Source: Tridacna crocea (Eukaryota > Mollusca > Bivalvia > Cardiida > Cardiidae). From it: a stretch of 64,000 nucleotides of DNA. Shown here in pieces: positions 1-64,000 of this stretch; the stretch's first letter is position 1; each line of letters begins with the position of its first letter. The DNA is taken from NCBI GenBank assembly GCA_943736015.1, contig OX031064.1, positions 39,173,361 to 39,237,360 on the forward strand, written 5' to 3'. The translations under genes were made by a program, and so were the position numbers. Below the pieces are notes generated by a model, which was not told the DNA's origin, searched no databases, and was given only the letters and a program-made list of their open reading frames with translations.

Positions 1-90
1 ACTGTCACGAATAGTTCACGAACAGCTCACGTTGAGTTCACGAATAGTTCACGACATGTTTACGAGCAGTTCACGACTACTGCGTGACAG
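1..90. repeat. Short tandem repeat, AGTTCACGA-type unit
   Basis: Units such as AGTTCACGA and AGCTCACG recur every 10-20 bases to about position 85. The rest up to 399 is intron or upstream sequence with nothing recognised. Confidence 0.6.
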
Positions 91-399
91 TGGCGCTCGC
101 GTCGGCGCGGGGGTATACATAGGGTTCCTGAACACTGCTCCCCATTCCAGAGATCGCCAGCGAAAAAACATCACAGAGACAAGATGTCTAAAACAAAGCA
201 GACACGAGCCTCCCAGTTCGTGCCCCAAAATGGCACAACTTGCCACGACAAAATCGTGGCCAAAAGTCGTGCAAGTGTCAGCCTTGCTTAATACTTCAAG
301 TCAGAACAGAAGTTGTCTAAACAATTGGACAAAGTATTCAGAAATCTTGAACTTTGTGCTTTCATTACATTGTGTTCTTTTTTTTTTTCATTACTGCAG

Positions 400-493
400 T
401 GGGGGATGCCCACTTAGGATAGCAGGAAGTAATTTGAACAGCACATATCTTCCTCGTATGGTGTTTCACACAAATATTGAGGACACATTTACT
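400..493 (+). CDS. MET-like receptor, first visible exon (IPT start)
   Basis: Acceptor TTACTGCAG precedes and donor GTAAGT follows. It completes a split codon, then 31 codons: GGCPLRIAGSNLNS...PRMV, the opening strands of an IPT repeat. Confidence 0.8.
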
Positions 494-3400
494 GTAAGTG
501 TTGATTAGTCATACTTCATTCTATATTATACAATCCCCAGTTTTAACAACCCTGAGTTTTAAGAAACCTTTTGAAAACATTGTGGGAAAAGGAGAAAATG
601 CTGGTAACCAGCATTTTCTCCTTTTTCCATAATGTTTTATACCCTGTCAAAGATAAATTCCATAATTTCAGCCACATTTTAACCCTCTCCCAAACAATCC
701 CTGGTTTTTACGGTGCAGGGAAAGAAGGCTTCTGAAAACACTGTGGGAAAAGAAAAAAAATTCTGGAAAACAGCATTTTTTCCTTTTCCCACAATGTTTT
801 CTACCCTTCCCTGGACAAAAATCATCATTTGTATTACATTTAAGTTGTCGTCTGCAAATGCCTTCAATTTGGTCAGAAATTGTGCCGTGTGGTAAAGGGT
901 TAAACATGTGCAAACTTGAAGAAAACATATTTTGAAAACATTGTAAGAAATGAAGAAAAAGAGGTATGTTACTTACCCTTTTCCAGCAATGTCTTCTACT
1001 CATGTATTACTGGAATGCTAGTGAATTGACCTAAAAATTGGCCTTTGTGCAAAGAATAATTAAACAGCGATATTTATACCATTGGGTAAAATCAGACGGG
1101 ACGGAAATTCTGTTAATGGTTAATGTCAGATTTGACCCCTACTGTCCCATAATCAAAATGAGAAGCTTTTATGGATGTCATAGATCAAGATCTGATTGCA
1201 CTTGTATCGATGTCAGCCGTCACATGTAACCTATTTAACCCATTACCACACAATCACTACTTTTGACGCCCCTGAGAAAGAAGCCTTTAGAAAACATTGT
1301 GGGAAAAGGAGAAAATGCTGGTAACCAGCATTTTCTCCTTTTCCCACAATGTTTTCTACCCTTCACAAAATAAATTTTAATTTTTCAGTCACTTTTATTT
1401 TGTCGTCTGCAAATGCTTTCAATTTGGACCGATGTAAAATTTTGTCATTTGGTAAAGGGTTAAACCAACAAAATCATGTTGTTTCAGGTATTTTAAGTAT
1501 TTTTTAATGACATGATAAATCTATTATTCTAACATGACACATGAATTCGGCTCTATTAACACAATGCAATGAAAACATGGTAAAATCTACGTTATACCAT
1601 AGAGGGTGATGTCATTTTACATAGAGTGATGTCATACTGTATTAAGTCAGTCAGTGAGTTATTCAATGGAATATAATCTGCATCCGCCTTTTTACTGTAA
1701 GTATGATCGTATTTTCCTTTGATTAAGTGTTGGTCATGTTAGAATCGAAATAATCTTCTCTCTATGGTGGTTTATCCTTCAATAAACTGCATTGTGAGCT
1801 ATGAGGCACAATTAATAAACCACTTGGGCTGTAGCCCTCGTGGATTATTTACTGTGCCTCATAACTCACAACTGTTGTTTGTTGAATGATAAACCATGAT
1901 AGATAGAAAGTAGATTATTTCCTAAGCTGCATAAAGAGTTGAAAAATGTTTACATTAATTGTTCTGCATTCAGACAACAACTAAAGCTGAAGCTAAGTTT
2001 GCACAATGATTTAAGGGTGCTGTGTTTGGTAATAGACGTCATTTATTTCATGCCAATTTGTTCAAGTAATATAAAAAATCCCATCATTTGAGTTACATGT
2101 ATATTTTAATTTTTGTTCTACAAATCTTTTAATAATGGATGACTGATATTCTTATCGTCTAGGAAGAGTTAATCCTTTTGAGAAAAAAACAATTATTCCA
2201 TTTTTTTACAACCAAGAAAACATCGTACAAAAGAAGAAAATGATTGTCTGCTTCCAGCCATGTCTTTTAACTTTTCGAGACAAAATTCCATTGTATTAAG
2301 CAAATTCAATTTGCCATCTCCATTTCTTTCAAAATGGATGCTTATATAGGATATTCACAGTCATCTTGGTACAACTTTACACATATTTACAAGTTACAAA
2401 ACTTATCCAGGTGGAAAGATTTGCAGGACAACAAATTCAATATGGTATAATTGTATGATTTGTCTCTAGAAGGAGAGATAAAACAGTGCAAGAAAAGAAG
2501 AAATTGCTGGTTACCATCATTTTCTTTTCTCAAATTTTCTTAAACCCTTTACCAAACAACAAAATTTTAGACTAGTTCAAATTGAAAGCACTTCCAGATG
2601 ACAAAATAAACGTAACTCGAAAAATTGAAATTTGTTTCTAGCAGGGTAGAAAACATTGTGGGAAAAGGAGAAAATGCTGATCACCAGCATTTTCTCCTTT
2701 TCCTAAAAAGTTTTCCGAGAGCTTCTCTTAGTGATTGTTTTGTACTATAACCCTGAGTTTTAAGAACCTTGACAAAGAAGACTGAAGACATTGTAAAGGA
2801 AGGAGAAAATGTTAGTAACCATCTCTTTCTCTTTTCCCACCTTATTTTCCACCTTGTTTGGAACAATGTTTAATTTATCATCTGCAAGTATTTCCAATTT
2901 GGACCCGTTTAAAATTTTGTTGTTTTGTATAGAGTTTAAAGTTCTTTTCCTGACGGCCTTTAAAACTCTGGATTGTGTGTCACAAAGAACAAAACAAAGG
3001 GGAAATAAAGTAAAACTCAGGATTGTCTTTAACCCATTACACAGAATCCCTGCTTTTGACGACCCTGAGAAAGAAGCCTTGAGAAAACATTGTGGAAAAA
3101 GGAGAAAATGCTGGTAACCAGCATTTTTTCCTTTTCCCACAATGTTTTCTGTTATTCACAGTACAAATTTTAAATTTTTTGTCACTTTTGTTTTGTCAAC
3201 TGGAAATGCTTTCGATTTAAACAAGGCTAAAATATTGTCGTTTGGCAATGAGTCAAGCAGAAACTTCATTTCCAATCCACCAAATATGGACTGGACCAAA
3301 TGAAAAGCATTTGCAGACGATAAAAATAAAAAGTCGATCAAAAAATGATTTCTATCTTTGATAGGTTAAAAACATTTTGGGAAAAGGAGAAAATGCTGGT

Positions 3401-6400
3401 AACCAGCATTTCCTCCTATTCCTACAATATTTTTAAAATCGTTCTTTTGCAGGGTTGTTAATCTAAGGATTGTGTGGTAAAAGGTTAAGCGACAGGGAAA
3501 GTAACTTAGATCCAGAAACACACTTGCTGTATCATTGTTTCCTCATGTAGGATTGTGACTCAGTCTCTGATGTGGAGATGATTTGTTCGACACCAAATGT
3601 GCTTCAATACAACTTGACCGGAAAGACAAGCTTTGGGTTTATTTTTGATGGGTTCAAAAGTTACGAGACCATAGACGATGACACAGGGAAAATGACAGTT
3701 CTACAAGAGCCTATCATCAGAGGGTTTACAGAAACCTTTGGGAATACTTTCAATACCGAAATAGAAATAACGGTAAGTCTTTTCCAAATTAATGGTTTTG
3801 CCAATCAAACATTATATTACTTTCTTAACTCATTTCCAAACGACAGAATTTTAGGTTTGTCCAAATCGAAAGCATTTGCAGACTTGACAAAATAGAAGTA
3901 ACTGAAAATTTGAAATTTATTTTGTAAAGGGTAGAAAACATTGTGGGAAAAGGAGAAAATGCTGGTTACCAGCATTTTCTCCTTTTTCCACAATGTTTTC
4001 TGAAGACTTCTTTCTCAGGGTCGTCAAAAGTAGGGATTGTGTGGTAATGGGTTAAGGTAGTAGAGCCCCAATGCTTCTAGTGCAGCATGGAATAAACTTT
4101 CTTTTAAGTTGGTAGATTAGGATTCATATTGATATGATAATTTTTGCAGGATAATAATGCAGTGGAAAAAGCTGTTTTCCATTAACCCATTACCACACAA
4201 TTCCCCCCTTTTGACGCCCCTGAGAAAGAGGCCTTTTGAAAACACTGTTGGAAAAGGAGAAAATGCTGGTAACCAGCATTTTCTCCTTTTCCCACAGTGT
4301 TTTCTACCCTTCCCAGAGCAAATTTTAATTTTTCAGTCACCTTTAATTTGTCGTCTGCAAATGCTTTCAATTTGAACCAGTCTAAAGTTTTGTTGTGTGG
4401 TAAAGAGTTAAGGGATTGAATGATCCCATTTACAATAGCTGGTAAATATGTGTGCTTATCTTAAATGATGGTGCTCTAGCCACAAAGTAATTTAAACAAT
4501 GGAAAGTAGTTCAAAGAAGTAACTCTGTAACAGATGACAAATGTATAGACTTTTTAAACTCTTTACCAGATAAGGTAATTTTGGTCTGCTGAAATTGAAA
4601 TAGTTTGCAGACGACAAATCTAGTGTGGCCAAAAAGTTGTAATTTATATCTGTAAGGCAAGAAAAGACCTGATTTACAGCTAGATTATTTTTTTAAGCAA
4701 CGGTTTCAGCTGTTAGCATATGGTAACTTATTTTTGGGGCCTTATAAAAGGGTGGTTGTATTTTTAGCAATAAGATTATTGGTTTAAACATAGTTGTTTT
4801 ACATCGATTGAGAAACAAGTTTTAACAACTTATACTAATCTCACTCTATTCTGCTTCCTCGGAACTACACCAGTACTCGCGCCGAATATGTGGGCCAATA
4901 AAAAACCCCGAAGTTGACACCCGCTCCTGGGTATCAAACTCAGGATCTTATGGTTACGAGGCCGATGCTCTATCTCACAGCCACGGACACCACAAATAAT
5001 AAGATTATAAGGTCATCATCCTAATTCAGATACAAATTTTTGTAATCAAAACCTATTGGTGATCATAATCATATGACATTCTCATAATGGCAGTGTATAA
5101 AATTCAATGTTAGAGTTCACTAAAAGTGCTTTAAGAGGCTATGTAGGCTATTTTAACCCTTATCCTGCCGAATGAAAATTGTTGGCGACTAAGAAAACAC
5201 ATTTTGCTAAATATACGGGCATTGGGCTGGACTAATGAAACCCAAACTACTAATAAAACAGCTGAGGATGTAGAGCAAGATCAGACTGCATGTATGTGCA
5301 GGCTGATCTTGCTGTACATTCTCCGCAAAAGTCATCCATGGTCGCATACGGCAGGATAAGGTTTAACCCTTTACTCCATAGATACTCATTTGTACGCATT
5401 GCTTGTAGGAGCCTTTGGAAAACATTGTCACAAAAGGTGAAATTGTTCATGATGAGCAATGTTATTTTTTGTCACAATGTTTTCTGTGCTATCAAAAGCT
5501 GTCAAATACACATGAAAAATGGCTTCATCCTTGCAGTTATTTAGTGATAATTAGAGATACCATAGAAATGCCTAATGGGGTAAAGGATTAAAATGTCCTT
5601 CCTTTCTTTTGTCTTTCCACTGCACTGATGATTTGCCAGCTATTTCCATACTGGATTCAGTGTTAAATCATTTTTTAAATTCGGTGAGATTATAAAAATC
5701 TGAATAACCACTTTTATCCATTAACCCTTTACCCCATGAGGCATTTCTATGGTATTTTTAATTGACCCTAAATATCAGCAAGGATGAAGCTGTTTCTTAT
5801 GTGTATATGACACCTTTTGATGGCACAGAAAATATTGTGGCAAAAGGTGAAATTGCTTGTCACGAGCAATTTCACCTTTTGCAACTATGTTTTCCAAAGG
5901 CTCCTACAAACAGTGCGTAGAAATGAGTATCTATGGAGTAAAGGGTTAAAAGGGGTAACCCAACTGAAATGATAAAATATTCCTCAGAATACTAGTAGTT
6001 TTGATACAGTTTTTGCCCCTCTTTTGATTTAGAATCGGCCCAAAAGGAGCAACTGGCAATGTTAACTATATCAAGGCATGTTCTTGTTCATATTCTGTAG
6101 GGGGAGAGATTGAATAGTGCCTGTGTAGATAATTTGACAGTACTGATTGGAGAGAAACAGTGTGACATTAAATCTGTCAGTGAAAGCTCAATTGTTTGCA
6201 AACCTGATGAACCTTTTCCTGGTACCAGTCGAGAGGAGACCTTAGTTGTAAGTTTTTGTACAGTGAAACTGTTCTAGTTTCCTGTTTTGGTTAGTAGCCA
6301 GTTTAACGCTTTACCAAACAATTTCAACAGGTATGGTATGATGCGAGTTTTTAGCTCACCTGAGCACGAAGTGCTCATGGTGAGCTGTTATGATTGTGCT

Positions 6401-9400
6401 GTGTCCGTCGTCCGTGGTAAACTTTTTATCTTGTGTACGCTCTAGAGGCCACATTTTCGGTCGGATACTCATGAAAATTGGTCAGATTGTTTGGCTCGAT
6501 AACATTCCGGACGAGTTTGAAAATGGGTCATGTCGGGTCAAAAACTAGGTCACTAGGTAAAATCTTAGAAAAACGTTGTGTATGCTCTAGAGGCCATATT
6601 TTCAGTCTGATACTCATGAAAATTGTCAGGATGTTTGTCTGGATGAAATCTCGGACGAGTTCGAAAATGGGTCATGTGGGGTCAAAAACTAGATCACTAG
6701 GTCAAATTTTTGAAAAACCTTGTGTATGCTCTAGAAGCCACATTTTCAGTCAGATACTCTTGAAAGTTGGTCAGGATGTTTGCCTGGATGATATCTTGGA
6801 TGAGTTCGAAAATGGGTTATGAAGAGTCAAAAACTACGTCACTTGGTCAAATCTTAGAAAAACCTTGTGTACGCTCATAGGCCACACTTTCAGTCCGATA
6901 CTCATTAAAGTTGGTCAGGATATTTGCCTGGATGATATCTTGGACAATTTCGAAAATGGGTTATGTCGGGTCAAAAACTAGGTCACTAGGTTAAATCTTA
7001 GAAAAACCTTGTGTACGGTCTAGAAGCCACATTTTCAGTTGGATAATCATGAAAGTTGATCAGGATGTTTGCCTGGATGATATCTTGGACAATTTGAAAA
7101 TGGGTCTTGTGGGGTCAAAAACTAGGTCACTAGGTCAAATCGTAGAAAAACCTTGTGTATGCTCTAGAGGCCACATTTTCAGTCAGATACTCATGAAAGT
7201 TGGTCAGGGTGTTTGCCTGGATGATATCTTGAACGAGGTTGAAAATGGGTCATGTAGGGTTAAAAACTAAGTCACTAGGTCAAATCTTAGAAAAACCTTG
7301 TGTATGCTCTAGAGGCCACATTTTCTTTCTAAAACTCTTGAAAGTTGGTAAGGATGTTTGGCTCGATGATATCTCGGACATGTCGGAAAATGGTTCATGT
7401 TGAGTCAAAAACTAGGTCACTAGGTCAAATCTTAGAAAAACGTTGTGTATGCTCTAGAGGCCACATTTTCAGTCGGATACTCATGAAAGTTGGTCAGGTG
7501 TTTGCCTGGATGATATCTTGAACGAGGTTGAAAATGGGTCATGTAGGGTCAAAAACTAGATCACTAGGTCAAATCTTAGAAAAACCTTGTGTACGCTCTA
7601 GAGACCACATTTTCAGTCGGATACTCATGAAAGTTTGTCAGGATGTTTGCCTCGATAAAATCTAGGACGACTTTGAAAATGGGTCAGCCCAGTCAAAAAC
7701 TGGGTCACTAGGTCAAATCTTAGAAAAACCTTCTGTACGCTCTAAAGGCCACATTCTCGGTAGGATACTCATGGAAATTGGTCAGGATGTTTGCCTGGAT
7801 GATAGCTTGAACGAGTTCAAAAATGGGTCATGTCGGGTCAAAAACTAGGTTAAATGTTAGAAAAACCTTGTGTACGCTCTAGAGGCCACATTTTCAGTCC
7901 AAAACTCTTGAAAGTTGGTCAGAATGTTTGTCTTGATAATATCTCGGACAAGATCGAAAATTGGTCATGTGGGGTCAAAAACTAGGTCACTAGGTCAAAT
8001 CTTAGAAAAACCTTGTGTACGCTCTAGAGGCCACATTTTCAGTCCAAAACTCTTGAAAGTTGGTCAGAATATTTGCCTTTATGATATCTTAGACGACTTT
8101 GAAAATGGGTCATGTGGAGTCAAAAACTAGGTCACCAGGTCAAATGTTAGAAAAACCTTTTGTAGGCTCTAGAGGCCACATTTTTAGTCCAAAACTCTTG
8201 TAAGTCGGTCAGAATGTTTGCCTTGATGATATATATAACGAGTTTGAAAATGGGTCATTGGGGGTTTAAAACTAGGTTACCAGGTCAAATCTTAGAAAAA
8301 TCTTGTATATGCTCTGGATGCCACATTTTCAGTCCAACACTCATGAAAATTGGCTAGAATGTTTGCCTTTATAATATCTTGGATGAGTTTAAAAATGGGT
8401 CATTTTGGGTCAAAAACTGGGTCAATAGATCAAATGTTATAAACACCTTTTGTATGCTCTGGAGGACACATTTTCAGTCTGATACTCCTCAAACTTTTTC
8501 ATATTATTTGTCCTGGTGATACCTTGAATGAGTGTGAAAATGGGTCATGTGGAGTCAAAAACTAGGTCAATGGGTCAAATATTAGAAAAACCTTGTGTAC
8601 ACTCTAGAGGCTACATTTTCTGCCTGATACTCTTCAGACTTGGTCAGAATGTTTGTTTTGGTGATGTCTCAAAAGAGTTTGATAATGGGTAATTGTCGGG
8701 TCCAAAAACTAGGTCACTTGGTGAAATCTTAGAAAAACCTTTTGTACGCAGTAGAGGCCACATTTTCAGTCCAATACTCTTGAAACTTGGTCAGAATGTT
8801 TGTCTTATTGATATCTCAAAAGTTTTTGATGATGGGTAATGTCTGATAAAAAACTAGGTCACTGGAAAACTAGATGGTTCATGTTTGGTCATTAGACTCA
8901 GGTGAGCGATTTCAGGGCCATCATGGCCCTCTTGTCTTACAAACTTTTTGGAAAATGGAGAAAAAACTTACTTACCAGCATTTTTTCTAATTCCTGTCAT
9001 TTTTTGGTAGTGTTAGTAAGGTTTCTTCCTTAACCCTTTACCAAATGACAAAATTTTATACTGGTCCAGAAAACAAAATTAACATGACCAAAATATTGAA
9101 ATTTGTACTCGGAGGGTAGAAAACATTGTGGGAAAAGGAGAAAATGCTGGTTACCAGCATTTTCTCCTTTTTCCCCACAATGTTTTCAAATGTGAGAAAA
9201 AGGAGAAACTGATGGTTACCAGCATTTTGTCCTTTTTCTGACAATGTTTTCAAAAAGCTTCTATCTCAGGATTGTAAAAATCAGGGATTGTTTGGTAAAG
9301 GGTTAACAGGTCTTTTTGAGTTTTCCTGTACAATTGTTGCAGCCTGGTTGTACAGTTGGTAGCGTACAAGTTTTGAAAACATTCTTAATCCTTTGCCAAA

Positions 9401-12400
9401 CAATCCTAGGTTTTAACCCCCCTCCAGAAGAAATCTTTAGAAAACAATGTAGGAAAAGAAGAAAATGCTATTAGCCAGCAATATCTCCTTTTCCCACAAT
9501 GTTTCAACTCTTCCCAAAACAAATTTAAATTTTTGAGATACACTTATTCTGTTGCTTTGAATTTGGACATGTCTTAAATTTTGCACTTTGGCTATTTTGC
9601 ACTTTGGCTAAGACTTAATCGGGTGATTTCACAACTTACCCCGATGTTTTGTCTCTGCCTGTTGTATGGAACATCACCGTTAAAGTGGAAGCCATTTAGG
9701 TGGCCCTTAGCTAAATACAAGGGCTGGTATGAAATTGCTCATTTGATTCTTGAACTCTTTACCAAACGACAAATCTTTAAACTCACCAGGTCCAAATTGA
9801 AAGTACATGTATTTGCAGACAACAAAAGTTATTTAAACTCAAAAATTGAAATTTGTCTCAAGCAGGGTAGAAAACATTGTGGGAAAAGGAAAAAATGCTG
9901 GTTACCAGGATTTTCTCCTTTTCCCAACAATTTTTTCAAAAGGCTTCTATCTCAGGGTTGTACAAACCAGGGATTGTTTGGCAAAGGGTTAACTCATCAA
10001 CAATTTGGAAGAATTTCATGTAAGATCTGATTGTTGCTCAGATGAAGGGATTTGTCCTTGAAATGGTTGAATGGATCTTGGGAAAATTTTGATTAAAAAG
10101 CTCTACACAACAGTTGACAGAAGTGCCCTTAATTACAGGTTATGTTTGGATATTTCAAACTTGAACCAGGTAAAATAACCTTCAAAGATTTTTGGCACAC
10201 CCAAGAATTTCTTTACATTGCTATTGGAGTGGGATGTCTTCTTGTCATAATTTCCATGATTCTTGTGGGTGTTTGTGTGCATCGACGTAGAAAAAGATTG
10301 AATGTTCAACGCAATTCGGAAATGACGGATTTAGTGCAAAAACGTAAGTTTGACTTTTTACTTTTCCCTTTTTAACGCACAAGTCTTACTCTGTTTATCT
10401 GATGACAAATTTTTAGACTTAACCAAATTTAAAGCATCTGCAGATGACAATTAAAACTTTGGTAATATGATGATTTTTTAGTTCCCCTGGCCGAAGGCTA
10501 GTGGGCTTATGTCATGTCCCGATGTCCATCGTGCATCTGTGCATCTGTCTGTGCATGCATTAACTTTTATTTCAAACATCTTCTCTGAAACTACCCACCC
10601 AAATTCGATTGAACTTCACAGAAATGATCCTGCCATGGTCCTCTTCAGAGTTTCTTGAAAGAATTTGATTCCTTCGAAACTTTGGTTGCCATGGCAACAA
10701 AACTAAAAAAAAAATTACATTTTAAAAAATCTTCTTCTCTGAAACCACAAGGCCCAGGGCTACTGAATTTGGCATGTAGCTTTATCTAATGGACCTTCAA
10801 CAAGTTTGTTTGTATAATAGGCCTTGGGTCAAAATTGGCTCCATTCCAGGGATCACAAGTTTAACATGGGCTTCGAAATATGGTCAATACAATGTAGAGA
10901 GAGAGACGTACAACGTTAATCAAGGGAAATAACTCTTTTTATAAAAGACAAAGTTTATTGCTGTTTACCTCCCTTGATTATCATACTACATTGATACATA
11001 ATTGGTGATAGACATTATGTTTTTTTTTTTATAGAAAATATTCTGTTTTCAGGGAGAGTGATTCATTTTGATGCTAATAGTTATCCTCATATAAGTGGAA
11101 TAATAAACTCAGAGTAAGATTTCTATCACTCAGGTTTTCAGGTTTTTTAGGTCTATATTTTTCAGAACGACCCGTTTTAACAATAGAATGGACGAGAGCA
11201 GGTCTATCCCTGCACTGGCGCAGGTTGTTCTGTAGATAGAAAACCTGCCCACGTGCTGGAAGACCTGCTCCCGTGTGAGAAAGACCTGTCCACGTGCAAT
11301 TGATGGATCTTGAGCTGTGCATGCAGACAGGTTCGTGAAGGACATTGGTACTGGGGCGATACTGATTTTTATGAATTTGTAAATAACCGGAAAAATTTTG
11401 TAAATATACTTCTTTCTGACAGATTTTAAACTATTTTTTATTAGTGACCATCACAGCAATTCTTTGATAATTTTTTTCAAAGCGATCATTAAAAAACCTA
11501 CCACCCCCTATTTACAAAATTTGCGGTTACATTAATGCCAACATTTAAAACATTATCCTTAGGTTGGTATTCTCTCATATCTAAACCTAACTTATTTTTT
11601 TTCTTCTAGTTTTCATCTAAGTTAAATCGCAAAATTGACAAAAAGTTACTGACGGACGCATGTTCTAAAACATGTCTACAATATTGCTTTTGCAGGTCCT
11701 TTTTTTCAGGGTCATGAACACTTCAATTTGTTTGGTAAAGGGTTAAAAAGCCAGTGGAGTGATACAGGGCCATCATGGCCCTCTTGTTACTTTGATAGGG
11801 TAGCAAAACATTGTGGGCAAAGGAGAAAATGCTGGATACCAGTATTTTCTCCTTTTACAACAATGTTTTCTATAGGCTTCTTTCTCAGAGTTGATGAAAG
11901 TTGGGATGGTGTGGTAAAGAGTGAAAGGGGTTTTAATACTTCTCTAAAAAGTATCAACCCAAATCAGCCTAGGCAGTCTGCACTGAATAATTTGGGTCAA
12001 ATCTTTTTGCTGTAGGTCAGTCTTCTACATAATAACTTGTTACCAAATGACAAAATTCTAGACTGGTCCAAATTAAAATTGCTTGCAGATGACAAAATAA
12101 ATGTAACTCAAAAGTTGATTTTTACTTCCAACAGGTTAGGAAGCTATGTGGGAAAAGGAGAAAATGCTGGTTACCAGCATTTTCTCCTTTTCCCACATGG
12201 TTTTCAAAAGGCATCTATCTCAGGGTCACATCTTCTCAAGCCAAGGTTACGATCATACCTTGGCTGATTAAGCCGGATTTCGAGATTCCTGCGATGTGCC
12301 CTCTATTGGATGCTGGTTATTACCCCCTTTTACATCATATTTCTGAAAGCCAATGAAATATTGTTTAACAAACCGCTTACGAATACAATTATTGAACATG

Positions 12401-15400
12401 AAGCGATAAGCAGACATCCATGTTGGTTTCCATTTTTACTTTCTATTCTATTTTTATCAGAGATGAAATGCTAAGAGCGATTTCATTCGTTGCAGCTAGA
12501 GCTGGCTGCATCCAATGAAAAAGTGTATCGGTGGAATGTAAAAATCAAGCTCAATCCGCTAAGGGTAGAGTAGCGTAGTGACTCGTCAGCCTTGGCTTGC
12601 GAAGATGCAGGGTCATGAAAACCAAGAATTGTTAAACAATCTTAAACGTTCAAGCCAGTAATTTTCAAGATGGTGTCCTTGCACAAGACACTTTAATGCC
12701 ATACCACATGGAGAACACAGAACTAACATGAATGAACTATAAAACAGGGGAAGATAACTGTCAAAATGATTTTGACACGGTTATAACCCTTTTTGACTAA
12801 GAATACCACTGAAAATCAAACACTTACAGCTGAATGTTGGCACCTGTATGCAGTGCTCTTTTCTCCTTTTCTTACAGTGTTTTCAGAGGCCTTTTTCTTC
12901 AGTTTCATTTATTCCTTTCCCAAACAATCCGTGGTTTTTACGACCCTGAGATAGAAGCCTTTTAAAGACATTGTGCAAAAAGGAGAAAATGCTGGTAACC
13001 AGCATTTTTGCCTTATTCCACAGTGTTTTCTACCCTGATGGAAAAAAAATCAATTTTTGAGATTTAATTTTTCGTCTGCAAGTGCTTTCAATTTGGACCA
13101 GTCCAAAATTGTGTTGTTTGGTCAAGAGTTAAACATTGGCTGTTTGGAAACCTTTTAAATATGTTTTCTATATTTGTCACTAGCCCCAGAGAACAGGGCA
13201 CAGCCTAATGAATACCTACAAGGTGGTGTCAATCCAGCAATAGTTTCCATAACAACTGATCTGAAAGATAGTAATGCAGAAAACATCATTAAAGATTTTA
13301 TGGACAGAGTTCGTGCTGACATCAGAAAAGTTCTGAAATCATCAGTTATAGATAGAGGCAATATCAAGCCGGGAAAAATCTGTACAAGAAAAGGTATAAT
13401 TGCTTTGATATTTTTGCTTTAATTCTACAACAAAATTGTGAGTAAAGTATTGACCTAAGTGCTGAATTTCATCTTTAAAAGGGACAAAAATGTGTTTTCA
13501 GAAGTCTTTTTGTCGGGATCATAGCAGCGGTCTTCTCTGTCCAATGATTTAACCCTTTACCCCATAAGGCATTTCCATGGCATCTCTAATTGACCCTAAA
13601 TAACAGCAAGAATGAAGCCATTTCTTATGTGTAAATGACACGTTTTGATAGCATAGCTCGTCATGAGCAATTTCACCTTTTGCCACAATGTTTTCCAAAG
13701 GCTTCTACAAGCAATGTGTAGAAATGAGTGTCTATGGAGTAAAGGGTTTTTTTAGATCCAAGTCTTAATTACTTTGTTTTTCCTCAGCCTCTTTAGTGTG
13801 TTGAGAAAGGAACAAAGCTGGTCAAGGACACAGTATGTTACACAGACAAAAAAGAAAGAAAACTTTCTGAAGTCAAGCCAAGAGACAAATATGTCACTGT
13901 TTGTCTCTCTTTAGTCAACTATGTTATTATGCTCCATGAAACTTTTTTGGGGAGCATATAGTTGCCATGCTGTGCGTACGTATGTCAGTTTATCCGTTCC
14001 TCCCTCAGTCCGTCTGTCCGACCGTCCGTCCGAAGCCATTTCTCCACAACCCCTTAACCATATTTTATGAAACTTCATATCTGAACTCTTTGAAACAATG
14101 CGCAAATATGTCTTTCCTAGTTTTTCAATTTGAGGCTGCGTCACAGAAAAAGTGAGCTTCATGTAAATTTTTTTTTTTTTTCACTAATATCTCTTACATT
14201 AGTGCTCAAAAGTTCATGAAATTTCAAATCTGAGCTTGTTGGAACATTGTTCAGATTACCTCTTCCCTGGTTTCTCAATTTCAGGCTGCATCAAGGAAAA
14301 AGGAGGCTTCATGAAAAAATTGTTTTATGATACCTCTTTCCCGGTTTCTCAATTACAGGCTGTGTTGCAGAAAACGGAGGCTTTGTGTAAAAAATTGTTT
14401 TTCTCAAATGTCTCCTACATTAGAGCTCAAAAGTTCGTGAAATTTCGAATCTGAACTTGTTGGAACATTGCCCAGATACCTCTTCTATGGTTTCTCAATT
14501 TAAGGCTGCGTGACAGAAAAAGGGGGCTTCATATAAAAATTGTTTTATGTAATATCTCCTACATTACTGCTCAGAATTTCATGAAATTTCGAATTTGTAT
14601 TATAATTCAAAAATGCCACAAACTGCACACCCTTTGTATTTATTCCAGTTATGCAGTATTGTTTTAAAGGAAAAGGAGCTTAAAGGGGGCTTAATGGGCT
14701 TTGTGCCCATACAAGTTTGTGATGGCTATTACTCCAAAAGTATTAGAGCTATTAATGTCAAAATTCATAAACAGATAGATCTTATTGATTAATAGAAAAT
14801 GTAATTTTTCCATCTTTCAAGATGTGTTAGGGGAAAAGGGGGCTTCATGGTAGAGTTAGAGTCACTTTTTAACCATTATCTTGCTGGTCAAAATTTCACA
14901 TTTCAGTTACTATCCTCCCCAAAAGAATTTTGCTGTTAGTCTGTCCATTCATTTGTTGACTTAAATATATATTGGGAATATCTCTAAGATAATAATTACT
15001 TTTCCAATTCAATTTATGGGGACATGAACAGGTCTTTTTAGGATAAAAGAAGTGAATTGTATTAATTTCATACATTTTATGACAAGCACTTGTCCGGGGG
15101 AGCATAACCTGTCTCTGACGGCTCTTGTTTTTGAATCTCTGCAATGACTTGGGTGTGTATTTTACAACCATTCTTCAGAACTTTCTAAATTTGGATGTAA
15201 TTGGTACAGCACAGAAGAATGGAAGCACCACTGATCATTTCTAGATATGGATAATGGACTGTCTACTATTAGCACACATTGTCATAAATGCAATAGCACT
15301 AGCCCTCTTGAGAGAAACTCAGAGGATCATTTACTGAACACAAAATCCCAATAATTAGGTACTGGAATTTATATTCTAGCTTGCAAAGAAAGCAACATTA

Positions 15401-18400
15401 TACATTATAAATGTTGCTTTCTTTGCAAGCTACATGTAGAAAATAAATTCCAGTACCTAATTATTGGGATTTTGTGTTCAGTAAATGATCCTCTGAGTTT
15501 TTGCTTTCTTTGCAAGCTAGAAAATAAATTCAAGTACCTAATTATTGGGATTTTGTATTCAGTAAATGATCCTCTGAGTTTTTGCTTTCTTTGCAAGCTA
15601 GAAAATAAATTCCAGTACCTAATTATTGGGATTTTGTATTCAGTAAATGATCCTCTGAGTTTCTCTTAACCCTTTACCAAACAATCCCTGACTTTTATGT
15701 CCCTGAGATAGAAACCTTCTGAAAACATTGTGGGAAAAGGAAAAAATGACGGCAACCAGCATTTTCTCCTTTTCCCGAAATGTTTTCTATGCTGCTGGAA
15801 ACATAAGTCAATTTTTGAGTTACCTTTTTTGTGTCGTCTGCAAGTGCTTTCAATTTGGAACAGTCTAAAATTTTGTTGTATGATAAAAAGTGAACTCTTT
15901 ACCACACTCACACTGTCTCTGTCATTTTCTCTGTCATTGTCAGAATATTTAACAAACATAACTTTACAAATGTTGCCTCTTTGCAAAAATACTTTTGAAA
16001 TCAGCCTGTTGTAGATTCAAGGTCTTAATTTCTTTATGGATTTAACCCTTTCCCAGACAATCCTTGGTTTTTACGATCCTGAGAAAGAAAGCCTTTGAAA
16101 ACATTTATGGAAAAGGAGAAAATGCTGGTAACCAGCATTTTCTCCTCATCCCACAATCTTTTCTATCCTTTCTGAGTAAAATTTTAATTCATAACTTGTA
16201 TTTATTTTCTCGTCTGCAAATGTTTTCAATTTGGATTAGTCCAAAATTGTGTTGTTTGGTTAAGAGTTAACCCTTTACCCTATCAGGCATTCCTATGGTA
16301 TCTCTAATTGACCCTAAATAACAGCAAGGATGAAGCCATTTCTTATGTGTATATGGCACTTTTCGATAGCATAGAAAACATTGAGACAAAAGGTGAAATT
16401 GCTCGTGACGAGCAATTTCACCTTTTGTCACAATGTTTTCCAAAGGTTCCTACAAGCAATGCGTCAAAATGAGTATCTATGGAGTAAAGGGTTAAAAAAC
16501 GTAATTTTTAAAAGTGATTACAAGTATTGTCCCTTTGCAACAATGCTTCCAAAATCAGCCTGTGGTAAATTCAAGGTCATATGTCTTTATGGATTTAAGA
16601 AAGGCTATTTAACAATTTTTAATTACAGGTACAAAAACGAGGGTTATCAATGGTACCTTTAGTGCCAAATCAGGGATTGCGGGGCAACGAATTACGATCA
16701 AAACCCTTGTTACTCCATACTCAGGTATGTATATACATGTACATATTCAGCTCAGTGTACTAAATGGCAACACTTTTAGACTTTTCCAAAACGATTTGCA
16801 GCAAACCAATTGAATCTTTACCAAAATGGCAAAATTGAAAGCATTTGCAGATGACAAAATAAACGTGGCTTAAAAATTGAAATTTGTTTTGAGAAGGGTA
16901 GAAAACATTGTGGGAAAAGGAGAAAATGCTGGTTACCAGCATTTTCTCCTTTTCCCACAATGTTTTCAAAAGGCTTCTTTCTCAGGGATATCAAAAGTAG
17001 GAATTGTGTGGTAAAGAATTAAGTCTTGTAAAAATAGACTGGGTTTGTCTTAATCAGTTACCAACATTCAGTTAAAGGCCATTGGAAAACATTGTGCTAA
17101 AAGGAGAATATGAATGCAACCAGCATTTTCTTACTTTGTCACAATGTTTTTTTTTTTACCATTTCAAAGACAGTAACCATCCTTTGGCTTTATGTAAATT
17201 GTCAGATGCAAAAGTTTTCAGTTTGGTGATTCTGAATTTTTGTTGTTAGGTAAACACTTTTGGGGTCTGTCCATCAGTTAGGTTTCAGTGTGGCTGTTTT
17301 TGAAAATAAAGAGCTAAAGTACTGTCATGACCCTGTATTTATATGACACTCTTTTTATTTTGAAAAAAAAAAAGATTTTTTGTGATATCCCTGTATTTGT
17401 TGAAGATACATTCTTCAAGTACAGGTTAGTTGTTCACTCCATCAAAAGAAGAACTCATGCCATTAGGTTAGGTAACCCTTAAAGAGGGCATTATACCAAT
17501 TTTCAGCCAATTGTAACTCATTTTACCTTTATCTTATCGAACTATACACTCTAGTAGATTCATATGAAGATCATCCATTCTGTCGCATGACTATATTTGA
17601 CCTTTGCCCTATGTCTAATGAGGTAAACGAAGAAAAATGGAGGCTTCTCTGTGGCAGCCTCGATTTTCAGACGGAGTTCGTGGCCTGTATGCAAAATACA
17701 CCATATCCGACTCTAGGCGGAAACCAACGATAAATTCCTGTGAGGCACCGCCGCTGTTTACAGCTTCAATCATCAGCCAGTTTTCTTCTTACTCATGATT
17801 GGTTTCTAATACAAATCTTAGTGTTTCTTTTTTTTCAATGTCAGTAATTTATCCATGTTTACACAAAGGGCTGATTTCTGTGCCATTCTAAATTCTTTGA
17901 AATTTTAACAGCGTTTTTGTTTACCGGCTGTAGACAGGCATCTTTAAGTATTTTTGAGACAGTTATACTCCCAATTTGAACTGTTACTTTACTTGAACGG
18001 TAGATCAATATCATGAACTTAGTTTATATCATCATACATTTTGGAAAGGTATTTGATAGTGATAGATGTTCCTGTCTTATGTGTATATTTTAGCTTGAAA
18101 ATTTATAAATAATTGATAAGTAGTTTTATCTACTGTTGATATATAGAGAGTGGTGAGATACCGGAGTGGTTGCAGAAAGGTCTTCTAGAGAGCACCAGGT
18201 TTCGGGATTACATCCATGACAACGTGCTTCAGTGTCGCGGAGTATCTGTAGATGAAAGACAAGTTTATGTGTTATATCCGGAGATGTCAAACAGGACCCT
18301 AAAAGATTACCTTACTTCTGCACCAGAGGTAATGTTACACATAGACTACAAAATTTTAGCCATGTTCAAATTGACAGCATTTGCAGACAACAATAATTAT

Positions 18401-21400
18401 TTCAATGTGGCTCATATGGTGTAGTTTTTCTTTGTTGAGATAGAAAACATTGTGGGAAAAGGAGAAAATGCTGGTTACCAGCATTTTCTCCTATTCCCAC
18501 AATGTTTTCTACCCTATCAATGAAAAAGTTAATCACTTGAGCCCTGTCAAAATTGTCCCAGGGGCAAAATTATGCGTTCAAATTGGACTAGTTCACAGTT
18601 TGCTGTGTAGTAAAGGGTTAACCCTTTCCCAAATGACAAATTTTTAGACTCTTTCATTTTTAGCTCAACTGGACACAACATACTCAAGGGGGAGCTTTTT
18701 GGATCACCCAGTATCAGTCGTCAACATTTCTTTAAACATCAACTCCTCCTAAACAGCAAGGCCAAGTGGACCAAACTTGGCTGGAATGTTCCTTTGGAGG
18801 TCCTCTGTAAAAACTGTTCACAGAATTTGATTCCGTCAAAAACTCTGGTTGCCATGGCAACCAAATGGAATTTTTAAGAAATTCTTTAAAAATCTTCTTC
18901 TCTGAAACCGCTGGCCAGATTTTAAAATAATATCACGGAGATGTTCCTTAAGTGAACCTTTTCAAAAGTTGTTCCTGAAATTTTGATCAATTAAGAAACT
19001 TGGCTCTGGTGATTGGGGGCTACTTGCACTATACAGAAATGAAGAAATTCTTAAACATTCTTGACATTCTTCTTCTCTGAAACTGATGGTCAGCTTTTGA
19101 AATGACTTTTACAGGTGACTTTTTGAAAATTGCTTGGCAAAATAATGATTTTGTTTCCAATGTTTCAATACCTCAAAAAAAAAAGGCTTTGGTCCTCTCA
19201 AAGATTCAGATGAGCGATCCAGGGCCATCTTCGCCCTCTTGTTACATTAAACACAGATGAGAAATTCAGGATTGGTACAAAGGAGCCAAATGAACAAAAG
19301 TTCTGTAATAGAGCAGGAGACATTGTGAAAATAGGAGAAAATGCTAGTCACTAGCATTTTTATGCTCCCCGAAACATGTCGGGGGGAGCATATAGTCGCC
19401 ACGCTTTGGGTATGTCCATGTGCCCGTCTGTCCATTTCTCCACAACCCCTTGACCAAAATTTATGAAACTTCATATCTGAACTCCTTGGAACAGTGCACA
19501 AATATGTCTTTCCTGGTTTCTCAATTTGAGGCTGTGTCACGGAAAAAGGGGGCTTCATGTAAAAAATTCTTTTTCACTAATATCTCCTACATCAGTGCTC
19601 AGAACTTTGTGAATTTCAAATCTGAACTCATTGGAACATTGCCCAGATATTTCTTTCTGGGTTTCTAAATTACAGGCTGCATTGCAAAAAAAGGGGGCTT
19701 CATGTAAAACATTATTTTTCTCCAGTATCTCCTACAATAGTGCTCAAAAGTGAAATTTCAAATCTGAACGTGTTGGAACATTGCCAAGATACATGTACCT
19801 CTTCGCCGGTTTCTCAGTTTCAGGCTGTGTCACGGAAAAAGGGGGCTTCATGTAAAAAATTGTTTTATGATACGTCTTTCCAGGTTTCTCACTTACAGCG
19901 TGTGTCGTGGAAAAAGGAGGGCTTCATGTAAAAAAAATTCTTTTTCTGTAATATTGGGAATATCTCTTAAGATAGTAATTGCCTTTTCACTTCAATTTTT
20001 GGGGGCATGAACAGGTCCTTTTAAGATAAAAGAAGTGAATTTATATTAAATTCATACATTTTACGACAAGTATAACCTGTCTCTGACAGCTCTTGTCTCA
20101 TTTTGCAACAAAATTTTCCAAAGCTGTATTCCACAGGGTTCTGAAAAATTGTTATTGTTTGTTAACCCATTACCACCCAATCCCTACTTTTGACGACCCT
20201 AAGAAAGAAGCCTTTTGAAAACATTGTGGGAAAAGGAGAAAATGCTGGTAACCAGCATTTTCTCCTTTTCCCACAATGTTTTCTATTCTTCACAAAACAA
20301 AGTTCAAATTTTCAGTCTCTTTTGTTTTGTCATCTGCAAATGCTTTCGATTTGGACAAGCCTGAAATATTGTCGTTTGGTAATGAGTTAAAGAGTATACA
20401 GTTGCTTTTGTGGACAAAGTAGAACAACATAAGACAGCACAGAAACAATATGTGTACTTTATCATTGCTTTGAACTTGTAAAATTGTGGTTTAATGCATA
20501 TGCAAAAAGATTTGACCCAGATCAGCCTGTTAATCCAAGCAAACTGACCTGGGTTGAAACATTTTGCTATTGGTAAATGTTCTACATGTCAAAGGATAGT
20601 TTACCTAATGATTCAGTCAGCTGTTTGATAAGATGGATTTTTATACCCAGCAAAACGAATGTTTTCGGGTGTATGTTGGAATCAGCCTGTCTGTGTGTGT
20701 GTGTGTGTGTCCATGTGTCTGTGTTTCTTTAGTCTGTCTGTGTACAAAATACTAGTAGCAGGGGTATTAACAGTACGTAGACCCCTAATAGAAAACAGCT
20801 ATTACCACAATAATATTATCCTGCAAAATTTGCTATGATTAAAAAAGAGTGTTATTGTACTGCTCTAACCAGGCCACTTTTCCCATTTTGTCTTTTCTAG
20901 AATTATCATTTATAAATCTAAAACCACTAAATTTTCATTACAAAGAGAGATACTAATTACCTTCCATTTCTGGAAACTAACAAAAGTATACAAATAATTT
21001 CAAAATAGGCATAAAGAAATTCCTGGTCGGTTAAAAATGTGCAAAAGTATTATACCTGTATAAACCCGTATTTATCATCTATCAAGAAAACCTTATGCAA
21101 TGCAGCAATAGAGGTATAATAGCGGTTTACTACCTTAAGTCGGGCGCAGGACATTTGAGTGAAATTGAAAATTTTTGTAATGGACATTTGAGCGACAGTT
21201 TTGGTGGTCATTTGAGCGACAGATTTTAACGTCCACCTGTATTTCCAGGTGGACATTTGAATGAACAATTTTCACCGGTTAAAAGATGTACTTCAAAGGG
21301 ATGTAAAGCAAGAATACGCACTGATTCTTCTGCAAATATGATCTTACAACAAAAAAATTCACATGATCATGAAACAGACGATAGACAAATCGAGAGGCAT

Positions 21401-24400
21401 GTACTCGGAGTTAGCGCCAAACGTAAAAAAATTATCCTGCTCAGACTTTGTCTGACTGACGGAAGAGGTACAAGTCCAATAAATTTGTCCAAGAATCTCT
21501 TAAAGAAATAGCTCAAATGTGGTAAAAACCTGTCGCTCAAATGTCCACCCCAAATTTGAAATGTCGCTAAAATGGGTTAAAATCTGTCGCTCAAATGTCC
21601 ACTATTTTTTCGCTCAAACGTTCTATTTTTTTCGCTCTTTTGTCCTGCGGGTTCGCTCAAATGTCAAACGCCGCTTAAGTCACATTCAGTGACAGCTCTA
21701 GTTGTATCTATAATGATATAATAACTTGCTTACCTCATTACCAAACAACAATATTTTAGACTGGTCCAAATTGAAAGCATTTGCAGACGACAAAATAAAA
21801 GTGACTGAAAATTTGAATTTTTTTTTGTGAAGGGTTGAAAACATTGTGGGAAAAGGAGAAAATGGTGGTTACCAGCATTTTCTCCTTTTCCAACAGTGTT
21901 TTCAAAAGGCTTCTTTCTCAGGGGCGTCAAAAGTAGGGATTGTGTGGTAATGGGTTAATACATAATTATCCATCCTCAGTGACCCAGTTTTGATTCATTC
22001 TGTAATTGACCTTTCTGTAAATGCGAGTTTGGCACGCCCCCGTAATTAAGTAACGCCTGACAAACTTGTCAAGCTAACCAGAAAATGGCGTCAAATACAG
22101 AGAGAAAGAGCGTTTATTTCAGTTTTATTCTAGCTGAAATTTCACTGTAGGTCACTTACAACAATTTTATTCCCGATTGTTCTTATCAAGTCGAATAGTG
22201 TTTGCTGATTTGATAATTAAATAGGCACAATCAAATTATTGCATGTCTATAACAAATTGTGTCAGACTGTTTTGTTTACATGATGCTCAATGCTGCGTTT
22301 TCATTTACCGATAAGACGTTGGAACACCTATCAATCAAAATTGGCAGAAATGTCAATTGTGATGTATGGAGAATAACATAATGCTTCAAATGTTGGTTCC
22401 ACAGATAATTATGATGTTTCACTGAGATTAACCCTTCACCACACAATCCAGACTTTTAACATCTCTGAGAAAGAAGCCTTTTGAAAAGACTGTTGGAAAA
22501 GGAGAAAATGCTGGTAACCAGCATTTTCTCCTTTTCCCACAGTGTTTTCTGCCCTTCCCAAACAAAATTGTAATTTCACAGTCACCATTTTTTGTTGTTT
22601 GCAAATGCTTTCAATTTGGACCAATCTAAAATTTTCTTGTGTGGTGAAGAGTTAAACCCATTTTTGCCAGAGCAGGGCTCAACTATATGTGATAGCGAAA
22701 AAAAACACTTACCGGTAATTGCACCTGCATTTGAGTGAATTGCTAAACCTACTGTGATCATTAGTGATTGTAAATGAGCATAGTTGTTGCTTTTGATTTG
22801 TTTTTCAGCCGTTCACAGAGGAAAAACGCTTGGATATTTGCATTCAAGTGGCAGAGGGAATGAATTATCTAGATGCCGGGCATAATATTGTACATAAAGA
22901 TCTTGCAGCAAGAAACTGTTGGTAAGAATAATTTTGGTTTGATTTGTGTCAAAGTGTCAAGAAATTTCAATACAAATATCAAGAAAAACTTTGTGTGATC
23001 TCTAGAGGCCACGTTTTCCGTAAATGCTTATGAAACTTAGTCAGGAAGTTTGTCCTTATCATAACTCAGTCAAAAACTAAGTGGCTTGATCATATCTAAG
23101 AAAAAAACATACATGCTCTCTTTAGGCCTATGATTTAAAACTCATTAAACTTGGTCTGAAACTTTACCATGACAGTATCTCAACAGATAACAAAAATGGA
23201 TTATCATAGATTTAAAAAAAAAGTAGGTAATAGGGTCAAATTTTGATACACCCATGATTGTCATCTATCTAGAGACCACTTTAAATTTTTCAGTCCCCTC
23301 CTAATGAAACTTGGTCGGTATTGTCTTTCTATTATCTTGTTTGGATTAAAAGCTGGCCTCATTAATTGACAAGCTAGTTGTATATTCAGAAAAGGTTGAG
23401 CTCCATTGGAACTGAAGAAATCCGGAATGTTGATCAGGTTAGAAAAAGTAGCCACTTGACTTATTCCTGTTTTCACAACAAAGTACACATCATTTATTTT
23501 TGAATCTTGCATTTGCAGATAGCAAATTAAATTTTGGCTTTATCCTTGATACGGTAGAAAGTATTATGGTAAAAGAAGAAAATGCAGTTTCTAATAGTTC
23601 CCTGAATTTTTGTTATAAGCCTAATAGTTAAAAGTGTGTATGATAAGCGGGTTAAACATTGTTTTCATCACATATAATGTCAAAATGAAAGTGAGATAGA
23701 CAGCAGGTAATTAAGGAAGGATGTATGGCTTATAGATGTAGCTTGGAAAAACAAAGAATTAAAGGAAATTAACACAAGCCAGTTAAATTGCTGTTTAAAC
23801 CTTTGCCACTTAAACCCGATTTTAAAATAAAAGTGACTGAAAATTTGAAATTTGTTTTGAGAAGGGTAGAAAACATTGTGGGAAAAGGAGAAAATGCTGG
23901 TTACCAGCATTTTCTCCTTTTTCCACAATGTTTCCTTAAGGCTTCTTTCTCAGGGTTGTCAAAAGTAGGGATTGTATGGTGATGGGTTAAGATTTACACT
24001 GTTACATTAATCCATTACCACAAAAGCATGAGTTTCAATGACTCAGAAGAAATAGCCATTTGAGAATATTGTGGACAAAGGAGAAAATGCTGGTAACCAG
24101 CATTTCCTCCTTTTCCAACATACTCCAGCCTTCCCAAATAAGAATTTAGATTTTTGAATCACATTTATTTTGTCGTCTGCTAATGCTTTAAATTTCGACT
24201 GGCCTTTAATTTTGTTGTTTGGTAAAGAGTTAACTGTCAGCAATTCACTAACGAGACAATATGATCATGCAAAAAAAACAACAACTTCAAAACAAAAAAA
24301 CATGAGTCAAATTCTAGGGTGTTATATTACATAACAATGATAAAGATGTTTATACATGAATATCTAAAAAAAATGATTGTGGCAGATTGGCCTTCAATTG

Positions 24401-27400
24401 GAGAAGGAAGGAAACTTTTTGAAACTTTGCTGGTAATAGGCATTTTCTCCTTTTCCCCTAATTTTTTTCTATTATTCTAAAGACAATCTCATGATTTCAC
24501 CAATGTCTTATTTGTCATTTGCAAATGGTTTCAATTGGGACAAGTCTTGAAATATGCCTTGCATGGTTGATAGTCAACCTTTATTTCCAGGGTAAATTCT
24601 GAACACGTAGTCAAGGTCTCTGATGGAAGTTTTACCCCAGACCTCTACCCAGATGAGTATTTGTACAAAACAGGATCGTATCTGCCTGTTCGATGGATGG
24701 CACCAGAGAGTTTAAAGCAGTTAGGATTTTATCATTCAAAATCTGATGTGGTTAGTTTATATCATAATTATTTGAAGAATAATGTTAAAATATAATTTTT
24801 TTGGTATCAGGAGTTGAATCCCTCTTGTCTGTAAATGTGTTGTTTGTTTGTTTGCTGTTTTCAAGATTATTTCAGTTATTTTGTGATTGGCAAACTACCC
24901 TTTTGTAACTTGTACAGTTTTCTTCCCAGCTACATGCCACTTTCCCATATAACCATTGTCAAAACTACTATCATATTGGTGATAAAGGAATGGATCATGT
25001 CACAATGACTATCCTCAATCTTCAGAAAGAAATATACCAAACTTTGGATTCAAAACAGTGACACCCTGGTCTTCTGTATGTTACAGGCAGCACCTCTGAG
25101 CTTGGCAGATCTTGTGATGTATTTTTAGGTTTGTGCTGCAGAAAGCTAAAATGGAATAAGGGTGTTAGCGAATAATTTGGTGTTTTCATGAACCAGTGGA
25201 AGAAGGCTTTTGAAAACAATGTGGAATAAAAAAAAATACTGGCAACCTGCAGTTTCTGCTTATTCTATGTTGTTTTCTAAGAAAAATAGATTCCATCTTC
25301 TGAGAGACATTGAGTTTGTTGACTGAAAATGCTTTCAATATGGAGGTGTGTGATTCATATAGACCAGTTGCAATATTTTTCATTTGGTTAACTCTTTACC
25401 ACACAATACCGACTTGTAACGACCCTTAGAAAGAAGCCTTTTGGAAACATTGTGAGAAAAGGAGAAAATGCTGGTAACCAGCATTTTCTCCTTTTCCCAC
25501 AATGTTTCCTAGACTGTCTCATTCAAATCCAATCATAATTATGTGCCATATAAATTCTGTCGTCTGCAATTGATTTGAAATTTGACCCATCTAAAATATT
25601 GTCATTTGTGAAAGATCTAAGAATTCACTCTGTACCAAATAGACAGAAGTGTAGACTGGCCAAGTATTTTCTCATATTTTACCTTAACTTTTTCCAAAGA
25701 AAAGTTTTAGGTATTGTCACAGTCTCTGCTTTGTTGCCGTCTGCATCATCATTGTACAAAAACTGACATTTTATGATATTTCTGTAATTACTGAAGACAT
25801 AGTTACATGTATGTACATGTATTTACTTCAAATTTTGACTAGTTTTTTACTGTTCATAGGGAAGCCCATATGATAGGGGCTTGTAACCATCAAAAGTTTT
25901 GTACAGTTATGCATGTTTTTCGACTTAACTCTTTACCAAACAACAAAATTTTAGACTTGTCCAAATTGAAACCATTTGCAGACATTAAAATATATGTAAC
26001 TCAAAAATTGAAATTTGTTTCCAGCAGATTAGAAAACATTGTGGGAAAAGGAGAAAATGCTGGTTACCAACATTTCCTCCTTTTCCCACAATGTTTTCAA
26101 AAGGCGTCTATATCAGGACCATAAAAACCAGGGATTGTTTGGTAAAGAGTTAAGCTTTTAAGAAACTGCAGCAAAATGTTGGGCATCCACACTCAGTGCT
26201 TTTATCTAAAATGTATCAAAAACACTCTTTGTCGGGGGATGTTTAAACTCTGGATTGTGAAGTAATGGGTTGACTTTCTTTTTTTCTTACTTTACAGTGG
26301 TCTTATGGAGTTTTGATGTGGGAAGTGTTTACAAATGGCTATTTACCATACTATGACATCACAGATGCTGAGCAAATAGGAGAGTTTGTATGTAATCAAG
26401 GTTACCGTCTTGGAAAGCCATATGAATGTTCTGATGAAGCGTAAGTACATTGTACAGGCCATCACGGTTTCCTGTTTCACTCTTTTCATTTGAACTTTTT
26501 ACTGGACAACAGATTATAGGCTTGTCTACAGTATACTGGTCTGTATGTATGCATATTGTATTCGACTTGGGATTCTGTACAGTGATGGTCTGTCACTGTG
26601 GTGGTAAAAATAGAGTTCTCACGATAAATCAAGCTGGTGCTTTTTCTCATAATTTATTTTGATAATCAGGCGGGTTACAAAATGTTCATATCCAGTTACT
26701 GTTATGTTATGCATAGACCATATGGCTGGCAACATGCAACAAAAGGATATTCAGACATTATTTTGTTGTCTTGAATTAGTCTGCGCAGGCTAGTTTAAGA
26801 GGTGTACTCTCTAACTTCATAAGCTTTTGTGCTACAGTAGACTTGAGCAAAACAGAAAAATTTATATAAAAATGGAAAGTGTCATTTCGGATTAGCCTTC
26901 ACGGACTGGGCAGGCTGATTAGAAATGACACTTTGCTCGAAATTCAATGTCTGCACGCCTCTTTTTGTGTGTTGCAGGCCATATTAGGAACACCAGTCTG
27001 TGCTGTGAACATTCCTCATAGCAGTATATAGTAGGAATGCTTTGACCAGTTGACCATCCTACAAATAAAGATGATTTTGTCGTGCTGTTTTTATTTGAAA
27101 AGTCAACATCAAAGACCTGTTTTCTCAATGGAAAATGTATAAAAAGTTTCTTTATTCATATTTTCATGAATATATGTCAATCTTTGGTACTAAAGTCAAC
27201 TACAGTTTCATTATCCTTCATTCAAAATGGCATCTTTAAGAAATGATCTTCTTTCTATCATGGTTTATCATTCAATAAACCACAGTTGTGAGGTCTGAGG
27301 CACAATAAATAATCCATGAGGGGGACAGCCCAGAGTGGTTTATCCATTGCACCTCATAACTCTCATGGTTTATTGAACGATAAACCACATTAGAAAGAAG

Positions 27401-27901
27401 ATTATGTTGATTCTAACATGGTCAATTCTTAGTGAAAGGAAACCTAGTTCAAACTTAGAGTAAAAACGTGGATGAAGTTTCTATTGAATAACTCACTCAT
27501 TGAATGATGTCACTCAATATAGAATGACATCATTCTACATGGATTGTAGCAGATTTTACCACACTTTCTTTGTGCTGTGTTTCTAGCTCAGAATTCGCGT
27601 GTGATGATAGAATAAGAAGTTTACAATCGAAGAGTCAACTGAAATCTACTTACCTCCTACAAGTTACCTCACAGATTTCTTTTCCTAGTATGATATGCTG
27701 GCTGACAAGTGTAATTTTTTTTCCAGGTTTTCTGTGATAAAATCATGCCATACAGAACAAAGTGAGGAGCGTTTAAATTTCTTCCTTGTCATAAATCACC
27801 TGACAGAAATTATCAGCCCGACTCAACCAGTCGGTTATGTAAATCAGAGTGATCTGGAGGATCAAATCTATGAGAATACCTTGCATCCTAAACGTAGATA
27901 A
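400..27901 (+). CDS. MET/RON-like IPT receptor tyrosine kinase (3' part, 11 exons)
   Basis: Join of 400-493, 3551-3772, 6101-6247, 10139-10343, 13184-13393, 16629-16724, 18147-18328, 22809-22921, 24591-24750, 26298-26440, 27727-27901. It gives 581 residues and a TAA with every intron GT-AG and in phase; the 5' exons are left of the window. Domain order, numbered from the first full codon here: IPT repeats with NLNS...PRMV and GFIFDGF (1-155), a single membrane span (about 178-201) followed by HRRRKR, a juxtamembrane stretch, then a tyrosine-kinase domain (about 280-552) and a 29-residue tail. Kinase landmarks: beta-3 Lys317 (ITIKTL), HKDLAARNC at 414-422, VKVSDGSF at 429-437, PVRWMAPES at 455-463, SDVWSYGVLMWE from 474. 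IPT plus membrane span plus kinase is the MET/RON arrangement; plexins share the IPT type but lack a kinase. The usual DFG reads DGS, so catalytic activity is uncertain. Family call fairly sure, orthology not. Confidence 0.8.
530..678 (+). mobile_element. MITE-A copy, 3' end lost
   Basis: Hairpin centre near 607; the right terminal part stops where the next copy begins. Confidence 0.7.
679..903 (+). mobile_element. MITE-A copy
   Basis: TTAA at both ends (679, 900). Hairpin loop is mutated (CTGGAAAACAG). Confidence 0.8.
1235..1463 (+). mobile_element. MITE-A copy with perfect hairpin
   Basis: TTAA at 1235 and 1460. The 67-base hairpin 1290-1356 pairs perfectly. Belongs to the subfamily with ACCCATTACCACACAATC at the left end. 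Confidence 0.9.
1527..1925. mobile_element. Foldback element, partial
   Basis: One arm and the AATAAACCACTTGGGCT core of the element seen complete at 30541-31253. Confidence 0.65.
1926..2539. other. Intron sequence, nothing recognised
   Basis: AT-rich, with a possible very old MITE-A remnant around 2480-2535 (AGAAGAAATTGCTGGTTACC). Confidence 0.4.
2540..2945. mobile_element. Two degenerate MITE-A copies, back to back
   Basis: 2540-2751 in - orientation (loop CTGATCACCAG), then about 2748-2945 in + orientation with a poor hairpin. Confidence 0.65.
3029..3254 (+). mobile_element. MITE-A copy
   Basis: Starts with TTAA at 3029; hairpin almost intact (one T for C near 3127). Confidence 0.8.
3285..3488 (-). 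mobile_element. MITE-A copy with inverted loop base
   Basis: Flanks read - but the loop is GGTAACC, as in + copies. Ends with TTAA at 3485, 62 bases before the exon at 3551. Confidence 0.7.
3551..3772 (+). CDS. MET-like receptor exon: rest of IPT repeat and linker
   Basis: 74 codons in phase 0, acceptor CATGTAG, donor GTAAGT. Contains EMICSTP, an IPT cysteine strand, and GFIFDGF, followed by the start of the next IPT repeat (EIEIT). Confidence 0.8.
3825..4055 (-). mobile_element. MITE-A copy
   Basis: TTAA at 3825 and 4052; loop GGTTACC. Begins 53 bases after a coding exon. Confidence 0.85.
4182..4411 (+). mobile_element. MITE-A copy, CACTG subfamily
   Basis: TTAA at 4182 and 4408. Arms carry AACACTG and CAGTGTT, a matched pair change. 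Confidence 0.85.
4795..4992 (-). mobile_element. tRNA-derived SINE, family 2
   Basis: On the - strand it starts GGTGTCCGTGGCTGTGAGA with an A-box-like TGGCTGTGAGATAGAGCATC and a B-box-like GAGTTTGATACCC, then ends GAGATTAGTATAAGTTGT. The tail is shared with 48892-49012. Confidence 0.7.
5153..5366. mobile_element. TTAA element, family C
   Basis: Ends CCCTTATCCTGCC and GGCAGGATAAGG, TTAA on both sides, inner hairpin around AGCAAGATCAG...CTGATCTTGCT. It shares its right TTAA with the MITE-B copy that follows. Confidence 0.75.
5363..5591 (-). mobile_element. MITE-B copy
   Basis: TTAA at 5363 and 5588; ends CCCTTTACTCCATAGATAC and GCCTAATGGGGTAAAGG. Right hairpin arm partly mutated. Confidence 0.8.
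5721..5949 (+). mobile_element. MITE-B copy
   Basis: TTAA at 5721 and 5946. Hairpin core GTGAAATTGCTTGTCACGAGC. Confidence 0.85.
6101..6247 (+). CDS. MET-like receptor exon: last IPT repeat
   Basis: 49 codons in phase 0 between TTCTGTAG and GTAAGT. Encodes LTVLIGEKQC...SSIVCKP, the conserved core of the last IPT repeat in MET and plexins. No long open frame marks it because both ends are close to intron stops. Confidence 0.8.
6354..8935 (+). mobile_element. CTCACCTGAG element carrying a tandem array
   Basis: Starts GCTCACCTGAGCACGAAGTG and ends CTCAGGTGAGC...GGCCATCATGGCCCTCTTGT, so the ends are inverted copies of each other. Non-autonomous: the ORFs inside (114, 73 and 71 aa) are only the repeat unit read through. 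Confidence 0.75.
6425..8870 (+). repeat. Tandem array, about 17 units of about 145 bp
   Basis: Each unit contains CTCTAGAGGCCACATTTTC, a GATACTCATGAAA stretch, GGATGATATCTTGGA and AAAAACTAGGTCACTAGGTC. Units diverge towards the right end. Confidence 0.9.
9030..9306 (-). mobile_element. MITE-A copy with two hairpins
   Basis: TTAA at 9030 and 9303, 277 bases instead of about 225. The hairpin is duplicated: centres near 9151 and 9218. Confidence 0.85.
9385..9600 (+). mobile_element. MITE-A copy, degenerate
   Basis: TTAA at 9385; loop CTATTAGCCAGC; right end lost in a repeated TTTTGCACTTTGGCTA. Confidence 0.65.
9751..9992 (-). mobile_element. MITE-A copy
   Basis: Right TTAA at 9989; left end TGAACTCTTTACC has lost the TTAA. 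Confidence 0.8.
10139..10343 (+). CDS. MET-like receptor exon: membrane-proximal stalk and transmembrane segment
   Basis: Acceptor AATTACAG, donor GTAAGT; 68 codons plus one base. The run from FLYIAIGVG to VGVCV is a clear single membrane helix, followed by the basic stop-transfer HRRRKR. Confidence 0.85.
10373..11930 (-). mobile_element. MITE-A copy split by a CTCACCTGAG-type element
   Basis: Left part 10373-10480 up to GATGATTTTTT; the right part resumes at 11788 with GGGTAGCAAAACATTGTGGG and a hairpin. Other copies show these two parts joined. Confidence 0.65.
10481..11787 (+). mobile_element. CTCACCTGAG-type element
   Basis: Contains the shared TTCTTCTCTGAAACTAC and GTTGCCATGGCAAC stretches and ends GATACAGGGCC...CCCTCTTGT. 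The left end is a divergent TAGTTCCCCTGGCCGAAGG. A MITE-A end (11698-11746) sits inside it. Confidence 0.55.
12032..12635 (-). mobile_element. MITE-A copy split by a hAT-like element
   Basis: Hairpin near 12142-12212. The right arm is interrupted at CAGGGTCA and resumes at 12608 with GGTCATGAAAACC, ending TTAA 12632. Confidence 0.8.
12229..12607. mobile_element. hAT-like nonautonomous element, 379 bp
   Basis: Ends CATCTTCTCAAGCCAAGG and CCTTGGCTTGCGAAGATG are inverted copies with one mismatch. An 8-bp duplication CAGGGTCA stands at 12221-12228 and 12608-12615. No coding capacity. An 8-bp duplication fits the hAT superfamily. Confidence 0.8.
12909..13132 (+). mobile_element. MITE-A copy
   Basis: Ends with TTAA 13129, 52 bases before the exon at 13184. 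The left TTAA has decayed. Confidence 0.8.
13184..13393 (+). CDS. MET-like receptor exon: juxtamembrane and start of kinase N-lobe
   Basis: 2 + 207 + 1 bases, joined as CCC (Pro) upstream and GGT (Gly) downstream. Encodes a polar juxtamembrane stretch ending in VIDRGNIKPGKICTRK, where the glycine loop would begin. A normal GxGxxG is not obvious. Confidence 0.75.
13549..13750 (+). mobile_element. MITE-B copy, left hairpin arm deleted
   Basis: TTAA at 13549. Sequence jumps from TTTGATAGCATAG straight to CTCGTCATGAGCAATTTC, so only one arm remains. Confidence 0.8.
13927..15128 (+). mobile_element. ATGCTCC...GGGGGAGCAT element
   Basis: Starts ATGCTCCATGAAAC...GGGGAGCATATAGT and ends GTCCGGGGGAGCATAACCTG...GCTCTTGT. 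Inside, a roughly 105-base unit (GGTTTCTCAATTTCAGGCTG, AAAGGGGGCTTCATG) repeats about four times. Related copy at 19361. Confidence 0.7.
15313..15665. repeat. One inverted plus three direct copies of an 85-base unit
   Basis: The unit runs TTGCTTTCTTTGCAAGCTAG to GATCCTCTGAGTTT. The left copy (15313-15398) is inverted relative to three direct copies starting near 15412, 15499 and 15581, so the left end can fold back. Confidence 0.8.
15666..15893 (+). mobile_element. MITE-A copy
   Basis: TTAA at 15666, directly after the array above; loop ACGGCAACCAGC. Confidence 0.8.
16042..16270 (+). mobile_element. MITE-A copy
   Basis: TTAA at 16042 and 16267; the second TTAA is shared with a MITE-B copy. 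Confidence 0.85.
16267..16495 (+). mobile_element. MITE-B copy with near-perfect hairpin
   Basis: TTAA at 16267 and 16492. Hairpin 16375-16441 has 33-base arms and a single-base loop, core GAAATTGCTCGTGACGAGC. Confidence 0.9.
16629..16724 (+). CDS. MET-like receptor exon: kinase beta-1 to beta-3
   Basis: Small exon between AATTACAG and GTATGT. Encodes RVINGTFSAKSG...RITIKTLV; ITIK supplies the beta-3 lysine. The loop looks degenerate for a nucleotide-binding glycine loop. Confidence 0.75.
16812..17022 (-). mobile_element. MITE-A copy with perfect hairpin
   Basis: TTAA at 17019, loop GGTTACC; lies 87 bases after the exon ending 16724. Confidence 0.85.
17051..17262 (+). mobile_element. MITE-A copy, degenerate
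   Basis: Arms GGAAAACATTGTG and CACAATGTTTT are kept, the middle is not. Confidence 0.55.
17263..18146. other. Intron sequence, nothing recognised
   Basis: No repeat shared with the rest of the window was found here. It includes a less AT-rich part near 17600-17760. Confidence 0.5.
18147..18328 (+). CDS. MET-like receptor exon: kinase helix C to hinge
   Basis: 2 + 180 bases, acceptor ATATATAG, donor GTAATG. Reads LLESTRF (helix C region), DNVLQCRGVSVDE, then VYVLYPEMSNRTLKDYL, the hinge and helix D. Confidence 0.8.
18345..18621. mobile_element. MITE-A chimera with the same half on both sides
   Basis: Left half reads like the start of a - copy and right half like the end of a + copy, so both flanks are the same terminal half joined at the hairpin. 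TTAA 18618 is shared with the next copy. Confidence 0.65.
18663..19242 (+). mobile_element. CTCACCTGAG-type element, short
   Basis: Starts GCTCAACTGGACACAACATA and ends CAGATGAGCGATCCAGGGCC...CCCTCTTGTT; contains GTTGCCATGGCAACC. Confidence 0.7.
19361..20096 (+). mobile_element. ATGCTCCCC element, second copy
   Basis: Starts TATGCTCCCCGAAACATGTC and ends CCTGTCTCTGACAGCTCTTG. Shorter than the 13927 copy. Confidence 0.7.
20162..20390 (+). mobile_element. MITE-A copy with perfect hairpin
   Basis: TTAA at 20162 and 20387. The hairpin 20217-20283 is exactly 33 + 1 + 33 bases with no mismatch. Confidence 0.92.
20638..21090 (+). repeat. Dispersed repeat containing a TG microsatellite
   Basis: Starts TTATACCCAGCAAAACGAAT. 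A TG run lies at 20694-20711. The part 20836-21090 recurs at 34133-34395 (TCATTTATAAATCTAAAA, GGAAACTAACAAAAGTAT). Confidence 0.65.
21142..21673 (+). mobile_element. Mutator-like nonautonomous element, 532 bp
   Basis: Ends GGGCGCAGGACATTTGAGTG and its inverted counterpart (CGGCG...GACATTTGAGCGAA on the other strand). CTTAAGTC is present at 21134-21141 and 21674-21681 as an 8-bp target duplication. The phrase GACATTTGAGCGACAG recurs several times inside each end in opposite orientations. Confidence 0.75.
21257..21511 (+). pseudogene. FLYWCH zinc-finger remnant of a transposase
   Basis: 84 codons. CTSKGCKARIRTD followed by NSHDHETD matches the C-terminal half of a FLYWCH zinc finger (two Cys, two His), a domain often found at the front of Mutator-like transposases. 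The start of the domain and the whole catalytic part are missing, so it cannot be an active transposase. Confidence 0.65.
21731..21958 (-). mobile_element. MITE-A copy
   Basis: TTAA at 21955; left end CTCATTACC has lost its TTAA. Confidence 0.85.
21959..22427. other. Intron sequence, nothing recognised
   Basis: No similarity to other parts of the window was noticed. Confidence 0.5.
22428..22655 (+). mobile_element. MITE-A copy, CACTG-like subfamily
   Basis: TTAA at 22428 and 22652; right arm CAGTGTTTTC pairs with GACTGTT on the left. Confidence 0.85.
22809..22921 (+). CDS. MET-like receptor exon: catalytic loop
   Basis: Acceptor TTTTTCAG, donor GTAAGA, 37 codons plus two bases. Encodes AEGMNYLDAG...IVHKDLAARNC, a tyrosine-kinase catalytic loop with HKD in place of HRD (as in RYK). 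Confidence 0.85.
23797..23990 (-). mobile_element. MITE-A copy, shortened left end
   Basis: TTAA at 23987; the left end has an internal loss before AAAATAAAAGTGACTG. Confidence 0.75.
23991..24377 (+). repeat. Duplicated block containing a MITE-A copy
   Basis: MITE-A at 24007-24233 (TTAA both ends) plus about 150 bases after it recur at 33144-33505, through to the phrase TTTATACATGAATATCTAAA. Confidence 0.75.
24378..24575 (+). mobile_element. MITE-A copy, degenerate
   Basis: Hairpin arm GGCATTTTCTCCTTTTCCCC and a CATTTGCAAATGGTTTCAA end remain. Confidence 0.5.
24591..24750 (+). CDS. MET-like receptor exon: activation segment
   Basis: One base plus 53 codons. VKVSDGSFTPDLY aligns with the usual VKxADFGLARDxY, so DFG is DGS. 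Then DEYLYKTG and PVRWMAPESL follow. The two tyrosines in DEYLYK sit where MET has its tandem activation-loop tyrosines. Confidence 0.85.
25165..25618 (+). mobile_element. Two MITE-A copies sharing one TTAA
   Basis: A decayed copy 25165-25391 and a better one 25388-25618 meet at TTAA 25388-25391. Confidence 0.75.
25925..26153 (-). mobile_element. MITE-A copy
   Basis: TTAA at 25925 and 26150; loop GGTTACCAAC. Confidence 0.85.
26298..26440 (+). CDS. MET-like receptor exon: kinase C-lobe
   Basis: 47 codons plus two bases between TTTACAG and GTAAGT. Encodes WSYGVLMWEVFTNGYLPYYD and the helices after it. Confidence 0.85.
26806..26950. mobile_element. Hairpin element
   Basis: GAAAGTGTCATTTCGGATTAGCC and its inverted match (GGCTGATTAGAAATGACACTT) are about 15 bases apart. 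Confidence 0.55.
27228..27620. mobile_element. Foldback element, partial
   Basis: Contains AATAAACCACAGTTGTGAGG and the ACATTAGAAAGAAGATTAT arm; about half of the element at 30541. Confidence 0.65.
27727..27901 (+). CDS. MET-like receptor last coding exon: end of kinase and tail
   Basis: One base plus 57 codons and TAA. Finishes the C-lobe (RLNFFLVINHLTEI), then a tail containing GYVNQ and IYENT, both Tyr-x-Asn sites. The usual Cys-Trp after the C-lobe Cys is absent (KSCHTEQ). Confidence 0.85.
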
Positions 27902-27948
27902 TGCTATGGATAATTGCAATAGTATATGTACATACTATTACTAAACCT

Positions 27949-28303
27949 TTTAATCGTTTACCAGATGACAAAATTTTAGCCTTGTCCAAATTGAAAACAT
28001 TTTGCCGACAACAATTTCAGCATGGCTCAGATGGTTGACTTTTTCTCTGAGAGGATGATTGGAAACATTGTGGGAAAAGGTTGTAAATGTTAATCTTAAC
28101 TTTTGGTGTATCTGCAGTAGACTATTTTTGATTAATTGATTCAATGTGGCTCAATTGGTGCAATTTTCCTTGATGGGGTAGAAAACATTGTGGAAAAAGG
28201 AAAAAAATGCTGTTTACCATTATTTTCTCCTTTTCCCACGATGTTTTTAAAAGGCTTCTTTCTTAGGGTTGTTAAAAGTCGTCATTGTTTGGTAAAGGGT
28301 TAA
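27949..28303 (-). mobile_element. MITE-A copy with an internal insertion or partial duplication
   Basis: Has two left-arm starts (GGAAACATTGTGGG near 28061 and GAAAACATTGTGG near 28182) but only one right arm; ends with TTAA at 28300. It lies in the 3' UTR region of the MET-like gene. Confidence 0.7.
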
Positions 28304-28334
28304 AAGGTAAATGGTACATGAGTTTATAATGTCA

Positions 28335-28340
28335 AATAAA
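28335..28340 (+). terminator. Candidate polyadenylation signal, MET-like gene
   Basis: AATAAA 434 bases after the stop codon. It lies beyond a MITE-A copy, so the link is weak; no closer AATAAA was noticed. Confidence 0.3.
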
Positions 28341-28350
28341 TCCATTTATT

Positions 28351-29612
28351 TTTATACGCATGTCGAAGACGGGACGTATTATGGGATCACCCATGGCGTC
28401 CAGGTGGGTTTGTGTCTGGGTGGGCGGAGCGTATCTCCAAAACTATACTAGCTATTGTTATGAAATTTCATAGGTGGATAGATCTCATCAAGGGAGAGTG
28501 CAGTGCACATGAACCATAACTCTTGCTTTCGTATTTTTTTGAGTTATTGCCCTTTGTTTATTTTCATACTTTAATTTTGAGTTATTGCCCTTTGTTTATT
28601 TTCATACTTTTTGTCCGGCACATATCTCAAAAATATACTAGCTATGGTTATGATATTTCATGCATGGATAGATCTCATCAAGGGGGAGTGCAGTGCACAT
28701 GAACCATAACTCTTTGCTTGCTTAGTTTTGAGTTATTGCCCTTTGTTTATTTTCATACTTGAATTTTGTCCAGTGCATTTCTTCAAAACTATGCTAGTTA
28801 TGGATATGAAATTTCATGCGTGGATACATTCCATCAAGGGGAAGTGCATATAAATTGCAACTCTTGCTTGCTTAATTTTTGATTCATTCCCCTTTGTTTA
28901 TTTTCATTCTTGAATTTTGTCTGGTGCATATCTTCAAAACTATACTAGTTATGGATATGATATTTCATGTGTGAATACATTCCATCAAGGGGAAGTGCTG
29001 TGCACATGAATTGCAACACTTGCTTGCTTAATTTTTGAGTTATTGCCCTTTGTTGTTTTTTTCAAACTTGAATTTTGTATGATGCACATCTCCCAAACTA
29101 TACTAGCTAGGGTTATGAAATTTCAACTCAAATACACTGCCATTATCTGCAATCAATGGCAAAAATTTCTGTACTACTATTTTTCTATACCTCCCCTTTA
29201 TGATTATTATGCCCCAACTTTACAACTTGGGGTAGGACGGGCGTATCTTGCGACAATTTACCACTCTTGTTTGGTGTATATATTTTTTATTTATTTGAAT
29301 TATATAAACATTTTGAGCTTCGCTCTTTTCGCTGGAAACATTGAGCTATTGTTATAGCTTTGTTGTCTTCTGACATGTTACCAAAAACTTTGAAATTTAG
29401 TCATATCTGTCATATTTAAAGATATTTACTTCAAACTAGGAGTGTTTGTTATCTACATTTATCAAAAGGGGAGCTATAGGGGCATGATATCTATCAGGAC
29501 AGATTTGACATAGTTTTGCCCCCTTTTTGACGTAGAATTTCAATTTATATTAATCTTTTTCTAGACGTAACAGCAGTCAAGCGTTGGCACCTGCATGCGG
29601 TGCTATTGTTTT
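28351..29612 (+). repeat. Element with about five tandem units of about 155 bp
   Basis: Starts TATACGCATGTCGAAGACGG. Each unit has AAACTATACTAGCTATGG, TTTCATG.GTGGATA, CATCAAGGGG and GAGTTATTGCCCTTTGTTTA. Ends near GGCACCTGCATGCGGTGCTA. No coding frame. Confidence 0.75.
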
Positions 29613-29810
29613 ATATCCAACATTTGTAAAAAACCTTAGTTTTTAGAAATGCATGGTATTATAAGTTTTTAAATTTGTATAGAGATTTATTATATGTACT
29701 GATATTGTCCCAGTGTTTTGCATTGGATGAAAGTGTCCAAAAATTTTTCATACTGGACACTTTCATATTGGACTAAGATCATTTTGCACCAGTGAGGACA
29801 GAACTACCTT

Positions 29811-30029
29811 ACCCTTTACCAAACAATCCATGGTTTCTACGACCCCAAGGAAGAAGCCATCTGAAAACATAATGGGAAAAGGTGAAAATGCTGGTAACCA
29901 GCATTTTCTCCTTTTTCCAAATGCTTTCTTCTGTTCAAAGGTCAAGTTTCAATTTTTAAGTCATGCTTATCTTGCAAAGGCTTTCAATTTGGACATGTCT
30001 GATATTTTGGTTTTTTGGTAAAGAGTTAA
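29811..30029 (+). mobile_element. MITE-A copy
   Basis: TTAA at 30026; hairpin intact but right arm truncated at CAAATGCTTTC. Confidence 0.8.
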
Positions 30030-30099
30030 AACATTTTGACAACAGCCAATGTACATTTAATGTCCCTTCTTGCAAACCTCTTTCTAAAGAACACATTTT

Positions 30100-30525
30100 C
30101 ATGTAAGTAGTCTTTTGTCCTTACAAAAACAGCAATTTGTTTTCTTGAAGGGTAAATATTGTGGAAAAAGGAGAAAATGCTGGTTTCCAGCATTTTCTCT
30201 TTTTCCACAATATTTTCAAAATATTTTTTTTATCAGGTTAGTTAAAGGTCTGGATTGTGTGTAGGGGACTAAACCTCATTCTAAATTACCATTGCTGATT
30301 TATTTTCAGTCATTCATTTTCAGCCCATTTTTACAATATGAAATGTTGGTTAGTTGCGTTTAGATGTTTACCACTCAATCTTATGTTTCTACAACCCTGC
30401 AAGAAAAAGCTTTCAAGAAAAAATCCCTCCATTGAGCCGTAAATACTTTGTCATCTGCAAATGCTTCCAATATAGATAAGTCACTATAGATAAGTACATT
30501 ATCTGATCATGTGGTAAATTTTCAA
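30100..30525. mobile_element. Two decayed MITE-A copies
   Basis: 30100-30270 keeps its hairpin (loop CTGGTTTCCAG). 30362-30525 has both ends but has lost the hairpin. Confidence 0.55.
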
Positions 30526-30540
30526 CTAAATAAATTAAGA

Positions 30541-31253
30541 CTCTAAGATGATATGTGAGTTGGGCTCTATAAACACATTGTAATGAAAGCTTGGTAAAAT
30601 CTATGTTGTTCTAAGTAGAGTGATGTTCTTTGATATAGAATGACGTCATTCTCTATAAAGTAATTAAGTAAGCAAGTTATTCAATGAAATGTAATCAGTT
30701 CTGTTACTGTAAGTATGAACTTGCTTTCCTTTAAGTTGGTTATGTTACAATCGAAGTAATCTTCTTTCTATTGTGGTTTATCATTCAATAAACCACGTTA
30801 TGGGTTGTGAGGCACAATTAATAAACCACTTGGGCTATCTCCCTTGTGGGTTATTTATTGTGTCTCGGAACTCACAACTTTGGTTTATTTAAGAAATAAT
30901 CTTCTTTCTGTTGTGGTTTATCACTCAATAAACCAAGCAGCCCAAGTGGTTTATTTATTGTGCCTCATAACTCACAAGGTGGATTATTGAACAATAAACC
31001 ACCATAGAAACAAGATTATTTCGATTCTAACATGACCAACTGTTAATCATAAGAAAAAAAGTTCATACTTACAGTAAAAACGCGAATGCGGATTATATTC
31101 CATTGAATAACTCACTAACTGACTTTATACAGGACGACATCACTCTACGTGAAATGAAGTCACACTCTTTGGTATAACGTAGATTTTACCATGTTTTCGT
31201 TGCACTGTGTTTATAGAGCCAAATTCATGTGTCATGTTAGAATGAACAATAAA
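30541..31253. mobile_element. Complete foldback element, about 710 bp
   Basis: Left arm from TGAGTTGGGCTCTATAAACAC and right arm to GTGTTTATAGAGCCAAATTC are inverted copies over about 350 bases. The middle repeats AATAAACC and CACTTGGGCT. No coding capacity. Confidence 0.8.
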
Positions 31254-31529
31254 CCATGTTAAAAAGAAGATTATTTCTTAAATATTCATGGCCCAACATA
31301 GTTGATAAGTTTCAGATTTATGATAGGAAACAAATCTGTGCAGGGCACAAAAACTGCTACAGTTCAAAATTGATAATGATTTGTGAAGTTGCCAAGTTTT
31401 GCACCAGAATCCATCCCAAAGTCAAATGGAAGGTTACTTGCAGTTACCACATTAGACACAGCATAGTTTTCTTCTTGTACGATCATGTTTTCCATGGCTT
31501 TTCCATTGATCCTTCACAATCATATCTTC

Positions 31530-31741
31530 AGCCCTTTACCAAATAGATCCTGGTTTTTTCGACCCTGAGATAAGTCTTTTGAAAACATTGCGGGAAAAGA
31601 AGAAAATGCTGGTAACCAGCATTTTCTCCTTTTCCCTCAATGTTTTCTACCCTTTAAATTTTTTAGGTAATTTTAATTTTTCGACTGCAAGTGCTTTCAA
31701 TTTGGACAAGTCTAAAATTTCGTCTTTTGGTAAAGGGTTAA
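31530..31741 (+). mobile_element. MITE-A copy
   Basis: TTAA at 31738; left end CAGCCCTTTACCAAATAG. Confidence 0.8.
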
Positions 31742-31967
31742 ATGCTTTTGAAGAAATACAATGTACTGAATTTACATTTCTATTAGCTTGGAATTCATCC
31801 CACAGTACTCTTCGTATCACATTCCAACATATTAAAACCCTTTGGTGTCGACCTCCTGCAACCTTAATCATTGGATAGCATACCTGTCTAGAGTAGTCAG
31901 ACCCCATTTCCTTTGCTTTTCTCTCTATTATGTAAGTTAAAAGGCCTGAACAGTCATGTTAAAGCAT

Positions 31968-32190
31968 TTAACTCTTTCCCAAACAAGCCCTGGTTTTGAA
32001 GTAAAAGTCTTTAAAAGACGCTGTGGGAAAAGGAGAAATTGCTCGTAACGAGCAATTTCTACTTTTCCCACAGTGTTTTCTCACCTATCGGAAAACTTTC
32101 TGCCATTCTCATTAAAATCAAAATTGTCATAATTATGCACACACTCTGAGTTTGGGACAGTCTAAAATTTGTCATTTGGGAAAGGGTTAA
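31968..32190 (+). mobile_element. MITE-A/B intermediate copy
   Basis: TTAA at 31968 and 32187. Flanks are MITE-A, but the hairpin core reads GAGAAATTGCTCGTAACGAGC, the MITE-B loop with MITE-A outer arms. Confidence 0.85.
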
Positions 32191-32342
32191 ATGTATCGTG
32201 TTAGTATCCTAAGTTGAAAAGTCAGGGGGAAGTATAATCCAAAACTGCATTTTCTACCAGTCTTATGTTATGTTATCTTGAAACCACAAGAGATAATATT
32301 TTGCATGAAGCTGCAAAAAATGAAAAATACAGTTTGATGTAT

Positions 32343-32535
32343 TAACTCTTTATTGAACAAAAGAAATTTAGATTTGCCAAAATAGAAAGCATTAATTTTG
32401 ATGGATTCAAAGTACCTGTTTGTGAGAATGAAATAAAAGGATATATCTGTGGATTTTTCTCCCTTTCCCTCATTGTTTTCAGAAGGCATCATAATAAGGA
32501 TTATAAAGTCACAGGATTACTTTGTAAAGGTTTAA
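32343..32535 (-). mobile_element. MITE-A copy, degenerate
   Basis: Only end motifs and one hairpin arm remain. Confidence 0.5.
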
Positions 32536-33143
32536 AGACAAAACAGGTAAGAAATAACTGAAAATGAACAGTTTATGTTAAGTTCTATGACTTTTTGTCA
32601 GTTTTATCTTTTTTCTACATTTTCTTCCATTTTGAGGCTTGTCAGTGCTTTTGTATGGTTGACAGGGTTTTTAAATACATACTTGATCCAGTTTGATATT
32701 TTTATATAAAAATATTTTTATATAAAACAGAATAACAGATTTTATATTTTTTTACCGAGTCTCATAAATAAAGGATTGCTTGTGTTAAAGCATTACTTAT
32801 TTGTAAAATTAGTGCCATTACAAACACCAATTCTAACTACTGATTCAGTGTTGTTGTGCCACTCAGGTAAGTAGTATTTTCTCTTTTTTCACAACATTTT
32901 CTTTTATTTCAAAGATACAGATAATCAACCGAGATACATTTAATGTAAAGCGCTTGTAGGTTTGTGATTGCAAACCATGCAAATCTAAAATAAGACTGCA
33001 CAAAGCATGAGCTTTGACCCTCATTGTACACTGTTTGTTATTTTGGCACAAATTAAAGTCAAAACAGACATGGAATTACAATGTTAAGGCCTTTTTTCCT
33101 CTGTAAACATGATGTCTATATCAATATTGCAGCCCCCAATTAT

Positions 33144-33505
33144 GGCTTACACTGTTACATTAATCCATTACCACACAAACATGAGTTTTAATGGCCCAGA
33201 AGAAATATCTATTTGAAAATATTGTGGGCAAAGGAGAAAATGCTGGTAAGCAGCATTTCCACCTTTTCTAACAACTTATAATTTCATCTTTTCTCGAATA
33301 AGAATTTAGATTTCGAATCACATTTATTTCGTCGTCTGCTAATGATTTAAATTTTCGACTGTCAGCAAATAGCTAATGAGACATTATGGTCAATAATAAA
33401 AACAACTTCAAAAACAAAAAAATGTGTCAAATTCAAGGGTGTTATATGACATAGCGATGATAAATATAATTCAATATTTATACATGAATATCTAAAAAAA
33501 AGATA
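33144..33505 (+). repeat. Second copy of the 23991-24377 block
   Basis: Includes a MITE-A (33158-33365, loop CTGGTAAGCAGC) with its right end deleted, followed by the same flanking bases. Confidence 0.75.
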
Positions 33506-33535
33506 GCGACAAAAGAACAAATCCCCCATATTGGC

Positions 33536-33774
33536 AAACAATCCATGGCTTTCACAATCCTGAATAAGAAGCCTTTTGAAAACATCGTGGAAAAAGGAGA
33601 AAATGTAAAGAAAACGTGGGAAAAGGAAAAATACATTTTCTCCTTTTCCCACAATGTTTTCTTCCCATCCCTCAACAAATTCCAATTTTTGAGTGACATT
33701 ACTTTTGTTGTCTACAAAATTTATGCTTCCAATTTGGACCAGTCTACAATTCTGATGTTTGATAAAAAGTTAAT
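33536..33774 (+). mobile_element. MITE-A copy with rearranged hairpin
   Basis: Loop replaced by a second partial left arm (GAAAACGTGGGAAAAGG), giving two left arms and one right arm. Confidence 0.7.
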
Positions 33775-33996
33775 CAACTTTTCCTTTTGCCACATTTTCT
33801 AAAAACACTTACCATGATATGAAAAAGGGGTTACTTACAAGAATAAGCGTATTTTGTGGACATTATTGATCAAGCATGTGCAGCTTGACCTTGAATCTAT
33901 ACCGTCCTCTATTTTACTAAGGATACTGACAAGTCACCTTTGATATTATTTTGTTGTTTTTGTCCTGAATTAAAAAGTCCATTCAGCTACTTACAA

Positions 33997-34138
33997 TTAA
34001 CTCTTTGCCAAACAACACAATTTTAGAATGGTCTGGAAAGATAGAAAACATGGTGGGAAATGGAGAAAATTTCTTGATATGTTTTCAAAAGATTTCTTTT
34101 CAGAGTCGTAAAAACCCACGATTGTTTACTAAAAGTTG
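33997..34138 (-). mobile_element. MITE-A copy, internally deleted
   Basis: TTAA at 33997; the hairpin is largely missing. Confidence 0.6.
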
Positions 34139-34395
34139 CTAAGATTAAAAATGAGCATTGTATTGTACAACTTTAACCAAGCCACTTTTTCCTTTTTAGC
34201 ATTATCATTTATAAATCTAAAATCACTATATTCTCATTACAAAGGGATATAATATTTACCTCCTTTTCAGGAAACTAACAAAAGTATCAACAAACAATTT
34301 CTAAATAGACACACCAAAGGAATTTCTGGTTGGTTAAAAAAGTTCAAAAGTATTATATCGGTACAAATTCTTAATGATCAATTTACAAGAAATTT
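34133..34395 (+). repeat. Second copy of the 20836-21090 repeat
   Basis: Same order of phrases as at 20836, about 80 percent alike by eye; followed at 34421-34545 by a truncated MITE-A. Confidence 0.65.
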
Positions 34396-34662
34396 TATTC
34401 TATGTTATGCTAGAAGCATTAGGGGTCTACTACCTCAAAGAGAAAATGTTGGTTATCTGCATTTTCTTCTTCCCCCACAATGTTTTCAAAAGCCCATTCT
34501 CTCTAGGTGTTAGTGACTCAGGATTGTCTGGTAAAGCATCAAACATTTGTATTGATTTAAAGGGTGCAAGAATTGATTCTAAAACCCTGGTTCTGCCCTT
34601 ATTGATGTATGCAAACACTTTCTGCTTTCCACAAAAGCAAGTCCTACCACAGTCTTTTGCAT

Positions 34663-34668
34663 TTTATT
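34663..34668 (-). terminator. Polyadenylation signal, PAAT-like gene
   Basis: AATAAA on the - strand 89 bases past the TGA. Confidence 0.6.
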
Positions 34669-34757
34669 GGATAGTTGAAATTCCCCATGCATAGATTTCT
34701 GGAGAAAATAAAAGATGATCTTAAAAATTAAAAGGAAAAAGAAAACCACTCAGTGTG

Positions 34758-35001
34758 TCAAGTGTCACAAGCTGACTCTTTACTCAGCAGTTCTAAAACT
34801 TGGTCCAGCTTTGTACTCAGTCTAGTTTCCATTGCAGCTAGGCTGGTATCAATGTATTCCTTCATTCTTTGTTCACTTTCCTTGATTTCCTGTGTCACAG
34901 TCTGTTCAACAGTTTTGCACATGTCATGAAAGTCTATTGTTAAGTCTGACTTTGATGTTGGTTGTCCCAGTTCCTCTGGATTGTATATAGTTTCCTTCAA
35001 A
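34758..35001 (-). CDS. PAAT-like exon 5 (C-terminal coiled coil)
   Basis: 80 codons and TGA after a split Ser codon; acceptor CATTTCAG. Heptad-like DFHDMCKTVEQTVTQEIKES followed by a second helix with METRLSTKLDQVLELL. Confidence 0.75.
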
Positions 35002-38000
35002 CTGAAATGGCAGTTAAGTCCAAATTACTAAACCCATTACCATACAATCTCTACTTTTGACGACCCTGAGAAAGAAGCCTTTAGAAAACATTGTGGGAAA
35101 AGGAGAAAATGCTGGTAACCAGCATTTTCTCCTTTTCCTAAAATGTTTTGTACCCTTCACAAAACAAATTTCAATTTTTCAGTCACTCTTATTCTGTTGA
35201 CTGCAAATGCATTTGATTTGGACAAAACTAAAATTTTCTTGTTTGGTAAAGAGTTAACCCTTAACAAAACAATTTTAAGTTTTCACAAATGATGAACTCT
35301 GAATAAAAAGGCCTTTAGAATTATTGTGGAAGGAGCAAATCCTGGTAACCAGCATTTCCTCCTTTTCCAACAATTTTTTTATCTAATGAATTTTTAACCC
35401 ATTACCGCACAAACCTTAGTTTGAACAACCCTGAGAAAGAGGGCATTTGGGAAACATCATGGAAAAAGGAGAACACACTGGTTACCACCATTTTCTCCAT
35501 TTTCTACAATGATTTACCCTTTCAAAAGTTAAAATCCATTATTAAAACCGCACTGAATTTCATTTTTGCGAATCTTTCAACAAATCTTTATCTTGTTGTA
35601 CTGAGTTAAAACATACAAAGGCAACATTGATTATCACATCGCAATGAGCATGCTATTTCTAGGCATACTTAAGATGATAATAAAGAAGAAAAAAAGTATA
35701 ATCATTTTCTTACACTGGAAAATGCTGTAGAAAAAGACGCTATGTGTTTTTAAACAGGAAAAGGGGTCATAAGTTCTAATTCAAGCTGGACCCAACTCTT
35801 CATGAGGAATTGCAGGATTCGTTCACCTCTGACTACTGATCATGAGGGCCCTATTTTACCAATAGTTGTACTTCAAATTGTAGCTAAATTCTGTCTTAAC
35901 TCTTTACCAAATGACAAAAGTTTAGACTGGTCCTAATTGGAAGCATTTGCAGATGACAAAATAAATGTAACTAAAGAATTGAAATATGTTTTAGAAAGGT
36001 AAGAAAACATTGTGGGAAAAGGAGAAAATGCTGGTTACCAGCATTTTCTCCTTTTCCAACAATGTTTTCAAAAGTCTTCTTTCTCAGGGTCGTCAAAAGT
36101 AGGGATTGTGTGGTAATGGGTTAACCCTTTCCCAAACGATAAATTCGGACCAGACCAAATTGAAAGCATTTGCAGACAACAAATCAAATGTAATGCAAAT
36201 GATGATTTTTGTCTATGAAAGGGTAGAAAACCTTACCACACAATCCCTACTTTTGATGACCATGAGAAAGATGCCTTTAGAAAACATTGTGAGAAAAGGA
36301 GAAAATGCTGGTAACCAGCATTTTCTCCTTTTCCCACAACGTTTTCTACCCTTCACAAAACAAATTTCACATTTTCAAGAACTTTTATTCTGTTGTCTGC
36401 AATTTTTTTCGATTTGTACAAGTCTAAAATATTGTCGTTTGGTAATGGGTAAAGGGCTTCAAGGCCTTTAAAAACCCAGGATTTGTACAAGGTTAACTCT
36501 TTCGAAGTTGCCAGCTCTGCAAATTTCTTTGCACTGATAAATGACAGTAATTTAGACATGACTTATTCCTCTCTAGCTGCTGGCCATTGTTTCACAGATG
36601 ATCAAGTGGTAAAACAGCCAGTGGCCTGGGAAGAATACTGTGCAAAGTGATGGAAAAATCTCCAGGAATGCTTGGATAGGTGCACTGGCTGCTGGAATAT
36701 AACCAAGATGATGTAGAAAATGTACAATTAATGTAGAAAACAAAAAAATCAAACTTCAGAAATATGACTATTTCCAGTATGAAGTTGAATTTGCCACATA
36801 ATGACCCTGAGAAGCAGCACTTTTGAAAACATAGTGAGAAAAGGAGAAAATGCTGGTTACCAGCATTTCCTTCTTTTCCAACTATGTTTTCCCGTCAGTG
36901 TTTTCTAATCTTTCAAAAAACAAATCCAATCATGAATTTGTCATCTGCAAATGTTTTCAATTTGGATCAGTCTAAGACAATGCCACATCGTAGAGACTAA
37001 ATTCCAACATTTACCTTGTCTGTTGCTCTTCAGAATCTTTTGCTTCATCCTGGTGTGATTTTAATCTAAGCGCACTGACACTTCCACAAATACCTTGTAA
37101 CATTTGGTACATTTCATCTCGATCTCCTGTGTCATGACCTTCAACCTCTTGACCTTTAAAGGTCAGAGGTTTCCTTAGTAACTGTTCTAATGGACTTAAA
37201 TTATTTTCATTATCACACATCACCCCTCCTTCCCTGGGTAATTTTTCAGTTTTTTCAGAACCCTCGTTTTGTTTTTCAACCATTTTCTCATTGGCATCTT
37301 GTGGATGATCATCACTTTTTAACTGGCTGCTACAGTTAACAGGAGAATTCGATCCTTTGACAGAGTTTCTGGGGTTCATATTATCATGCACTTCTTGACC
37401 TGGTGGATGAATGGACGGTAATTTAGAGAACATTGATAACAGAGCAGTCAGTCCACTTTTATCTCCCTGTTGTCCTGCCTGTGTCCCTGACCCCGCAAAT
37501 GCTCTTTGTAGAGTGGGTATGCCCATCATTTGAGTCTGTAACAATAACAATTGATATAGTTTATATCAGCCTCCAAGGATTAACCCTTTACCATATAATC
37601 ATGAGGTTTGACTCCTTACCAAATGACAAACTTTATGTATCCGGTGCTTCTCGAGCCTCCGGGAAGGGTCCAAGGGCGTGGAGTAACTTTTTCAGGGTAG
37701 AGGGATCACCAACTCGAAGATCTGATATACAAATGATTTTAATCTCGGTCCAGATTCACAAACATGGATCTAGCTCTCAATCGGATGAAACTACCGAAAT
37801 GAGCGAAACGAACAATCAATTTGTGGAACTGAACGTAATAAGGCCTAAAGTACAGTTTTCGTCTGGATACTCTCTCCCTCCCTCTCGTGCATATGTGAAC
37901 CCGTGAAACCAATATCTGATAAGGAAAACACCAAAATTCAAAGACGGCAAACTTGACCACCAACTACGTCTTCTCTGGTCTGCGTCAGTTTTCCTTATGA

Positions 38001-41000
38001 CAAAGAGCGGGTGCAAGGATCACGTGAACATTATTTGCCCGCGAGAATGATGTCTAAAAATAGCATGGACAAGTCTAAAACTCACAATTGACAACCTGGT
38101 CACATTTAGACAGGACTGAATTCAAAGCATTTGCAGATGACAAAATAAAGGTGACTGGAAAATCGAAATTTGTTTTGGGAAGGGGAGAAAATATTGTGGA
38201 AAAAGGAGAAAATGCTGGTTACCAGCATTTTCTCTTTTTCCCACAATGTTTTCTAAAGGCGTCTTTCTCAGGGTCATCAAATGTAGGGATTGTATGGTAA
38301 GGTTTTCTACCCTTTCATAGATAAAAACCAGCATTTTCTCCTTTTCCCACAATGTTTTCAAAAGGCTTTTTTTACACGATCATTAAAAGTCCTAATTGAG
38401 TGGTAAAAGGTTAAACTCTTTAGACTTGCTCAAACAGAAAACATTTAAGACATCGAAAAAAAAGTGACTCAAAAATTGAAGTATGTATATGGAAGTGTAG
38501 AAATCATTGCGGGATAGAAACGGAAAGGAAATGCTGCTGAACAGCATTTTCTCCTTTTCCCATGATGTTTTCAAAAGCCCTTTTCATCAGGGCCTTCATG
38601 TTCAGAATTGTAAGGTAAAGGATTAGGAAACTTTGCAAGACGCTTTTATAACTATTGGAAGAGGAGAAACTGGTGATCAATATTTTTTTGATATTCCTCA
38701 AAATAGTTTTCTATCCTTTCAAAGACAAACATATTATTTTGGCCATATTTAATTTTGTCATCTGGGAATACTTTCAAATTGGACAAGTCTAACGTTTTAC
38801 TGTCCTACAAAGGATTAACCCTTTACCACACGACGACGACTTTTGAAGACCCTGAAAGAGAAGGCTTTAGAAAACATTTTCGGAAAAGGAGAAAATGCTG
38901 TTAACAAGCATTTTCTCCTTTTTCCACAAGGTATTCTACCCTTCCCATAGCAAATTTTAACTTTTCGGTCAGATTTATTTTGTCATCTGCAAATGCTCTG
39001 ATTCTGGACCAGTCCAAAAATTTGTTGTTTGGTAAAGAGCTAAATCTTTACCTGTTGATAATAGTTTAAAACTGTCTATATTGAATGGATTTGAACACAA
39101 CAATCTGAATATTGCAAAAACTATTGAGATTCATCTTTGAAAGGCTAGAAAACAATGTGAAGAAAGGGTAAATTGCTGGTTGACTGCATTTTGCCTTTTT
39201 CCCACCATAATGTCTAGTCTGAAGTAGCTTGCACATGGAATGTTCCAGTGCCTTGCGTGAAGATCAAACCTGGAGCTTACAGGTTAAGACTTTACCAAAT
39301 GGCAAAATTTTAGACTGGTCCAAATTGAAAGCATTTGCAGACGACAAAATAAAAGTAACTCAAAAATTGAAATATGTCTTTGGAAGGGAAGAAAACTTTG
39401 TAGGGACAGGATAAAATGCTGGTTACCGGCATTTTCTCCTTTTCCCACAATGTTTTTTAAAGGGCTCCTTTTTCAGGGTCGTTGGTTGGGATTGTGTGGT
39501 AAAGAGTTGAGAATGCAAGGTCTTCATCACTGAGCGATGCAGGATCAATAAGTGACTAAGATTTTGAAAACATCACAGGAGAAATTTCTTTTTCCCCTCT
39601 CTCAATAGTTATGAAGTTACTTACATGCTGATACTGTTCCACAGAATTAAGTAGTCCCCTAGCATTTTCTGGTATTACATCTCCCATGCTATGTAAATAT
39701 CTTTTCACCTTGTCCAAATCTATACCAACTCCATTCTTCCCAGACATATTTCCACTTCTTTGAACCAGAGCATAATGGAGTCTGTAGATCATGAAAGATA
39801 ACTTCTCTGTCAAGCCTAGGAACTGAATTGAACACAAAATTTAATGTGTATTGCAAATGTAGAAACTAAGCATTATGTGACAGTTATTCATAAATTCCAT
39901 CAGAAAATAATTATACTTCCATATGTAAATGAATAAAAGGCAACAGAAAATGACATGCATTTTAGTAGAGCAACAAATTAATAAACTAATGACTGCTCCA
40001 GAAAGCCATTGACTGATTGATTGTACCATGGTGTTCAACCCTCTACCACACAATCCCTACTTTCAATACCCCTGTGAAAGAAGCCCTTAGAAAACATTGT
40101 AGAAAAAAGAGAAAATGCTGGTAACCAGCATTTTCTCCTTTTCCCACAATGTTTTCCTCCCTTCCGAAAACAAATTTCATTTCTTATATCACATTCATTT
40201 TGTCGGTTGCAAATGATTTGAATTTGGACCAGTCTAAAATTTTGTCATTTGGTCAAGGGTTAACACTGTTTTCAATATCACTCCAGTTATATTGCAGAGA
40301 CCAGTGCATCTGTACATGTTTTTCTGGAGTTTCTTTTATCAGTACTCTGCACAGTATTCTTTCCAAGGCACCGGCTGCTTTCCCCACATATAATAACCAT
40401 TGCTGAAACAATGGTAAGCAGTGAGAAATTACTGTTGAAATTACTATCATCAATCCTTGGAAAAAAACTGGCCAAGCCAGGGATCTCCTTTTCTCAAGTC
40501 CTGTATGCTACTGAGTGAGCTATTGGGGCTCAGCCAAGACATCCAACAGCAGTGGGTAATTCTTGTAAAATTATGGGAAAAAAGCAAACATTGTTACAAT
40601 ACATTACTCCTTTTCCTACTGTGTATTAACCCTTTCCAAAACAATTCCAGGTTTTCAAGAACCTGAAAAAGAAGGCTTTTAAAAACAACATGGGAAAATG
40701 AGAAAATGCTGGTAACCAGCATTTTCTGCTTTTTCCATGATGTTTTCTTCTCCCAGAAAACAAATTTCAATTTCTGAGTCATGTTAATTTTGTGGTCTGC
40801 AAATGCTTTCAATTTGGACCAGTTTAAAGTTCTGCTGTTTGGTTAGCCCTTTACCAAACAATCCCTGGCTTTTACGACCCTCTGATAGAAGCCTTTTGAA
40901 AACATTGTGGGAAATGGGGAAAATGCTGGTATCCAGCATTTTCTCCTTTTCCCACAATGTTTTCTACTCCCAGAAAACGAATTTCAATATCTGAGTCACA

Positions 41001-42542
41001 TTAGTTTTGTGGTCTGCAAATGCTTTGAATTTGGTCCAGTCCAAAATTTTGTTGTTTGGTAAAGATATAAAAAACTTGTGATTGTACAGTAGGCTAAGGG
41101 TCGGAAATAATAATCACTACCTTAAGTGTTATACTATTAAGGGGTTCATCCAGTGTAATTCTACAGTTATAGAGCTCTATACAGTTTTGAGCACTTTCAG
41201 TGTTTTTCCCTGCATACGGTTCTCCTTTGACACTCTTTAGATAGCCATCCAAGTCTGAATAAACTTCAAGAATTCTTGCGCCACTTATGACATCCACTCC
41301 AAGTATACTGATAGAATTGTGAGGTTTACATGCACACCTCAATTCTGGTGGGCCACTCTTGCCTTCTGTTGTATGACAGTGAAGGCTTTCACCGGATGAG
41401 AGGAGGTCTGGGACAGCAGAAACCCTACAAAATAAAGAGAAAAAATTGCACAGCATGTGGATGCATAATTATGCTGTCATTCTTTATGAAACTCAAAAAA
41501 AAAAAAATGTAGATGTGAACAAAACAAGCATTTACAGACAACAATGTCTTTAACCCTTTGCCAAATGATAAAATTTTAGACTGGTCCAAATTCAAAGCAC
41601 CTGCAGATGAAAAATAAACATACATGTAAGTCAAAAATGAAATGGTTTCCGGCAGGGTAGAAAACATTATGGAAAAAGGAGAAAATGCTGGTTACCGGCA
41701 TTTTCTCCATTTCCTATAATTTTTTAAAAAGGCTTCTATCTAAGGGCCGTAAAAACCAGGGATTGATTTGTAAAGGGATAAAGCCTAAAGTGATCGATTG
41801 ATTGTATGGCGTTTAACACTGTTTTCAACATTATTTCGTTTATATATCATGGCTGCCAGAGCAGCTATCCATGCTTTTCTGGAGTTTCTTAAGTAATCTG
41901 AACTAAATCTTCTTTCAAAGCCGCTGGCTACTTTACCACTATGTCAAAAATATTTTGACTATTACCTGCTTCATGGTTACCTACCCTATAGGAATTGGTT
42001 CCTTTTTAGATGGGCCTAAAGATATCTTTGTTAACCCATTACCACTCAATCCCTACTTTTGACGCCCCTGAGAAAGAAGCCTTTTGAAAACACTGTGGGA
42101 AAAGGAGAAAATGCTGGTAACCAGCATTTTCTCCCTTTCCCACAGTGTTTTCTACCCTTCCTAGAACAAATTTCTATTTTTCACTCACCTTTATTTTGTC
42201 GTCTGCAGATGCTTTCAATTTGGACCAGTCCAAAATTTTCTCGTGTGGTAAAGAGTTAAGGGTTTTTCTTACCTACCTAGAAAATAATGTTAACCATACA
42301 CACAACCTTGAAGCAGAATATTCCTAAAAATCATTGAGGGGGAAAAAGAAAATGCAGCTTGAATGGGCGTTTTCTCCTTTCCTAATATTTTTTCCAGGCC
42401 AAATTCTGTCTATTCCTCCAGAAAATAATTACCAGTTATCGTGTCCATTATCCTGTACCGTAGAATATGACACTATGTAGCTTGGATCATGACTACTATT
42501 CCAGTTAAGATCAAATGTGCAGTATTCCGTTGATTTCCACAT
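34758..42542 (-). CDS. PAAT/C10orf88-like protein, complete, five exons
   Basis: On the - strand the exons are 42542-42433, 41424-41121, 39822-39625, 37535-37015 and 35001-34758, giving 1377 bases, 458 residues and TGA. All splice sites are GT-AG and all phases fit. The start ATG has A at -3 and an in-frame TAA lies 33 bases upstream. The N-terminal half holds a folded region with ISILGVDVISGARILEVY and a middle helical stretch (GLTEKLSFMIYRLHYALV). The middle (205-377) is acidic and low in hydrophobics, probably disordered. The last 80 residues form a charged coiled coil (MEYIDTSLAAMETRL-like heptads) ending LDQVLELLSKES. Length and layout suit the PAAT (C10orf88) family, about 445 aa in human, an ATPase associated with mitochondrial ABC transporters. 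The gene model is firm; the family name is from general resemblance only. Confidence 0.7.
35028..35609 (+). mobile_element. Three MITE-A copies chained through shared TTAAs
   Basis: 35028-35257, 35254-35397 (truncated) and 35394-35609, all + orientation, with single TTAAs at 35254 and 35394. Confidence 0.85.
35896..36452. mobile_element. MITE-A chain: full copy, half copy, full copy
   Basis: 35896-36124 (-), half copy 36121-36228 (-) ending at GTAGAAAACC, then 36229-36452 (+) beginning TTACCACACAATCCC. TTAA 36121 is shared. Confidence 0.8.
36570..36730 (+). mobile_element. SINE family 3, 3' part
   Basis: Phrases AAACAGCCAGTGGCCTGGGA and AGAATACTGTGCA match the 40264-40545 copy on the other strand. 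Confidence 0.55.
36790..37000 (+). mobile_element. MITE-A copy with inverted loop base
   Basis: Flanks are + but the loop is GGTTACC. It lies just beyond the donor of PAAT exon 4. Confidence 0.7.
37015..37535 (-). CDS. PAAT-like exon 4 (disordered middle)
   Basis: 173 codons plus two bases. Acceptor TGTTACAG, donor GTAAAT. Rich in Ser, Gly, Gln and acidic residues, with SPLEQLLRKPLTF and MYQMLQGICGSV as the only ordered-looking segments. Confidence 0.75.
37580..38089. other. CG-richer patch within PAAT intron
   Basis: After a MITE-A end (37580-37640) comes about 440 bases richer in CG than the surroundings, with open frames on both strands (to 37906 on +, 37816-38016 on -). None resembles a known protein. 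Could be an alternative first exon, a promoter or a foreign piece. Confidence 0.35.
38090..38625 (-). mobile_element. Three - oriented MITE-A copies, one partial
   Basis: 38090-38302 with full hairpin, 38303-38415 partial, 38411-38625 with loop GCTGCTGAACAGC. Confidence 0.7.
38622..39043 (+). mobile_element. Two MITE-A copies sharing a TTAA
   Basis: A decayed copy and 38815-39043, joined at TTAA 38815; the second has loop GCTGTTAACAAGC. Confidence 0.75.
39284..39510 (-). mobile_element. MITE-A copy
   Basis: TTAA at 39284; ends 114 bases before PAAT exon 3 (39625). Confidence 0.8.
39625..39822 (-). CDS. PAAT-like exon 3
   Basis: 66 codons, phase 0 at both ends, acceptor AATTCAG, donor GTAAGT. 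Encodes FLGLTEKLSFMIYRLHYALV and DKVKRYLHSMGDVIPENARG. Confidence 0.75.
40033..40263 (+). mobile_element. MITE-A copy
   Basis: TTAA at 40260; left end CAACCCTCTACCACAC. A SINE follows directly. Confidence 0.8.
40264..40545 (-). mobile_element. SINE family 3
   Basis: On the - strand a tRNA-like head (GGGGCTGAG... reversed CTTGGCTGAGCCCCAATAGC, TCACTCAGTAGCATACAGG) leads to AAAGCAGCCGGTGCCTTGGA and AGAATACTGTGCAGAGTA. Confidence 0.6.
40626..41070 (+). mobile_element. Two MITE-A copies, head to tail
   Basis: 40626-40846 and 40843-41070 meet at TTAG (a mutated TTAA). They share private bases (CTCCCAGAAAAC, TTTTGTGGTCTGC), so the second may be a tandem duplicate of the first. Confidence 0.8.
41121..41424 (-). 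CDS. PAAT-like exon 2
   Basis: One base plus 101 codons. Acceptor TTTTGTAG, donor GTAGTG. Contains CHTTEG and RCACKPHNSISILG, then ARILEVYSDLDGYLKSVKGE, the most conserved-looking part. Confidence 0.75.
41550..41781 (-). mobile_element. MITE-A copy
   Basis: TTAA at 41550; loop GGTTACCGGC. Confidence 0.8.
41795..41970 (-). mobile_element. SINE family 3, partial
   Basis: Contains GGCGTTTAACACTGTTTTC and CCATGCTTTTCTGGAGTTTC, as at 40264. Confidence 0.55.
42031..42259 (+). mobile_element. MITE-A copy, CACTG subfamily
   Basis: TTAA at 42031 and 42256. Arms AACACTGTGGG and CCCACAGTGTT pair fully, so the T-A to C-G change is present on both sides. Confidence 0.88.
42433..42542 (-). CDS. PAAT-like exon 1
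   Basis: Begins MWKSTEYCTFDLNW and ends with two bases of a Trp codon before GTAATT. Too short for an ORF scan; found by working upstream from exon 2. Confidence 0.7.
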
Positions 42543-43297
42543 GGTTTTCTTGTGTTTACACTTAAGTGATACTTATTTGGAGTTTTGGTGTGGATGTTGT
42601 ACCTCATACTCTGACTACTTTGATTTTAAGCGTTTACGCGATCGAGATGAAATGGAGTGTAGTGTAGTGTCCGGCCTATATCCGGCCTCATAGGGAAATA
42701 TACAGGGGTTTTTAGAGGTGTTTCAGAATAATTTGTTCATTACTTGCTCAAACCGTAACTTAACAGATTTAGTAAGTCAACAAAGCCAGAAAATATACAT
42801 GATGAAAAGTTGGCTCAGCAGAAAACCTTTAAATCTTTTTGTTGTATGACAAATTCTGGACACCAATGACCAATGTGGCGAAATTGAATTTGTCGTCTGC
42901 TTTCAATAAGGATTCTTGTAATGTTTTCTTATGTGAACAAATTGATTGTCCCCCACCCCGCACACACACAGATATTTATGGTAAGAAAACTTAAAGCAAT
43001 TTATAAGATTTTGTTTTTAAGATCTATTTTTGCTCGCAATGTATAAATGCATGCGGTGATATACACGAAGGGATTATAGCGGCTGCCCTAAACGTTGAAC
43101 ATCATAAAATATAACCTTTAGAAACGTTCATATTTTTTTTACTTCTGTAATATTTCTAAAATATATCTTTTAATCATTATTTAGAAATTTCGGAGCAAAC
43201 TTTCGTTTATGGAATTGTCGGTGTAATGGGTCTTTGGGACGAGTTGTAGAAGTCGTGATAACCAAGCTCCTCTGCGACTCAGACTACGACTTACATC
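42543..43297. promoter_or_regulatory. Head-to-head promoter region of PAAT-like gene and AIMP2
   Basis: 755 bases separate the two start codons, so both promoters and both 5' UTRs must lie here. CpG-containing patches occur near 42628-42640 and 42661-42690 (a repeated TCCGGCCT). Near 42836-42900 is a remnant of a MITE-A end. No TATA box was identified. Confidence 0.55.
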
Positions 43298-43411
43298 ATG
43301 CCGGCTGGAATGTATTCAGTAAAACCCTTTTATGATTCCAGACAAACGGTAGAAATATCTAATGTCATGTACAAAGTCAAAAATTTTCATGAATCTCATG
43401 GTGAGATGAAT
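43298..43411 (+). CDS. AIMP2: AIMP2 exon 1
   Basis: 38 codons from MPAGMYSVKPFYDS; donor GTAAGT. A at -3 supports this ATG, and the family starts with the same motif. Confidence 0.9.
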
Positions 43412-46400
43412 GTAAGTCGTCCAAACCTCTTTCATGTGGTCAGGTTATTTACTGTTTTCGTCCCTTGTTTGTTCGTACTTTCATTTTAATTTCGGTTTCG
43501 ATGGTCGTTTTGTTCCCATTGCCTGTAAGTTTCATGTAGATCTTTGATGTTAAAATATTCAACTACCATGGGGGCAGAGATCATTTAGTGGTGGGGTTAT
43601 TTATAAATAAGCATGCTGTTAGCCTTGTGTCTATAGGTTGGCTATTCTGCCAGATTATCTGTACACTCTTTTCCCTTCTATGACCCACCCATTATGCCAA
43701 GCGTTTCTTTCTTGCAATGATTTATACTCTTTTAATGAAAATGCATTTCATTTGAGCTCTATATACAACATCTGCCAATGCTTTGTGTTTGGACCAGTTC
43801 AATATTTTGTTATATTAAGTCTTGAGAGTTGAGAACCTTCTGGTCTTCCAAGTTCCAACCATCTGAGACACCATTTTCAAAGGTTAGATGTATGAATGGG
43901 ATAGACTTGAACTTGCAAGCTCTCGTGTCTTTACAACCACCCAATCAGTAGAAGAAATTATAGAACGTCATTAGTTGTTGACAATAACCTCTCACATGTT
44001 TTTTTGGTGGGAAACATCCAAGTTATGGGAATATTTTTCACAGTAGTTGTTAACTTGATGACTCCCATACATGTATGTTAGACTTCATACAGTATTTTAA
44101 GTGTCAAATTGCATTTCCTGTGACAGCATCTTTACAGCATCAAGTTTAACCCTTTACCAAACAATCCCTGGTTTTTATGACCCTGAGATAGAAGCCTTTT
44201 GAAAACATTGTGGGAAAAGAAGAAAATGCTCGTAACCAGCATTTTCTCCTTTTCCCACAATGTTTTCTATCCTGCCGGAAACAAGTTTCAAGTTTTGGGC
44301 TATGTTTAATATTTTATCGTCTGGAAATGCGAAATCAATTTGGAGTCTAAAATTTTATGTTGTGGTAAAAAGTTAATAAATCATATATCTTTTATTAATT
44401 TGTCAGTTTTATTTTCTTTCAGTCCCTAGAAGATGGTTTGGATCCTCTTGCACAGCTAGAAAAGCAGCAAGATGCAATTTTTGCCCGACTTGCTGATCTA
44501 AAGCAGACCTTGGATGAGCTCTCAACAAAATATGAAGCCCCAAAGCCATCTATCTCTGCATCTGTTAAGAAAGACAGTTCTTCAGCTGATAAAACCTCTG
44601 CTTCATCAGTGGAAAGTCCTTTGGTATTTTCTTTTGATATTCGACTTTGATTGATACTAAGGCACTGGTAAAGTTTAGTAGGGTTATATGAAGTTCAAAT
44701 AGTTTAATGATTTTAATTTTTTGCAAAAGAGATGTTGCCTTTGGAGTAGATTTCCAGTAGAATTGTGTTGAAGGAATTATTCGTAACGTATGTGACTAGT
44801 AAAATGTGGATTGCCTGCAAAGATCTTCAACATTGTGCATATTGCATTCTGATGCAGATCACTGATGGCCACTCACATGAGCCATTTCTGTCCTGCTGTT
44901 TAATTTGTAAATTAGTGTATCAGTATGAGACTAAATGATATTACATTTCATGCTGTTGCAGAATGTAAATGAATTAAAAAGGTAAGTTCATGATCGCCCA
45001 TTCTCAATAAAACGGAACATTCAGGGACAAGAAAAATCGAAAAAATGACATCTGCAAATTTGAGAAATATACATCCTCTTTCAAAGATACATCTATGTAG
45101 AATGATTTCCCAAAATACTGCGAACATCATTAACTCCATTTCGGAAAAAAATATGATTCATTTAGGGTACCCTTTTTCGTTGGTAACGTATGTTTCCTTG
45201 ACTACTTATGTGTTTCTTTTGTCAAATTACTAAACTTGTTCCAGGACTATATAGATAGGGATACCTTTTCAGCACAAAAAGACTCCGATAACACAAAAAT
45301 GATACAGTTAAACAAAGAACTTACTTTTTTATTTGAAGTAAATAACATTCTTTATTAGATGTTTTTTTTAAAAACTTCGAAATATTGTCAAACTTAGATT
45401 TCGCTCATTTTCCAACTATAATTTTGGCATCTAATCTTTCATTCTTAGTAAGAACTGCAATATTGATGCCAACTATAAATATTTAAATCAAATCTCAACA
45501 ATGTTCTTTATCAGACTATTGACTATAAGTCAACACGGTGCAGGTGTAACATGGTAACGTAAGTTTCAAACAAACATCCGAAAGTGTTTATAGTCCTTTC
45601 TTGTAATCAAACATGCACATGTCAGTAATTGTTTTAAATTTGGTTATTCAAAAGGTTTTTCATTCCATTTTTTGCCTAAAAAAATCTAACACCGTGTTCT
45701 TGCTTTGAGAAAGGCAGGCTGTCGATTTAACGCAATTTAGATAACGCATGTTAAGAAAAATCAGATATCTAAAGGTTGCTTATGTTACCTATCATAAATT
45801 GATCAAGTTAAAAGAAAATAATTTTATCATCGAGTTGACCTTAGCATTGAATCAAAAAGTTTTACTTCATGTACATTAAGACAACTGCTGGGAATATGTG
45901 GTAACGTATGTTTCAAATGTAATTGTTAATTAAAAAAAGCTCCTCTATCTTATTTTCATCACTCTTTTCTAGTTTATACATTTGTTTTGATTTCCCAGAA
46001 GCTACCGTGGGGTTCACTCAAAAAAAGATATATGGGGTTTTTTTTATGTCGCATACTATCCTCCTTACTTGACCAATGGAAAGAAATCTTTTTTTCTTTG
46101 CATAAAAGTATAACGTTGTAGTCAAAACCATCACTATCATTGTCAACCTCTAGAATCAGATCAACATACCAGCTCTTTTCAGAGTTAGCGGCAATGTAAT
46201 CTGCTTTAGCATATGATTGGATTGAAGATGAAAGGGTGTCAGTCCTTTCAATGCTTTGTGTTTTGTTTTCAAAGACATTTAAAGAATCGCACATTTTACC
46301 AGATTCTTTTAAATAGAAGCTTTCTCTTTCCCAATAGATATATCTTGATTTGAAAATATCTATGATATTGTCTTTAATTAACGATATTTCTAACAATTAA

Positions 46401-49400
46401 AATCATATTTTCGATTTTCGCCCGCCCGGGTGGCTCAGTGGTGAGCGTGTCGGACTCATGACCTGTTGGTTGTGAGTTCGATACCCGGTTGAGACGAACT
46501 TTCTTTCCGGCGTATTTTCGCCTCTCACCTCTGCTGAAGCATGTGAGAAAAGTAGTCGGTGGCTTTGGAAAGAAAGTTGTGTAAGTACCGGTGTGAGAAA
46601 GCCAGGAAACACATAAGCGTCACTGACCGCCATGATATGACCTTAGCTGTTAAAGTGGCGTTAAACCCCAATACAACCAATACAACATTTTCGATTTTCT
46701 GTTGAAAGACTAATATTATGTAGAGTTTTCATATGATAATTCTAGAAAATGAGAGATTTTTCTGTCCTTCTGTAAAAAAATTACACTTTGTATGTAAACA
46801 TTTTCTAAAACTGTTAAATTTGTATCTAAACACCTATTTACGTATCAATTTCCTGACCAAAGTGAATTACTAGAACTTAAGATAGAATGTTTTCAATGTG
46901 AAACATACGTTACCTTTTGTAACGTATGTTTCAGTGTGTTTGGAAGCCGTACAAAAAGTACGAGAATTAATGGGTACGTATTTACTGTGTTCCAGAAAAT
47001 ATTCATCAACTACTTACAGTGAAAAATCATCGGCCACATACGAACAATGAAAAAAATAGTCTTGTAAGAGCAATCTCACCTGACATATACAATGCCCTGA
47101 TGAAATTCACAAAATCAACAGCAAAATTAGACCTTTTTCAACAGCAGAACATGTCAAAAGCGTTAATAGTGATGTCATATCATGTCATCAGAAATAAAAG
47201 AATGACAAAGCTATCTTTATGACAAGTTCACCGTCGTCTAGAAAATGAAAGGAATTTTTTAACAGTCACGTATGTTTCGTCACGTATGTTTCATTCAGAC
47301 TTTGGAGGTGTTCTGACAATGTCTTGTTCTACATGTTTTAGGCAATTTTTATGTATATAATAATAGTCTATACACTGATACATTAGATGTTTTTACAGAT
47401 ATATTCCTACAATAGTTTTGCATAAAACCATGGTAACGTTTGTTTCAATTTGATATTGAAAAAAACGGGTCCTTCAAATAAATGCTAATTTTTCTCAGAA
47501 TTAAAGATTATGACATGTAGTCTGATATTATTTCTTGATGGTAATTATATACTGTGTTGTTTAACTGTGTAATTTTTAGTATAAACCTTATTGTATCTTG
47601 TTGCGGAGGTAGGCGCTACATCCGATTATAGGCAAATTTTATTTTTCAGAATTTGGCGACATTAAATAAAAATTAATTAAACCGACCAGGTATGGGTAAA
47701 AATGAATCTAGGCATAGTGTTACAAACCTAACACAACAAACTTTGCCTCAGACAAATTGTATTAAGTATTTCAATCTTTTGGTCGTCTGGGTACAAGCTT
47801 GAAATTGAAAAATTGAGATGGAGACAGTAACGTATGTTTCATTTTGGGACTAAAATGGTGACCACATGCGAAAATTAATACAAATATCTCAGAAAATTTT
47901 ATCTGTCTCGATGTACCCAATTGATATGTTCCTGCAAATGACTCATACTTGTAGGAATACGCAAAGATATTCATGATAAACAATGGAACATCAAATGTTC
48001 CGTTTTATTGAGAATGGGCGTCATGTTGTTTTATTTTCTAGGGTTGTCAAGCATAAGGAGTGATGAGAAACTCTGCTCATCATTTTTATTGCTAATACAG
48101 GATTCTGTTTACATTGTCTAAGGACAAACTGTGTCAAACATCAATACTTATTGGAAACTTGCAAACATTTACGAAAACCGCTGATTTCAAAATGTCAAAA
48201 TTTTGATGATTTGAAAAAAATCTGGCAGTCTCTGTAACTTCAAATTACCAAGATTTGACTGTACCTTTACCTTTGGGCTGAATTCTTGTTTGTACAATAC
48301 AATGAACATTTTCAGATTGATTATCTTTACCAAACATCCTTTTGTCTTTACAACGATATTCTAGGGAAAATCAAAATTTTTGCTGCAGTATAAAAAATCA
48401 AAACAGGCACATGAGTGTAATTATGAAGATCATTGCTTGCTTAATACATAAAAAATTCAGAGCGTTTTTTCTGTCATAGAGTTTGTACACTGGTATGGTC
48501 TTCCTATGCCCTTGTGTTTTGACTATGTGAATGGAATTAATTTTTGTAATATATCATAATAACTCTTGTAATAAGTTGCTATAACTTACCTTTCAGGGCA
48601 ATGGAATTCATGATGTTGTGATATGTGCTGACCCAGAAAAGCCTCCTCTGTCTTTGTTCATTCTCTTTGAACTTCTCAAGAAGGAGTTCAAAGTTCTCGC
48701 CACATCATACGTCCACTCGTCTGTAGCTCATGTAGATGCTAGCCTTTGTGACCTTATAAAAAGTGGCTCTCAAGTTGTACGTGGGGAACATCAAGTGGCG
48801 TTGTCAGTAATTTGGAAAAAAGGTAAGTTACTTTGAACTCAGATGATGTTTTAGAATTTTCAGCCCTTTATCATGCTATAAACTTTACTCTTTGTGGTGT
48901 CTGTGATCGTCAAGTAGAGGTCAGCTTTATAACTGTAAGGTCCCAAGTTCAATACCTGCGGAATGAACAGAGATTAGTATAAGTTGTACAAACTTATTTC
49001 TCTGTCGATACTTAATGAATATGTTGAAACTTTTTTACTCCTTGACAGACAAGAACATTTTATCCTTGTCTATATTTACAGCCATTGCAGATAGCAAATT
49101 GAATGCAACTCTGAACATGAAATGTATTAATCAAATTTTAGAAAACATGTAACCAGTAGTTTCTCTCTTTTAGCTCACCTGAGCATGAAGTGCTCATGGT
49201 GAGCTTTTGTGATCACCCAATGTCTTTCGTCCGTTGTGCGTCGTCCGTAATTTTTTTAAAACATCTTCTTCTCCTAAACCACTGGGCCAATCTTGATGAA
49301 ACTTGGCAGGCATGTGCCTTGGGTGAAGCTCTACAGAAGTTGTTCAAGAGATTGAATTCCAGCCATAATTGACTCTGGTTGCCATGGCAACCAAAAGGAA

Positions 49401-52400
49401 AAAATAGCAAAATCTTTGAAAATCATCTTCTCTGAAACTAGAAGGCTTAGAGCTTTGATATTTGGTATGTAGCATCTCCTAGTTGACCTCTACCAAGATT
49501 GTTCATATGATGCCTCTGGGATCAAAACTGGCCTTGCCCCGGGGGTCACAAGTTTGACCCATAGGAACAAAGAAGGAAAACTTTCAAAATCTTCTTCTCT
49601 GAAACTAGTAGGTGCAGAGTTTTGATATTTGGTATGTAGCATCTCCTAGTGGACCTCTACTTAGATGGTTCATATGATGCCCCTGGGGTCAAAACTTGCC
49701 CGCCCCGGGGGTCACAAGTTTGAAACATAGGAACAAAGATGGAAAACTTTCAAATTCTTCTTCTCTGAAACTAGAAGGTGCAGAGCTTTGATATTTGGTA
49801 TGTAGCATCTCCTAGTGGACATTTACCAATATCGTATATATGATACCCCTGGGGTCAAAACTGGCCTGCCCTGGGGGTCACAAGTTTGAAACATTGTAAC
49901 AAAGAAGAAAAACTTTAAAAATCTTTTTCTTTGAAACTAGAAGGCGCATAGGTTTGAAATTTGGTATGTAGCATCTCCTAGTGGACCTCTACCAAATTTG
50001 TTCATATGGTGCTCCTGGGGTCAAAACTGGCCCCTGCTCGGGGGTCACAAGTTTGAAACATAGGAACAAAGAAGGAAAACTTTAAAAATCTTTTTCTCTG
50101 AAACTAGAAGGTGCAGATCTTTGATATTTGGTATGTAGCATCTCCTAGTGGACCTCTATCAAAACTGGCACCGCCCAGGGGGTCACAAGTTTGAAACATA
50201 GGAACAAAGAAAGAAAACTTTAAAAATCTTCTTCTCTGAAACAAGAAGGAGTAGAGCTTTGATATTTGATAGCATCTGCTAGTTGACCTAGACCAAGTTT
50301 GTTCACATGATGTCCCTGGGGTCCAAACTGGCCCAGCTTCGGGTTCACAAGTTCGAAACAGGAATAAAGAAGGAAAACTCAAAGTCGTAGAGCTTTGATA
50401 TTTCATATGTAGCATCTTCTAGTGTACCTCTACCAAATACGATACAATGATCCTGGGGTCCAAACTTCCCGGCCCTGGTGGTCACAAGTTTGAACATGGG
50501 AAAAAAAGAAGGAAAACTTTGAAATGCCTCTGTTCTGGAAGAAGATGGAAACTTCGTATGTGTGTTCCTTATGATAGTCTGACAAAAACAATATTTTACC
50601 TTTTTTTCATTAAATGTCATCTTATTGAAAAAGGGGGCTTGATGTAAATTTTCATTATGGACCAATATCTCTTTCACTACAGGTCAAAATGTAATTAAAC
50701 CTTATCTTGTTGAGCAACAGACGATAGTTATTTGATTTTATTTCATGAAACGACAAGTTATCAAAACAGGGGACTAAATGTATAATTTCATTATGGACCA
50801 TTTACAGTCAATTTGCCCATCCATCCACCTTGGCGGATATCTTCTAAAGTCCTTGGCATTTATGAAACTTCAAACATTTTTTCCCTAGGATAGTCTTTTG
50901 ATACAGTTTCTTCTGTAAGATGTGTCACAGAAAAAGGGGTTACCTTTCACATACTGGACTTGTTGAGCCCCGATAGATTAGTCAGTAATGGTTATGAGCT
51001 GTTAGTCTAGGGTTCCCAGTTTGCGCTGGCTTGATTACTGTCTCGGCCAACATCCTTTGGCATTTGATCAAAAGTTACTGAGACAAGTCTCATTTGCGTC
51101 TTATCGATGAGCAAATGATGTTTTAATCTGTCATTTGACCATGATTTTGACCAGGAAATTAATGCCTGGCCTTCTAAGTTAATTCAATCCCTTACCATAC
51201 AATCCTGACTTTCAATGACCTGAATAAGAAAGGTTGTGAAAGCATTTTCGGAAAGGAAGAAAATGCTTTTTGCACAGTTACATACCCTGTCAGAATTATT
51301 TGGCTTGGAACTTTGATATTTGGTATTTATTTTCATTGTAGATCTTTACTGCTTAGTACTCAGGTGAGCGATACAGGGCCATTATGGTCCTCTTGTTTCC
51401 AACCGTGTTTTCAAGAGTTGTCTTCTTTGGGGTCATTGGAAGTCGGAATTGTATGGTGAAGGGTTAAAGAATCTTTTAAATTGAATGCATATTTAATACT
51501 GTTAGATGATTTGTATTGTTTCAAAGGGTAGAAAACAGAGACAGTAAAGCGAAAATCAGGCTTGCTATCAGCAATATTTCCATTTTCCTCAATATTTTCA
51601 AAAGACATTCATTTCAGGCATGGTTAAACATGGACTTGATTGGTAAAGGCTAAAATAGTTTCAACAAATATCACACAAATTTACATTTGCTCAAATGAAT
51701 ATATTATGAGGTTATTTAACATGCTTGGGTACAATACTGAATTCTATTGGATGAGTACACTGCAGAACCAGTCTATATTTTGGACAAGGCGATTTATTTC
51801 ACACTTCCGCATTGACTTTTAAAGTAAACAACAAGTATAGGGTCATTTCAATTTGAATAATTGAAAAAAAAAAAATCAAAACTTATCAAAAGAGGGGTTT
51901 GAAGTTGCATTTTTTTAACAAAGGACTTCAGTAGACAACTCTTCAGGTCCAATATCAATGTTAGGGACTCAAGCCTCGTTTTGAAAAAATCCGTATTGGA
52001 CTCAAGCCTCGTTTTGAAAAATCAGTATTGGACTCTAGCCTCGTTTTGAAAAATGCATATTGGACTCAAGCTTTGTTTTAAAAAATCTGTATTGGACTCT
52101 TGCCTTGTTCCGAAAAATCCGTATTGGACTCTACAGCATGTAATATAGTCCAAGATATTCTGTACTCACATGGTATTATTAAAGCGATTTCATTGGACGA
52201 TAAATAGTAGGTGTGAAATAAAGAAAGTTAGTTTGGATCTTATCTTATTTCAGTTGATGATGGTCCCCAACTAATGATATCTCCCACAAAACAGTCAGTC
52301 ATTTCAGGGGAGGTAAATGTAGCTAGATATGTAAATAGGCTACTCTCACCCTCCTTCGACACAGAGGATATCATGACAGCAACGACAGTGGATGAGTGGC

Positions 52401-52648
52401 TGGATACCATTGACAATCAGATATTCAATGGAAATTCTAAACAAAAAGCAGCTGCTCTCAAAAGTCTAAATGTGCGGTTAAAGAAAAATGATTGGATTGT
52501 TGGATCAGAAGTATCATTGGTTGATGTTGTCATGTGGTCATCTTTGCACCAATCACAGCAAGTAGCAGGTGCTCCAGAATATGTTCAAAAGTGGTTGAAG
52601 GCTTGTGCAAATGTCCCTTTCTTCAAAAATGCATTGACTCTGATTTGA
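43298..52648 (+). CDS. AIMP2: AIMP2, multi-tRNA-synthetase complex scaffold, complete
   Basis: Join of 43298-43411, 44423-44623, 48597-48822, 52254-52648: 936 bases, 311 residues and TGA (human AIMP2 is 320). Residues 1-38 hold two short repeats, MYSVKPF and MYKVKNF, matching the lysyl-tRNA-synthetase-binding N-terminus of the family. Exon 2 gives a leucine-rich coiled coil (DPLAQLEKQQDAIFARLADL) and a Ser-rich linker. Exon 3 begins the thioredoxin-like part with ICADPEKPPLSLFILFELL and ends LSVIWKK. Exon 4 is the GST-C-like domain with EVNVARYVNRLL and WIVGSEVSLVDVVMWSSL. AIMP2 is a cytosolic scaffold joining synthetases in the complex. Intron 2 is about 4 kb and holds a 3-kb transposon; intron 3 about 3.4 kb with another. 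Recognition is firm across the whole length. Confidence 0.93.
43412..44145. other. AIMP2 intron 1, left part
   Basis: Only a MITE-A right-end remnant near 43735-43830 was recognised. Confidence 0.5.
44146..44376 (+). mobile_element. MITE-A copy
   Basis: TTAA at 44146 and 44373; ends 46 bases before AIMP2 exon 2. Confidence 0.85.
44423..44623 (+). CDS. AIMP2: AIMP2 exon 2
   Basis: 67 codons in phase 0, acceptor TTTCTTTCAG, donor GTATTT. Coiled coil then Ser/Lys linker. Confidence 0.9.
45974..46396 (-). pseudogene. 140-codon frame inside the 3-kb transposon, unknown
   Basis: Longest frame in the element. The C-terminal half (SWYVDLILEVDN, VILLCKEKKISFHWSSKED) resembles a small beta-rich module at the C-terminus of some transposon-encoded proteins in animals, from memory only. 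It starts with a plain ATG and no exon structure is visible, so it may be the last exon of a decayed gene. Confidence 0.4.
46420..46686 (+). mobile_element. tRNA-derived SINE with 13-bp target duplication
   Basis: tRNA-like head with A box TGGCTCAGTGGTGAGCG and B box GAGTTCGATACCC, a body with GTCGGTGGCTTTGG, and a tail GTTAAACCCCAATACAAC. ATTTTCGATTTTC flanks it at 46407-46419 and 46687-46699. It sits inside the 3-kb element, so it is younger. The head has no proper acceptor stem, so it is not a tRNA gene. Confidence 0.88.
48597..48822 (+). CDS. AIMP2: AIMP2 exon 3
   Basis: 75 codons plus one base, acceptor CTTTCAG, donor GTAAGT. Encodes PPLSLFILFELLKKEFKVLA and SSVAHVDASL, matching the human PPLSLLVLHRLL region. 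Confidence 0.92.
48892..49012 (+). mobile_element. tRNA-derived SINE, family 2
   Basis: Starts GTGGTGTCTGTGATCGTC, B-box-like AAGTTCAATACC, ends AGATTAGTATAAGTTGT; it lies 70 bases past AIMP2 exon 3. Confidence 0.65.
49025..51467 (-). mobile_element. MITE-A copy split by a CTCACCTGAG element
   Basis: Left part 49025-49172 (GCAGATAGCAAATTGAA to AACCAGTAGTTTCTC), right part 51397-51467 ending TTAA 51464. Confidence 0.65.
49173..51395 (+). mobile_element. CTCACCTGAG element with internal array
   Basis: Starts GCTCACCTGAGCATGAAGTG and ends CAGGTGAGCGATACAGGGCC...TCCTCTTGT. About seven units of about 160 bp (TTGATATTTGGTATGTAGCA, CATCTCCTAGTGGACCTCTA, GGGGTCACAAGTTTGAAAC). No transposase. Confidence 0.8.
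51966..52135. repeat. Minisatellite, about five units of 33 bp
   Basis: Unit GGACTCAAGCCTCGTTTTG then AAAAATCCGTATT, ending 118 bases before AIMP2 exon 4. Confidence 0.85.
52254..52648 (+). CDS. AIMP2: AIMP2 exon 4
   Basis: Two bases plus 130 codons and TGA, acceptor TTATTTCAG. GST C-terminal-like helices. Confidence 0.92.
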
Positions 52649-52714
52649 AGTGATGCGAAGTATTTAATTGTGATTTGAAGCCTGAAAATGTAATGCAAAT
52701 GCGCACAAAAAGAA

Positions 52715-52720
52715 AATAAA
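52715..52720 (+). terminator. AIMP2: Polyadenylation signal, AIMP2
   Basis: AATAAA 66 bases after the stop codon, in an A-rich stretch. Confidence 0.75.
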
Positions 52721-52811
52721 TCTTGCTTGATCCCTATGCTAAATCTCAAGTTTGTAAGCCTATGCATCATGCACCAATATTAGATACTTCCTGTTTGTAA
52801 GGCATAATCAT

Positions 52812-53263
52812 TTAACCCTTTCCCAAACAGCAAATTTTGGACCAGACCAAATTGAAAGCATTTTGCAAATGACAAATTAACAGTACTATTGTTAAAAAGA
52901 TTATTTTTCTATATGGTAGGGTAGAAAACATGGTGGGAAAAGGAGAAAATGCTGGTAACCAGCATTTTCTCCTTTTCTCATAATGTTTTCAATAGGCTTC
53001 TATTCCTGACCCGTAAAAACCAGGGATTGTTTGGGAGAGGGTTAACTCTACCAAATGGCAAAATTTTGGACTGGTTTAAATTGAAAGCATTTGCAGATGA
53101 CAAAGGTAACTCAAATGATGAAGTTTGTCTATGATAGTGTAGAAAGCACAGTGGTAAAAGGAGAAAATGCTGGTTACCAGCATTTTCTCCTTTTCCCACA
53201 ATATTTTCTAAGGCTGTCTTCTTCAAGGTCGTTTAAATTCGAGATTGCGTGCTAAAGAGTTAA
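52812..53263 (-). mobile_element. Two MITE-A copies sharing a TTAA
   Basis: 52812-53045 (loop GGTAACC against its - flanks) and 53042-53263 (loop GGTTACC), joined at TTAA 53042. They begin about 90 bases after the AIMP2 poly(A) signal. Confidence 0.85.
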
Positions 53264-53756
53264 TGGTTTAAACTATCCTAAACTGGATCAAATCTTTAAC
53301 GTCTAGCAAACGATCCGGTTACTCTTAGAAAGAGGCCTTTTGTAAACATTGTGGGAGAATAAAATCATGTTAATCATCCATTTATGATGACCTTTTTGTG
53401 AATAACTGGCGATGAAATAGATATATGGCTTGCTGCAATCTATTCTCCTCTTGACAAGTGTTTTTGAAAAGCTGTCAGTGGACAGTGTGTCTACTAAGCT
53501 AAGAAATGGCCTCATTTATAAATACTGTAAAAAGAATGAGAATTACATTAAACTTTCAAAACTTATCTTGCATGCTTTTTGCTGTTCATAATCAGACAAT
53601 TAAAGTTACAAACAAGTTTTATTTCCTTTATTTTTCTTGTTTTATCATCTTCAGACGAAGAATGGATTAAGTACATGTACTTGTATATTGACACAGGGCT
53701 CAGATTTTGAAGCTTTCTTTCATAAAACTTGACCTCTACCATCTGAGCTCACGGCG

Positions 53757-54150
53757 GGGAATCACGTGACACAACAACAACAACGACCATTATTTGAAAA
53801 AATTCCCCAACTTCAGGTAAGAAAATCTTCAATAATTCCGTTAATACGTGACCGATTGGAATTTGGTTTGAAGCAGAGAAGGTGGAAGGACTCCGGGGAA
53901 TTGACGAGCAAACAAATTATCAAGGGAAAAACATTTGTTTGCTCGTCAATAACTTTTTTATCAGGTGTTGTTTAAAAAATCTTATACATCAAGCAAATCC
54001 CTGGAGTCCTTCCGCCTTCTCTGCTTCAAACCAAATTCCAATCGGTCATGTATTAATGGAATTATTGAAGATTTTCTTACCTGAAGTCGGGGAATTTTTT
54101 CAAATAACGGTCATTGTTGTTGTTGTTGTGTCACGTGATTCCCAGCCGTG
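53757..54150. mobile_element. Nested inverted repeat, about 390 bp
   Basis: Arms of about 150 bases, from GGGGAATCACGTGACACAAC on the left to its inverted match at 54150, differ at few positions. Inside is a second hairpin, TTGACGAGCAAACAAA with TTTGTTTGCTCGTCAA (about 53900-53948). The 110-codon frame here is just hairpin sequence. Confidence 0.75.
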
Positions 54151-54840
54151 TGAGCTATTGACTTTTGAGTGGCTATACATACTCTTTGAGTTCATGCTAG
54201 TTTTGGCAATTTGACATAGTGGCTCTGACAGCTCAAGCTGACTGTAAAAATGATCAAAATGAAAATAATGACACCACTTCCAAATAACACAGTCATTAAT
54301 TTATCAAAGGACATTTTAGTACCCCAACTGGGAAATTATAATCTAGTAAGAGTTCCATGGAAAAATAAACACAAACTATGTTTCCCACTTTATTTATCAA
54401 ATTATCAAAATAACAGAGTACAAGGATTGTCCAAGAAGTGTGTAGACCTTTCCTGCAATTCATTTTTGTTGTTGTTAATTGTGTAACAAAAAAATTGTCA
54501 ATGTATCATCATTTGTCATTGATACATACTAAAATTTCTTCAAAATACATAGAATGGCTGCTAAAGGTTAAATAACACCACAAACTACCAATCACAGCAC
54601 AAGGCCAGATCAGTTTGACATGTTAAGTTCACATACTTCTGGAACAACCCTTGTATGTGCATAACTGTTTTCAGAATAAATATATCAATGATTGTGACAT
54701 ACACATACCAGAAATAAATACATGTAGCACAACATAGGAATTAATCAGTAACAACACTTCCTTCAATGGATTACTTTTTGCATCTTTTGAAATCATTTTG
54801 ACCACAGAAAACTTGCTTGTAGTGAGTGCTTCTTCTCTAC
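54151..54840. other. Intergenic sequence, nothing recognised
   Basis: A 78-codon + frame at 54250-54486 resembles nothing known. Confidence 0.4.
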
Positions 54841-55054
54841 CTACGATGTTTGTTTTTCTCCTTTAGAAAAGTTTAGTCAAAGACCAACCCTTGCAGGTTG
54901 AAACCCCTACTTCTCAGCCAATTTGAAAACATACACAGACAAAAAAACAAGTATTTGTCATCAAAACTTATGAAAACCCTACAGGGAAAGGGGAAAATAT
55001 TGGTAACTGGCTTTTTCTCTTCTCAGAATGATTTCATAAGCCTTTCTTCAAGAA

Positions 55055-55275
55055 TGTTAAACCCAACCATGGGAATGAAGCACACAACTCCAACCTCTAA
55101 TGACCCTAAGGAAGACAACTCTTAAAAACATTGTGGGAAAAGGAGAAAATGCTGGTAACCACCGTTTTCTCCTTTTCCCAAAATCTTTTCTACCCTTCCC
55201 AAAACAAATTTTAATTTTTCACTAATATCTATATTCTTGTCTGCAGTTACTTTCAAATGTTCATGTGTAAAAAGT
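55055..55275 (+). mobile_element. MITE-A copy, divergent
   Basis: Hairpin loop CTGGTAACCACC; right end TGTGTAAAAAGTTA. Confidence 0.65.
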
Positions 55276-55682
55276 TATATATATCTCAGGCTGTTTGGTC
55301 AGTATATAGAAAGTATGCAAGTCCACTGAATTAAATATTAGAAATGTACAACCTTACAAATAATACAATCAAAAACTGCTTGAATTTATACTTTATTATA
55401 TCAAGGGATTATTGGGATGTTAAAACTTTCCTGATGATTGTACATGCATTTACTTTGGGCTGCGAGTAAATATATTTTGCTAGATATAGGTTTACCAAGA
55501 AGAAAAAAAATCTTGTGCTGCAAGAAGCAAATGCACACCCCAAGAAAATTACAAAATAATTTCTTTCATTATATATACCTATATATTTTAACACAAAATA
55601 CTACAATTATTTCCCTTTTCACAGTCAGAAAACAAACACATGTTTTGTGTGTGCCAACAATATTCATCAATGGCACATAAAC

Positions 55683-55882
55683 CTGGGCCTGTTTTCACCA
55701 ATCATTCGTAACAACGGTCTTTGTCTTATTCTCCAGAATTTTCTACATTTGTAAGCGTCACAACTTCTGATTGGCTAAACCATTTGGTTTCGCCAATCAG
55801 AAGCTATGTTACTTACAAATTTAGAAATTCTTGCAGAATAAGACTAAGAATATTCTCAAGAATGGTTGGTGAATACATGGGC
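55683..55882. mobile_element. Hairpin element, about 200 bp
   Basis: Imperfect palindrome around CTTCTGATTGGC...GCCAATCAGAAG; ends GGGCCTGTTTTCACCAATCA and TGGTTGGTGAATACATGGGC. Confidence 0.75.
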
Positions 55883-56119
55883 CTGATGCATTATGAGGTA
55901 ACACTTTGACAAATCATGTCTATAACAAAGCTGAAGGTAGTCTGCACCAGGGTTACTTCAAAATACCAGGAAGAATTCGACAGATATAAATTTTATGTGC
56001 AAGTGATGCAGATATTCTGCATAATTGCAGGGGTTGGACCATTGCTACACAGAAGAAAAAATCTTCAGACTGCCAATCAAAAATTCTTCAAAACCTATGT
56101 ATATAGATTATAATAATTA

Positions 56120-56355
56120 TATAAACTCTTTCCCCAAAGTAAAAATGTTTGACTTGACAAACAACATAATAGATGTAGCTGAAATTATAATATGTGTCTT
56201 TGACAGGGTTGAAAACATTATGGGAAAAGGAGAATGCTGGTAACCAGCATCATCTTCTTTTCTCACTATTTCTAGTAATGTAAATGTTGTTCTCTGCAAG
56301 TATTTTCAATCTGAATGGGTTAAAATGTTGTTGGTAGGTGAAGAGTTTGGCATCA
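56120..56355 (-). mobile_element. MITE-A copy, degenerate
   Basis: Loop CTGGTAACCAGC with a shortened left arm (GGAGAATGC). Confidence 0.6.
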
Positions 56356-56614
56356 ATACAAGAAACCTACAACCTTCAGTATAGCACTCTTACTAATACA
56401 AGAAACCTACAACCTTAAGTATTTAAAGCACTCTTAACTGCCTGGATATACTTGAGATTTATACACGTTATAGTTGGAAGAATAAAAATATAGTAGTAAA
56501 TAACATTATGTACACAATTTTATGGATTTGCAATTATTCTATCTAGATCATAACATACTCCCATGATTACCTTATCGACTAGAACAGTCAAATCTGTCCT
56601 ATTTGCCACCTCTT

Positions 56615-56840
56615 TTAAGCCTTTACCCCATAAGGCATTTCTGTAGTATCTCTAATAGACCCTAAATAACAGCAAAGATGAAGCTGTTTCTTATGTGTAT
56701 ATGACACCTTTTGATAGCATAGAAAACAATGTGGCAAAAGGTGAAATTGCTGGTCACGAGCAATTTCACCTATTGCCACAATGTTATCCAAAGGCTCCAA
56801 CAAGCAATGCATAGAAATCAGTATCTATGCAGTGAAGGGC
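56615..56840 (+). mobile_element. MITE-B copy
   Basis: TTAA at 56615; hairpin GTGAAATTGCTGGTCACGAGC has one unpaired loop change. Confidence 0.82.
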
Positions 56841-57661
56841 CACCTCTTTTAGCAAACTTACGTATAAGAGGCCAAAACTTGAGTTTTAAATGTAAAATGT
56901 AAGAAGTTTACTTGTAATTACCAAGCTACTGTGGTAACTGAGCACTTGTTAACAGACTAATTCTATCAGTTACTGACCTAACTTTCACCATACAGCTTGA
57001 TTTATTAAGGCACAGGATCATTTTGTAAAACAGAACAGATTTGACTGTCCTTTGCTATAAATACATATTTCAACACAGGAACATTATTTTGAGCACCATG
57101 CTTTGAGCACATATTAAATATCTCTATTATTAGGGTAAAATTCCAGGACCCAAATTTTGATGCCATGTGTGGCAGCATCTAATCTGAATGTACAATGTTT
57201 GTAATTGTACACTTTATAACCCCCAGTAGTGTGTTAAGTAACTTGTATTCTTGTTATATAAATCCATTATCCATCAATTCATAATTCAACAAAGTTTCAG
57301 GTTTGTCCTAGTTGAAGGCATTTGAAGACACATACCATGTGACTAAAATTCTTACAAAGGATAGAATACAGTGTAGAAAGGGAAAAGAAAAAAATAATGG
57401 CTATATTCAAAGGTGCAAACTACAGAATCTACAGATTTAGTCGGTCTAGGTACATGTACCTTTGTGGTCAAAAACCAATTACTTGCTTTTGGGGACAGGA
57501 TATCTGGAGATCAGGCTGCACGAAAGAGCAGTCTAATCTTAGATCTACTCTGTCCACTACTTTTACAGATGCTTTGGCAAAAACATTATCCGCATCTATA
57601 CCCTTTTACCGCACAAAAAATGTTAGACTTGTCCAAACTGAAAGCATTTGCAAATGACAAT

Positions 57662-58107
57662 TTAATCCTTTCTCAAACAAACCCTGGTTTTTACGTGTCT
57701 GCAGTAAAAGTCTTCTGAAAACATTTTGGGAAAATGAGAAATTGCTTTTCTTTCTATGAAATTTTAAAAGTCAAAATGTATTATTCTGGCCATGTTTGAT
57801 GTCATCTGCAAATGCTCTCATATTTGACCAGTCCAAATTTGGTTATGTAGTAAAGAGTTATCTTTTTCCCAAATTACAAAATTTTAGACTAGTCAAAATT
57901 GAAAGCATTAATTTGCAGATTAAGATCTAGAATAAAAAATGGAATGTGTTTTTGGGAAGCCTAGTTGAAATAACCGTGAGTAAAAAATTGGAATATGTTT
58001 AAGGAAGGGTAGCAAGTTGACCAGCATTTTCTCATTTTCCCTCATTGTTTTCTGTTGGCTTCTTTCTCAGGATCATTAAAACCTGGAATTGTGAAGAAAA
58101 AGGTTAA
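57662..58107. mobile_element. Two decayed MITE-A copies, convergent
   Basis: 57662-57862 (+, hairpin damaged) and 57858-58107 (-), meeting at GAGTTATC. Confidence 0.6.
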
Positions 58108-58886
58108 GTATTTAGATTACACATCAGCAAGAAGGTACATGACAAGGCACTTCAGTTGATTCGTATAAATTAACACAAAGGAAATACAGAAAACATGTGG
58201 TGTACAACCAGTGGGAAATCTGATGTAATTTGGGATATGTTTCTTCCACTTTATGTCATCTCATAATTCAGCCCTCTGGTCAATTATTGATACTATACAT
58301 GTGAAAAAAAAATATGTCACCAAAAACAAGATTACTGTGCATAGCTAAAACTGATTTGGATATTTTTGCTTGAATTTCTTCCTCTGTACAAAATATGCCC
58401 CCATATTTCGGCATATATTTTGCTTATGAATGATTATGAAAATAAATTAATGCAAAAACCTTGTAACAATATATGCCATGCATGTTTCAGAAAAATGTTG
58501 AATCACTTCAAAATTTCAGCTTACATATGCGTAAGACTGTTAGTAAAACAGTCTCCAGGAGAGAAAGAGACTTCACAACCGTACTGAAGTTGTTTACAAC
58601 ATGGGAAAGAGCTAAATGATTAGTCATTGCAGTGTTGCCCCTTTTGACAAGGGTAGCCAAAATCCAAGTCATTAGACAACTCTGTATGGCACATTTACAG
58701 GTAAACCCTGTGCAATTGCTACTTTCCCTTTGGGAAAGAAGTTTTTGTGGACAGTGCAGATCACAAATATGCAGTATGATCCCTGATCTGCACTGTTGAC
58801 TGCTTTATTCGAGATAATAACTGACCTGGTTCTTATTCTTGTAGCTTTTGAGAAAATGCAATGTATTTATTCAATAATGTAAGTAT

Positions 58887-59113
58887 TTAACCCTTTACCA
58901 AAACATCCCTTGTTTTCACAACCCTGGTAACAAAGGCTTCTGAAAACATTGTGGGAAAAGGAGAAAATGCCGGTAACCAGCGTTTTCTCCTTTTCCCACA
59001 GTCTTTTTCAACTCTGTAAGAGAACACAAGTTCATTTGCAAAATTTTGAATCTATTATCTGCAGATGTGTCTGAAATAGCAAGAGTCCAAAATTTGAAAT
59101 TTGGGAAAGGGTT
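58887..59113 (+). mobile_element. MITE-A copy
   Basis: TTAA at 58887. The loop pair is CGGTAACCAGCG, with C-G altered on both sides of the stem. Confidence 0.8.
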
Positions 59114-59477
59114 GAAAAACTTTTACTGCAGAGTAGCAAGTCATTTTTTACAGGGCAATAGTAAATGTCCTTTTTCCTACAGAGACAAAATCAAAATATC
59201 AACTAATTGCAAGTTTTTAATGAGGTAGAGCAGGTCATTATTCATAAGTTAAAAATTATTTTTCAACCCCTACAGTGCAGTACAAAACTAAAGTTGCCAA
59301 TGTAGCCATTGTAAATATAGATCAAGATCACAATACACAGAACATGTAGTCTTATCTTTGATCTACACTTTCTGTTTTGCAGAAACACAATAATGAAAAC
59401 ACTCCTGTAACTGTCTTTTTTTTTTTTTTGAAGGATGAGTATTTTTCTGTCAAGTTTGTTCAGCCTTAGTGAGATAG

Positions 59478-59687
59478 TTAACCTTTTACCAAATAATCCC
59501 TAGATTTTATGATCCCGAGAAAGAATCCTATAGAAAACAGTGGGAAAAGGAGAAAATGCTGGTAACCACCATTTTCTCCTTTTCATAAGATGCTTTCTAC
59601 CCTGCTGGAAGTTTAATTTTTGAATAATATTTATTTTGTCTTCTGTAAGTGCTAAAATAGAATACTTCTGTAAGTCTAAAATTAAAC
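59478..59687 (+). mobile_element. MITE-A copy
   Basis: TTAA at 59478; loop CTGGTAACCACC; left arm shortened (GAAAACAGTGGG). Confidence 0.75.
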
Positions 59688-59929
59688 CCAACAATTTCGG
59701 TCTGGATATAAAACTAAAATAAAATTTTCATGGTAGCTATTGTCTACAATATTTCAACAATGCAGACAGTGAAGATCTAAGATCAGACTGCACATTTTGT
59801 ACCATCTGTTTTTGACCTTTAATGGCTGCAAATGCACAACTAGTTGTAAAGGGTGGTTTATGGCAACACAAATGGCAACATTATGTATTTGTCTACACTG
59901 GAAGCAGTTGTTGATGAGGTTTTAAATAT

Positions 59930-60075
59930 GGGTCAATCATGATCAACTGGAGTTGTCTTGCTTGGGGTAGAAAACATCATAGAAAAAGGAGAAAATGCTG
60001 GCAACCAGCATTTTCTCCTTTTCCCTGGATGTTTTAAATAGCATTTTTCCTTGTGGAAGCTTCAACATGGGATCA
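59930..60075 (-). mobile_element. MITE-A copy, ends lost
   Basis: Only the hairpin (loop CTGGCAACCAGC) and its near flanks remain. Confidence 0.6.
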
Positions 60076-60246
60076 CTTTGCTAAGAATCAAATGTACGTC
60101 TACATCATTAATGACACATAATAATATAAATATAAGATATATACCATAACTGTGTATAATGTGAAAAAGATTCACAAACTCGATCAGATAATCTTTAATG
60201 CTGTCACAACAAAGTTTTTTTTGAAGATCACAATTTATCACAAGTA

Positions 60247-60385
60247 TCAGACAGTGCTGTCTACAGTTCTTGATGTTTGTGGAACCTGGCTGGAAAACAG
60301 TCCTGTAGCCTCATTGGCAATCACCCTTACTGCCGCTTTGCACATTGGACAATTGTTTTTATGCCGAAGCCATTCCAATAAACAC
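60247..60385 (-). CDS. RNF24/122-like last exon: end of RING-H2 and tail
   Basis: One base plus 45 codons and TGA. CLLEWLRHKNNCPMCK completes the RING; acceptor TTTCTGTAG. Confidence 0.85.
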
Positions 60386-63314
60386 CTACAGAAATGAAAT
60401 TTGCTCTTTACTTTATACATTGAAAGGAATAACACTGTAACAATATTTTTTCTTCTTCAAAATTATGTAAGACCCTGGTACCTCAATTGGAAGAGTGCAG
60501 ACCTTGAAACCAGTGAGTTCATCGTTCAATTCCCTAACTCTGCATGGGCGATCAAAAATAGTCTTTGCCATAGGATTCATTCCTCACTGCTGAACATTGT
60601 TTCAAAAATGTTCATGCGTAAAAGCAGCCAATGCATTGGGAAGCATGAAGTGGGCAGTGCTGCTTAGAGAAAATCATAGAAAGCATGGACAGGGGTTCTA
60701 TACACTGTGATACAACAGTGATATAACTGAAATAAAGTTGAAAAATGACAGTAAACCCCCCTTTTGCAACAGGTGTAATTTATGTGTATTTTTCACTTGA
60801 AAAGTCATAAATTACTATTAACAATGAGAGCCACAAATAAAATCAAGTAAAGTCAACAAACATTTTTAACCTAGGAAATAAGACCCAAATAAGTGCACTT
60901 TCCTGGTTGTTGTTATTATAAACACATTTCAGTGTGGTGGATGCTGCAGATCAAAGATCAGACTGCATCTATTGATCAGTCTGATATTGATCTATACAGG
61001 CTACAAAGGAAAACTATAGCTCTGAAACAAGCTTTAAAGCTCAACAAAAATTAAGTCAGTAAATACCGTAAATGGAACATATGTTGACATGGACATATTG
61101 CAACTCTTTCTTTATTTAGAAACTCCTCTAAACAAACCGGACATGTCTGAAAATAAATGCAAATCAAATTCATTAAGTTGGAGCAAACTATTGGCTAACC
61201 CTTTACCACACATTCCCTATTGATAATGGCCCTGAGAAAGAAGCCTTTGAAAACATTGTGGGAAATGGAGAAATTGCTGGTTACCCGCATTTTCTCTTTA
61301 ACTCTTTACAAACAGACTGGTACGGATTAAAAGCGCTTGCAGCCAACAAAATAAAAGTAGCTCAAAAATTGAAATTCATTTCCAACAGGGTAGAAAACTT
61401 TGTGGGAAAAGGAAAAAAATGCTGATTACCAAAATTTTCTCCTTTTCCTACAATGTTTTCAAAAGGCTTCTATTTCAGGGTCGTAAAAACCTGGGATTGT
61501 TTGGTAAAGGGTTAACTGAGATATTTTCTACCCTTTCCAAGATAAATTTTAGCTTTTGAGTAAGTTATGTCCTTTTACCACACAACTTCTAGTTTTAATG
61601 GCCCTAAGGAAGAAGAAAACTGAAAACATTAAACTGAAAAGAAGAAAATACTGGTTGTCAGCATTTTCTCCGTTCCCAACAATGTTTTATACCCTATTGA
61701 AGTTTAATGTCCCAAAGATGAGTCAAAATTGTTGTCTGCAAATCCATTCTATTTGGACCAGTCAAATTTTTTCTGATGTGGTGAGGAGTTAAGCATTAAA
61801 TGAGGTGTAAATGAGGGGACTTATCGTTGAAAGGAAAGAAAGCATTGATGCCAGAAAAATAGTACTAGCTAGAGCATTCTCTGCTTTTTCAACAAAGTTT
61901 TCAATTGCTTTCTTCTACAAGGTCATCACTTCTAAACCTTCAATCTAAAACTACACACATTTATTTTAAATCCCCTGTGAACCAAGATTTATGATATTTA
62001 TCAATCCTTCTTTAAAAGCTGTTAATGAAGACCTAACCAATACCTTTGCCACACTGTGCATAATTCTTTAAGTTGTTGAGTTGTTTGTTTGAAAGGAATC
62101 TAAAACATCCTTTAAGTTATAATGTGACAGCAAGTGCACCTATCCATGCATTTCTGGATTTTCTTCTACCAAAACTTAGCACAATTATCTTTCCAAGGGA
62201 CTGGCTGCTTTCCCATGTCACCACTGTCAAAGGAATGGTTAATGGTAAGAGAGGAATAAATCTCGTTGCAACAACTTTCATCAACAATCAGAAAGAAATT
62301 CAATGAGCTGGGGATCTAAACCAGCATAGCCCTGGTTAAAGTCATCTATGTACACCAAGAATTTCCTGTGCTGTAATGAGCCGCTCTACAACAAATATAG
62401 TAAAGTGTTTCTACTTACATCATTCTGGAATTTCTTCCTCTTACTCACAGTAAAAATAATCTGCAAAAAAAAAAAACTCAGGAGAGATGACGTCAACATT
62501 TCCTGATTTGAACTCTTTACCAAAGTTTTAACAACCATGGGAAAGAAGGCTTTCGAAATCATTGTGGCAAAGCAGAAAATGTTGGTATTCTGCAATTTCT
62601 CTCTTTTCCACTATGTTTTCTACATTTTCAAAGAGAAGTTCCATAACTTGGCTTACATTACAATTTATCATCTGCAATTAGTTTGGGCATTGGTAAGTCA
62701 TTTTTTGTTTGGTTTTGCTAGGAATTAAACATAAGAACTTAACATTTTTTTTTTTCAAATCTAAAACCTTACATTGGTATATCTCTACAACACAATCCCA
62801 AGTTTTAACGACCCTGGGGAAGAAGTCCTTTGAAAACATTGTAGGAAAAGGAGAAAATGCTGGTAACCAGCATTTTCTCCTTTTCCCACAATGTTTTCTA
62901 CCCTATCACATACAGAAATCGTCTGTTTAGCTACATTCAATATGTTGTCTGCAAATGCTTTGAATTTGGTCTAGGCCTGGATATTGTCGTTTGGTAGAGT
63001 TAAACAAACTACTTATAACATGATAATGACAGTCTCAAAGGCTGATCTTGCTCATCACAGGATTTGAACTCAGAACCTATGATGTGAGAGATCAATCTTC
63101 TTATAACCCTGCAACACTGTCTCTCAAATATGGAACTTCATACAGCTGAAACAAACGGAACTGAAACTATGATTAAGGACAGTTAAAAAAAAAAAAACTT
63201 TTAAAAATCACAAAACTATGAAAGATTTTATTTTTGGTCTATTATACACCAAATCATTATTTTATAAGACTTACCTTTTTATATCCTCTCTCTTGTTTAG
63301 CTTGTCTTTTGAGT
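60247..63314 (-). CDS. RNF24/RNF122-like RING-H2 E3 ligase (3' part, four exons)
   Basis: On the - strand the exons are 63314-63275, 62460-62419, 61146-61067 and 60385-60247. They join in phase to about 99 residues and TGA; the N-terminal exon(s) lie right of the window. Reading order: RLKRQAKQERGYKK (cytosolic side of the membrane span in RNF24/122), a lysine-rich linker (SKRKKFQND), then a full RING-H2: CPVC, CPCQHMFH, CLLEWL, CPMC. The eight zinc ligands are all present, with the CPCxHxFH and CLxxWL spacing of RNF24/RNF122. A 25-residue Ser/Thr-rich tail ends VDSTV. The family is a membrane-anchored ubiquitin ligase of endomembranes. Only the last exon is long enough to show as an ORF; the RING is split between the last two exons. 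Confidence 0.8.
60462..60740 (+). mobile_element. SINE family 3, fullest copy
   Basis: tRNA-like head with A-box-like TACCTCAATTGGAAGAGTGC and B-box-like CGTTCAATTCCC, then AAAGCAGCCAATGCATTGGG and a tail TAACTGAAATAAAGTTG. It lies in the last intron of the RNF gene. Confidence 0.7.
61067..61146 (-). CDS. RNF24/122-like exon: first part of RING-H2
   Basis: 26 codons plus two bases, TCPVCLEEF to CPCQHMFHL. Acceptor TTTTCAG. The donor GTATTT is chosen over an earlier GTTCCA because it keeps the second histidine and the right spacing. Confidence 0.8.
61196..61570 (+). mobile_element. MITE-A copy interrupted by another MITE-A
   Basis: Left part 61196-61297 stops in the right hairpin arm (CATTTTCTC) and resumes at 61516 with ATTTTCTACCC. 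Confidence 0.75.
61298..61515 (-). mobile_element. MITE-A copy inserted in the copy above
   Basis: TTAA at 61298 and 61512; loop GCTGATTACC. Confidence 0.8.
61562..61792 (+). mobile_element. MITE-A copy, divergent
   Basis: TTAA at 61789; loop CTGGTTGTCAGC. Confidence 0.7.
62090..62400 (-). mobile_element. SINE family 3
   Basis: Contains GGACTGGCTGCTTTCCC and ATCCATGCATTTCTGGATTT; it ends about 20 bases from a coding exon of the RNF gene. Confidence 0.6.
62419..62460 (-). CDS. RNF24/122-like exon: linker
   Basis: 14 codons (IIFTVSKRKKFQND) between TTTTTGCAG and GTAAGT. A SINE lies immediately beside its donor. Confidence 0.65.
62507..62730 (+). mobile_element. MITE-A copy, degenerate
   Basis: TGAACTCTTTACC left end, loop GTTGGTATTCTGC. 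Confidence 0.6.
62785..63003 (+). mobile_element. MITE-A copy
   Basis: TTAA at 63000; hairpin intact apart from one base; left TTAACCC lost. Confidence 0.8.
63275..63314 (-). CDS. RNF24/122-like exon: juxtamembrane
   Basis: 40 bases: one to complete Arg, then 13 codons LKRQAKQERGYKK. Acceptor TTATTCAG, donor GTAAGT. Confidence 0.7.
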
Positions 63315-63458
63315 CTGAATAAAAGAAAGAATAAACTGAGGCATCTAAAAATACAATGTTATTCCCTTTTTTTTTTCAAATGTTTCTCATACAAATAAGA
63401 TCACATATTTTCATTTGATAAAGGCTGTTTGCCATGATATTCAATGAAAGCTGTTCAC

Positions 63459-63687
63459 TTAACTTTTTACTCCACGGATACTCATTTCTACGCATAGCTT
63501 GTAGGAGCCTTTGGAAAACATCGTGGCAAAAGGTGAAATTGCTCATGACGAGAAATTTCACCTTTTGTCACAATGTTTCTATGCTATCAAAAGGTGTCAT
63601 ATACACATAAGAAACGGCTTCATCCTTGCTGTTATTTAGGGTCAATTAGAGATACCACAGAAATGCCTTATGGGGTAAAGGGTTTAT
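63459..63687 (-). mobile_element. MITE-B copy
   Basis: TTAA at 63459; loop GCTCATGACGAG; right end GGGGTAAAGGGTTTA. Confidence 0.82.
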
Positions 63688-64000
63688 GTAATAATATATG
63701 TACTTTGTATATTGTATTTCAATTCCCTGCAGGACTATTTCTCTTTCTGATAACAAAGTTTAGACTTTTGAAAGTGATTTTTGACTCCTCAAAATTCATA
63801 CAAATCCATATTGATCATATATTCATACCACAGGTGTTTTCTAGGTCTTCTGCTGCAAACCTCTTTTAATCTACTGGCAGAGAATTAAGTTTTGCTTTTA
63901 TACTAGCATATATTATGAATTCATAATGCTAAAAGACAAACAAGAAATGGAAATTTTAAAAAAACTTGAAATGGCTACTTTTCCAATGATACTATTTGTC

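Follow-up and report, generated by a model that had tools for sequence, protein, structure and literature searches.

As far as the excerpts of its description go, the closest known system to the element analysed here is that of the CMITE families of Acropora corals, which are piggyBac-like MITEs of about 100 bp with a TTAA duplication, CC[C/T]T ends and an organization in tandem arrays, and for which approximately 1600 copies were estimated in A. millepora (PMC2872659). In the same excerpts, the CC[C/T]T end is given as a hallmark of piggyBac, and the internal region is reported to be conserved between CMITE families and is suggested by the authors to have a role in transposition (PMC2872659). 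Two further groups are relevant for comparison, again from excerpted text: the Kolobok elements, described as having an RR terminus, with T2-MITE ends carrying an AGGRR motif (PMC6004289), and the hairpin MITEs of wheat that yield microRNAs (PMC8862332). MITEs are also stated to occupy a considerable share of bivalve genomes, in the part of the source drawn on here (PMC10294476).

The window, i.e., the whole 64-kb stretch of Tridacna crocea DNA that was analysed, contains a very abundant short element that fits a piggyBac-type non-autonomous DNA transposon (MITE). An iterated nhmmer search, seeded with a full-length copy bearing TTAA at both ends (1235-1463, + strand), gave 195 rows, many of which were the hairpin of the element matching both strands, and these were reduced to 111 matches by keeping the best orientation at each place. 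The 111 non-overlapping matches, full and partial and from the two families described below, lie between positions 528 and 63684 and cover 29% of the window (18,731 bases), with 47 of them nearly full-length. The same profile had 0 matches in the controls, which were five first-order Markov sequences and the reversed window. The original prediction that one short element fills the window is therefore borne out, as is the high density, but its count of about 70 copies was too low. The predicted length of 225 bp is also correct, since the consensus of the main family (family A) has 229 bp including both TTAA, that is 225 bp plus one TTAA, divided into 55 bp on the left, a 67-bp hairpin and 107 bp on the right. 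Typical traits of a MITE are present, namely short length, inverted ends of about 13 bp, uniform size and high copy number. A length of 229 bp is too short for a transposase, although some of the listed ORFs overlap copies; the longest listed stop-to-stop ORF in the window has 184 amino acids. No earlier description of this element was found among the matches listed in the open-access literature, as judged by title or by the start of the abstract.

The ends of the element consensus are TTAACCCTTTACC and GGTAAAGRGTTAA, and with the target included it reads TTAA-CCCTTTACC at the start and GGTAAAGRG-TTAA at the finish; as exact 13-mers on the + strand, TTAACCCTTTACC and GGTAAAGGGTTAA occur only nine and seven times, respectively. 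The TTAA columns are conserved, with an exact TTAA at 45 of 66 well-preserved ends, and among 49 copies the next base outward deviates from the majority in a fraction of 0.57. In eight places two copies abut and have one TTAA-like tetranucleotide in common (six TTAA, one CTAA and one TTAT), including a family A copy followed by a family B copy at 16043-16494, which meet at a single TTAA, and in a ninth adjacent pair the copies are separated by 7 bp. The family A copy at 40037-40262 (+ strand), whose own left end is now TCAA, is inserted within an older dispersed repeat, and a paralogous stretch of this repeat (41796-41878) reads through a single TTAA with no copy inserted and thus represents the empty site. 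The conserved TTAA, the CCCT start, the eight common junctions and the one empty-site paralogue thus uphold the original assignment as a piggyBac-like MITE, the element having both the TTAA target duplication and the ends beginning with CC[C/T]T. Membership of Kolobok was rejected, since the purine-purine terminus after TTAA given for that group in the excerpted text is absent, and the element starts with CCCT; the TTAA target is what it has in common with Kolobok and the Xenopus T2-MITE. It likewise resembles the autonomous transposons of the piggyBac superfamily in the TTAA target and CCCT-type ends, but no transposase was seen in the window, where the Pfam scan took in 10 of the 53 listed ORFs.

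Several copies are nested or rearranged. From the pattern of matches, the copy at 61295-61514 appears to have been inserted inside the hairpin of an older copy (61196-61563 overall), which is now split into 61196-61299 (model positions 1-105) and 61521-61563 (model positions 114-156). At 9119-9251 one copy has two tandem hairpins with a period of about 65, suggestive of a duplication of the palindrome, and in the copies at 18344-18620 and 56124-56347 both flanks resemble the right flank, in opposite orientations around the hairpin. In place of TTAACCC, the left ends of the copies at 36231-36450 (+ strand) and 38102-38302 (- strand) share the unusual junction GAAAACCTTACC, and its presence in two separate copies raises the possibility that a composite element was mobilised as a whole.

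The central hairpin is exact (33 + 1 + 33) at 20217-20283, within the family A copy at 20163-20389 (+ strand), and at 1290-1356 (+ strand) in the search seed, likewise a family A copy, where the arms continue without mismatch to 35 bp; perfect pairing was thus confirmed at both of the examples originally named. Folded as single-stranded DNA, the hairpin at 1290-1356 has an energy of -37.2 kcal/mol (z = -14.45), and one family B hairpin reaches -33.8 kcal/mol. However, perfect arms of at least 33 bp around a one-base centre are found at only three places (centres 1323, 16934 and 20250), the remaining one being the hairpin at 16901-16967 of a family A copy on the - strand (16828-17021, model positions 1-194 matched), against 89 places in the window matched by a hairpin-only profile, partial ones included. 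The claim that many copies keep the hairpin perfectly is therefore not sustained. Across 45 family A copies the number of mismatched pairs per hairpin ranges from 0 to 14, and the arms have 0.147 mismatches per pair, or 0.073 per site, which is approximately the divergence of family B (0.065-0.070 per site). In these 45 copies, 202 cells are changed in a single arm, 12 are changed in both arms and unpaired, and 16 are changed and paired. Paired changes within family A are barely above expectation, both as cells (16 versus 10.1 in an age-stratified comparison, with 38 of 2000 replicates as high) and as distinct events (11 versus 8.1 expected, with 126 of 1000 as high). The one-arm changes show no excess of G-T over A-C (52 versus 58), which is evidence against RNA pairing, and no Rfam family was matched at the gathering threshold; pairing at the RNA level was set aside on these grounds. 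At pair 12, a left-arm change from G to T is common to several copies and uncompensated, indicating that strict perfection is not required even in source elements. Twenty-one old hairpins, picked by us, keep between 13 and 29 pairs out of the 25 to 33 scored. Hairpin patterns gave 0 matches in collections of viral contigs and genome contigs, where animal genomes are not expected, and a literature search with the hairpin sequence returned one 14-base stretch, in a paper that by its title concerns a zebrafish gene.

Besides family A there is a second family, B, with six copies, at 5364-5590 (+), 5722-5948 (-), 13550-13748 (-, with the hairpin partly missing), 16268-16494 (-), 56616-56839 (-) and 63460-63684 (+). 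Its consensus, built from five of the six copies, has segment lengths identical to those of family A (55 + 67 + 107). Between the two consensus sequences the interior of the left flank is identical at 13 of 32 positions, a level reached by 2 of 31 rotations, and the right flank at 36 of 93, a level reached by none of 92 rotations, so that identity over most of the flank is just 39-41%, whereas the hairpin is identical at 57 of 67 positions. The terminal inverted repeats (TIRs; 24/27) and the ten bases to the left of the hairpin (8/10) are also alike. Five hairpin pairs differ between the families, and four of these (pairs 14, 21, 26 and 31) are exact partner swaps on both arms; at pair 13, A has G-C where the B consensus has G-T, and two B copies have A-T. 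In the B copy at 16268-16494, four pairs of the hairpin (16374-16440) are swapped compared with A and pair 13 is compensated as well, and a copy with A-like flanks (31969-32189, + strand) has a hairpin with the B swaps at pairs 26 and 31 together with a compensated pair 8. Among 44 hairpins, chosen from the 89 for an exact length of 67 bases without indels, two-sided changes affect 37 cells, compared with 8.3 in shuffles and 9-14 in slid alignments, a count that is inflated by relatedness and to which five B copies contribute many of the two-sided cells. The conservation of the hairpin, with swaps on both arms, against the loss of most of the flank argues that the hairpin was constrained in the copying lineage. 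The four compensated A-B changes are all partner swaps and not transitions, although changes of the swap type make up just 49 of the 202 one-arm changes in family A.

With respect to the CMITEs, as represented in the excerpts, the element is alike in being small and piggyBac-like, in its TTAA and CC[C/T]T ends and tandem arrays, and in the conservation of an internal region between families, which in the CMITEs is better conserved than the ends. It differs in that its TIRs are conserved too, and in that what is conserved is a palindrome of 67 bp in which pairs have changed on both arms, whereas the printed 60-base CMITE core gives no better fold than its shuffles do (z = -0.65), with no long hairpin there. 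In comparison with the wheat MITEs, going by the excerpted account, short length and hairpin potential are common features, but the long perfect hairpin of the present element lies in its interior.

The decay of hairpin and flanks is different in the two families. Relative to their consensus, the 45 family A copies differ at 268 of 2984 hairpin positions (0.090) and at 1271 of 5886 flank positions (0.216), a ratio of 0.42 (copy bootstrap 0.34-0.49), and their TIRs (208/1168; 0.178) are above the hairpin. In family B the corresponding counts are 26/374 for the hairpin, 53/816 for the flank and 11/156 for the TIRs, with a hairpin/flank ratio of 1.07 (copy bootstrap 0.72-1.39, from six copies only); if sites are treated as independent, the family A ratio of 0.42 can be rejected for B (p = 0.0003). 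Better preservation of the hairpin than of the flanks, as originally proposed, is thus seen in family A and not in family B. The TTAA, taken as fixed at insertion, was used as a clock: in family A, 26 of 264 bases have changed (0.098; 66 well-preserved ends of 39 copies), compared with 615 of 3369 A/T sites in the flanks (0.183; p = 0.0003) and 98 of 1586 A/T sites in the hairpin (0.062; p = 0.03). The slower decay of the TTAA than of the flanks means that some of the flank divergence is older than insertion, and the deficit of the hairpin relative to the clock allows for weak protection after insertion or for a context effect. The flank columns are overdispersed (χ2/df of 4.95 versus 2.25 in the hairpin), and one alternative base is present in at least 10 copies in 26 of 134 flank columns versus none of 67 hairpin columns; flank columns are also linked, in 25 of 1391 pairs versus 8.2 when permuted (maximum 17 in 60 permutations). 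Overdispersed and linked flank columns are as expected from many diverged source elements.

Other measures in family A are less clear-cut. The slope of hairpin on flank change across copies is 0.85 (0.44-1.69), compatible with equal decay, whereas trees with separate branch lengths give terminal hairpin/flank ratios of 0.44 (all-column topology) and 0.51 (flank topology), although these trees are starlike and not decisive. In nearest-neighbour pairs the hairpin change is below the flank change (ratios of 0.38-0.58), and by a mixture fit, which does not separate change in the source from change after landing, the flanks have the higher base-level rate. We attribute the terminal-branch, near-pair and flank-baseline results to source lineages unsampled in 64 kb, though they could reflect protection. 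The copies starting at 1236 and 20163 have 23 flank and 0 hairpin differences, and 4 of the 23 are private alleles, which is compatible with either reading. The number of singletons per cell (0.0161 in the hairpin and 0.0165 in the flank) seemed to prove that hairpin and flank decay equally in A, but was dropped, since private changes go unseen in crowded flank columns, which makes these counts unreliable. Landed copies probably do not maintain their pairing, because family B decays equally, the TTAA clock is slower than the A flanks and the A arms drift apart, while some of the family A results allow weak protection. The original suggestion that pairing itself is maintained therefore does not apply to landed copies, but does agree with what is seen in the amplifying elements, where the hairpin sequence is conserved and both arms change together.

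Our preferred reading, to which we assign a probability of about 0.6, is that the hairpin is kept by amplification success in the source elements, with little or no protection of the hairpin in landed copies. The conservation of ends and hairpin between families, the loss of most of the flanks and the even decay in family B point to selection among elements for the ability to amplify. In such a process only copies with a good hairpin would have kept amplifying, the hairpin serving as a cis-acting DNA part used in excision, replication or insertion. It would act most likely by folding, as extrusion of a hairpin or cruciform could fold the element and help to draw its two ends close to each other; another option is that the palindrome provides a two-fold symmetric binding site. 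After landing, the hairpin would have little or no protection. More tentatively, and as something we regard as possible rather than probable, this may be a eukaryotic cut-and-paste MITE that requires a long central DNA hairpin to amplify. Selection acting between elements would then preserve the pairing of the stem in copying lineages, through compensated changes, for as long as it takes to erase most of the flank, and landed copies would lose the hairpin neutrally. In a non-autonomous transposon, the needs of amplification can rarely be separated from decay after landing. Two families with little in common beyond ends and hairpin make that separation, pointing to the central palindrome as needed for success and offering a simple way to test why certain MITEs attain enormous copy numbers.

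Three other explanations were weighed against this one. If the hairpin were protected in landed copies, by host-side selection (for example, as a source of small RNA) or by arm-to-arm repair, its lower divergence in family A, the larger flank differences of the closest A pairs, its position below the TTAA clock, the terminal-branch ratios and the higher fitted flank baseline would all follow; we nevertheless consider this unlikely, given the equal decay in family B, the predominance of single-arm changes as the A arms drift apart, and the lack of both a G-T excess and an Rfam match at the gathering threshold. Pair changes on both arms could also arise by a copying accident, in which one arm is rewritten from the other in source elements, through template switching at the palindrome and with no selection for pairing, and the palindrome does rearrange, as in the duplicated hairpin of 9119-9251 and the right-hairpin-right copies at 18344-18620 and 56124-56347. 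Arm rewriting alone, however, would not slow change, yet the hairpin has changed less than the flank (57/67 versus about 40% identity), and an accident of this kind seems improbable. The stem might instead be a symmetric protein-binding site, conserved for its sequence and not for its folding, with half-sites that shift with the specificity of the protein, an explanation that suits the sequence conservation of both arms and the absence of signs of RNA pairing. Against it, arms of 33 contiguous bp are longer than is usual in a binding site, and four of the five A-B pair differences are exact partner swaps, which keep the pairing but alter the sequence that would be recognised, making this very unlikely.

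Regarding the genes and other repeats of the window, ten MITE matches lie between the ORFs at 37011-37565 and 41094-41468. The latter ORF matches the PAAT-like family (PF14958, E = 4.1e-14), and the ORF at 39556-39840 matches the same family below the curated cut-off; no Pfam family was matched by the ORF at 37011-37565, the membership of which in the PAAT-like gene is assumed. A gene piece at 52232-52648 corresponds to a GST C-terminal-domain protein (Pfam). Large minisatellite arrays are present at 6430-8863, 28571-29125 and 49410-50162, with periods of approximately 145, 151 and 166 bases.
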